Positions 1 to 64,000 of a DNA stretch of 64,000 nt are shown in pieces. Every line of letters starts with the position of its first letter. Position 1 is the stretch's first letter. A model generated the notes under the pieces. The model worked only from the letters and a program-made list of their open reading frames with translations, made no database searches and was not told where the DNA came from. Source of the stretch: Mesostigma viride (taxonomy: Eukaryota > Streptophyta > Mesostigmatophyceae > Mesostigmatales > Mesostigmataceae); assembly GCA_009746045.1 (NCBI GenBank), contig RPFO01000104.1, positions 3,821,666 to 3,885,665 on the forward strand, given 5' to 3'. The position numbers and the translations under genes were made by a program.

Positions 1-647
1 GGCGGGGGCGCTGGCGCGACGCCGTGGTGGATTCGCCATGGTGGCTACCCAAGGCTGTCCATACGGGGAGGTGGGTGCACGTGCTGCGATGGCGCCGTGA
101 GGACGAGTGGTCGCACCATGATTTTGCTGGCAGGCATTATTTTGTTGCTACCCAATGATGCACCCTGGCCGCTGCGCCAGGTGGGTACGCTGGCACTAGG
201 TGGGTGCGCGGGCACCATATGGTGATGACTGACCAGCCACTCGTCAACGCAAGTCTTCCCCGCACGCATCCGCGGCGTGGCTTGCAGGCAAGAAGAAAGG
301 CTGTGACTATAGTATATAGACAGCATGCCTGGGCTGTGCTGCTCTGCCACAAACACCGTGCACTTCCTGGCTGCAGCTGGTCACAAAATCGCCGCCACCC
401 TGAATGATTTGTTCATCTGTGTTGCTCCTCGGATGTATCGGGCGCCACTCGCCATCCAGCATGTTCGCCCAAGACTCCAATCATCTTGTGTTTCACCCAC
501 CTCATATATGTAAATCCATTCCTTGTACCTGGCCCCTGTCACTAGGGCTCCATGGTTTCCATCAGTGCTCCTTGTGCTAGTCATTAGCCCACCCCTACTC
601 GTATGCGTACCTCGACTGCGCCCGTCGATGCATGTCTGTAAACTGAC
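1..647. other. Non-coding left flank; possible upstream intron
   Basis: No coding region is convincing here. Positions 528-555 (CCTGTCACTAGGGCTCCATGG) closely match 645-670 (CCTGTCACCAGGGCTCGATGG), the boundary just before the ATG at 666. That looks like a degraded copy of an acceptor and makes it likely that the upstream sequence is an intron. Confidence 0.35.
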
Positions 648-665
648 ACCTGTCACCAGGGCTCG

Positions 666-3600
666 ATGGCGGCCGCGATGGGCATGGCAGCGCTGGCGGG
701 CGCGAGCGCAATGGTCATTGGCATGATGCTCTACCGGCAAGCTCTGCTGCGGAAACAGGTATCGCTGTGCACCCACGAAAACGTTTTAATGTTTGCATGG
801 ATCCGCTAAAGTAGTTAAAGAAGGTTTCTAATGTTTGCATGGATCCGCTAAAGTAGTTAAAGAAGGTTTCTAATGTTTGCATGGATCCGCTAGAGTAGTT
901 CAAGAAACTAGTTCCTCTGCACTAGTTGAAGAAACTAGCTCCTCTGTACTAGTTGAAGAAACTAGCTCCTCTGTACTAGTTGAAGAAACTAGCTCCTCTG
1001 TACTAGTTGAAGAAACTAGCTCATCTGTACTAGTTGAAGAAATAGTGGTACTTTGACGCCCAGTTGCCGTGTTGCTCCCGTTTGCTTGACGTTTGCCTAG
1101 GTCAATAAGACGATGCAGCTACACCCTTGCTCATAGGACCAGGGTGTTGCCACGCTCATGCCGCCCTGTGAGAAAAAGTTACTATATGTGCCTCTACAAA
1201 AGCGGTCAAGCATGACATGCTGCCGTGGTACTTCCCGGCTCGAGTAGAGGCACGTACAGTGATCTTCCCATGATATGCCGTCAGCCGTCACCCTATGACA
1301 AGCGCCACTCCTAGGGTCGTGCGGGGTCACTCTCCGGATGAGCGTGGCCCGTTGGTGTGTGGCAAGCCAGAGCGTGGCCTACTGGTGCTTCACCTGGTCA
1401 TGGCGGAGAGAAGGGGGCGTGCGGGAGTCATGAATGTGTGTCGTGACCCGCCCGCGTGGCGGTTTTATGAGGATCCGTTTTGTACGCTGTCGTCGCGTGC
1501 GTGGATGACAGTGCCTAGGCATGAAGGGGTTGAGGTGTTACTTGGTTGGTAGTTACCACACACGCGAGCGGGCAAGAAACGTGCACCAAACCACAAGCAA
1601 GAAGTGCGGCTGCCTATCTAGAGCGCCAGTGCACAGGGGCACCGCGAGCCATGGCTGGGACGACCACTTTCAGCGCCCGTTGGGTGCTGTAGTGTGTATT
1701 GTTTGAAGGCGACATGATTACTGCTACTTCCCTGCTACTATCTCTCACAGTTTGGTCGTAAGACATAGACGAAGTGCTTTTATGGGACAATCATTGTCCT
1801 TGCCTCTTGGCCTAACTCGTCCGCAGTACAAGACTCAGAGCAATGCCAGCACGGAATGCACAGATATCCTCAGAGGCCGGTCCTCACCTGCATGCCTCAG
1901 GCCAACTAAGCTTGATGCTCCCATCTGCACCCGTTGGCCCACTTCTCCCCCTCAGAGCACCGGCCCTTTCGTGGGTTCTTCCTGTCCCTTACTCAGCATG
2001 TATGACATCGTCCATTTCCCTTTGGTAAAGAAAAAGTTGCGACGTTGAGGCCTTACACGTGTTGTCTATCGTCCGCAACCACATCCCCGGTGGGCCTGCC
2101 CCCCTCCCCCCTCCCCCCCTCGCTCGTTTGGTCGCCCCGTCTCCCCCCCTCTTAAAGCAGCGCTCTACAAAAACCACGGCCGAGCTGGAGAGCGACCGAG
2201 AGCTACAACGAGAGAGGTGGGTGGCTTATAGTGACCCGAGACGGGGGGGTATAGTGACCAAGAGTTGCGACGAGAGAGGCGGGCTGCCTGATGACAGTTG
2301 ACTGTTGACTGTGAGCTACAAATACACACCTGGAGGGCTATACTGACTGAGGTCTATACTGACAGTGAGCTATGATGAGCGTTGCGGTGGGTTGCCTTAT
2401 AGCGACGTGAGGTATGGTGGGAGCGGGTTTTGCAGCTACTTGTAGATGTGCCTGAGATTTATGCTTAGCATGAGGAATTTGTATAAGAATTTGCGTCCTG
2501 ATTCTGATTTTATGAGGTCCACTAAATTAGGCCCACTTGAGTTGTTTGCTTCTTTGCATTTATTGCTTTGATACTACTATTTGAAGTGCTGGTGAAGCGT
2601 GACCTGGGCTATCGCAAATCTGCTGGCTGGTATTCGGGACATCACCTTGCTCAGGATGGTGGGCGCGGCTCCTGCATTTGGTAGCATTTTTGTATTGCCA
2701 CATGTCATTCTGATGCTATGATTGCCTTGTCTCTTTACGCAACCTGTGTTTTGTTGATCCTTTCCCTCCCATTCATTGCCCTGTCCTCCCTCTGCTCCCC
2801 CAATTCCTATTTTCTCGCTGCCACCCCGTGCCTGGCGTGGCAGATGGAAGAAGACACTCCTGGACGACCGAGTCGGCGGCCCCGCGCCGGACAGCAGTGA
2901 GGTGCGTGTGCTTGGGGGAATCGTTAAAAAAGAAACGATCATGAATTGATGTTTCTCCATTGAATGGTTTCCTACAGGTGCAGAAAAAACCCGAATTGCT
3001 AAAGCTCTGTCTTATGAAGCAGAAACACCATATTGTATGTGGAAGGTTCACACTAGAGGGTATGCAATGAGGTTGTCTTTACTGGTTGCCTGGGGGATGA
3101 TTATCAAGAAGTTTTCTAGAATGTTTCTGTTTCGCCGATACACACGAGCACATCTCACTCTTGCTCACTCTTGCTCACTCTTGCTCACTCTTGCTCACTC
3201 TTGCTCACTCTTGCTCACTCTTGCTCACTCTTGCTCACTCTTGCTCACTCTTGCTCACTCTTGCTCACTCTTGCTCACTCTTGCTCACTCTTGCTCACTC
3301 TTGCTCACTCTTGCTCACTCTTGCTCACTCTTGCTCACTCTTGCTCACTCTTGCTCACTCTTGCTCACTCTTGCTCACTCTTGCTCACTCTTGCTCACTC
3401 TTGCTCACTCTTGCTCACTCTTGCTCACTCTTGCTCACTCTTGCTCACTCTTGCTCACTCTTGCTCACTCTTGCTCACTCTTGCTCACTCTTGCTCACTC
3501 TTGCTCACTCTTGCTCACTCTTGCTCACTCTTGCTCACTCTTGCTCACTCTTGCTCACTCTTGCTCACTCTTGCTCACTCTTGCTCACTCTTGCTCACTC

Positions 3601-4433
3601 TTGCTCACTCTTGCTCTTGTTCCCTTGACGTCTCTCGCTTCCTCATGCTTCTCTTATCTCCTGCACATGTGCATACATGCTCCCCTTTCTAGCCATCCAC
3701 TCGCCACCAAGTTCACCGCCCCACACAGCGACAACAGCCTCGCCAGCTGCACAGCCCACACTCACACACTTTCCCTCGCTCCCTGACCCTCTTCCCTTGA
3801 TCACTACGCCTCCCCCTATCTCACGTTTCACCTGGGTTCCTGACTTTTTGGCGTGCCGCGGCATGTGACGGGCGCAGGAACTAGGCGAACCCTTTGTCCC
3901 GGAGGACGGCGCCCCCTGGGAGAAAAGTGTGTTGACGGTGAGTGCCGAGCCCCGGTATATAGAAGGCTACCGTGCTTGAATTTCTGAGGCTCGCAGTCGC
4001 ATGAGGTAGGATTGCTATGGAATGCACGTTCTGGGCATCGTTCTGGGCACTCTCCTGGGAAATCTTGTGGACATCCTGGTGGACCCAAAAGCAGATGTCG
4101 GGCCAGAGTCGGTGTTTCCTTTTGTGCACGTTAATTGGTCAGGCCAGTCTATGTCCTTCCTCTCCAGGAATGTTTCCGGCAGAAGGGAGTTGCAGAAGAG
4201 AGTTTTCATCATTGCAACCTGGCTGCATGGGGATGGAACGCAGGACATTTAGCTCGTGGCGTCATGAATACATGGTTCTGTGTTGGTATGCCGCATGGGC
4301 GTTCATGTTGTATGCAATCAGCTGACATGGTGAAATTTTTGAATCATTGTGCGTGCTTGTGTCACATGGACTCCTGCAGGCTAAAAGGGACGTTTCGGAC
4401 TCCCTATCCAAGGGCTCCGCTGCTGAAAATTGA
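666..4433 (+). CDS. Small multi-exon membrane protein of unknown function (model partly uncertain)
   Basis: I do not recognise the family. Proposed exons, all in phase 0: 666-758, 2851-2901, 2978-3034, 3878-3937 and 4380-4433 (stop TGA at 4431), giving about 104 aa. Exon 1 encodes an Ala/Met-rich hydrophobic segment (about residues 5-23, ending MMLYRQALLRKQ) before a GTATCG donor. The next exons read KTLLDDRVGGPAPDSSE, VQKKPELLKLCLMKQKHHI (donor GTATGT), ELGEPFVPEDGAPWEKSVLT (donor GTGAGT) and AKRDVSDSLSKGSAAEN. The body is therefore short, charged and soluble behind one membrane anchor. Exon 2 could instead begin at 2844 after a better CAG, which changes the frame. A further exon may begin at 4168 (frame ECFRQKGVAEESFHHC) but I could not find a donor that keeps the frame. 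A CAG precedes the first ATG at 649-660, so exon 1 may be internal and the true start upstream. Confidence 0.38.
788..1045 (+). repeat. Two abutting minisatellites in intron 1 of the first gene (42-bp x3, then 27-bp x5)
   Basis: Three 42-bp copies begin AATGTTTGCATGGATCCGCT at about 788, 830 and 872. They run directly into about five copies of a 27-bp unit containing GAAGAAACTAGCTCCTCTGT. The junction sequence (AGTTGAAGAAACTAG) resembles the end of the first unit, so the second array may have grown out of the first. The rest of the intron to 2850 shows no gene. Confidence 0.8.
3154..3616 (+). repeat. 10-bp tandem repeat TTGCTCACTC, about 46 copies
   Basis: An essentially perfect decamer array, CT-rich on this strand, lies in an intron of the first gene, between the exons at 2978-3034 and 3878-3937. 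The open frames through it (LAHSCSLLLT repeated) arise because 10 bp steps through all three frames without a stop; they are not genes. Confidence 0.95.
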
Positions 4434-4834
4434 CACGCCGCGCATTTGTGATTGTGTAATCGATTCACGCCTCACCTCATCTAGTGTCGCGCTCGCATGT
4501 ATGAGCTATTGTTCATATTTTTTTTGCCATATAAATAAAGATAATGGAACCTTGGGACGCTTGTTCATATTTGCTCCCAAACTGTGTTTATAATAAACTT
4601 ATGTGTTTCCCCTCTCGCTCTTGCCATGCAAAGGGCTGTTTGAATTGATGATGTAGTGTGGCAGACTCCGATCGAAGTTTCGTTCTAATTGCGGAAGTCA
4701 GCCTGGACTTGGTTTCTATGATTGCATGATCAGTTTCCTATGTATCTATCACTTCACTCATCTATTCCTCATGCGACGTACGTTGGATCGCCATGTGTCC
4801 TAGCTAAGGAATATAGTTGCATGTCATACGTGCA
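4434..4834. other. 3' flank of the first gene
   Basis: No gene is visible. AATAAA occurs at 4534-4539 in an AT-rich stretch and could mark a 3' end, though green algae often use other signals (TGTAA). Confidence 0.3.
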
Positions 4835-5450
4835 TTTAGCCGACGCTGGCACCAAGCCCGCACAGCCCGGGCGTTTTGTCCTCACGTGGCATGCCCTGGC
4901 CGGCCAGGCTGCGCGCGCCGGCCGGGCCGCCGGCGCCCTCCGGCCGTTGACTTTCTGTGATAGCCCGTAGGCATGGGGAGACGGCCAAGTACGTCTCTTG
5001 AGGACAAGGTCAGGAGCAAGCTCCTTACCCATGCAACTTGTACGGGTAATTAAAGTTGAACTGCGTGGGCACTGGGCACCGCCTTCCCCACTCACGGGAC
5101 AAGGCGGTACCCCCACCAGTCCTGCTTACCTTCCGTTCCCTATGGAGGATCGACAAGCGTCTGTTCCTCGAGATCAGTTGTGCACCGCAAGATCGAAGCT
5201 GCACGACCTCCCCTGGACGCTGGACGACGACCTGAGCCCCGCTCAGCAGCAGCAGCGACGCGACCTGGGGACGACGCAGTACCCAGTCCGCCACAAGCAA
5301 GACCCGGCGAAGAAGCCCAAGGTGTACGTTCTGGAGGGGCGGGGACTTGATCGTCAACAACCAGCTGTGGAAGCCCCCACGAGCGAGACTAGCCATAATG
5401 TCCCGATTTCTCCCGATTTCTGGCCTGCGCTGGTTGTCTCCTTGATAATG
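4835..5450 (+). pseudogene. Non-LTR retrotransposon fragments (RT 3' end, then ORF1 C-terminal part)
   Basis: Positions 4845-4960 match the sequence downstream of the reverse-transcriptase domain seen at about 47938-48010 (GGCACCAAGCCCGCACA..CCTCACGTGGCATGCC). From 4990 a stretch homologous to 34530-34840 and 49540-49850 encodes the conserved ORF1 tail with WTLDDDLSPAQQQQRRDLG followed by a Lys/Arg-rich segment. ORF1 of such elements usually encodes an RNA-binding protein. No complete reading frame survives. The end, 5405-5448, is a reverse-oriented scrap of the repeat that flanks the Penelope-like element at 50 kb. Confidence 0.6.
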
Positions 5451-5504
5451 TAGTCACACCCATGTTAGGCTGATGAAATCTGGACATTCCTAGCCATCCC
5501 ATTA

Positions 5505-6800
5505 ATAAATTAATAGTTAATATAGACACTTGACTGCGTCACGTGAGCATCCTCAGTCGGAGTCCTCAGTGGGAGGGGAACATGGGATGGAATGGATTAT
5601 GTAAGCTATCTAGGTCCTAGTTACAGGGTTGTGGGCACCACGGCTATGACTTGCTGATATGAATTGCTATGAATGCCATACACGGTCACACGCGGAGCCC
5701 CCACAGACTTTGGGTTGGTCTCCTTCATCACTACTTGCCATCTATCCTTGCGTACCATCTGCCTCCGTAGCTACAATACGGACAAACCAGGAGGCTGCCC
5801 GATTGTGATCGAGCCCGTCTCGTCTAGCTGGTAGCACATGTCCATGCCTATTCTATCTCGGAAAGTCCATGCACGGGTGGCGGCCCTGCCGCGCGCGGCC
5901 GGGGGCACGCCAGGTGAGGACATAACGCCCATATGCTGGGCGGGCTTGGTGCCAGCTTAACTATCGGATGTGTCTATGTACAGCTGATCTGTGCGGGCCA
6001 GGTGCCCGGCTAGGCCCAGGCGCCTGGGCCTAAGAATGTGGGAAACATAGGACAAATCAGCGTACAAATCAGGACTCATTACTAATGTGCAAACCAAATT
6101 GAGGTGCCTTGCGCAGCATCTTGGTGACGTTGCCGTTGAGTCGTTGCTCCAGCTCCTGCGTCAGTGTCCAGGTCTCGGCGCCCGGAGGTCAGGATCGTCA
6201 GAATGACGACCTTGAAGAGGTCACGCTTGATGAGCCGGGGCAGGGCGGGGTTGCTCCACCACGCTCGGCCGGCGGTGCCGTGGTCATGGAGTTGCACCCA
6301 CGCCATGCCTAGCCGTGTCGTCAGGTCATCCTCTTAGTCAGGAAGCCAACTGCCGAGCAGCTTGAAGCGGCCTGAAGTAGGGTAGTTAATCGACCTCGAT
6401 GTACGTCGTCTAAGAGGCGGAGTGGGGGAGGGGGCCCGGCCTTGCCAAGAGCCAGAGCTTCCGTTTTGGGGCTGATTTCTAGACCAAGAGCCCGAGCCTC
6501 GAGCGCCAGGCAGTCCAGCCAAAGTTGCGCAGACGCCGGCTTAATTCTCGATGAGCGTACGATGTCGTCGGCATAAATGAGGTCAGCTAGTAAATTCTGC
6601 CTGTTGGTCGGCCCGGCCCCCTTCCCCAAGCTTGTTCGTGATCACTAGGCCAGGGGCACGGCCAGCAATGCTAGCAAAGCGGGCACGTGCCTGGCGCATA
6701 ACATATCCACTACAATGATAAACAGGTACGGCGACAGGACGCAACCCTGCCAGACGCCGGTCTGCAGCTATGGACACGGCGGGGTAAAGCCGTGTTGAGT
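5505..6800 (-). pseudogene. 5'-truncated, frame-broken non-LTR retrotransposon (RT relic)
   Basis: Read on the minus strand, 6629-6500 still encodes the RT catalytic core context LADLIYADDIV and LDCLALEARALGLEISPKTE, parallel to the better copy at 35231-36190. Positions 6300-6090 keep the WWSNPALPRLIKRDLFKVVILTIL segment, interrupted by frameshifts. Positions 6015-5880 give the GHLAR region. The 3' part, around 5700-5590, matches 48205-48300 (GTGGGGGCTCCGCGTGTGACC). The end near 5505-5540 carries the GTGACGCAGTCA motif and an ATTAAT-rich tail, also found at the 3' ends of other copies. It is dead: the YADD motif is present but no continuous frame remains. Confidence 0.7.
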
Positions 6801-7447
6801 GCGCACCGAATTACCTAGTGGTCGACCCCTCATACAGCGTGCGGTTCCACCCCACTCATGCCAGGCCTCTTTAGGTATCATACATCATGGTGGTGCAGGT
6901 GCACCTTGTGCACCCAGAGTAGGTGGCGGTTTACGTCCCCCACCTGCAGGTTGTAGCCCAGAATGTCAAGGAGAAAACCAGCGCAGGCCAGAATGTATTA
7001 AAAACCATATTCCCCTTCTCAGAGATATGTGTTACATATTCTCCCCACAGAGATATGTTATGATTTAAATTTTAATTTAATTTTATTAACCTGGAGGCAA
7101 TAGTAGTATGTGTACAATAAGGCACGCTGGCGATAATCACAGAGGTTGACCCCGCTGGGCCGCTCAGTACCAGGATCCATTTCATCATGACATGCCGGCC
7201 GCTGCTGTGTCCACACGTTCACAAAGCACTTGGCAGCGCTCCATCCCTCATCCACGCAACCAGACGGTTACCCAATCGAACCACTTTGACAAGCCAGCCT
7301 GCATGCCGCAGGTCGTTACAAGCTCAAGCAACGGCTCCCTCCCAAAAGACTGCGTGACATTATTTTTGTTGATAAAAAAGCAAGCGACTGCACCACGCGA
7401 GCACAACGTGAGCGAAATGAGCGGTGAAGCAGAATGGGGGTGCCTAT
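6801..7447. other. No gene seen; AT-rich intergenic stretch
   Basis: A short AT-rich block lies at 7060-7090 and a scrap of the repeat AACCAGCGCAGGCCAGAA at about 6973. Nothing coding is convincing. It forms the 3' flank of the hAT gene that ends at 7448. Confidence 0.4.
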
Positions 7448-12566
<5,119 letters not shown>

Positions 12567-13069
12567 ACAGCCAGCGGTTGTAATCCGCCCACGTCAAATT
12601 TGTGCGCATAGATTGCCAACAAGCTGCTGTAATGCTACGTAATAACGCGCCATCATTAAGGCCCGCTCTACACGGAAAGTTGGGGGGGGTAAACGTGAAA
12701 GTTCGTGCGGGCCGAGATGAAGATTCGAGGGTCGGCGGAGGAATCGGGAAATCGTCCGTCAAAAACTGTAAGCAGAGATTCTTGATACCTGGAGCCTGGA
12801 ATCGTCTTTTCGACGCACACCAGGCGGGTTTTTGGAAATCAGTCAAATCACACCCGGTGACGGGTGACGGGTGACGCTAGGAGCTTCTGCTGCCCGCTGC
12901 TCATTGCTCGCATTGTTCGCGTGTGCCTGGGCGTGTGTTATAATAATTTCGCTTCTAGGGAGATTTCCCGTCGGCATTCCTGATTTAAGAAAATAGAGCC
13001 ATTCTGGATAGCTATTTAAGAAGAACGCGAGGAAAAAATTGATACCTACTTCTCTGTAGCGAGCAAAAT
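12567..13069. promoter_or_regulatory. Divergent intergenic region between the hAT gene and the EF-P gene
   Basis: About 500 bp separates the start of the minus-strand hAT gene from the EF-P start codon. No promoter motif is certain. A triple GACGGGT tract lies at about 12858-12876 and an AT-richer stretch at 12935-13060 just before the EF-P ATG. Confidence 0.3.
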
Positions 13070-16000
13070 ATGTCAGGCCGTCTGTGCGCCCGGATTCTCA
13101 GACCACTGCGCACAGGAGTTGGGCGCTGGCACCTTCGAAACATCGCGCCTTTGGGGTCGGAATTTGTTAGGGAGGTCAAGATTGATGGTTCAGAGGTTTG
13201 TGTGTGTTTTCGTCACGCACACATGCAGCTGTCTTGCGTTTCAACTTGCATGCACGCATGCCCCCATTTCTTTGGGGAAAGGGTACTTACGTCATCGTAG
13301 TTTCACGATTCCGTGCATTGTATCATCCCTGCTTGTTAAAACGCAGGTGAGGGCGGGGAATGTTCTTGAAAGAAAAGGTACGATACGTCGACAAGCATGG
13401 CATTTTGCGCCGGCTTGCATTCTGGCCGTATTTCGATGCTCCTCATAACTGCGAGGTATTGCTGGGGCTAAGATTAATGCTGGACGCTCGGAGTTGCAAC
13501 AGTCTGCAGTGGCAGTTGGGTCTCCTGAGGAACCTGCTTCCGTCCATAATTTTTTTTTGTTATAACATACCCAAACATCGTTTGTAAACTGTTTTCTCGT
13601 ACGTTGAAAGCTTGGCTGATTTATTGCGTTTGACTGCGAACGTATGGCTGTCCATTGTGGCGTAAACGCATGGGCGATGCCGACGGTCCGTGTCCGTCGC
13701 CCAGGACGCATCGTGGAGGTATGGATGCCAGTTTTACGGTTCCCACGTTCAACGACTAGGGATCCTTTGCCCAAAGTTCCAGCCACGTGACGGGAGCACA
13801 CCCAAACAAGTTTGCGACCGCCCAGTCCATGCCAGGCCACGACTTAGCTACTAAATCGTTTCTTACGACTTTTGCTACAGAACGCAAGTACCCATGTAGA
13901 CCACGGTTTGCAACCAACCATGGTCATCAATTACGTTCCTTCTTCACCTCCACCCATTCCCACGCATGTGCCTGCGCTGCTGACACCTGCATTGCCTCCA
14001 ACCTTACCCCTTTCTCCGCCCCCTCTCCTGCCCCCTCTCTCTCCCCCTTCTCTCTCCCCCCTCTCCTAGCCCTTCTTGGCCCCTTTGTTGGCCCCCCCCC
14101 TCTCCTTTCCTCCGACAGTGTTGCACCATGAGCCCCTGTCGCCCAAGGCTGTCCTTGTTGTTTGGTGAAATGGAGCTAGGGATGCGTGCCCATGCCGGCC
14201 CCTTTCTGCTTGGCTCAGGTGTGGTGCTTTGGAACACTGGAAACTAGTCGACTCTACGTGAGCAACCCCCTAGCGTGATTAAGTGAGGGATCAGCCACAT
14301 AGCTTTGAGTACTTGACCAACCCCTCCCAGATATTTTGGGAGTGATGACTGCGACATGCCGCTAGCTGTGGCTGAACCTTGGTTATGCCCAGTAGTCAGA
14401 TATTGAATCAGCCCTTGTGGGTGGCGCTGTTATTGAAAGTGGGGGGAAGGTAGGGAGGGAAGGGGAGAACCCCCTGGGCCGGGGAGCCAGCTGGCCTGGC
14501 GTTTGATATGGTCCGTTTGCCTGGGTAGCTTGTGGTGCCTGGATTGGCCAAACAACTCTGCAGGAGCCACGCTGGATGTGCAAATCAAAAACTCAGACTC
14601 GTGCTTTGTATTGGGGCCTCACATTAGTGGCTTGGGTCTCTGTTGGTGGGAAATCCTATCCATGTTGCATGCCTTGAGGAATGGCATGAGAGGCTCACCA
14701 CCCTGTGCTTGCCCGTTCCGTCCCCCCGCCCCCCGCCCCCTCCCCCGTCTGCACCCTGCAGGTGCTCAGCGCGGTCACCGTTCGGCAAGGGAGGGGCGCC
14801 GCGTCCGTTCAGGTGGGGCAAAATGCCACTCATGCTCGCCATTTTATACAGTAGTTCGAGTAATCGATAATAATGTTATATAATGCCACGCATTACCGCC
14901 ATCATATAGTGCCACCTTGAGCAGCCAGTTTATGATGAATTCAATTGGGGCTTGATATGCCACCACGAGGTGCCAATTAGAAATGCCAGTTTGAAAGGCC
15001 AGCTTGAGGGCCAGCTTGAAATGGCAGTTTGAGGGGCCACCTTGTAATGCCAGCTTGAGGGCCACCTTGAAATGCCAGCTTGGCCTGCCAGCTGTCGCAC
15101 TGCATCTGGTTGCCTTCCCGCTGTCGATTTGGTTGCTGTTTGTTGCAAGGAAGGCCCTGCGCATGCGAATGGTAGCTGCCGCCCCCCTTTCCTGAAACCT
15201 TTCGTGGAACGGGTCCACGGACCCAGCATCGCTTCCAGCTTGCTGATCATGAGTGTGGCCAGGGCACGTATCTAGACGTCAGCGTAGCAGGTGAGGCTGG
15301 ATTGTTTAGTGGCTCTTGAAATGTACATCCCCGCTGTACACGCCACCATGGACGTACCCGTTCTCTACGTGTCTTATACCATCCGTGTCCAGGCTTGCCA
15401 GTGGGTGCGCGTGCTTGGAGTTACAATCTAAACATCTGATTGGCTTGCCTATGCTCTTTCATTATTTTCGGTCATCTGCATTGGTATGCTGTCCCTCACG
15501 TCGGGCACACTGCGCGCCTCATATCCGCTGATGTCCAGATTGCTAGCATTCTAGTGGGACTCCCTCTACAATAACCTCATCCATGGCACCCCGAGTTTCC
15601 TTGCTATATCTCCTACTATTTCGGTGAGCATGTTCTCGGGTCGATGGCTTGTGTCCGCCACATTGCGTGACGCTACTCCATTCGTAGTACAAATGTTTCG
15701 CTCGTGAGCTGCCGCAGCACGTCACGCCTCTGCCATGGTGCGACGAGAAGCACAAGAGGCCGAACGTGTCGGGGCATACGTGTGGGGGACGAACGTGTCG
15801 GGGCATATCGTGCAGCAGCAGCAGGGCGAGAAGCACAAGAGGATGAGTGGGACATTCCACATGCTGTGCTCCTCGTTGACTTCATAGTTTGATAAGCAAT
15901 CGACCCAAATGCCATGTTGTCTGCCTTCTGTCTCTACGTGTGTAGTCTGCTAGTTGTAGTCTGTGTTTGTGTCTTCCCTGCTGTTATGTGTGTCTTCTCG

Positions 16001-19000
16001 CCGGCTGCTCGGCCGCTGGAGATTGGGGATGTGCCTCATGCCTGCCTTCTACCGTGGCTACTTGAAGTCCGCGAGTTTTTTATGTGTGTTGTCTACTACT
16101 TGTGGCATGTGTGCCCTCTTCTTTCTACTCGTCGCCACTGCTTTCTACTTGACAGCTGGAGATGCGGGACCTGCCTCATGCCTCGACCCTGTCATTGTGT
16201 GTCGTATTCGTATGTGTCTGTTATGCCTCGTTATGTGTATCCTCTTGGGTCTACCCGTTGCTTCCCGCTGGACGCTTTACAGCGGCAGATGCGTGTCTGC
16301 TTTCTGGTGTTCTGTGCATTTGCTCTTGTTTTGCCCTCAACTTTCGATCGGATCGTCTCCAGCTGGAGATGCGCGACCTGCAGGATGGCACAAAGCACCA
16401 GGAGAAGCTGCGGCCCAACGAGAACGTGGAAAGTGAGCAGGGGCGGGAGGGAGGGACCGAGGGAGGGGGGCAGTAGCATATGCTTGCGTATGAATGCAGC
16501 ACCTTTTAATGTATCGATTGTTTACAAGTGTACATGAGCTCTTGAGCTCTTTCCATGTTACCATTCGGTCGCGGCATTCTCTGACTTTTATTCCATCAGC
16601 GTCTCCCGAATGTAGCACCTATTCAAAAGAAGCTGCCACTATCCAGAAGAAGCTGCGGCCAAATGAGAACGTGGGCAGTGTGCAAGGGCTTGTCTCGATC
16701 ATGCCTGCGCCCCTGCTTACAACGATCCTACGATTCTGTCGGAAAGAAGGCGTGACTACGTGAAAACGTGGGAAGGGAGCTGGGGCTATGCAGGTCTTGC
16801 TTGCGTTCTCGCGTTGGCTTTGTGTCACCTGCTTTCCAATACTTCTTGCACCCTCACCCACGTGCTTGCGCCCCCTGTTGTTGTCGCACTATCCTCCTCC
16901 ACCTCCTCCTCCTCCTCCTCCTCCTCCTCCTCCTCCTCCTCCTCCTCCTCCTCCTCCTCCTCCACCTCCTCCTCCTTCTCCTCCTCCTCCTCCACCACCA
17001 CCACCACCTCCTCCTCCTCCTCCTCCTCCTCCTCCTCCTCCTCCTCCTCCTCCTCCTCCTCCTCCTCCTCCTCCTCCTCCTCCTCCTCCTCCTCCTCCTC
17101 CTCCTCCTCCTCCTCCTCCTCCTCCTCCTCCTCCTCCTCCTCCTCCTCCTCCTCCTCCTCCTCCTCCTCCTCCTCCTCCTCCTCCTCCTCCTCCTCCTCC
17201 TCCTCCTCCTCCTCCTCCTCCTCCTCCTCCTCCTCCTCCTCCTCCTCCTCCTCCTCCTCCTCCTCCTCCTCCTCCTCCTCCTCCTCCTCCTCCTCCTCCT
17301 CCTCCTCCTCCTCCTCCTCCTCCTCCTCCTCCTCCTCCTCCTCCTCCTCCTCCTCCTCCTCCTCCTCCTCCTCCTCCTCCTCCTCCTCCTCCTCCTCCTC
17401 CTCCTCCTCCTCCTCCTCCTCCTCCTCCTCCTCCTCCTCCTCCTCCTCCTCCTCCTCCTCCTCCTCCTCCTCCTCCTCCTCCTCCTCCTCCTCCTCCTCC
17501 TCCTCCTCCTCCTCCTCCTCCTCCTCCTCCTCCTCCTCCTCCTCCTCCTCCTCCTCCTCCTCCTCCTCCTCCTCCTCCTCCTCCTCCTCCTCCTCCTCCT
17601 CCTCCTCCTCCTCCTCCTCCTCCTCCTCCTCCTCCTCCTCCTCCTCCTCCTCCTCCTCCTCCTCCTCCTCCTCCTCCTCCTCCTCCTCCTCCTCCTCCTC
17701 CTCCTCCTCCTCCTCCTCCTCCTCCTCCTCCTCCTCCTCCTCCTCCTCCTCCTCCTCCTCCTCCTCCTCCTCCTCCTCCTCCTCCTCCTCCTCCTCCTCC
17801 TCCTCCTCCTCCTCCTCCTCCTCCTCCTCCTCCTCCTCCTCCTCCTCCTCCTCCTCCTCCTCCTCCTCCTCCTCCTCCTCCTCCTCCTCCTCCTCCTCCT
17901 CCTCCTCCTCCTCCTCCTCCTCCTGCCACCGTTACCCGCGCTGCCAATACCCACACCACGCGCTGCCCTCCTGGTGGCATTGCGCTGGTACCAACCGCAT
18001 GCTGGCGCCCCCTGTTTTTGGTGTTGCTGTGCGTGGGTGTGCGTGCGTGGGTTCGTTGTGAGCGTGTGCGTATGTGTGTGCGTGTGTGCGTGTGTGCGTG
18101 TGTGCGTGTGTGCGTGTGTGCGTGTGTGCGTGTGTGCGTGTGTGCGTGTGTGCGTGTGTGCGTGTGTGCGTGTGTGCGTGTGTGCGTGTGTGCGTGTGTG
18201 CGTGTGTGCGTGTGTGCGTGTGTGCGTGTGTGCGTGTGTGCGTGTGTGCGTGTGTGCGTGTGTGCGTGTGTGCGTGTGTGCGTGTGTGCGTGTGTGCGTG
18301 TGTGCGTGTGTGCGTGTGTGCGTGTGTGCGTGTGTGCGTGTGTGCGTGTGTGCGTGTGTGCGTGTGTGCGTGTGTGCGTGTGTGCGTGTGTGCGTGTGTG
18401 CGTGTGTGCGTGTGTGCGTGTGTGCGTGTGTGCGTGTGTGCGTGTGTGCGTGTGTGCGTGTGTGCGTGTGTGCGTGTGTGTGTGTGTGCGTGTGCAGGCG
18501 GGCAGACAGGCGGGCACTGGCATGTTCTTTGGTTTGTGCATCTCTACTTCATGCGCTCCTCACCCATGGCCGGCCGGCTTGCTTTGAGCAGAGGCTTCAC
18601 ACGATTGTTGCGAGGCTTCACACGATTGTTGCGAGGCTTCACACGATTGTTGCCGTCTCCCTTGGAATCCTCCTTGCCCTCCCCCCCCCCTCCCCCCGCC
18701 ATCCTACTCACATGGCAGGGTAACCCTTGCCTTGTTACCAATGCCCCGTTACAATTGTCATCAATATAGTTTGTTACAATCAACACGGATGTCCCTGTGA
18801 CGTCATCCCACCTGGACCGACCGCCCCTCCCACCCCTGCAGAGCTCAAGCTGGACATGATCAGCTACAACTATCTCTACACGGAAGGCAACAGCGTGGTG
18901 CTCATGCAGTGAGTCGCGCGTCCGCCCGCTGGGGTCCCTGCGCCTTGTGTAGCATGCTTCATCGGAAAAGACTTACTACAGTTTACTCAGTTCTTACCCT

Positions 19001-22000
19001 TGTATTTTCACTTTTTTTTTAAGCCCTGGCAGTAACAATCTGTGGGCTTTGCATGCTCCCTTGAAAACCAGTTTGTATCTGCCATTTCTTTCTAGGAGAA
19101 TGGGCGGCCCTCGCAAAACTAAATAGCCTATAGACCCTGCACGAGCCATTCCTGGAGGCATGCCTGGGCACATGCCTTAACCAGGCAGAAGCCACGCAGC
19201 ATTATTAAAAAAAAAATCTGGTAGGCCCCTAGAATGATTAGCCTCTTTGATGAGTCATGGCCATTCATAAGCCACGTTCTGCCATTGGTGAGCCATGGAG
19301 CACAATAATACACGATTAGACTGCCTTCCGTCCCTGTTTGTTGCACGCGGAGAGGCCATGGCCATAGTTAGCTGTGTGTACGGCAACTCGGCTAGTCTCT
19401 TATAGAAAGCCTGGTCCTATGAGCCCCTCCTTGAGGCGATGAAGAGTGAGTGACTGGCTGACCAGCACCATCCTACAGTCGTGTCCAGAGCTTGGAAGGA
19501 TGTATAGGTTGCTTCATCGCCCTGCCTGTGTAGACATATTCTTACTAATTCATAAGCGTTGGTAAAAAGGTCTAGTACATCGAATTCCTAATTAGAATTT
19601 ATCAATCGAATAACTAATTGTTTAGCAAACCGTTGATAGAAAGGTCCAGTAAATCGAATTTTGGCAAGTTGCCTGTGGGCGTCAAGAGCAGTCCATCTAC
19701 CTGACCTTGTGCCGCTGGAGCTTTGCGGTGTTCTGGGTTGGACTGGTCGCTGCGTGCCGCCTACCTGCCCTTGGTAAAGAAATGTTAACAGTACCTGTGT
19801 GAGACAGACGTTGTGACCTCAGCTTGGCGATTGCCATTTGTCCCTACCTTAACTGGTGTGTCAGGATAGATAATGATTATTATAATAATAATGATGATGA
19901 CGATAGTAATAATAATAATAAGGTTTACCTGCTTGCGGTATCATTCTAAGAAAGGATTTTTCTAGAAGGTCAAGTTCAGCTGGGAATGTGAGACGACGCT
20001 GGCCAGTGTGTGATAGTGTGGTCGTGTTCCTACCTGGAGGAGAGCTGCTTACCAAATACAGACCCTGATGGTGTGCATGCTTCAATTCTCCGTCACGCAC
20101 GATGATGCACATGTTTGACACCCGTTCCCTTCCACCCGTGGCAAAAATTGTTGTGCTGTGTTGTGATGCCCACAGCCCGCAGACTTTTGAACAAGTCGAG
20201 GTCCCTGTAGACAAACTGGGCACCGCGGCTGCGTATCTGACAGGTAGGGGCAGTCAGATCCACTTGAGTTTTATTTTTACATTATGTAGTGGGTTTGGGT
20301 TTGCTGACTGTATCCACGTGCATTGTGTTAGTTTCCCAATGTCAAGTCAGGGAGTTGCTTGTTGCAGCCGACAGCATATCCCGAGGGTGCCTGATGTAGG
20401 ATCCCTCTTGCACATGCCATGCCTGGACTTTGAATCCATCCCACAACCCATGAACATAAGACGATCATGCATACTATGCGAATGAGGGAAAGAGAAACGT
20501 CGCGGGTAAAAGCTTTAGATCACCGCTCTTTTTCAAAAGGCTTCCATCCACATGATCGACGAAACTGCCCCTTGAGGGGGTGACTGTGTGCATCACCTGG
20601 GCTTGCGGGTGAAGTGGTTCGCCCCATATCTGGCCTTGGGGGGTACGTGATTCGCCCTTATTGGGCCATGGGTCAATGGACTGCCAGGGCTTGCTTGGTG
20701 CTCTGCTGGTTCTGCGTGGCTTGTTCTCCTGGCGTGAAGCTGCCCGTGAAGATGGCCTGGGGTTAGCTCTATAAAAATTAATTGATTAAGGCAGTTGTAG
20801 AGTCTCAAGGCGAAATAAAGGGAAGCTGTATTGGGAAGCCTGAAGCTGTGAATGGGGATCGACAAGACATGCCTGTGTAAGAGGATCATCGCGGTGCCTC
20901 TCTAAGGGTGTCCAGGTAGGCATACTCAGCTCCTGGTTGCCGATGGCACGTACTACCATCCCTAGAAACCCAAATCCCTAAAACCCCACGAGCTTATTCT
21001 AACAATCTTAAGCGGGCCCGCCTGCCCGCCTGCCTGCCTGCCTGCCTAACCGCCTGTCTATTGTCAACTCCCCTACCACCTCTTTCCTTCTGGCCCAAAA
21101 TTTTCCCCTCGTTTGCTCCCTTCCGGCATCCGCTCTATTGCTGGGTGTGTCGGGTAGAGGGCATGCCGGTGACGCTGTCCCTTTTGGACGACAAGCCGAT
21201 CATCGCCACAATACCTGCGCAGGTGAGGTTTTGCTGCTGCCTTCACCACTCAGTATCTTCACATAATACCAGGAGTCTACTAAATATTTCCACAAGTACG
21301 AGTTGACTCCATCAAAGAGGCAACCAGCGCAGGCCAGAAATCTGGAGAATCCGGATGATGGTAGCTCGAGCCTGCTGTTATCTTATCGGCATTTGTTGAG
21401 TAATTCAGGATGATGGGAATGAATGGAGGTGGAAACCTGTAGCTGTGTGTCCGTTGAAGGTTATGGCTCGCTTACGTACTATGTTTCCACAAGTACTAGG
21501 AGTCAACTATCTATTTCTACACGTACGAGTCTAGTGAAGATTAGTCATGGCATGCCTGTGTTTAGAGGCTGCCTATGGCATGCTGCCTGTGGCCATACCC
21601 GTGCAGGGATCTTGTGGATACCGCCCCCACCCCACAACAGATTACAAAGTACCAGGTGATAGGCCCTCCCCCCCCACACCTCACAGAAACTTCGAACGAA
21701 TACTGGGAATGCACCGCTTTGCAAGGCAAGCCCCCTGATTTTGCTGTTCTGGGTTCATTTGTCTCAGTATTATGCAGCGCAGGGAGGGTGCGGTATGCCT
21801 GCTAAGCTATTTCAGACGGGCAAGTAAGGGTAGCTCATTTGTTTCATTATTCTCCAGCAAAGGGAACGTGCACCGTGCCTGCTATCCGTGGGGATCTTTG
21901 GCGTTGCGAGGGCAACCCCTCGCTCAAAAGGGGCGCGGTTGCCTCGTTCTTGCCATGAACAAAAAGTTTTCCTTCAAATGTCCCCATCATGATCGCTTTC

Positions 22001-25000
22001 CTAAGAGTGTCCTTTCTCAAGAATGTCTTTCCGTAAGAATGGCCTTATCATGATTGCTTCCTTAAGAGTGTCCTTTCTTAAGAATGTCCTTACTTAAACA
22101 TGTCCTTTCTTAAACATGTCCTTATCATGGTTGCTATTTAAATGGTGTCCGTTCTCAATAATGCCCTTTCTTAAGAATGCCTTTTCGTAAGAATGTCCTT
22201 ATCATGATCTCTTTCTTAAGATTGTGCTTATCATGATCGCTTATGTGAGTACAGTCAGTACTGTCTATCTTTTATGTAACCACTCTTCCACCAGGGGTAA
22301 AAGCTAAGCAAACTCCATTGCACGTGTTGTGTCCAAGACTACTTAATTAGGTTCCTTTAGTGGATAGTTGGCCGAGACTACTTAATTAGGTTCCTTTAGT
22401 GGATAGTTGGCCAAGACTACTTAATTAGGTTCCTTTAGTGGATAGTTGGCCGAGACTACTTAATTAGGTTCCTTTAGTGGATAGTTGGCCAAGACTACTT
22501 AATTAGGTTCCTTTAGTGGATAGTTGGCCGAGACTACTTAATTAGGTTCCTTTAGTGGATAGTTGGCCGAGACTACTTAATTAGGTTCCTTTAGTGGATA
22601 GTTGGCCGAGACTACTTAATTAGGTTCCTTTAGTGGATAGTTGGCCGAGACTACTTAATTAGGTTCCTTTAGTGGATAGTTGGCCGAGACTACTTAATTA
22701 GGTTCCTTTAGTGGATAGTTGGCCAAGACTACTTAATTAGGTTCCTTTAGTGGATAGTTGGCCGAGACTACTTAACTAGGTTCCTTTAGTGGATAGTTGG
22801 CCGAGACTACTTAATTAGGTTCCTTTAGTGGATAGTTGGCCGAGACTACTTAATTAGGTTCCTTTAGTGGATAGTTGGCCGAGACTACTTAATTAGGTTC
22901 CTTTAGTGGATAGTTGGCCGAGACTACTTAATTAGGTTCCTTTAGTGGATAGTTGGCCGAGACTACTTAATTAGGTTCCTTTAGTGGATAGTTGGCCGAG
23001 ACTACTTAATTAGGTTCCTTTAGTGGATAGTTGGCCGAGACTACTTAATTAGGTTCCTTTAGTGGATAGTTGGCCGAGACTACTTAATTAGGTTCCTTTA
23101 GTGGATAGTTGGCCAAGACTACTTAATTAGGTTCCTTTAGTGGATAGTTGGCCGAGACTACTTAATTAGGTTCCTTTAGTGGATAGTTGGCCGAGACTAC
23201 TTAATTAGGTTCCTTTAGTGGATAGTTGGCCGAGACTACTTAATTAGGTTCCTTTAGTGGATAGTTGGCCGAGACTACTTAATTAGGTTCCTTTAGTGGA
23301 TAGTTGGCCAAGACTACTTAATTAGGTTCCTTTAGTGGATAGTTGGCCGAGACTACTTAATTAGGTTCCTTTAGTGGATAGTTGGCCGTAAGAATGTATT
23401 GCCGTTGGGCTACTTGTAATTAGCTACGTACACCTTTATTGGGTTGGATTACTAGCTCTTACGTAAATGCTTCTACTAGTGTATGTTACGTAGGACTAGC
23501 GCCGGCGCCGACCTGTGGCCCCGGTAATCAGGGCCGAGCCGTGTGTGGGCCGAGCCATAGTCTAGGACACTTTCCATTGTTGGGCTTTTCGTGGCTAGTT
23601 ACTTGGGAGTCCACCCATCGGTCCGTATGGTCTTGGCCACGTCACCATGTTGGTTTTATTGGTGGGTCGTTTTGGGGTCATGTTTGATAGGCCTGTGCAC
23701 GTCGGCATGTATCGTTGGACCGTTGGGCCAACGAGCATGACGGCGGGCATATAGGCAAATTGGTGGGATTTGTTTGTCATCTCTCGGTTGAATGCTATGG
23801 CATAGGGTATGACGTTTCGTCTCCTTTCTTAGAGGGCCTTGCCCGCGGGTTCTCCAAAGGCATGGTCTTGAATTCCTGGCGTAATGGCTACATGCACCGA
23901 TCCTGATTTGGGGATGCAATGTTGCTCGTAAACATCGTAACAAAATTCTTAATTTAGCTAAAGGATTTCGTGGAGCAAATTTAAGAGCATGGTTAAGAGA
24001 TTTACACAATAAATTTTCCATAACTACTATTATTGTCACACAGCTTATTTTATCGAAAGATTCAAAATGTTTCTAGTACTAAATATAACTGAAACAGCCA
24101 AATTAATATATACACATGGAGTTAAGCGGGTTTGAACCGCTGACTTTCTCAAGTAGAAGTTGGTCAACATTTTTATTGGCTCATAACATTGGAATAGACA
24201 CCCTTTTCAAGGGATGTTAGTTCCGACAAAGTTGACCACTGTTCATAATAGTCAATTATGAGTTAGGTGTAGATCTTTTGTATAGTCGGGGTTCATAGTA
24301 GTCAATTATGAGTTAGGTGTAAATCTTTCGTATAGTCGGGGTTCCACCCGACGTTTAAGCATGCTGAAATGTGCTTTGTGCGGCAACGTTGCTACGTTAT
24401 GTTCTCTGTGCGGTGCTCGCGGCGTGCAGCTCACCTGCAAGGTGGCACTGGCCGACCCATTCATGAAAGGCCAGACGGCCACGGCCAGGTGAGTGACCGG
24501 CAGCAAGGGTGGTGGCGATGGCAGCAGGTGGGGACAAGCATTGGCTGGAGGAGATGGGGTCAGTTGCAAAGGATTCAAAAATAGTTGATGGATGGTTGTG
24601 AGGAGGCCCTTGAGCCCCGGCCATGAGGGAGCTTTGCTGAGGACATTTTCATGGTCCAAGCGCATAGGCACTGATTCTGACGATGGTTTTACGAGCAGGT
24701 TGTTGGATGGTTTGAGATCAGCTGGTTGGGAGCTGCATGCAGCCCAGTGGGTTAGGTCAATGTTCATAGTTTCACGGTTTGGTTATAATTTGAGTGTTTA
24801 CGTGTTTCAACCTGGAAAAGTTAACTTACTACTAGGAGTTACTTTCCTTGACTGGCTGTGATCATCACGGCAGCTCGTGTTTCTGAGGTTGCAGTACCTG
24901 CCTGTGCTCTCCCACTCTGTGCTATGGCTTGCTCTGTTTCATGGCTTTTTCCACCAAAATTGGGTTGCAGGATGGCTGACGTGTGCTGATTGCGATTGGC

Positions 25001-27767
25001 ACATTTTCTCCGGGGTGGTTGCGCCTGCCTGTGCTCTCCATCGTCGCTTGTCTTTGTGCGATGGCTACTTGGTCAATGGTCATGTGGCGTCGCAAGCAGC
25101 TACAAGACGGCGGTGCTGGAGAACGGCATCAAAGTCATGGTGAGGGGAGATCAGGATTAATATTATTAGCAATGGGGAGGCCAGAACGGCATCAAAGTCA
25201 TGGTGAGGGGAGATCAGGATTAATATTATTAGCAATGGGGAGGCCAGAACGGCATCAAAGTCATGGTGAGGGGAGATCAGGATTAATGTTATTAACAATG
25301 GGGAGGCCAGAACGGCATCAAAGTCATGGTGAGGGGAGATCAGGATTAATGTTATTAACAATGGGGAGGGCAGAACGGCAGCAAAGTCATGGGGAGGGGA
25401 GATCAGGATTAATGGTATTTATTAGCAATGGGGAGGGCAGAACGGCATCACAGTCATGGTGAGGGGAGATCAGGATTAATGGTATTAACAATGGGGAGGC
25501 CAGAACGGCATCAAAGTCATGGTGAGGGGAGATCAGGATTAATGGTATTAACAATGGGGAGGGCAGAACGGCAGCAAAGTCATGGTGAGGGGAGATCAGG
25601 ATTAATGGTATTAGCAATGGGGAGGGCAGAACGGCATCAAAGTCATGGTGAGGGGAGATCAGGATTAATGGTATTAGCAATGGGGAGGGCAGAACGGCAT
25701 CAAAGTCATGGTGAGGGGAGATCAGGATTAATGGTATTAACAATGGGGTCTGGGGAGGCCAGAACGGCATCAAAGTCATGGGGAGGGGAGATCAGGATCA
25801 ACAGGGGGGGGGAGCGTCTCAGCTAAACAGCCCACTCCAAATTAGGTCCGACGGGGATCTGTAGACGTGGAGTATGCTCCAAAATCGCCCCGCCGCCAGA
25901 ATTATTACAACAGAGTGCGCTCAAGTTGAATTTCTGAAGACAGGGCGAGGAAATTAGAACCGGAGCGTGCTCCAAAATTGGACCCGGCGCCAGGGTTTCA
26001 GGACAGGTGCGCGCTCACCGTGAGACTAGGGATACATAGATATTGGTCCGGCGCTTTGGCTTACATCCCGGAGTGAGGTACTTGAGGGCGTTCTAATGCA
26101 CATAGACGTACTACGGTAATTATACGGTACATAAGTTGTATGACACGTGGCGCAACTGCGAGTGAGCTAGGTGGCCTCAGTCAAAGTCATGGTGAGGGGA
26201 GATTAGAGCCTTTGTTGTGAAATTGTGGGGAGAACAGGTTAGAGGTCGTGGTGAGGGGAATCGGGAATATAGATCGGCGAGGGGAGAATGGATGAAAGTT
26301 TTGGTTAGGAGTCATGGCGTGAAAGTTCTGATGAGGGGAGAAGAGGATAAAAGTCTTGTTGAGAGAAGTAGGTTTATAGGTTTCATGATGAGGGGCAATC
26401 GGAATCAAAGATTTGGTGAGGGGATAATTAATGGCATGGAATTCATGGTGAGGGGATAGGTCAGGGTTCAAGTGGTGCTGAGGTGAGGGATGGTATCTCT
26501 GTTAGAGTTCAGCAGAAGTAGATTTAAGAGCCGTGATGAGGGACAAACAGTTCAGTGTGGGAGGAGATCATGATTCAAGTTTACACGAGGGGAGGGATGG
26601 CATTGCCTTCAACCTCAGCAGGATAAATCAGCCGCCATGGTGAGAGAAGCGCGATGTAATGTGGTGGTGAGGGGTAAGATCAGAATGAATTGTTTACTTG
26701 TCAATATGATGGTAGTTCAGAAGTGATGGCAAGGGCAGAATGAGATTAGCATTCGTGTCGAGGAGGGATCAACGTCACTCGCGTTGGTCATTAGGGCTCC
26801 CTCGGGGGCATGTCGTTAACGGCTACCCACGTGTGCCCTCCTTGCTGCCCACCCATGCAACATGTGTTCTCTCTCCCACTCAGGCGTGGGCTATCTGGTG
26901 TCTCGGTTCATATGCTGACTGGGGCGGCTACTTGTGGACTCTCGGGGAACGGCACTCTGGGCCACTAGTTCCTGATGTTCTTTCTCCCCAGGCACAGTTG
27001 TCAATCCTCTGCCCAACATTTTCGCAGTGGGGGCTGCCTTGCGAAGCCGTAGCCCTTGTTCGCAATTCATTTTCCGTGCCTCTAGTTGGGATGCTTTGCG
27101 CAAGTGACCAGGACACCACGCATCGTACTGATGACATTTCTCAGCAAAGAACCCTTCACCCATGTCCACTACACGGGCTACCCACCCTTGGGTTCTCGAG
27201 GCATTGGTGTCTCACCAATGTTTTTGCTGCTCAAGCCGACACACTCCCCCCCCCTCCACCCCCCCTAACAAAACACACACAAAGGCATCCTCTGGGCAGG
27301 TCCCAAGTCCCCACGTTCATCCACTGACGATGGGGTAGTTTTTGTGTCTTGTATGCCTGCATGGCTGCCTGCCACGCGCAAATGCATACATATATCGCGC
27401 AGGTCCCCACCTTCATTGACAACGACGAGCTGATCGTGGTTAACACAGCCGACAACACGTTCGTGAAGAGGTATGAATGATTAGTAGAGGTATGCAAGTA
27501 AGATTTTCTTATTCTGGTTGTAAGTGTGCCGGCGACACATGCATTGTAAAAGAGCTATTAGTGATAATGTGATAAGATTTTGATACCAGGTTGGAAATAC
27601 GCTGACAGCACGTTCGTGAAGAGGTGATAAAAATAAGAGCTTTGTGGAAGGTTAGACGTTTGTGGACAAGCAAGATGGTTGTGAAGAGGAAGTGGTAATT
27701 AGATTTTCTTTGTTGCTGTTCGTGTCAGATCTGAAGTTGAGCTGTTATATTTTGCAACAGAGTATAG
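13070..27767 (+). CDS. efp: Organellar elongation factor P (EF-P), nuclear-encoded, 12 exons
   Basis: EF-P relieves ribosome stalling at proline-rich sequences. Exons: 13070-13195, 13347-13377, 14564-14577, 14762-14812, 16363-16432, 18842-18908, 20176-20243, 21158-21222, 24430-24488, 25100-25139, 27403-27470, 27761-27767 (stop). They total 666 nt, 221 aa, and every splice phase agrees. Residues 1-40 are Arg-rich and nearly free of acids ([19 protein letters not shown]), an organelle presequence, more likely mitochondrial than plastid. Then come domain I ([29 protein letters not shown]), domain II ([46 protein letters not shown]) and domain III ([29 protein letters not shown]), as in bacterial EF-P of about 188 aa. 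The loop tip modified in bacteria is Arg (QGRG), not Lys. The 14-nt and 7-nt exons were chosen by phase, spacing and splice sites and are the least certain parts. Confidence 0.9.
16892..17924 (+). repeat. (CTC)n trinucleotide tract of about 1 kb in an EF-P intron
   Basis: About 340 CTC units, nearly pure except for small interruptions at 16960-17010 (CAC, TTC). It lies in the intron between the EF-P exons at 16363-16432 and 18842-18908. It is pure pyrimidine on the sense strand, so the open Ser, Leu, Pro, Gly and Arg frames through it are artefacts of the triplet unit. Confidence 0.98.
18066..18495 (+). repeat. (GTGTGCGT)n octamer tract
   Basis: An alternating purine-pyrimidine octamer repeat, about 53 units, lies only 140 bp after the CTC tract in the same EF-P intron. 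Such tracts can adopt Z-DNA. Open frames through it are spurious. Confidence 0.97.
18582..18652 (+). repeat. 21-bp direct repeat, 3 copies
   Basis: GAGGCTTCACACGATTGTTGC is repeated three times in the EF-P intron upstream of the exon at 18842. Confidence 0.9.
21311..21480 (+). repeat. Diverged copy of the Penelope-flanking repeat
   Basis: The segment from ATCAAAGAGGCAACCAGCG, through GGATGATGGTAGCTCGAGCC, to GGCTCGCTTACGT is a mutated version of 49894-50060. It lies in the EF-P intron after the exon ending at 21222, and marks an old insertion of that retroelement family. Confidence 0.75.
22333..23388 (+). repeat. 39-bp minisatellite, about 27 copies
   Basis: The unit contains ACTTAATTAGGTTCCTTTAG and GTTGGCCGAG. 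Copies are almost identical, alternating between CCGAGACT and CCAAGACT, with one variant (AACTAGG) at about 22774. Homogeneity implies recent expansion. It lies in the EF-P intron between 21222 and 24430. It is preceded at 21980-22240 by a degenerate array of GTCCTTTCTTAAGAATG-like units. Confidence 0.95.
23918..24350 (+). pseudogene. Plastid-derived insert: rpl20 fragment fused to cysA fragment, plus tRNA-like piece
   Basis: Positions 23918-23980 translate to [20 protein letters not shown], the conserved N-terminal block of ribosomal protein L20. Immediately after it, in the same frame, 23981-24040 translates to [20 protein letters not shown], the segment just before the H-loop (VTHDQ) of the sulfate-transport ATPase CysA. 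The two plastid genes are cut mid-domain and joined end to end, so this is scrambled organelle DNA, not a gene. The base composition is sharply AT-rich compared with its surroundings. On the minus strand, 24150-24117 contains a tRNA T-arm and acceptor end (GGTTCAAACCC..). A roughly 50-bp duplication (TAGTCAATTATGAGTTAGGTG) lies at 24230-24340. Confidence 0.7.
25123..25797 (+). repeat. 63-bp array containing copies of the EF-P exon end and its splice donor
   Basis: The first unit starts inside EF-P exon 10 (25100-25139): AACGGCATCAAAGTCATG|GTGAGG. About ten more units follow every 63-66 bp, each repeating the last roughly 18 nt of the exon, the GTGAGG donor and some 45 bp of intron. Two units have lost the donor (CATGGGGAGG at about 25389 and 25776). 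The region at 26180-26720 holds further decayed GTGAGGGGA-type units. Confidence 0.93.
26180..26720 (+). repeat. Degenerate G-rich repeat field related to the 63-bp array
   Basis: Many imperfect TGGTGAGGGGA / GATGAGGGGAG motifs at irregular 25-60 bp spacing look like the decayed outer part of the 63-bp donor-bearing array. No exon is apparent. Confidence 0.6.
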
Positions 27768-29513
27768 TTGGTGGGAGAGATGCGAAGCGCATTCCTAAAG
27801 ACCTCCGGGAGCTGGGCTTGACTGAAGTCTTGAACCGGCACCTCCACCTGCATGGAAAAAAAATGAAAGCGCTCGATGAGATTCCCGTGTTGCTCACCTG
27901 TTTGATTGACGAATTTTGATTAAGACCTCGGCATCCATAAGGTTGCTGTGGCCCTGTCACCGTTGAAGGAGCAGTGCATTTATATGTCACCAGCGTGCCA
28001 GCGTGGCAGACTGCGATGTGCTAGTCCCTTTTTAAAAATGTATTTTGGGTCTCAAATACCCCATGTCCGCTCAAGATTTTTTCGGCTTGCTGCCAACGTG
28101 CTACCACGTACCCCTGCCTGCTGCATGACTTCTTCCTTTTTGCTCGTGTGGTGGTCAACTGTGTCATTATTCCATTTGCTGCATGCAGGGCCAAAGAATA
28201 ATCAACCTTCCAATGACATACGGTATCGTGTTCAGATACTGGATTAATGTTTTGACTTGAGTATCCCGATACTGGATACTGGCATCCCAATCCCTTGGCT
28301 TCCCTTCACAGCCCCCCAGCCCCAGGAGAGTTGCTTGTTTTCCGCGATGGCCACTCTCGCGGAGGTTTCCATCGACCTTGGCAGCGATCATGATTACGCG
28401 ATTGGTGCAATGTATGGTGGGCATGTGCACAGCGAAAGGTTCCTGGTTCGGGCTGTGGGGGTATTATCTGGCAGCTGTGGCAGCCGTATACTGAAAGCAC
28501 CTTTACAGGTATGCCGAGGCTTACATTGTATGCGTGCCATGAGTAATTCGGTGTGGAGATCAGAATTCATCCACAGCTGGTGCTGAATGCATCACCAGAG
28601 AGATCGCCAGAGAGGGACCCGGCACCAGCGCATAGGACCCTACTAAGTGAGACAACTATTCCTGGACGCGTGGCAGCCCAACGCCGTGTAAGGACGAAGA
28701 GTTGTCGTCGGATCATATGATCAGAGCATCGGCACGTACCATTCGGAAAGGCACTGACACATGGCAGCCCCAGCAAGTTCTACTTGCCTGGTTTGAACAA
28801 GTGAGGTGGCAGTAAACTTGCAACGGTGGAGCTAGCCTGCAAGTTCTGCCAGGTTGACTCACTCAAGATGAAGAGCCCGGGATAGACTCGCAAGGGAAAA
28901 TTTTGCCAGGGATGTCGTTGTGTACTGGACAGATTCCGCTGGCATTTCTTCTTTTCACATACTGGCATTCCTGGGCTCATTCTGAGAAGAGCCATCCACG
29001 GAAAAACATGCCCCTTGAACATAAACATTTTTACACCTGGAGCACTTTTGTGCAGGGTGTTGAAGTGTCCTCAGTCCACTCGGCAATGCGTGGAGAGCAG
29101 CGCTTGCAAGTCCCACCACTTCCACTTGCAGTTTCAGCTCCAAACCAACATCTGAATGCACTATGTTGTACGTGAGAGAGAGCAGCCCAGGATGCTCAGT
29201 GCGCCATCATACGTCGCGCTACGAATGCCACACATGCACTTCAAGCACGTGTCATGTGCCTGTCAAACGGTGCTCCTGCGCCTCGAATGAGGCAGAGTTT
29301 CCCCGTTGCCCAGGGTCGCTCAGGTCATGGCGTGGATACATATACTGTGCACGCTCTAGCGCACTGCGCATTCATGTAGCTGTTTTATTAATCGATCTTC
29401 AGTGTAATCAGATCATAATCACCGTTCATAGTGGATGCATATGCGCACATACATGTCCTGATCTGGTCAGCAGTCGGGGCCATATATACAATTGCATTCA
29501 GTATTTATCATCC
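27768..29513. other. EF-P 3' flank; no gene supported
   Basis: No multi-exon model or family match is visible. The frame running from 27768 to 27919 after the EF-P stop is unremarkable. A half copy of a MITE lies at 28647-28710. Confidence 0.35.
28647..28710 (+). mobile_element. Partial MITE (left half)
   Basis: GTGAGACAACTAT and the following 45 bp (CCTGGACGCGTGG..CCAACGCCGTG) match the left half of the complete element at 55302-55479. The right terminus is missing. Confidence 0.6.
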
Positions 29514-30025
29514 TGCTCAACGCCGCCTGCAGCTAGTAGGGCACCTAGCTCGCACCAACCAGGTAGACACCTCACGTGGCCCCCCCGCAGGACTGCGACC
29601 AGCCCAGCCTGGCCGGCACCTCCTGACGTGGGCTGGGCCCAGTGATGTTAGACGCCGCAAGGCCCGCACCTTCAAAGAACAGCTAGTAGAGGACATGGGG
29701 GGCCTAGGCCTCTCCGTGATTTGGAAGAAGATGATGGACAAGGCCAAGTGGGCCCCGGTCATAGAGGACAACGAGCCCCCCCCAGTGGGGAAGCGCCCGC
29801 GTGTGCAATCCCACGGGAGGCACGCCAGATAGCTCCCCTAGGGCAGCGTGCGGCTGCCTAGATAGATGTTGTAGTTAGAATGTTGTTAGATAGATGTAGT
29901 ATGTAGCCAATGTAGATAGATTAGACCGGTAGGAATGTTTGCACCCATCCATCCATCCATCGGGGTTAATGCTCCGTGACTCCCCAACGGGAGCACGAGT
30001 CTAATTAATTAATTAATTAATCATC
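29514..30025 (+). mobile_element. 5'-truncated non-LTR retrotransposon (RT C-terminus, 3' UTR, hairpin, TTAA tail)
   Basis: The insert opens in mid-gene with RRLQLVGHLARTNQVDTSRG, runs through TFKEQLVEDMGGLGLSVIWK and ends at a stop at 29830-29832. It is the most complete C-terminus of this family in the window. A 3' UTR with ATCCATCCATCCATCG follows, then the potential hairpin GTGCTCC..GGGAGCAC region (about 29970-30000) and a TTAATTAATTAA tail to 30025. The protein would be the end of an ORF2 reverse transcriptase. Truncation at the 5' end is typical of target-primed insertion. Confidence 0.8.
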
Positions 30026-30345
30026 CTGCTCACATCGGTATTAAAAGCCCTAGCTGCATGCGCATGTGGCAATCCCTGCAGTGCACTATAGTTTCGTGGC
30101 CATGCAAGCTTGCGCATGAATATGCATGCTTCTAGCACAAGAACTGTGCTCTAGATAGCCAATCAGCGTACTGACACATGCATTCGCCCAGCACTACAGA
30201 CATGCATGACGTATGGAATGCCAGCCCCTGTCATGCAGCTTAAAATCAAGAGACATTAACACAGCTCGTGATTTATGGGCCACCAGTTCCCAGTTGGGCC
30301 AGTCGATCTTGTCGCCGCAGCAGAAAAAGAACGACATATTTCGTT
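30026..30345. other. No gene seen
   Basis: An AT-leaning intergenic stretch rich in GCATGC words. Nothing coding or repetitive could be assigned. Confidence 0.3.
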
Positions 30346-30718
30346 TGGAATCATGGCATGGCTAACGTGATGACTGACTAGCTAGACCTTTTCAGTGGTT
30401 TTCCATTTGCGGGTATTTCCTCATAAATGGTGGGAGAGCGATCGCAGCAATGGTGCTCACCACTAGACACTCCCGGCCAGTTAGGCTCGAAACACACGCC
30501 CTGATCAAGCATGCTGTTTCCGGCCCCACCGTCTAGGTCATCTAGTCGCTCCACACGTAAGCCAGCCATAATTTCAATGCACAAGGATACACATTTCCAT
30601 CACCATTCATCTTCATCATCCTGAACGACTCGAAAACGCGGAAAAGATAACGGCAGGCTCGAGCTACCATGGTCCGGATTCTCCCGATTTCTGGCCTGCG
30701 CTGGTTGTCTCTTTGACA
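30346..30718 (-). mobile_element. Solo copy of the Penelope-like element terminal repeat
   Basis: On the minus strand this matches 49894-50265 almost base for base, from TCAAAGAGACAACCAGCGCA through to CATGCCATGATTCCAAACG. No reverse transcriptase is attached. It is longer than the right-hand copy at 54447-54731, which helps define the full repeat (about 370 bp). Confidence 0.8.
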
Positions 30719-31168
30719 TATGGCTGATGGCGGAGCTCTGAACTTTTGCCCCTGAGACCCAATTATATAACTATATACGTTACGTGTACATAATGTACAC
30801 GTAACGGCACGAGCCACAATTAAATCAGAGATCACTTGCATTTGATGCGCCTACGTTCTAAGATGCACCCGCCAGTATAATCTGTTACGGCTGAAACGCA
30901 GTATTGAAAAAGTTAATTACGCACCTGACACGATTCCCGTTATGACGACCCCAAAAGCCAAACCGCCTATCAACGTGGTCTGGAAAAGAAGCTTTCCGGC
31001 TCGATCCCAGCCCAACTCACTCGCCCTTGCTCTCGCCCAGCTAGCCGCTTGGATTACCCGCCTAACCATCGCCAAGCACCTCGCCCGAGCTAGACGTCAA
31101 TCCAAGAAACCTTGCCATGAACACGAATGGAGTCACTTTTACCCTGCAGCAATGAACGTTTTTCCCTC

Positions 31169-33083
31169 TTAAGGGGACTCGCACGTCCAAAAGCCTGAAA
31201 AACAGACTTTAGTGAGTATCAGTTCCAATGCACATGGGAACCATCTAGTGATGATTGGGTACCATAAATATGATGTTTGGACATTCATACCACCACTTGT
31301 TGGGGGTACTACCCCCAACCACGCACCGGTGGCGAGCTAAAAATAGAAAAAGACGCTATTTATGAGATATTTTGCCCAAGACAAACCACTTGTCTAAATG
31401 ACCTGCCCATACATTTCTGCAAAGTTCCCCCACTTTTTTAAAAGCTGGGCTATTTACATGGCCAAAATGGTCACATTTGTTTGAGTTATTAATTTTCCCG
31501 CAAAATGGGTACTTTTTTTAGCAAAAAAAAATAAATCAAATCATTAACACATCAGATTGGGTCATCCATACATTTTAAATTCCACTGAGTGGGGGGAAAC
31601 ACACTGCCAAAATTTGAGCTCATTCTGACAAGCGTAGCTCAAGTTATTGATTTTCCTGTGATGCCACCTGGGTAGACGCTAAAAGAGAATTGAGCTAGTG
31701 CTGAGCCAAAATGACATCTGTTTTGCTACCCTAGACACCCAAAAACATGCCCACTTTGATCACGGAGTGTGAGGAGGATGTCCGGAGCGTCATACGCCCC
31801 ACCCCTCCATCGGCACAGCCAGCCTTGTGAGTCTACCCTTATCAACAAGGCTGGTAGGACGACACGCCTGAGCAGCATATGTCATGCCTATCTCAGGCTA
31901 ATAATGTGCGATTTTGTGCCAACAACCAAGTTGTTCCACCCAACAACACATTAAAAACCCTGTTCCAAAATGCCCAACAAGCCGGACATGTGGAGGACCA
32001 CACATGCAGTATATAAAGAGAAAATAAGCTGACTTTTTATCCAGCCAACCTGTGGCTAGCTGCTCTGGTTAGCATGACAAAGGCTATCATTTACTCAGTG
32101 GGAAAGGTGAAGAGACCATTGGAACAACCTACCTGACGCATGTGCCACCAAAGCATTGTGTCCCGCAAAATGCACACTGCCTCCTTTCTAACAAGGACGA
32201 GCCACTTTCTTTAGGAGACAGGTGCCAGCTCGTCAGTGTCTGGGGAAAATGATGCCGCTGCTTAGGAAGACCGCGTGAATTTCCTCGAACACAACTGTCT
32301 ATAAAGCAAAAGAAATTTCAGAGAAGCATGTAAATAAAAGCATTACACCTTCCCGACAGGTTGTGGGCCACGCGCTGCAGCAAGCCAGCCACGTCACAGA
32401 CGAACTTGCTAAAAAACATCCAGGAATCTAGCGATGCAGCGCCAGGACCCGCAAGTTCATGGCTGCATCTGGCCGGAAAGAAGGCAAAAAGCTTACGCTC
32501 AACGAGCTAAGAAAGCAGGAAAGCGCTATCTTAGGACGTTTAATACAAGAACGTACCATAACGGGCATTTATTCGTGCCCAGGCGCACAAGAAAGGCCAC
32601 CCTTTCATGGAGAGGTCGGGCGCGCATCGCGCAGGCCTAATGTTATCTTACCGCAAAATGACGGGAAAGGTAAGGATAGCAGCGGGAATTTTTACGGCTT
32701 TAGAAACATCATTAAACTAGCTTCCATTAGGACCATCAAAACTGGCAACAATCGACAATCACACCTGCAGGCATCCATTATACTTTATTCATCCCGACAG
32801 AAATTCAGGCCGGACCCCCCCTGCCGATGGTAAAGAAAAAAAGCCCACGACATTATAGATCGCAACCATCCCACCATAAAGTAGAATCAGTAACTAATTT
32901 TCTCCAACAATCGAGCATTTTTTCTGCTTTCCGCGAGCCAGATTTGTCACGTTTCGTCTAAAAGCAGTCGCCATGGCCACTTCCGCAAGGGGTGCGCGCA
33001 CCGTGCACCCACTTTTCACGGTACGGAGGGTACCGCGGAATTTTTTTGGCGCGGAAAAAATTCGCCGCGCCGAGTCCCCTTAA
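31169..33083. mobile_element. 1.9-kb element bounded by TTAA and short inverted termini, non-autonomous
   Basis: TTAA at 31169-31172 is followed by GGGGACTCG (31173-31181). The exact reverse complement CGAGTCCCC (33071-33079) is followed by TTAA (33080-33083). This gives a 1907-bp unit with 9-bp perfect inverted termini and a TTAA target duplication, the target used by piggyBac-type elements. Just inside the right end lies a second inverted pair (GGCGCGGAA..TTCGCCGCGC). The interior is AT-richer than its flanks and I see no transposase in it. The frame at 32459-32833 (Lys-rich start, GRKEGKKLTLNELRKQ) is not recognisable. It probably needs a transposase supplied elsewhere. Confidence 0.6.
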
Positions 33084-33177
33084 TTTGACTGGCAAGGTCT
33101 GACAATGGGACAATCGATGTACCCAGGTCCTCAAGTACTTAGCACAGGAACGCAACATTGATTAAATAATTCATTCT

Positions 33178-33350
33178 TCATTCGCGCTCCCGTTGGGGAG
33201 TCACGGAGCACCGGAGTGCTTTTAATCCCTGTATGTGCCCAACAGGAAGAAAGGGCAGAGACCCCCTTTCTCCTTAATTCATGCCAGAGGCATGCCACAG
33301 CAGCAATCGGACACGCTAGATCGACGATCCGGCAACTAAGTTCTGGGGGT
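33178..33350 (-). mobile_element. SINE-like short element
   Basis: On the minus strand it runs from CCGGATCGTCGATC, through GTGGCATGCCTCTGGCATGA, GGGTCTCTGCCCTTTCTTCC and GGATTAAAAGCAC, to the hairpin (GTGCTCCGTGACTCCCCAAC..GGGAGCG). About 170 bp with no coding capacity. The same unit recurs at 34845-36158 (interrupted), 36510-36750, 48427-48560 and 48815-49020, in both orientations. Confidence 0.65.
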
Positions 33351-33363
33351 GCAATAAGAACCA

Positions 33364-33744
33364 TGTGAGCATATCATGTAACATTATTGTTGTCGATCTC
33401 CTTGATATCATAACAAGCCGGAGCGTGGGCAAGAAATCTTATCATGGCCAGGACGTAGCATGGCTGTACAAGGTCTAAGCTAAGGCTAACATCGCTGGTT
33501 GTGTACCGTGCGTTAGCAGTGCACGTGACTAGGAATGGTGGCACGGCTGGCTAGGCAAACATTCTTGGCATGGCTGCCATGGCAGCAGTGACTACCAATG
33601 ATTCAAGCTAGGGCTATTCTAGTCCGCAGGGGGCGAACGCAAGATCTTTTTGCTCATGGGGGATGATTTTGACTATACGACTACTTGTCCAGAGTTGCTC
33701 TTCACTGCGGCATCTGAGTCTGACGCTCCAGCGCCTGGCTATCC
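33364..33744. other. No gene seen
   Basis: Unassigned intergenic sequence between a SINE-like element and the ORF1 relic. Confidence 0.3.
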
Positions 33745-34840
33745 TGTCCAGCGTCTTTCATGCACCTCAAAGAACCGTGTGACACGCCCTTCTCGCCGCG
33801 CTCCGCAACCCAGGCAGCCTCCCGCCTAGCGCCTGCAGCCACTGACACCGGCTCCCTCCCTATAACCCGGCTCTGCAAGCTCATGCATGTCATCCTCGCA
33901 GTCGGCCGCGCAGACTGTGCTGGAGGAGCATGCACGCGTGACTGACCTGGCCGCTGGCTGAGAAGCTGACATCGCTAACCACGGCGCTCACCACGGTGGA
34001 GCCGAAGGTCTCCAATGCGGAAACCAAGGTCGCCCACAAGCTAGCAACCCCAGCTCGCAGCGCTGCTGAGACCGCGGCGCAGCCGGCTACTGTCAGATGC
34101 ACATGCCGCCTTACTCTCTCGCCTCATTTGAAGTGCATGGAGGGCAACAAGTGCGGCTTGCTCGATCAAGAATCTGGAAGCCATCACCGCCCAAAACGAG
34201 GCCCTGGCCGCGCGCATGCACTGTCCCGGAGATCGCTGCACATGTGCCCAGACAGCCACCATCGCTGCCCAGCCCAACGGCCGGCAGATGGCAGCCTCTC
34301 GCCGCACTCGTATACGCGGACCTATTGCGGTCAGTGACCACCTCCACCAGTGACGGACGCCATCGCCACGTACGAAACTGCAGGAGATGGAAGCCCAGAT
34401 CGCCGATCAGTTCAGATCGCAAGGACTACAGACCGCGACCACCGCGCCCGCATGCGCATGATGCCGAGTGCTGCTGCGTCGTTTCCCCCATCTGCCCTGG
34501 AGGGGAGACAGCAACCTCTTATTACCTCTCTTGAGGCTGAGCTCAGGAGCAAGCTCTGCTAATCACCCACCTGCATGGCCCTCGAAGGTGAAAGAGCTGC
34601 GTGGGCACCGCCTTCCCCATGCGCGTGACAAAGGTGGCACCCCCACCAGTGGCTGCTTACCTTCTGCTCCGGCCATGGATCGAGGATAAGTGGCTGCTCC
34701 TCACTCTCCCCGGAGGTTGCACGGCCTCCGGCCCTGGACGTTGGATGGCGACCTGACCCCGGCCGGCCTGCTCAGCAGCAGCAACGACGTACACGACCTG
34801 TGGCCGGGGTACGTACCTCCGCCACAATTAAATATTTAAT
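33745..34840 (+). pseudogene. Relic of non-LTR retrotransposon ORF1, continuing at 36163-36260
   Basis: Frame-broken coding sequence with Ala/Glu/Lys-rich stretches (for example VSNAETKVAHKLATPARSAA) suggests a former coiled coil. From 34530 it parallels the ORF1 pieces at 4990 and 49540, including the DLTPA..LLSSSNDVHDL remnant of the conserved SLDDDLTPAQQQQR block. It stops at 34818 in CTCCGCCACAA and resumes with the same word at 36163 followed by GCAAGACCCC. It was therefore split by the insertions between those points. Confidence 0.6.
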
Positions 34841-34844
34841 TAAT

Positions 34845-36158
34845 TAAACTCGTGCTCCCGTTGGGGAGTCACGGAGCACCGGAGTGCTTTTAATCCCTGT
34901 ATGTGCACAACAGGAATTAATTAATTAATTAATTAGACTCGTGCTCCCGTTGGGGAGTCACGGAGCATTAACCCCGATGAATGGATGGATGGGTGCACAC
35001 ATTCCTACCGGTCTAATCTATCTACATTGGCTACATACTACATCTATCTAACAACATTCTATCTACGTCATCTATCTAGGCAGCCGCACGCTGCCCTAGG
35101 GGGAGCTATCTAGCGTGCCTCCCGCGGGATTGCACACGCGGACGCTTCCCCACTGGGGGGGGCTCGTTGTCCTCTATGACCTGGGCCCACTTGGCCTTGT
35201 CCATCATCTTCTTCCAAATCACGGAGAGGCCTAGGCCCCCATGTCCTCTACTAGCTGTTCTTTGAAGGTGCGGGCCTTGCGGCGTCTAACATCACTGGGC
35301 CCAGCCCACGTCAGGAGGTGCCGGCCAGGCTGGGCTGGTCGCAGTCCTGCGGGGGGGCCACGTGAGGTGTCTACCTGGTTGGTGCGAGCTAGGTGCCCTA
35401 CTAGCTGCAGGCGGCGTTGCTTAATTGTGCTGGTGATATAGGGCATGCCCTGGTACAGGTCCTCATTGCGGACATGAGCAGCATATCCTACTCTGAAAAT
35501 GGAACGCAGCATGCTGGTGACCGCGCCGTCCAGCTTGCGGGCCAGGTCGGCGGTGAGGGTCCACGTCTCGGCGCCATACGTGAGAACAGGAAGGACGAGG
35601 ACCTTGAACAGGTCCTGTTTCTCGATCTTGCCCAGGGGCTTGCGCCATAGGGCCCGGTACTGGCGTAAAGCGTGCCAGGCGAGGGAGATGCGGTGGTCCA
35701 CATCCACCTCGCAGCTAGGGAGCAGGCTGCCCAGCAGCTTAACGCGGTCCCGATACAGGACTCGAGAGCCGTCTAGGAGATAGAGGGGCGGCGCTGAGGT
35801 GGTGAGCCCAACCGCCAGAGCCTCTGTCTTCTTGCTGACCTCAAGCCCCACTGCCCGGGCCTCGAGAGCCAGGCAGTCAAGCCATGTCTGCACGTGCTCA
35901 GTGTCCTCAAAGAGGGTGGTGTCGTCTGCGTAAATGATGTCTGCGAGCCGAATCTCCGTGTCCGCACCGCCATGCCAGAATTTGTTAGCAACCTGCACTC
36001 CTGGTTCCCTGCCCACGATGCGGGCAAATCGCTTGCGCGCCTGAATCATTACGTATGCACAACAGGAAGAAAGGGCAGAGATCCCCTTTCTCCTTGATGC
36101 CAGAGGCATGCCACAGCAGCAATCAAACACGATAGACAATCCGGCAAGTTCTGTGGCT
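34845..36158 (-). mobile_element. SINE-like element inserted in the ORF1 relic, itself interrupted
   Basis: Its 3' part (tail, hairpin, GGATTAAAAGCAC, TGTGCACAACAGGAA) is at 34845-34915. Its 5' part (GCACAACAGGAAGAAAGGGC to GCCGGATTGTC) is at about 36055-36158. CTCCGCCACAA flanks the pair (34808-34818 and 36161-36171) as a target-site duplication. The uninterrupted homologue at 33178-33350 shows that the two parts belong together. Confidence 0.7.
34916..36055 (-). mobile_element. Non-LTR retrotransposon insert with RT C-terminal half, nested in the SINE-like element
   Basis: The minus-strand frame through 36050-35231 encodes KRFARIVGREPGV, the catalytic LADIIYADDTTLFED (Y at about 35932), LDCLALEARAVGLEVSKKTE, KLLGSLLPSCEVDVDHRI, VLTYGAETWTLT and LVGHLARTNQVDT. 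These are RT palm and thumb features of a non-LTR element; the finger region and endonuclease are missing by 5' truncation. Compared with 29514-30025, one G has been lost from the run in GAGGACATGGGGGCC, giving an early stop at 35231. The 3' UTR, hairpin (34940-34972) and TTAA tail (34916-34935) follow. GCACAACAGGAA flanks it on both sides as a target duplication. Confidence 0.82.
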
Positions 36159-36509
36159 CCGCCACAAGCAAGACCCCATGAGAAGCCCAAGATGTTCTGG
36201 AGGGGCGCGGGGACCGTTGATAGTCAACAACCAGCTGTGGACTAGCCCCCCACGGGCTAGACTCTATAGCCTTACTGTACTACAGTCACACCCATGTTTG
36301 CATGAGTGATGCATACCGCCTGTCCAACATGCACTCCTATAGCGCGCCATACCATGTGCAACGCCAATTATGCAGGGTAGAAAGTAGCCATGCGCGCCTG
36401 TAGCCTAATTACCTACTGTAGCCAACAGACATCCGCGCCAGCCGTAGCTATGTGCATGTCTCGCCTAGCACTGCCTGTTTGCCCGCGTCTCCATACTGTA
36501 GCTCAATGC

Positions 36510-36750
36510 AATGCTCACACAGGTCATATTGCACCCACAGGGGATGCCGGATCATTTCAACGGGTCCGATTGTGCACCCTGTGACATGCCTGTGGCATGA
36601 GGGACTGGGGTTGTCTCTGCCACCCCCCCCGCTGATCACACTCAGGTGCTCCGTGACTCCCCAACGGGAGCCCATGTTAATTAACTAATTAATTAATTAA
36701 TTAACTAATTAATTAATTAATTAACTAATTAATTAATTAATTAATTAATG
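36510..36750 (+). mobile_element. SINE-like element with long TTAA tail
   Basis: The region TATTGCACCCACAGGGGATG, GACATGCCTGTGGCATGAGG, TTGTCTCTGCCACC, then hairpin GTGCTCCGTGACTCCCCAAC..GGGAGC, ends in about 70 bp of (TTAA)-type repeat (36677-36749). It matches the minus-strand copy at 33178. Confidence 0.65.
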
Positions 36751-37600
36751 GCCCATGGTCAACGAAAACACAAACAGAATCGATCAGAACATATCCATGC
36801 AAAAAGCCTTGGTACGTGTGCCATGCGATTCGCTTCATGGCCAAACTATGATCTGGGACCCGTACGACACGCCTCTGCCCAGCATCTTGAAGTACATGTA
36901 GCATATCCGGCCATGCAAATATTGACTACTGCTCAAGCAAACGCAACATAGGACACCAGAGGGAGGAGCCGAAGGACCGCTGTGAAACGATTCTATTGCC
37001 AGTTGTGTCAAGACACATGATGGATCCTATGCGCACCATGACTCCATGTCCCTCCTCGATGCCACTCATGCCCGCAGGCCGGTGCTTCCCCATACCACCA
37101 TATGCCGCCGTTAGTTTACTGCAACGTAGTATTTGTTGCTTGCCTCGACAATATGGCGCCGTTCGGTTCCCTCCTTGTGTTCCCTGACGGAGCTTGATGC
37201 TCCCCAAAAGTGCCCACAGGCGGCCCAACCCCCCATCTTGGCGTGTAGCATATTGGTAAGTTTTTTGCAACAATAATGCGAGCTTGAGCAGCCCTCGCAA
37301 GGCAGAAAAGCTGCCAGATCGGCCAGTGAGCCGCTCGTTGCTTGTTGAACTGGCCAGCTCGCCTCCAGACGTTGTTTATCATGTAACTTCCTTCAACCTG
37401 GCTGCTTGCGTACTTCCCTATCAAATCCTATGTCAACTTGAGCTGTGTAATTCGTGTCACTGAGACGATAGCAGCCCCCGGTATGCACGTTGCGCATGGC
37501 CCATGTTTTGTTCAGGGCTCAGTCTCTGATGATCTTGTACATGGAACCTCGTGCCCACAAGGGCCATGAGAGACCGTCTCCGGAGACCGCCCGTTCCGGG
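36751..37600. other. No gene seen
   Basis: Intergenic or 3'-flanking sequence of the gene at 37908-39236. At 37525-37545 the phrase GATGATCTTGTACATGG resembles the last exon of that gene (GATGACCTTGTAGATGG). Confidence 0.35.
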
Positions 37601-37907
37601 CTGACCCATCGTTTTACTCCCAAGCGTATTTAATAAGTACCATCTCCTGAGTGAATGGATATTTAATAAGTACCATCTCCTGACTGAATGGATATTTGAT
37701 GAGTACCACTCCTCGTACCACTCCTTGTTGACCTTGTATCAGCCCACGGGGGGCCACATGGTGTGTGGCCAATGGGCCACTCCCCCCCGCAGGCTCCCTC
37801 CTTGGCACCCTCCTTGTAAGCTGTACTTGTGGCTCACTCCTTCCAGGGATCACTCCTAGGGTAGGTCACTCCTTGCATCCCTCCTTAATAGCAGGCCACT
37901 CCTTGGC

Positions 37908-39236
37908 TCACTCCTTGATGACCTTGTAGATGGCGCACAGCCGCGACGGCTTGAAGATCTTGGCCTTGAACATGAACGTAGGGGGAACCTGGTGTATGAA
38001 AAAAAAAAGTTAAAGATGGCCGCGATTGATAGCCTCGCACGCAGCCCGTAGAATGCGGATGCGGAAAACAACAATGCCGATGAGGAAGTGGATGCGGACA
38101 AGGGATTCAGGAGGGAGAAGGGACTCGGTCAGGGCCAGAGCAGGCGTAGCCGCACCGACAGTCAAACAAGTTCAGGGGTGAGATGGCGCTTTCAACCGGC
38201 TTGCTGTTTACTTAATCCTGGCCAGCGAGTTCGTGCATGCTGAGTAGAAAGGCACGGATCTTTCATGGCAAAAAAAAAAAAAGCCGGCAGCAGCAAGGTT
38301 TTTAGCGGATCCCGGTGCAAGCCGGCGACCGAAGCAAGGGAGGTTATATATTCGAGGGCGGAGCAACGACGACGAACGAGGTCAGGCTACTAGAGTACGA
38401 GGCTCGTTGTAAACGCCATCACATCCAGACGCAAGGGGGGAAAGGCGGATGCAAGGGAGGCAGAAATGCAAGGGACTGCAGCGACCGACAAATAAGCCCA
38501 GGCTGTAGTACAACGCTACTTGTGAATCTGAGCTAGGATGCCCAAAGCAGGCGCACCCGTATTATCATCCAAAGATTAGCTGCTGTCGATCCCGCGCAGG
38601 AATTAGAATCCACAGGAAGACCGAAAAGATAGGAATAACGTTCATATGGATCTTGCCGAGTGACAAGGGCACCCCGCAAGATAACGCAAGAAAGGAACCG
38701 CAGATTTTCAACTGCGCAGATTTTCAACTGTCCATAGCAACCTCGTCGCTTACATTGATGATGGTGTAGTTCTCCTTGTCATGATGATACTGCTCGTATT
38801 CCTGCGGCATCCCGAATCTGGTGTTGACCGTCCAACCCACAGGCTGGAAGAGCATCCCAGTGAATTCCATGCCCTTGCAGCCGGCCGGGACACCTGGTTG
38901 GCTGCAAACCTGTGCGCAGAACTTTTCATGCGTAAGGAGAGCCACCAAAGCCTCCTTGGCTTCCGGGGCCAGCTCGAAAGATGCATCGATGTTCTCAACG
39001 GCCCTAATTCCCATCCGACTGACCATCCGACTGCACCGAGGATTACACGCTGTTGGATGGACATTTCCAGCATGATGGCGCCCACTGTCCCACCTCGCAG
39101 GTGCTGGGCCCACCGTAAGAGGCATCACTGTCCGTGGCCGAGCCGCTTGATTGCGTGCACACGCTACCTGCGCCCGTCCAGCAAGCCCATCGGTGTACCC
39201 CGCCACGGAAACCAGGTTACAAGCTGCAGCTGCCAT
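37908..39236 (-). CDS. Two-exon protein of unknown function, about 187 aa
   Basis: Exon 1 is 39236-38754 and exon 2 is 37988-37908 (stop TGA), joined in phase 0 with donor GTAAGC and acceptor CACCAG. The join gives ..QYHHDKENYTIIN + VPPTFMFKAKIFKPSRLCAI and ends YKVIKE. The middle reads AVENIDASFELAPEAKEALV, then LLTHEKFCAQVC and GCKGMEFTGMLFQPVGWTV, an ordinary mixed globular composition unlike the surrounding repeats. I do not recognise the family. The N-terminal third (MAAAACNLVSVAGYTDGLAG) is less sure: a GTAGCG donor after GRAQ at about 39167 could begin another intron, and another frame at 39085-39010 is also open. There is no obvious membrane span. The last exon is bordered on its 3' side by degraded copies of itself. 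Confidence 0.55.
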
Positions 39237-40422
39237 TGCCGATTGAGGTTTAAAAAAAGTGGAAATCTTGAAGGCGATTGTAGCTTTACACAGTGAAAGA
39301 CTTATGATATGCTATCGAGCAACAAAAGATAAACCCTGACTCGCACATTGAATGTACTGGCTACGATCCACGCGAGGTTGAGGACGTCCGTGTCTTGCCA
39401 GGGCAGGACGCTTCAACGTTTTTTGGTGGCAAAAAGCTGGCATGCTTTTCTGCCGTTTCGTGCAGATCAGATCGGACCCACGAAGCCATGCTGCAGAAAG
39501 ATTCTACTCTGGGAAGGTTCTTAGAGGCTGGCATGTACCGCACGCCGTACGTCACGTGCAGAGTTCTTCAAGTATCTTTTTGCGAGGCTTTGATTGTAGA
39601 TGGACCGCACAGCAAATGCCACTGCCCCACGCTTGGCTCCCCTCAGAGGGTAACCAGCTGGTCGATACGTGGTACCTCTTCACCTAATGATATTCCTATT
39701 GGTTAATAAAAATACCCATTTACCCGGAAAATGCCACTGCCCCAATAATCCTGCAGAGCCATCAGCCTACTGAAGCCTAGCTCATAGCTGACCCCGCTGC
39801 CCAATGTGATGCCTGAATTACTAATTAGGGCACGCGCGACGAGTACGATTGATTAATTGCCCCATTGGCCACTGAGTACAGACGGGGCACACTGGCACCA
39901 AATAAATATGAGACAGCTATTGCACGCTAGACATGAGACAGACAATCAAAATTTTTTGGTCTGCCTGTCATATAGGCCGGTAAACTTGGTAAGCAAGCAT
40001 GCGACGATTACTCCTATGGCCAACTCGGGCCTTTACTTGACTGTTGAGCTCGAGCATTGACTTGAAGACAGCCAAAGCCTCAGCCTAAATTGAGATAGTA
40101 TTTGCAGTGGTTACGGTATCACGTTTGAGGTTTTTTTCGGGGGAAGCCTAGCATGGATTTCAGTTCCCTAGCTCAGATGAATGAAAGCTGTTTAATGCCA
40201 CCAAGATCTCGTTGATGTAATTTGCTTACAATAATCGTAGTATGCCAGCACCGTACAATTTAGTATTGTTTCTGGTTTGATACATGCTGAGGCCTGTTGC
40301 CAGCGCTTACATTCCTGGGCGGACGTCAATATGCATGAAGTATGCATATCAGGTGTCCTCATGACATGGGTTACATCCCGGTCTCGGAGTCAAACTCAAG
40401 CGACCGATGACACTGTGCGAAA
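39237..40422. other. Divergent intergenic region
   Basis: About 1.2 kb lies between the minus-strand gene start (39236) and the plus-strand RING/TRAF start (40423). No repeat or RNA gene could be assigned; it should hold both promoters. Confidence 0.35.
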
Positions 40423-47356
<6,934 letters not shown>

Positions 47357-47409
47357 CAATGCCTCACGAGGGGAGGCCCTGAGGGTTTGGGGCCTTTTTG
47401 CGAGACTGG

Positions 47410-48360
47410 ATGGAAAAGAAATCGAGAAGCTTTGCGGCAGATATGATGAAATGGTATCCGTCTCGCGCAGCAAAGACAGCCTGGCACACTGTCCCGCACT
47501 TTGTCCCTCGCATGTGCGCAGCCCGTGGAAGTTCAGGCCGCTGCAAGCTGCTCGGCAGCTGGCTCCCCGACTGCGAGAAGGACATGACGACCCGGATCGG
47601 CATGGCGTGGGGGCAGCTCCACGAGCACCATCGCTGGTGGAGCAACCCCACCCTACCCCGGCTCGTCAAGCGTGACGTGTTCAAGGTCGTCATTCTGACG
47701 ATCCTGACCTACGGCGCCGATCGTGGATGCTGATGCAGGAGCTGGAGAAGCGACTCGACGGCCCCGTCACCCAGATGCTGCGCAAGTCTCTTAATATTCC
47801 CTTTGGTTTGAACATAAGCAATGAGGATATGTACGCTGATTTACCGTATGCTTCCCACATTCTTAGGCACAGGCGCCTGGGCCTAGCCGGGCACCTGGCC
47901 CGCACTGATCAGGTAGACACATCAGACAGACTAGTTGGCACCAAGCCCGCACATCCCGGGTGTTTTGTCCTCACGTGGCATGCCTCAGGCCGCGCGCGAC
48001 AGGGTTGCCGCTGGACTTTCCGTGATAGACTCGGCATGGGCATGTGTTACCCTAGACGGGACGGGCTCACGCCCGGGGAGCCCCCTGGTTTGTCTGTAAT
48101 ATGGAGGCAGATGACGTGGAATATGGACGCAGTCACGTGTCTATTAATTAATGGAGGCAGATGACACGTAAAGATTGGTGGCAGACAATAAGGAAGGACA
48201 CCACCCCCCAGTCCGTGGGGGCTCCGCGTGTGACCAAGTTTGGCATGCCTAGCGATTCGGGCCGTGGTGCCCGCAACCCTGTAACAGGAACTAGATAGCT
48301 ACATCCACCCACCCCATCCCATAGTCATCCCCTGAAGACTTACAATTAATTAATTAACCA
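47410..48360 (+). pseudogene. Frameshifted non-LTR RT relic with TTAA tail
   Basis: The first frame (47530-47733) reads CKLLGSWLPDCEKDMTTRIG and KRDVFKVVILTILTYGADRG. A small indel at about 47715, inside the former YGAETWTL motif, shifts the frame. The second frame (47727-48164) continues with ELEKRLDGPVTQMLRKSLNI, HRRLGLAGHLARTDQVDT and a diverged C-terminus. The 3' end at 48125-48150 has GACGCAGTCACGTG and ATTAATTAAT. It is the same subfamily as the minus-strand relic at 5505-6800, and it lies just after the RING/TRAF stop codon. Confidence 0.72.
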
Positions 48361-48570
48361 ATCAATTAATTAATTAAAAAATGAAATTTAATTTAATTTT
48401 TTGTTGTTAATTAATTAATTAAACACGTGCTCCCGTTGGGGGGTCACGGAGCACTAGAGTGCTTTTAATCACGTACTGAGCGTACACAGTGGGCAGGGGG
48501 CAGAGCCCCCCCCCCCCCCTTCCCTCGTGCCATGACAGGGTGCACATGCAATCGGACCTGTCAAATTAAT
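48340..48570 (-). mobile_element. SINE-like element (decayed) with AT tails
   Basis: On the minus strand: GGGGCTCTGCCCCCTGCCC, GGATTAAAAGCACTC-like region, hairpin GTGCTCCGTGACCCCCCAAC..GGGAGCACG and a long ATTAATTAAT tail (48340-48422). Confidence 0.55.
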
Positions 48571-48814
48571 TAATTAAATAATTAATCAATTTACACGTAA
48601 CTGCATGTGTCACGTGACCGGCCGGTCGAAATGATCCAGCATCCCCTGTGGGTGCAATAAAGCTTCCACATGCATCATTCCACACCTAGTCACGTGCCGC
48701 CAACGCACGGTACACAACCAGCCATAGCCTTAGCCTAGTTCTAGTACAGCCATGCGCCCTGGCTATGTTCAGATTACTTGCCCACGCTCCTTGCTATGAT
48801 ATGCTCACATGGGT

Positions 48815-49020
48815 CTTATTGCACCCACAGTTTGCCGGATCGTTAGCCTGTCCTTTTAGCTAGCCGCGCCCGATTGCAGCTGTGGCATGCCTTTGGCATG
48901 AAGGAGACTGGGGGTCTCTGCCCTTTCTCCTGTAGTGCACACACAGGGATTAAAAGCACTTCGGTGCTCCGTGACTCCCCAACGGGAGCACGAGTTTAAT
49001 TAATTAATTAATTAATTCCA
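48815..49020 (+). mobile_element. SINE-like element
   Basis: TTATTGCACCCACAGTTTGC, GTGGCATGCCTTTGGCATGA, GGGGTCTCTGCCCTTTCTCC, GGGATTAAAAGCAC, then the hairpin and (TTAA) tail. This is the clearest plus-strand copy of the family. Confidence 0.7.
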
Positions 49021-49344
49021 CATGCATATAGCAAAAGCATAGCAGGTGCAGCTAGTAGGGCTGCCCATGGTCGATCCAGTGGCCACAGATAGGCTTGGAA
49101 CTCATCCAGAGAGCGCCGGTTTGGGAGAATATAAAGGCCTCCCCCGGAGCCTGAGCTCGGGTTTTAGGGGCATACCCAGGGTTCACCCACAAACCCGCAT
49201 GAAGTACGCCTTATGCTCACGTGACGCAGTTACGTATATAAATTAATTGATTAATTTCCGAAGCCGGATTTATGCTCAATCCATGATGCGGCTGTATATG
49301 TCATTAATAGTAACTTTAATTAATTAGTTACTTGATGACCCCTC

Positions 49345-49855
49345 GACTCGTGCCTCCTGGGCTGACCTGCTCAAGAGCCAGGCAACCTCTACCACGACCG
49401 CCATCACCACTAAGCTCCAGGAGCTGGAAGACACGCGCCGCGAGGCCGCTGACCGCGACCGTCGCCGCTGTCGGCCGGGTCATCCTCAGGCGCTTCGACA
49501 TGTGCAGCCGGAGGAGGCCCCAGACTCTCTTCTCGACAAGCTGAAGAATCAACTCTTGGCGTGCATGGCGCTACCAGGTGCGACACTGCAGGGAGCCTAC
49601 CACCTGCCCCATCCACGGGCCAAGGCTGGGCCCCCTCCAGTGGTCCTCACCTTCAGCGACATCACATGCAGCCCGAGTTCGGTTCCTCTCTAGCCGCAAG
49701 AAGCTGGTGAACACCTCCTGGTCGCTTGACGACGACCTGATGCCAGCCCAGCAGCAGCAACGCCGCGGTTAGTGGCCCGACTACATCCGCCACAAGACCA
49801 AAACCGAGATGCCCCAAGTGTACTGGCGGGGCGGGGACCTTTATCAAGGAGACAA
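49345..49855 (+). pseudogene. Non-LTR retrotransposon ORF1 fragment
   Basis: Positions 49683-49790 encode SSRKKLVNTSWSLDDDLMPA then QQQQRRG and a stop, matching the blocks at 5200 and 34730. The upstream frame is Arg/Ala-rich and broken. It runs directly into the left repeat of the Penelope-like element. Confidence 0.62.
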
Positions 49856-49893
49856 CCAGAGCAGGCCAGAAATCGGGAGAATCCGGGGACCTC

Positions 49894-50265
49894 TATCAAA
49901 GAGACAACCAGCGCAGGCCAGAAATCGGGAGAATCCGGACCATGGTAGCTCGAGCCTGCCGTTATCTTTTCCGCGTTTTCGAGTCGTTCAGGATGATGAA
50001 GATGAATGGTGATGGAAATGTGTATCCTTGTGCATTGAAATTATGGCTGGCTTACGTGTGGAGCGACTAGATGACCTAGACGGTGGGGCCGGAAACAGCA
50101 TGCTTGATCAGGGCGTGTGTTTCGAGCCTAACTGGCCGGGAGTGTCTAGTGGTGAGCACCATTGCTGCGATCGCTCTCCCACCATTTACGAGGAAATACC
50201 CGCAAATGGAAAACCACTGAAAAGGTCTAGCTAGTCAGTCATCACGTTAGCCATGCCATGATTCC
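49894..50265 (+). repeat. Left flanking direct repeat of the Penelope-like element
   Basis: Bases 49894-50180 are repeated almost identically, in the same orientation, at 54447-54731. The left copy extends a further 85 bp or so that is also present in the solo copy at 30346-30718. Penelope-like elements are often bounded by such pseudo-LTR direct repeats. A 45-bp partial copy precedes it (49844-49888). Confidence 0.85.
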
Positions 50266-50452
50266 AAACGTCCAAGAACTGCACACGGTGCAAAGGCAAA
50301 AAGCCGGAGGACAGCACTTTCAAATGTGCGGCGGGAACCAAAAGCCCGCGGATGCCAGAAAACATCGTGTTGCGGCAGCGACGCGACGATGTGGACAACG
50401 AATCCAGTGCCAAGCTCGGAACGGCCGCAAAGGAGATCTGGCATCACAGGGT

Positions 50453-53400
50453 TCAGATGTGCGGAGATACTATGCGATCCAGCCGGTCCACGACCTGTTT
50501 GTAGAGCTTGTGCCAAGGGGCAGCACCGAACAGATGTGGGTGACGTTGCAAAAAACATCGGACTTGACGGAGCATAATGGCTCGGTCATAGTCTTTGACC
50601 AATAAACGCTGCAAGAGTTCAACAAGAGTCGTGATGAAATCAACACGATAAGAACAAAGACGGGAAAAACGATGTAACTGAGAAAGAACAACACCATATT
50701 TTGCTGTGTGGGAAAGGAGACTGTGAATATCGGGGTAACGAATAAAAGGAATTTGCTGGTATTTAGGATCCTTGCGCTTATCATAGACAGCCGTACGCCA
50801 GCCCTTCTTGTTATGGGTAATGTTAAGATCGAGGTAATTGCAATGAGTATCCTCCGACGTGAGCTTTAATGTGAGGGACGCTTGCGGGTAGATGCCAGGC
50901 AGACCAGCGGTGATATACAAATGGGTTGCGAAATCAGGGTTGTCGAAAGCGATGACATCATCAATGTATCGACATGTATGGATAAAACGCCTGATGAGAA
51001 CATCATCGTTTGAGGCAATGAGATTCTCCATGAATGCAAGCTCATAAGTGTATAGATAGAGGTTTGCAAGGAGCCCGGCACAGTTAGTGCCCATAGGGAT
51101 GCCGATAGCTTGTTGGTATACATTGCCCGCAAAACAGATGAAGGTGTTATCAACAAGATAAGAGATCCAATGGACAAGGTCAGCCTTCGTGATAATATAA
51201 TTATAACCATCCCGCACGATAGCACCTGCCGCGATCCCTGAGAGCCACGTTGCCGTGGGCTTGGTCTGAGAAACACGCACGTGCAGGTGGTTGCGCCCGT
51301 GAGGCCTACGTGCATACAGACGAGTAAGGAGGCTATCTAAACGAGCTTTCAAATCGTGCAAATCTAGTGTGGTATATAGAGTGGTGAAATCATAGGTGGC
51401 TATGGGCATAGGTATACGTTTCTCTGCTGCTGTCTTAGAACGGCTAAGGGCGGCAAGGCGTAGGCGTACTTGGGCTGAGTCTATGACGATCCAACTACCA
51501 GCGCATTCATACCCGGCATTCGACAGCACCTCCACCCATAATGCATTGGCTTCGGGGAGAAGAGCATTCAAAGCATGGCAGATGAGTTTCGAGAGAGGCA
51601 TCAGTGGGGCTGAATGCGACGCAGCAATGGTGCGCAAAGCAACAGGAGTTTTGTGCAGCTTAAGAGTGAGATACAGATATGGGAACGTAGTGGTGGTGGC
51701 GCGTCGCTGCCGCTTAAGGAATGCCCGAGCAAAAATGTTTTGGCTGTGCAGAAAAGCCCGATGAGCAGCAGTGATACTGGCGGTGGACTGTGCACGCTGA
51801 ACATAGGTAGGGCTGGACGCCAACTCGTGTTGCAAAGTAGCAAGGTAGTGCTTCTTGCATATGAAAGCAAAGTTGTTGGCACTCTTGTCAACACACGTGA
51901 TGATAAAGTCCTGCTTGAAGTGGTCAAGAAGTGCTTTATCTGTGGTGTTGAGCCAGGTGGTGCGGTGGACCTGCTGGAGACGGTAATCAAGCCTGGTGAG
52001 ACGTGCATTGCATTCGTGAATGACGGCGCGAAACCACGGTTCCATGGCAAGGGGAGCAAGCTGTAGGTCCGTGCTCATGGCATTGCAGAATTTGCGCAGT
52101 GATGTGGAGAGCAGTGCATTCACCTCTTTGGCACACGTGCGCTGGACCCACGGCCGAAACTTGGTGCCTTTGGCAAAAAGGTCTACAAGCGTGTGGCTCG
52201 GCAGGATGCTGAGGTCAGCGGTCATGACGTGCTGTGAGGTGGGATCAAGGTACTTGAAATACCGTTGTTGTTGGCAGGGGCAGGGCCCTGCCAAGATGGT
52301 GGCCAGCTCGGTGGGCGTTGTATCGCGGCTGACCTTCCCGTTGCTGAAAACCATTTGTCCCAAGGTGGGAGAGTAATGCCAGGCGGCAATGGGAGTGCCG
52401 AAAGTGTTGCGCACCACGAGCGGCATCGCAGCCTGCACTTGCGGCAAATGCAGAATGTGTGGCAAACACAGCTCATCCATCGCAGCATGAATGAAAGGTG
52501 AGATCAGCAAACGGCGCGGACGCAGTGCATCTGCATTCCCATTGACACGGTGCCGAATGATACGTGAGAGAAGGCCTCGCAGACTAGTGGCATGGGAGCG
52601 GGGGACTTGCAGATCAGCTGGGGAGCACGACCCGACGGCAATGTGTAAGCTGGTAAGCTTCTTCAAGCTGCAGGCTTCGAGATAGGATGCATGAAAGTTG
52701 CCGCGTTGCATAAGCCGAGACATGTGACGTAAGCAGCGGAGACTGGTGGAGTAAAGGGAAGGATCGGTGGACACATGTGTGGAAGGTGGAGGGGCCGGGG
52801 TGACGCTGGGGGGATAGGGGCGATATGGGTGGAGATTGTGCTTCAGACGCCAGGCACGGATGAACATAAGAGGGCGGGGACGGAGGGGAGGCGGGCGGCG
52901 GCGAGACCGAGCTTTGAAACTCTTGCCTTCAATGCAAAAACCGTGGGGCAGAAATGCATGTAACATTCGTTTCCAAAACGTTTCCCGATGCCCTGCGGCT
53001 TTGCGAAAAGCGGCGCCGGTAAAGGTGCCGGGGACATGTTCCAAGGGGACGACTCGCCAATCCCACCACCCGTATTGGGCCATGGCGCCATGTAGGGGGG
53101 TGTCGTCGTTGGCGGCAGGGCGGCCAATATGAAGGCGGCGTGCCGCTCGGACATGTTCCTGAAAACGCGTCCAGGCATCCCGTTGCGTCTGGCCAACGTA
53201 GATACGCTGAGGGTACCTGCGGTTGTAAATGGCATAAATGACGCGATGGGTGCTTACGGGGTGTGGGCGAGTGGAGTTGGTAAGCGACAAATGCGTGCGC
53301 TGTAAGCGCCGGAGGCGACGTAGAGTATGGTCATCCTTGCAGTGATGGTTATGGCGCGTGTTGATGCGACAACGCTTCCGCCATGCCTGTGAGGAGATAC

Positions 53401-53509
53401 GATAGGGGAACTGCCGAGAAATAGCAGTGTACTTCCGGTAATCAATGCCACTGGATTGCCGTATTCTGTGGAGGGTAAGAGCATGCCAGAAAGTCATAAG
53501 GTGTTTCAT
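50453..53509 (-). CDS. Penelope-like retroelement protein: N-terminal GIY-YIG nuclease plus reverse transcriptase, 1018 aa
   Basis: A single uninterrupted frame. Residues 90-140 form a GIY-YIG endonuclease core (VIYAIYNRRYPQRIYVGQTQ then RDAWTRFQEH). A basic linker and an all-helical region follow. The reverse transcriptase occupies roughly residues 560-960: YDFTTLYTTLDLHDLKARL (motif A), VYQQAIGIPMGTNCAGLLAN (motif B, QGIPMG-type), CRYIDDVIAFDN (motif C catalytic Asp pair, about 848-851), LTLKLTSEDTHCNYLDLNI and a C-terminal helical part. Canonical Penelope elements carry GIY-YIG at the C-terminus; the N-terminal arrangement is known from a separate group found in green algae and some animals. 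All motifs look intact, so the copy could be recent or active. The element copies itself by target-primed reverse transcription. Confidence 0.88.
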   Translation of the reverse strand: MKHLMTFWHALTLHRIRQSSGIDYRKYTAISRQFPYRISSQAWRKRCRINTRHNHHCKDDHTLRRLRRLQRTHLSLTNSTRPHPVSTHRVIYAIYNRRYPQRIYVGQTQRDAWTRFQEHVRAARRLHIGRPAANDDTPLHGAMAQYGWWDWRVVPLEHVPGTFTGAAFRKAAGHRETFWKRMLHAFLPHGFCIEGKSFKARSRRRPPPLRPRPLMFIRAWRLKHNLHPYRPYPPSVTPAPPPSTHVSTDPSLYSTSLRCLRHMSRLMQRGNFHASYLEACSLKKLTSLHIAVGSCSPADLQVPRSHATSLRGLLSRIIRHRVNGNADALRPRRLLISPFIHAAMDELCLPHILHLPQVQAAMPLVVRNTFGTPIAAWHYSPTLGQMVFSNGKVSRDTTPTELATILAGPCPCQQQRYFKYLDPTSQHVMTADLSILPSHTLVDLFAKGTKFRPWVQRTCAKEVNALLSTSLRKFCNAMSTDLQLAPLAMEPWFRAVIHECNARLTRLDYRLQQVHRTTWLNTTDKALLDHFKQDFIITCVDKSANNFAFICKKHYLATLQHELASSPTYVQRAQSTASITAAHRAFLHSQNIFARAFLKRQRRATTTTFPYLYLTLKLHKTPVALRTIAASHSAPLMPLSKLICHALNALLPEANALWVEVLSNAGYECAGSWIVIDSAQVRLRLAALSRSKTAAEKRIPMPIATYDFTTLYTTLDLHDLKARLDSLLTRLYARRPHGRNHLHVRVSQTKPTATWLSGIAAGAIVRDGYNYIITKADLVHWISYLVDNTFICFAGNVYQQAIGIPMGTNCAGLLANLYLYTYELAFMENLIASNDDVLIRRFIHTCRYIDDVIAFDNPDFATHLYITAGLPGIYPQASLTLKLTSEDTHCNYLDLNITHNKKGWRTAVYDKRKDPKYQQIPFIRYPDIHSLLSHTAKYGVVLSQLHRFSRLCSYRVDFITTLVELLQRLLVKDYDRAIMLRQVRCFLQRHPHLFGAAPWHKLYKQVVDRLDRIVSPHI

Positions 53510-54446
53510 GATGATTCAGATGCACTGAGAGCTAAGACATCAAACAGAACCAGAGCGGAGCATATTGAGGTAAGTCAATATTCACTGCGTAACACCCGTT
53601 ACGCGATAGCGGTGGTCCATGATGCATCTCCCCGGGGCAGGATGTGGCTAACAACACAGCTGAATGGACTCGGAACATGTGGATTCCCAGTGGGGGGGCC
53701 TTCCAATTGTCATACTTGACACCTCTTTCCTGTAACGAAAAGATTTCCCTTCTTCATGTTCCAGATGAGTCACCGTGCTCCTGCCTTTGTGTTTTTTTGG
53801 CGTTTGTAAAGAGATATGGGAGGGTAAACAAAAGCAAAGGCTGATATTGCCGTGTGGGGGGCCCGATCCTTGGTTAGTCTCTCAAGTGCCCACAGAAAAA
53901 CACGAGAGTAGCACACACAGCGCGCAGCCCAGCCTAGCTCCCTCAGTAAAGTAAAAGAAAAAGGACAAGAACAGCAAAACAAACGAGAACAAGAAAAAGA
54001 ACAAAACACAGACACGTAGTGCAATGTGAGCGGAATGATGGAGGAAGGTGAGAGGGGGACATCGTATTGAATGTGTAGGCATTGAGGCAGCCGAAGCGTC
54101 CCATCCCCGGGTACATTCGTGGCTTTCAAAAAAGCCACAACCTGCGTGGAAGAGGAAAATGCAGGAACGATGAGTATGATCCTGAAAACGAGGTTGAGGA
54201 AACGCGGAGAGGAAATGCCGGCCGCTGAAACGATTCCGATGGAACTATGGGTTTCGCCGACATGAGGCGGTGCAGCTGACTATCTCTATGGTGTCGTGTG
54301 TGACCGGGAGTGCCGGTTCACGTGCGCACTCGTCGGACTAGCCCGACGACATGTGTGCTTGGTTGCCCACGGCTGAAATCCTCTTGCCCGTCATGCAAAG
54401 GCCACGCCTCCTAGCCGAAAACGAACTATATTCAACCAATCTAATA
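53510..54446 (-). other. 5' region of the Penelope-like element
   Basis: About 940 bp lies between the start codon (minus strand) and the right-hand repeat. No further open frame with recognisable domains is seen. It includes an AC/AA-rich stretch at 53940-54010. Confidence 0.5.
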
Positions 54447-54731
54447 TCAAAGAGACAACCAGCGCAGGCCAGAAATCGGGAGAATCCGGACCATGGTAGC
54501 TCGAGCCTGCCGTTATCTTTTCCGCGTTTTCGAGTCGTTCAGGATGATGAAGATGAATGGTGATGGAAATGTGTATCCTTGTGCATTGAAATTATGGCTG
54601 GCTTACGTGTGGAGCGACTAGATGACCTAGACGGTGGGGCCGGAAACAGCATGCTTGATCAGGGCGTGTGTTTCGAGCCTAACTGGCCGGGAGTGTCTAG
54701 TGGTGAGCACCATTGCTGCGATCGCTCTCCC
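54447..54731 (+). repeat. Right flanking direct repeat of the Penelope-like element
   Basis: Nearly identical to 49894-50180, then diverges abruptly after GATCGCTCTCCC, where the left copy continues with ACCATTTACGAGG. This copy is therefore truncated at one end. Confidence 0.85.
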
Positions 54732-54989
54732 TCTATGTCAACAAGAAACTGTGGATGCCCCCCCGGGCTCCCCCGGGATAGATCGAGCACTCAAGCCAGT
54801 TGTCTAGATGGGGGCAATCGATTATGGGATAGCTTAGGCATTACAGCACTTGAAATGATATAAGCGCACAGCGTTATAGTACCTTCAATTAGCTCTGGCA
54901 CCTTGTGGCCATCAGCTTGCGCCTTAGCCAACGTCTGGAGCCCACCTCACCTTTGTAGCATATAAGCTATGTGTCAGCCTACCTATGGT

Positions 54990-55215
54990 ATTGCACTGGT
55001 TGTATTGCACCCACAATGTTGCGCCCCGGCATGCACCATGCTGTGGAGAGTCTGCTCTGTGGCCTGCCCACTTGCGGCAGTGAGAATTAAAGGCTAGGGC
55101 GCCCTAGCTCCCTCCTCGCTGTGTATATAGGGTTGATTTTTAATATATATAGGGTTGAAGGTCCTTTACTCTGTATTGGCACCCATGCGTGACGCAGTCA
55201 CGTGCTTATTAATTA
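54990..55215 (+). mobile_element. Partial SINE-like/LINE 3' remnants
   Basis: TGTATTGCACCCACAATGTT resembles the 5' end of the SINE-like family, and 55187-55250 contains GTGACGCAGTCACGTG and GTAACTGCGTCACGTGAGC around TTAATTAATTAG, the LINE 3' signature in both orientations. Confidence 0.45.
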
Positions 55216-55301
55216 ATTAGTTACTTGACACGTAACTGCGTCACGTGAGCATAAGTCCTCAGCTAGGGAAATGAATATGGGATGGGGTGGATGGATCTGA
55301 A

Positions 55302-55479
55302 GTGAGACAACTATGCCTGGACGCATGGCGATCCAACGCCGTGGAAGGACTAGGGTAGTTGTCTTAGAGAGACGTGAAGGCCGCGGGAGCCGTGTGGCTA
55401 TCTCACTAGGATCTGTATAGGTCATGCCCACGCCAGTGTCATGTGCAACAAACGACGTATCCGCAAATAGTTGTCTCAC
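55302..55479. mobile_element. 178-bp MITE with 13-bp perfect terminal inverted repeats
   Basis: GTGAGACAACTAT (55302-55314) and ATAGTTGTCTCAC (55467-55479) are exact reverse complements. An internal secondary copy of the terminus (TAGTTGTCTTAGAGAGACG) lies at about 55355. There is no coding capacity. A half copy occurs at 28647-28710. The superfamily is not clear; I could not define a target duplication. Confidence 0.7.
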
Positions 55480-56205
55480 TAAAAAATACTGAATAAATAG
55501 TTGTCTAAATAGTAGTGAATAAAAATTACAACTCCGAAATGCGGTATACTGTGTCCACTTACATAGCAATTTATCAAGGGCTGAAACAGCCACATAAATT
55601 TAGGCACGTTATCAAAATCATACAAGCATATCACCGGCTATCCTACAACTAAACACTGCGTCTTCTGACTTCTCCCACCTGGGCCAGATCAGGGTAGTAG
55701 TTCATGGTCTCTTAGGAGTGATGCCCCCTCTCTTTGGCGCAGGAGAGGAGGAGAGTCGAGCTCTCATGTCAGTGTCTAGCAGGGACTGTGTCTGCTGGTC
55801 AGTGGGACATTGCAGGCATCCAAATCATTACCACGCCCCATGCCGCTCTAAAACGGAGGGAAGTTCTCGTCTCAACCATTTTCTGACTCCCCCTAGCCCA
55901 CACTTGGGCTGCCAGCACTCTAGCCCAGTACCCCATTTCCCTCAGTACCCCCAAGCCACGTGCATGTTCCTCTCGACGACCCCGCAGCCCCTTCCCTTGC
56001 TCAACAGCATGGCCCCACCCAGCCCATACTTGACTTCTACCACTGATAGCCAGTCACATCTCTTCCTCCGACATTATGGGAAGCCACCCCCCAAGAAAGT
56101 CCTTGTCTGGCGGAGCCGTGGTCCTGGTGGCCTTCCGCAAGACACTGCATAAAATAATGGGAATCCACCCGCCTGAGGGTACGTGGCCGTGCGAAGCTTA
56201 TGGCC
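55480..56205. other. Intergenic; 3' flank of the carrier gene
   Basis: No gene seen. A CT-rich stretch lies at 55890-56060. Confidence 0.35.
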
Positions 56206-59200
56206 TTATTTGCTCACCACCTTGGCGTTGGTATTGGCCGCACCCACGGGGGCCGCGGGTAGGCTTCCCTTCGCAGCTGCCGCAGCTGGACTTGCCAGAG
56301 CCCCCCCTGAAGCATCAGCATCTGCAGCCGCTGCTGCTGCTGCTGCCTGGGCCTTGGCCTTTGCCTCCTTCTCCTTCGCCCTCTGCGCGGACGCGCGTGC
56401 CGCCTGCTCCTGCCGCTTGTATATCACGGCCTTGCAGTTCTCGAACGCAAAGAAGCCGACGGCGCCGAAGAGCGCGCTGTACAGCAGGCGCGGCGGCATG
56501 CCCCTCGTGAGGCCCGCGAAGCCTTCCTCCTTGGCGATCGCGCGAAGCGTGTCGATCATGCCACGGTAGCCGCCCTGGGCCATGGCGGCGGCGGCGGCGT
56601 TGGCCTTGCTGCCGCCGGTCGCGGCGATCAGCTCGGGGGAGACCTGAGCCAGAATAATGATAATGATAACATTGATGATATTAATGAGAACAAAAGTAAT
56701 AATCATTCAATGATAATTATCATCATCACAATAATAATGACAAGGCCGGGCGCGTGATGAGCATGGCGAAAGGGCGCAAACGAGCACGGTGAGCAAGTCG
56801 CGGAAAAACAAGCACAGACAGTGATTGACTCACGGCAAAATCTTACATCAGTTTGTTACTTACTTACAAATTACGATGTAGTATGTCCATGTATCCATTT
56901 ATTACGTGCCACAGACATCAGAACTGCCGAGACATGAAAAACGTAAAGACCAGGAATGCTGGATAGAGCCACCGCACCGCCGCCTACAGTGACCACCCAC
57001 CTGCGTCATGAGGCGTGTCTTGACCACGTCCAGTGGCGTCGTCAGCGCGGCCGAGCTGGCCCCGCTGATGGCCCCCAGCGCAAAATTTTCCCACGAGGGT
57101 AGCGACGTGCGGCCCGTGGTGGACAGCGCGAGCGCTTTCAGCCACTCGAACACGGTGAAGTTGATCACATTGGACGGCAGGTTGCGGAGCAGCGTGGGGC
57201 CGTAGCCCACGTAGAGGCCGCCGATTCCCTCCGTGCGCACGGTGGCCAACAGAACTTTGAGAGCGCTGTCCGCGGAGCCGACCTGGTGCGTGTGTGTGCG
57301 GGGTGTGTGGGGGGTGGGTGACGTGTGGGGTATGTGCGTGGTGTGTGTGTGGGGGGGGAATTCGGGGGTGGTGGGGGGGGGGAGAAATAGGGGGTGGGGT
57401 GGGCGGTTGGACACTTGAGGGGTGACAGGCAGAAAAACTTGGGGCTAGATGGTGCATGCATATGGGGATGGGTGGTAGAACGAGATGGGCTAGACGATTT
57501 ACAGAATAAGGGGTGGGGAGGTAGGAAAATTTTGGGGTTGAAGGGGTAGAGAAATGGGTGGTGGTGGCGGGGGTGAGAAAGAGAGTGGGGTGGTGGGTGG
57601 TGGGCGACTAGCCGGTTACTGGTTAGGTGGGGGCGGGGTGTGGGAAATGAGGAGAGATCCCCGCGGGAAAAGGGGAAAGGGGTGGGGGTGGACACAGTGA
57701 GAGAGCAAGGATCAGGTAAGGACGCCGGAGTGGCCGCGAAGCAAACTGAGGAAGAGCTAGCACAACAGGTGTATCTGACCCAACATGTCCTATTCTATCC
57801 ACACGCACTACTTCTCTCCCTTCCCTCCCGTCCCTCCCGTCCCTCCCGTCCCTCCCGTCCCTCCCGTCCCTCCCGTCCCTCCCGTCCCTCCCGTCCCTCC
57901 CGTCCCTCCCGTCCCTCCCGTCCCTCCCGTCCCTCCCGTCCCTCCCGTCCCTCCCGTCCCTCCCGTCCCTCCCTTCCCTCCCTTCCCTCCCTTCCCTCCC
58001 TTCCCTCCCTTCCCTCCCTTCCCTCCCTTCCCTCCCTTCCCTCCCTTCCCTCCCTTCCCTCCCTTCCCTCCCTTCCCTCCCTTCCCTCCCTTCCCTCCCT
58101 TCCCTCCCTTCCCTCCCTTCCCTCCCTTCCCTCCCTTCCTCCCTTCCCTCCCTTCCCTCCCTCCCTCCCGTCCCTCCCTTCCCTCCCTTCCCTCCCTTCC
58201 CTCCCTTCCCTCCCTTCCCTCCCTTCCCTCCCTTCCCTCCCTTCCCTCCCTTCCCTCCCTTCCCTCCCTTCCCTCCCTTCCCTCCCTTCCCTCCCTTCCC
58301 TCCCTTCCCTCCCTTCCCTCCCTTCCCTCCCTTCCCTCCCTTCCCTCCCTTCCCTCCCTTCCCTCCCTTCCCTCCCTTCCCTCCCTTCCCTCCCTTCCCT
58401 CCCTTCCCTCCCTTCCCTCCCTTCCCTCCCTTCCCTCCCTTCCCTCCCTTCCCTCCCTTCCCTCCCTTCCCTCCCTTCCCTCCCTTCCCTCCCTTCCCTC
58501 CCTTCCTCTCCTTCCCTCCCTTCCCTCCCTTCCCTCCCTTCCCTCCCTTCCCTCCCTTCCCTCCCTTCCCTCCCTTCCCTCCCTTCCCTCCCTTCCCTCC
58601 CTTCCCTCCCTTCCCTCCCTTCCCTCCCTTCCTCCCTTCCCTCCCTTCCCTCCCTTCCCTCCCTTCCTCCCTTCCCTCCCTTCCCTCCCTCCCCTCCCTC
58701 CCCTCCTCCCTCCCTCCCCTCCCTCCCCTCCCTCCCTCCCCTCCCCTCCCTCCCCTCCCTCCCCTCCCTCCCCTCCCTCCCTCCCTCCCCTCCCTCCCCT
58801 CCCTCCCCTCCCTCCCCTCCCTCCCCTCCCTCCCTCCTCCCTCCCTCCCCTCCCTCCCCTCCCTCCCTCCCTCCCCCTCCCTCCCCTCCTCCCCTCCCTC
58901 CCCTCCCTCCCCTCCCTCCCTCCCTCCCCTCCCTCCCCTCCCTTCCTCTCTACCCTCACTCCACCTGTTCTGCCCCACCCTACCCAACCTTCCCTTCCCT
59001 GCAGCAGCTGCTTGCTGAGCTCTTATCGTCTCTTATCTACTCCAATTACTCTTTTCCACCCCCGCGATCTCTCCCCGCTGCTCGATGAGCTCCTTGGGCA
59101 CGGCCTCCTATTCCCTCCTAACTGCTCTTGTGTCTTCTAATCACATCCTATTCACCCCCCTTTTCACCTGCAGACGCTGCTCGATGAGCTCCTTGGGCAC

Positions 59201-62122
59201 GGCCTCCTATTCCCTCCTAACTGCTCTTGTGTCTTCTAATCACATCCTATTCACCCCCCTTTTCACCTGCAGACGCTGCTCGATGAGCTCCTTGGGCACG
59301 GCCTCCTATTCCCTCCTAACTGCTCTTGTGTCTTCTAATCACATCCTATTCACCCCCCTTTTCACCTGCAGACGCTGCTTGATGAGCTCCTTGGGCACGA
59401 GGATGATGCTCGACACCATGTTGCCCAATGTAGCGGCAACAGGTGGCACCATGGCTGTCAGCTGTGGCGGCAGGTGCTGGTAGAGCGCGCTCTTGGTCAG
59501 CTCGTACGTCCCGAAATAGAGCGCTGAGGAGGGGCCCGCGCCGAGGACCGCGGCTTGCAGGCCACGGTAGAGGTCCGCCAGCCCGCCCGTTTGCTTGACC
59601 GACTGCACAAGGTACATATAATTTTCACATATACAATAGTTTTCATATGGAGTACAGGTTTGTGAGTGTACCCAGCAGTGCTGCTTGTCCAACTGCGCCC
59701 CATCGATCGAAATTGTCGACGAGCAGCATGACTTTTTTTTTTTTTTTTTTCAAGGAAGAGGAAAGTGAAGTGACTTGTGAGTTTGGTGTGTGCCCCCATG
59801 CATGGAGTGACTGACTGCAAGCCATGGGAGTGAAGTCTTCACGGGCAGTATGGATACTGGAGAGCAGGACGCAGCGCTCGATGGGCCCCTTTTTGGTCAA
59901 AGGGAGTTGAAAGAGCCGAGAATGTTCAAGAAAGACGAAGAACGTTTATGAAAGGGGATTAATGAAAATGGAAGAAAGCCCATGACAGAGGAAGAAGGAT
60001 CATGGAAGGAGGAGGAAGGTTCTGGAAGGACTCAGGTAGAGTAGCCACCCATACTGCTGGACCAAATGCAAGCTCTACCGGAGGAAGAGTTTCTGCACTC
60101 TGATACTCAATGAAATCGTTAAACAGTTGGCCCTACCCTGCTCTTCCCCAATGGCCTGCAGCACCTGCAGCATGACATCCATGGCGTGCTCACGGACTCA
60201 CCCAATCCTACAACATCAAAAGCTGCATTCACACGAAACGCCTCCTTCTCATGACATCGGCGACATGCCCCAATTATGTATACTACAGCAACGCTGCACG
60301 GCCAGTAGCATCGTTCCCCGTTTCGTTCATGCCATAGCGACATCCATACTAGTGATGTTGTTCCTAACCTCTCTCTCACCTGCATCATGACATCGATCGT
60401 GCGCTTCTAAATTCTAGTTGCATGCCAGATGAGCATTGAGAATATAATGTCCTCCCCCCAACCCCACCCCACCCCCACCCCCCACCCCACCCCACCCCAC
60501 CCCACCCCACCCCACCCCACCCCACCCCACCCCACCCCACCCCACCCCACCCCACCCCACCCCACCCCACCCCACCCCACCCACCCCACCCCACCCACCC
60601 CACCCCACCCCACCCCACCCCCTTACCTGCATCATGACATCCATGGCATGCTTGTATTGAATCCCAAGCTTGTGCTAAACTCCATGCCATGAAGGAGAAA
60701 TACAATTCCTCCTCGACCCCCTTCTCCCCCCCTTCTCACCTGCATCATCACGTCGGTCGCGTGCTTGTACACCTTGTTGGCGCCCCGCACCTGCAACCGC
60801 GTCTTGATCGTGTCAATCGGGTGCAACACCGCGCTCGTGAACGCGCCCGCCACGCCCCCCGCGATCGCCCCCACCAGCGCCTTGTTCCGCACCGCCGCCG
60901 CCGACGCGGGGGGAGGGGGGCCCCGCGCCGCTGTGGTCACGGATGCCAGGTCGCCAAAGGCGGCCATCGTGACGGATGCCAGGTCTCCAAATACGGCCAC
61001 AGGGCCACCACAGTGACCACCTGCGCGGCTGCCGCCGCTGCCTAGGAAAGGCAGCAAACCTTTTCCTTGACCCTTCGAGGAGGAGGACGAGACTGTAGGG
61101 GAGGATGAGGAGGACATAGACATAGAAGAGGAAAACTCCCTTCCTTCATGCGATGCCGAGACACCTGCCCTCCCCGAACCAGCAGCCACATCATCGCCCT
61201 CCTCTCCCTCCTCCGCGATCACGCGGCCTCGCTGCCCACCATGATGGTGAATCCCCCAGGACAGCCCACGCTTGCCCTTCGGGACGCCAGAATCGAAAGA
61301 ATGGGAGGAAGACCCACCCGGCATGGTGTTCTCTAGGTCGCTCGCGGGGGGGGCGCACGCAGGGGGGTGGGCGGCACCCATGACCCAGGAAGCGCTGCTG
61401 GCGGCGGCTCGGTCGGAGGCGGACGACAGTGCCAGTGATGTGGAAGCCACGCGCGCCAGCACAAGAGGCGCGGTGGCTGATGCAGAAAACCACCCCCCGT
61501 CCTTGCAGTCGTTGCTGGTAGCCCTATGATTCTTCGTATTTGCTACTGCCACCGTCAAGACATTCGTGCTATTCTCGGTATCCTTTCCCCGGCAATCCTG
61601 CCTGCTGTCGGCCCCCACACAGTCGCCCCGGTGCGCCCGCTTGCTCACCTTGCGAACGCTCGGCCCTAGCAAACCATGGCCCTTGAGGGGGCTGCCTTGC
61701 GAGGCCGTGGTATGGCCGTGGTTGTCGCCTTGGCCGGCACTCTCACCATCGTGGTGCTTATGCTGGCCGCCGGCCATGCAGCGCGCCAGCACATTTGCCG
61801 CGTGGGAGATGAGCTCTTGCAACGACTGCGGGGCCGGTGCCAGGATCGAGGGGGACGAGGCGGGCTGGGGTGGAAGGTTGCCCACGGGGCCAGGGATGGC
61901 CAGGGATTGGCCAGGGTGCGGCGAGTGGTGGAGCCCCTGGCTGGTGGGCGAATGGCGGGAGAGAGAGAGCGTTGCTTGGCGGTCTGCCCGTTTCTGATCG
62001 TGGCGCTCCTGTTGGGAAGGTGGGGGGTGAGAGGGAAGGGAAGGAGAAGGGGGGGGCAAGCGGAACAGAGGTGATATTTGGGGAGGAGGGGGGGTGAGAA
62101 GGGGAAGAGGGGAGGGGGCCAC
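56206..62122 (-). CDS. Mitochondrial carrier family (SLC25-like) protein with long N-terminal extension, four exons
   Basis: Exons on the minus strand: 62122-60740, 59602-59366, 57282-57001, 56643-56206 (stop), all phase 0; up to 779 aa. The carrier body starts near residue 400 with three repeats, each bearing the family signature: GAIAGGVAGAFTSAVLHPID then TIKTRLQV; LVPKELIKQRLQ; GASSAALTTPLDVVKTRLMT. Linking segments GLADLYRGLQ, GLYVGYGPTLLRNLP and GFAGLTRGMPPRLL are typical matrix helices. Such proteins exchange small metabolites or cofactors across organelle inner membranes; the pattern is nearest to S-adenosylmethionine-type carriers, but the substrate cannot be fixed from sequence alone. 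The first 400 residues are Ser/Pro/Gly-rich low complexity, so the true start may lie downstream of 62122. The C-terminus after FAFENCKAVIYKRQ is a Lys/Ala-rich tail. Confidence 0.85.
57816..58970 (+). repeat. 1.15-kb polypyrimidine tract: (CCCTCCCGT)n, then (CCCTTCCCT)n, then (CCCTCCCCT)n
   Basis: Three 9-bp-related blocks follow one another: GTCCCTCCC to about 57970, TTCCCTCCC to about 58690, then CCCCTCCCT to 58945. It fills the intron between carrier exons 59602-59366 and 57282-57001. On the transcribed sense strand it is a G/A run. The giant Pro/Ser and Gly/Arg/Lys frames through it are spurious. Confidence 0.96.
59077..59400 (-). repeat. 99-bp array carrying copies of the carrier exon 2 end and its splice donor
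   Basis: Starts of the repeated word GCTGCTCGATGAGCTCC lie at 59077, 59176 and 59275, and of the real exon (GCTGCTTGATGAGCTCC) at 59374: a strict 99-bp period. In gene orientation each unit contains about 33 nt of exon ending CAGCGTCTGCAG and, in the complete copies, the donor GTGAAAAGG. The two full extra donors are at 59267 and 59168. Confidence 0.95.
60460..60622 (+). repeat. (ACCCC)n pentamer tract
   Basis: About 32 copies, G-rich on the transcribed strand, between two copies of the carrier exon 1 donor (60379 and 60625). Confidence 0.95.
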
Positions 62123-63623
62123 AGAAGTAGCAATAACACGTGCGCAATGTTTGCAGCATGACTATATCAGAAAATGCTATATCATCGAGTTGTGTTCCGC
62201 CTGGACAATCTCTGAGCTGCCACATTCGGCAAACTATTCAATCCCTTGTGCAACGAAAAATCAGACAATACATATGTACTTGTCGCAAGCGGCACGCAGC
62301 AAGGGCACTTGAACCCCGTCGCCTAGAAGTGAGCAGATGAAGTTATCAGCAAGAAGCTTCAAACCCCTCCTTGGGGTCACAATTTTCATCTGCCAGCGAG
62401 TGACACGTAACTGTTCAAACCGCTAACTCTGGAAAGCCGGGGAAAGACTGGGGGGGGAAAGCGCGTAATAGCGCACAGAGGCAACTGCACACCTTCCGGG
62501 TGGATACGATTACTCGTTACATGCAGGAGGGTATTCATCCGGCAGACGCCAGACTAGACACATATCGAACGAGGCGAAGCGATAACTGCAAAAGGCTGCT
62601 TGCGTTAGAGTGCGTTGTAGTGCCCATGGCATTTACACTATTCGACGACGAGACCGCCGAGGCCAATACGACTTACCAGCGCGACTGATGGGAACGACAT
62701 CGTCGACGCAGAGCAGCGAGCCTGTCCGGACGATTAGGTACGGGGATGAGCCTGCACGAGTGAAAGAAAGGGATTTTTATATTTCTAGACCTATACAACC
62801 ATTGTGCAAAGCCTCGTCAATGGCTGGTCGAGCTGCAGCAGCAAAAAAATAACTGATTAGCTTTGTTGGTTCGATAGCCCGACGGGTTCTGACTACTGAA
62901 GATGGCTTTAACTGTCTTTTCTCAGTCGAGGTGTATTAAGTTGGATATTTCGTCCATGGCGGAACCCTAAGATCTTGATGAGGGAACTGGTGAGAACAGC
63001 TGCTCGTCGGCGACAGGTGGCGGGAAGCAGATAAAATCCAGGCGTGTGACGCATGCCACTCTGACGAGCTCTGACGAGGGACCAGGCAGTTAATATTTTT
63101 ACGGCGCCGTCCTGTTGTAGGGTCCTGTAAAGCTGCCTAATTCACGCCTTTTTGCCCTAACTTTCGAGGTTGGGATCCTGCAGGTGACGACCTCGAAACG
63201 CCCGCAGGCGAAGAAATCTGGCGGGACGTTCAGGATTTGATCCGGAACGGTACAACCGTATCTGATAATACGGTAATCTTGTACAGTAGATCTTGGGGCA
63301 GAAGTTTACAGATGCGCGCGAAGGCTGGCAGCAGAACAGAACACGCAGTTTCTGCCGGGGACATGGACGCCACAAAGGACCGGGAATCCGGGAATGTATC
63401 ACGTGGCCAAGTGGCTGGAAGAACGTGACATGAAAGCCCTGCCACCCCGCAAGATACATTACCTCTGCGTGAGCCCGCCTTCTCTGCGAGAGTCGTTAAC
63501 GTCGACCGTGGGCCGGAAGCAAATGTAGCTAAATAAAAAATACTTTTACCTACTTCAAGGTGGCTCTTTTTTCCTCCTGGTTTCGTTATGCATAAATGCT
63601 GTTAGATATCGACGATTGCAGAG
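62123..63623. promoter_or_regulatory. Divergent intergenic region; no gene supported
   Basis: It lies between the carrier 5' end (minus) and the first exon at 63624 (plus). Open stretches at 62500-62688 and 63157-63459 have no recognisable features. Promoters for both genes should be here. Confidence 0.35.
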
Positions 63624-63838
63624 ATGAATCATGAGCGGGCAGTCAAGGTGTCCGCTGCCTGCCTTCTCCTCGTCATTATTTTTGAGGGGGCTATAGCCGG
63701 CTTTCTATGGGATAGCGCCAATGGCTTGGGGAAGCGTCTCCATTCGGGCAGTGATGAGAAGACGCAGGAGGCCCCGCGAAAGAATGCTGGCGCGGGACAT
63801 CGGGATGCAATGTCCACAGAAGAGCGAGACAGGCTTCG
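63624..63838 (+). CDS. First exon of a membrane-anchored protein, continues past the window
   Basis: The ATG at 63624 opens a frame beginning MNHERAVKVSAACLLLVIIF: a short basic lead and a hydrophobic stretch (about residues 9-27) that is a signal peptide or membrane anchor. A polar, Lys/Glu/Arg-rich part follows, ending MSTEERDRLR. It stops at a good GTAGGT donor (63839), phase 2. The next exon is not identified within the remaining 160 bp. Family unknown. Confidence 0.55.
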
Positions 63839-64000
63839 GTAGGTGTTATTATTATCTTTTTTTTTACAGGGTCAGGACTCGAGCGTGTTCCCTGGTTGTG
63901 TGGGTTCCCAAGCGGCATATGCGATTACACGTGCCGGCATAGTGGCGCATGAGTAAGCAAATCTGGCACCGCCAGCGCTTTTATTTCGCAACGCTTGCGT

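Follow-up and report, generated by a model that had tools for sequence, protein, structure and literature searches.

Introns of the green alga Mesostigma viride contain copies of their own exon edges that resemble the mirages of lancelet genes

Several introns of Mesostigma viride, an early-diverging streptophyte green alga, contain what look like copies of their own exon-intron boundaries, which raises the question of how such copies arise and whether they are anchored at splice sites. Informative sequence came from a single 264-kb stretch of the 440-Mb assembly, made up of a 64,000-nt stretch on which the original prediction was based (the window) and 200 kb of adjacent genome that was new to it. 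In the window, the carrier, EF-P and RING genes supplied 31 testable junctions, and five Pfam-supported genes in the 200 kb supplied 51, for a total of 82 junctions over eight verified genes; a gene was called verified on Pfam support for its whole spliced product, not for each single boundary. Named window junctions were scored against a null of distant 2.4-kb tiles. The features of the window are as follows.

514..670, + strand: first gene, acceptor CACCAG/GGCTCG (exon from 660) and an upstream copy at 514-555; score 19, null maximum 13.
10639..10726, - strand: hAT-like gene, putative donor with its intron running downward from 10706, and a weak copy at 10666-10639.
25099..25798, + strand: EF-P exon Ed end, donor Dd ATG/GTGAGG (intron from 25140) and a 63-bp array.
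26172..26777, + strand: continuation of the EF-P array, older and decayed; 21-22 of 28 exon-edge positions kept at four listed sites.
27402..27690, + strand: EF-P exon Ee end, donor De GAG/GTATGA (intron from 27471) and a copy.
37516..37990, - strand: 37.9-kb gene, repeats of the reading-frame end including the stop region.
40870..41064, + strand: RING exon A start region and a diverged tandem copy of ~119 bp; not counted as an echo.
41564..41830, + strand: RING exon B start, acceptor A2 GGCAG/CTGCGG (exon start 41809), preceded upstream by two copies; junction matches P0121.
41890..42204, + strand: RING exon B end, donor D2 CTG/GTGGGT (intron from 41918) and three copies; junction matches P0121.
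58994..59400, - strand: carrier exon 2 end, donor D2 CAG/GTGAAA (first intron base 59365, intron running downward) and a 99-bp array.
60160..60780, - strand: carrier exon 1 end, donor D1 CAG/GTGAGA (first intron base 60739, intron running downward) and three copies; score 20, null maximum 13.

The EF-P array at Dd consists of ~10.6 units, each of 20 nt of exon and 43 nt of intron, and at De the last ~25-29 exon nt and the GT recur at 27599-27628. In the mitoferrin-like carrier gene, the unit of the 99-bp array joins 34 nt of exon to 65 nt of intron, with the final copies (59102, 59032) partial or decayed, and the three D1 copies (60656-60622, 60409-60375 and 60194-60160), all decayed, hold the last 26-40 exon nt and the donor. 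RING exon B is accompanied on both sides, by A2 copies at 41564-41590 and 41675-41703 that have a 3-nt gap in common and by D2 copies at 42008-42035, 42144-42171 and 42177-42204, in an array with a unit of ~33 bp by eye. EF-P Dd and De, carrier D1 and D2, and RING A2 and D2 each scored above every distant 2.4-kb null tile. Both A2 and D2 are splice junctions of the published RING model (P0121), which includes none of the copies. The published EF-P model loses frame one exon ahead of the 63-bp array.

RING acceptor A1 was considered and entered as a negative: the published exon starts at 41039, 18 nt upstream of the first reading, and the 40-mer there scores 14, with the diverged ~119-bp tandem duplication spanning the junction. 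RING A7 and D7 were excluded because their exon is absent from the published model, RING D3 was left out of the tile-null scoring, and one DnaJ acceptor was left out of the 82-junction count. A Pfam search of the first gene stretch gave no match, so that this gene is unconfirmed by homology. The putative hAT donor, with a score of 15 and a null maximum of 12, is a borderline case, and the match at the hAT acceptor is no better than chance, with 0.34 such sites expected. The repeat in the 37.9-kb gene is real, but by our reading it lies over the stop-codon end of the frame, and it was rejected as a splice echo. The original prediction that at least six genes in the window carry such copies is thus confirmed in part: it holds at homology-verified junctions of the carrier, EF-P and RING genes, with one or two more genes probable, but not for all of the genes named.

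A copy of the exon edge and splice site was present in the adjoining intron at 6 of the 31 testable verified junctions of the window and at 14 of 51 in the 200 kb (10/26 donors and 4/25 acceptors), or 20/82 (24%) when both sets are pooled; no copy was found at 62 of the 82 verified junctions. Two genes, MLH1 (7/22) and M20 (6/14), account for 13 of the 14 positives in the 200-kb set. MLH1 donor 45989 (joined-sequence coordinate) lacks GT and is a wrong boundary, entered as a negative, and M20 donor 160165 is positive in this count yet gave no alignment in the exon-reach analysis below. Predicted exons were also analyzed, leaving out those shorter than 60 nt or with repeated interiors, which retained 126 junctions from 85 exons at score 25 over the 264 kb; in the 200 kb, 16/98 junctions of such exons (score at least 25) were positive. 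Duplication across splice sites in unrelated genes, as first proposed from the window, therefore recurs in DNA new to that proposal (16/98; 14/51). A second region of 90 kb was gene-poor (17 predicted exons vs 21 decoys at score 25) and, with 1/20 junctions positive, uninformative.

All copies found are local, in direct orientation and on the intron side; there were no exon-side matches at the 82 verified junctions, as had been predicted, and no inverted copies in either the window set or the 200-kb set. Exon reach was searched with the 40 exon nt adjoining the junction as query, extension being free beyond, and the figures include four echoes in exons lacking a Pfam match (u108, two of u171, and u175), which lie outside the 82 junctions. 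At 23 of 24 echoes aligned from the window and neighboring DNA, the best copy reaches 14-40 nt into the exon (median 25), in agreement with the 15-35 nt first noted; at two MLH1 donors, lower-ranked copies extend 58, 69 and 90 nt into the exon at low identity. The nearest listed copy lies 35-153 bp from its original. Mismatches by codon position number 40/370, 40/380 and 61/388 (P 0.049, a slight third-position excess); the copies are without clear coding constraint, and the exon ends they contain are not preserved as protein sequence. The copied exon edges sit in spliced frames that match the EF-P, RING, MLH1 and carrier families, and since they belong to known protein families the direction of copying is from exon to intron, and capture of an array as an exon (exonisation) was rejected. 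Assembly error is unlikely for copies that have diverged from the exon edge by 10-30%.

Taken together, the data make it very probable that these echoes are of the kind called mirages, produced by recurrent tandem duplication across splice sites and later decay. In such a process, a short segment straddling the splice site, with 14-40 exon nt (in the best copies) and an intron remainder, would duplicate in tandem through replication slippage or end-joining. The original site next to the exon would probably remain the one used, and every copy would therefore land within the intron. Some arrays would then expand copy-from-copy (the 63-bp, 99-bp and ~33-bp RING D2 units) and others would stop at a single copy or a few, with decay following in every case. 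Copies with more than ~40 exon nt may be purged by selection, as they would function like genuine splice sites. RING copies 41564, 41675, 42144 and 42177 and the farthest carrier copy match the exon edge with little intron; they fit simple tandem duplication only if their intron parts turned over faster. The expectation that duplication across splice sites lengthens introns and leaves decoy-like sites was borne out.

Anchoring of the duplication at splice sites, also part of the original prediction, stands or falls with the comparison made. In the 200 kb, matched noncoding points were positive at 152/5,146 (60-200 nt from exons) and 250/8,536 (200-500 nt), and decoy splice sites at 20/793 donors and 11/851 acceptors; edge-matched points in the introns of the eight verified genes were positive at 204/4,695. 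The junction excess over edge-matched points is ~5- to 9-fold. Compared with twice the 2.9% background, 14/51 gives P 1e-6, and compared with four times the background P 0.002, although these and our other P values assume independent junctions and are too small, since hits cluster by gene. Exon-internal 40-mers had intronic copies in only 2/121 cases, but this control is biased because, under tandem duplication itself, exon interiors should seldom be copied into introns. Plain repeat coverage, however, showed little or no excess at junctions.

That last result gives real weight to a reading without any anchoring, in which introns are repeat-rich and some repeats cross exon edges, where the unchanging exon copy keeps them recognizable for longer; we regard this as a serious possibility but lean slightly against it. 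In the eight verified genes, 23.6% of intron positions lie in local repeats, which matches the junction figure of 24% (20/82). Unfiltered coverage in the 200 kb was 24/130 predicted junctions vs 991/7,727 noncoding points (12.8%) at score 16, and 13/130 vs 776/7,727 (10.0%) at score 20. The shifted-junction test in the window was weak (8/40 vs 3.66 expected, P 0.07; 0.066-0.088 at three thresholds), and the best copies have retained more of their exon part (87%) than of their intron part (75%), as this reading expects. We infer that a conserved exon would keep copies recognizable about twice as long, and the ~5- to 9-fold edge-matched excess tops the ~2 expected from a fixed exon. The excess is still about 6 at a score of at least 25 (4/98 junctions vs 93/13,682 points), and a best-copy exon reach of at most 40 nt likewise speaks against repeats that cross exon edges freely.

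The same excess and the short exon reach could tentatively be taken as a sign of true hot spots of duplication at splice sites, donors more than acceptors, created for instance by breaks linked to transcription or by end-joining close to an exon edge. Over both sets, 15/41 donors were positive vs 5/41 acceptors (Fisher P 0.019), though junctions within one gene are not independent. No clear sequence cause appears: a G-rich intron start is not one, as G makes up 0.327 of the first 40 intron nt with echoes vs 0.334 without, and GC is somewhat reduced where echoes occur (0.473 vs 0.539; P 0.03, four features tried). Selection could also yield the same excess and limit on reach.

It is improbable that the copies are functional, as alternative exon ends, recursive splice sites or decoys under selection. 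The GT and AG bases are mostly kept in aligned copies (63/69 and 20/22), but alignments centered on splice sites bias this count and 87% of the exon part is retained anyway, mismatches are spread almost evenly across codon positions, and P0121 uses none of the RING copies. Insertion of introner-like or other mobile elements that brought or duplicated splice sites is highly improbable even though algae are known to gain introns from introners, given that the copied part is each gene's own coding sequence and differs from gene to gene, and that four window stretches, in an assembly search that skips very common words, matched only themselves or their own array in the 440 Mb (single matches for carrier 60100-60800 and 59050-59450 and RING 41540-42240; matches confined to the array itself for EF-P).

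The recurrent tandem duplication favored here had been thought to lack a named description, which was mistaken: the Mesostigma echoes very probably belong with the mirages already named, originally described, reportedly, in the lancelet Adh paper (Nucl Acids Res 2002;30:2871). In PMC3087553 and PMC3902484, mirages are minisatellite-like tandem duplications of exon-intron boundaries, found in the lancelet genes Adh3, globins BflGb6 and BflGb9, troponin C and PGBD5. Typical of mirages are also undisturbed regular splicing and an unstable or polymorphic length. The anatomy is shared, with tandem units of tens to ~160 bp over 5' or 3' exon boundaries and intronic copies that carry splice signals; the EF-P 63-bp and carrier 99-bp arrays likewise begin inside the exon and span the boundary, and both boundary types are hit in Mesostigma. 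Lancelet mirages differ in coming from single genes of a chordate, whereas here they are counted across many junctions of a green alga, where many echoes are single decayed copies with a short exon part and donors are favored.

Other systems are less close. In the AGGT model, a new intron forms inside an exon and is bounded by copies of opposite exon sides. Tandem duplication with splice-site-like sequence is common to both, but the aligned Mesostigma copies hold the same exon edge and their own intron flank in direct order; an existing splice site is copied and an existing intron lengthened, and the signature of AGGT intron gain was not found among them. The model, intron gain through tandem duplication of an AGGT-bearing exon segment, is that of Rogers, as cited in PMC3087553, and potato RdRp is a reported case (PMC4974935). 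Introners also shape algal introns, but they are dispersed mobile families that leave similar intron sequences at many loci. The Mesostigma stretches are single-locus (4/4 tested, window only). Ordinary intronic minisatellites share array structure, copy-from-copy growth and decay with the Mesostigma arrays, which differ in starting inside a coding exon and in that most units hold splice-site sequence.

Mirages were previously drawn from single lancelet genes, and here about one quarter of the checked junctions in one sampled stretch carry them; since this alga is an early-diverging streptophyte, mirages may be a general way in which introns grow. They offer many ready cases of near-identical splice sites 35-150 bp apart, a direct test of how true sites are marked, and gene predictors may stumble on them; the frame loss in the published EF-P model may be such a case. 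More speculatively, splice junctions, and donors above all, might be preferred birthplaces of tandem duplication, with introns growing from their ends by copying the last 15-40 exon nt and the splice site, and with a tolerance limit of ~40 nt parting silent decoys from those the spliceosome uses. If so, this process would be one of the main reasons why introns in this alga are long, and would amount to a natural experiment on how splicing distinguishes a true site from a near-identical copy that lies tens of bases from it.

Reading the sequence of the window yielded 41 candidate junctions. The spliced RING gene produces a Pfam match to the RING finger, and its protein shows 0 substitutions against the published M. 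viride model Mv17486-RA.1 across the exons in common; comparison of the two models shifted one acceptor by 18 nt and dropped one exon. Spliced EF-P matched Elong-fact-P_C (1.2e-19) and the EF-P OB domain (2.6e-8) in Pfam, and its exons are 100% identical to Mv17484-RA.1 with 60% of the query covered. The published EF-P model (region 24429-28201) follows the EF-P frame only as far as the exon that ends at 24488 and closes with a short tail; it therefore lacks the C-terminal domain, whose exons lie beside a 63-bp array. The carrier gene matched Pfam Mito_carr, its closest match (60%) being a protein labelled Chlat1, which we take to be Chlorokybus. A further gene has a Pfam match that does not cover its putative splice sites:

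7451-9118, minus strand: hAT family C-terminal dimerisation region (Pfam 6.4e-10)

Each junction-centred 40-mer was aligned without gaps to 1.2 kb on each side and to distant null tiles. At 8 of 40 testable junctions in the window the score was at least 17, exceeding every null tile. With corrected models of the carrier, EF-P and RING genes, 6/31 junctions carried an echo, a direct copy of the exon edge and its splice site in the adjoining intron, at a score of at least 16, and inverted copies were found at 0/31. Exons predicted in the window by the model described below (at least 60 nt, with unrepeated interiors) gave an intron-side copy at 4/28 junctions. The original prediction had placed such copies in at least six genes; it held for these three genes, while neither the first gene nor the 37.9-kb gene had a Pfam match and the hAT splice sites lacked Pfam cover.

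The analysis was extended to the 200 kb adjoining the window, with exons predicted by a model of codons and splice sites for which the window was the training sequence; across the combined 264 kb this predicted 85 exons at score 25 vs. 14 in reversed sequence. Among predicted exons of at least 60 nt with unrepeated interiors in the 200 kb, an intron-side copy was present at 16/98 junctions (donors 12/50, acceptors 4/48) and an exon-side copy at none, as expected from the claim that copies always lie on the intron side. Across the 264 kb, matched points in noncoding sequence were positive at 152/5,146 (60-200 nt from exons) and 250/8,536 (200-500 nt), decoy donors at 11/387 and 9/406, and decoy acceptors at 5/416 and 6/435. 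Pfam supports five spliced genes in the 200 kb, and three more joined frames had no Pfam match. In these five genes 14/51 junctions were positive (MLH1 7/22, M20 peptidase 6/14, acetyl-CoA transporter 1/6, DnaJ 0/5 with one untestable junction left out, PG-binding protein 0/4); all scores were either at most 13 or at least 16, and inverted copies numbered 0. Exon interiors, the control proposed with the original prediction, gave copies at 2/121. The informative sequence is a single 264-kb stretch of one contig; a separate 90-kb region contained no usable genes. That region is gene-poor, and several of its predicted open frames recur and are probably retroelements.

Echoes comprise 14-40 nt from the exon's end or start, all or most of the splice site and a variable length of intron. 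The exon reach of the best copy was 14-40 nt (median 25) at 23 of 24 echoes tried, in exons of 40-260 nt, with 87% identity in the exon part and 75% in the intron part; two MLH1 donors also have lower-ranked copies, of low identity, that extend 58, 69 and 90 nt into the exon. None of 19 verified cases exceeded 40 nt, which has a log10 P of about -7 if reach is distributed evenly up to the offset or the exon length, whichever is shorter (reaches and offsets entered manually from alignments). Copies within one intron often share changes, such as a 3-nt gap in the RING copies and two synonymous differences from the exon in the carrier copies, which points to copy-from-copy growth or to subsequent change in the exon. 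In the EF-P intron, near-identical units adjoin the exon and decayed units lie deeper. Mismatches to the exon affected 10.8% of first, 10.5% of second and 15.7% of third codon positions (19 echoes with at most five copies apiece, those from arrays being non-independent), the pattern expected of neutral copies together with synonymous change in the exon. Four stretches searched against the whole 439.9-Mb assembly, with very common words skipped, matched only themselves or their own array, suggesting that the copies are not mobile.

Other repeats and open frames are present in the window:

9502-9747: about 6 units of a 42-bp (14-codon) repeat with AG and GT within, in a possibly coding open frame that lies upstream of the hAT exon
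16892-18494: a (TCC)n tract of about 1,030 bp and a (TGTGCGTG)n tract of about 470 bp, both very long
22336-23388: 39-bp array, 27 units, 98% matches, inside an EF-P intron, with no link to a splice site
49894-50185 and 54445-54736: a pair of 292-bp direct repeats (99.3% identity) flanking a 1,018-aa open frame
50453-53509, minus strand: the 1,018-aa open frame, reverse transcriptase-like with an N-terminal GIY-YIG-like stretch and no Pfam match; presumably a Penelope-like reverse transcriptase
60940-61000: tandem repeat within the N-terminal portion of the carrier open frame

In lancelets, the Adh3, globin, troponin C and PGBD5 genes are reported to carry exon-intron boundaries duplicated in tandem, termed mirages. 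These affect 5' or 3' boundaries, have a unit length of 10-160 bp, are unstable in length and are reported not to disturb splicing (PMC3087553, PMC3902484). The echoes of the window are alike in anatomy. The original prediction knew of no named description of such a genome-wide pattern; the lancelet mirages provide a named description of this anatomy. What appears here beyond these accounts is the algal lineage, a count over many junctions, many worn single copies, short exon reach and an excess at donors (15/41 vs. 5/41 acceptors, P 0.019). No mirage-type repeats outside lancelets were among the matches listed in our literature search.

A published M. viride genome is reported as 441.8 Mb with a mean intron of 1,142 bp and 30.1% of intron space repetitive (PMC6947507). 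Judged by plain repeat coverage, junctions are nearly ordinary: 23.6% of intron positions in the eight verified genes lie in local repeats, about equal to 20/82 junctions, and unfiltered predicted junctions in the 200 kb gave 24/130 vs. 12.8% of noncoding points at score 16 and 13/130 vs. 10.0% at score 20. Many of these repeat positions, however, sit inside arrays, while a junction, bounded by unique exon, can lie only at an array edge. Against intron points of the eight genes with unique flank on one side (204/4,695 positive), the junction excess is 5- to 6-fold. An unchanging exon should double the span during which a copy stays visible, and part of this excess would therefore be passive; the remainder may reflect mutation bias and/or selection.
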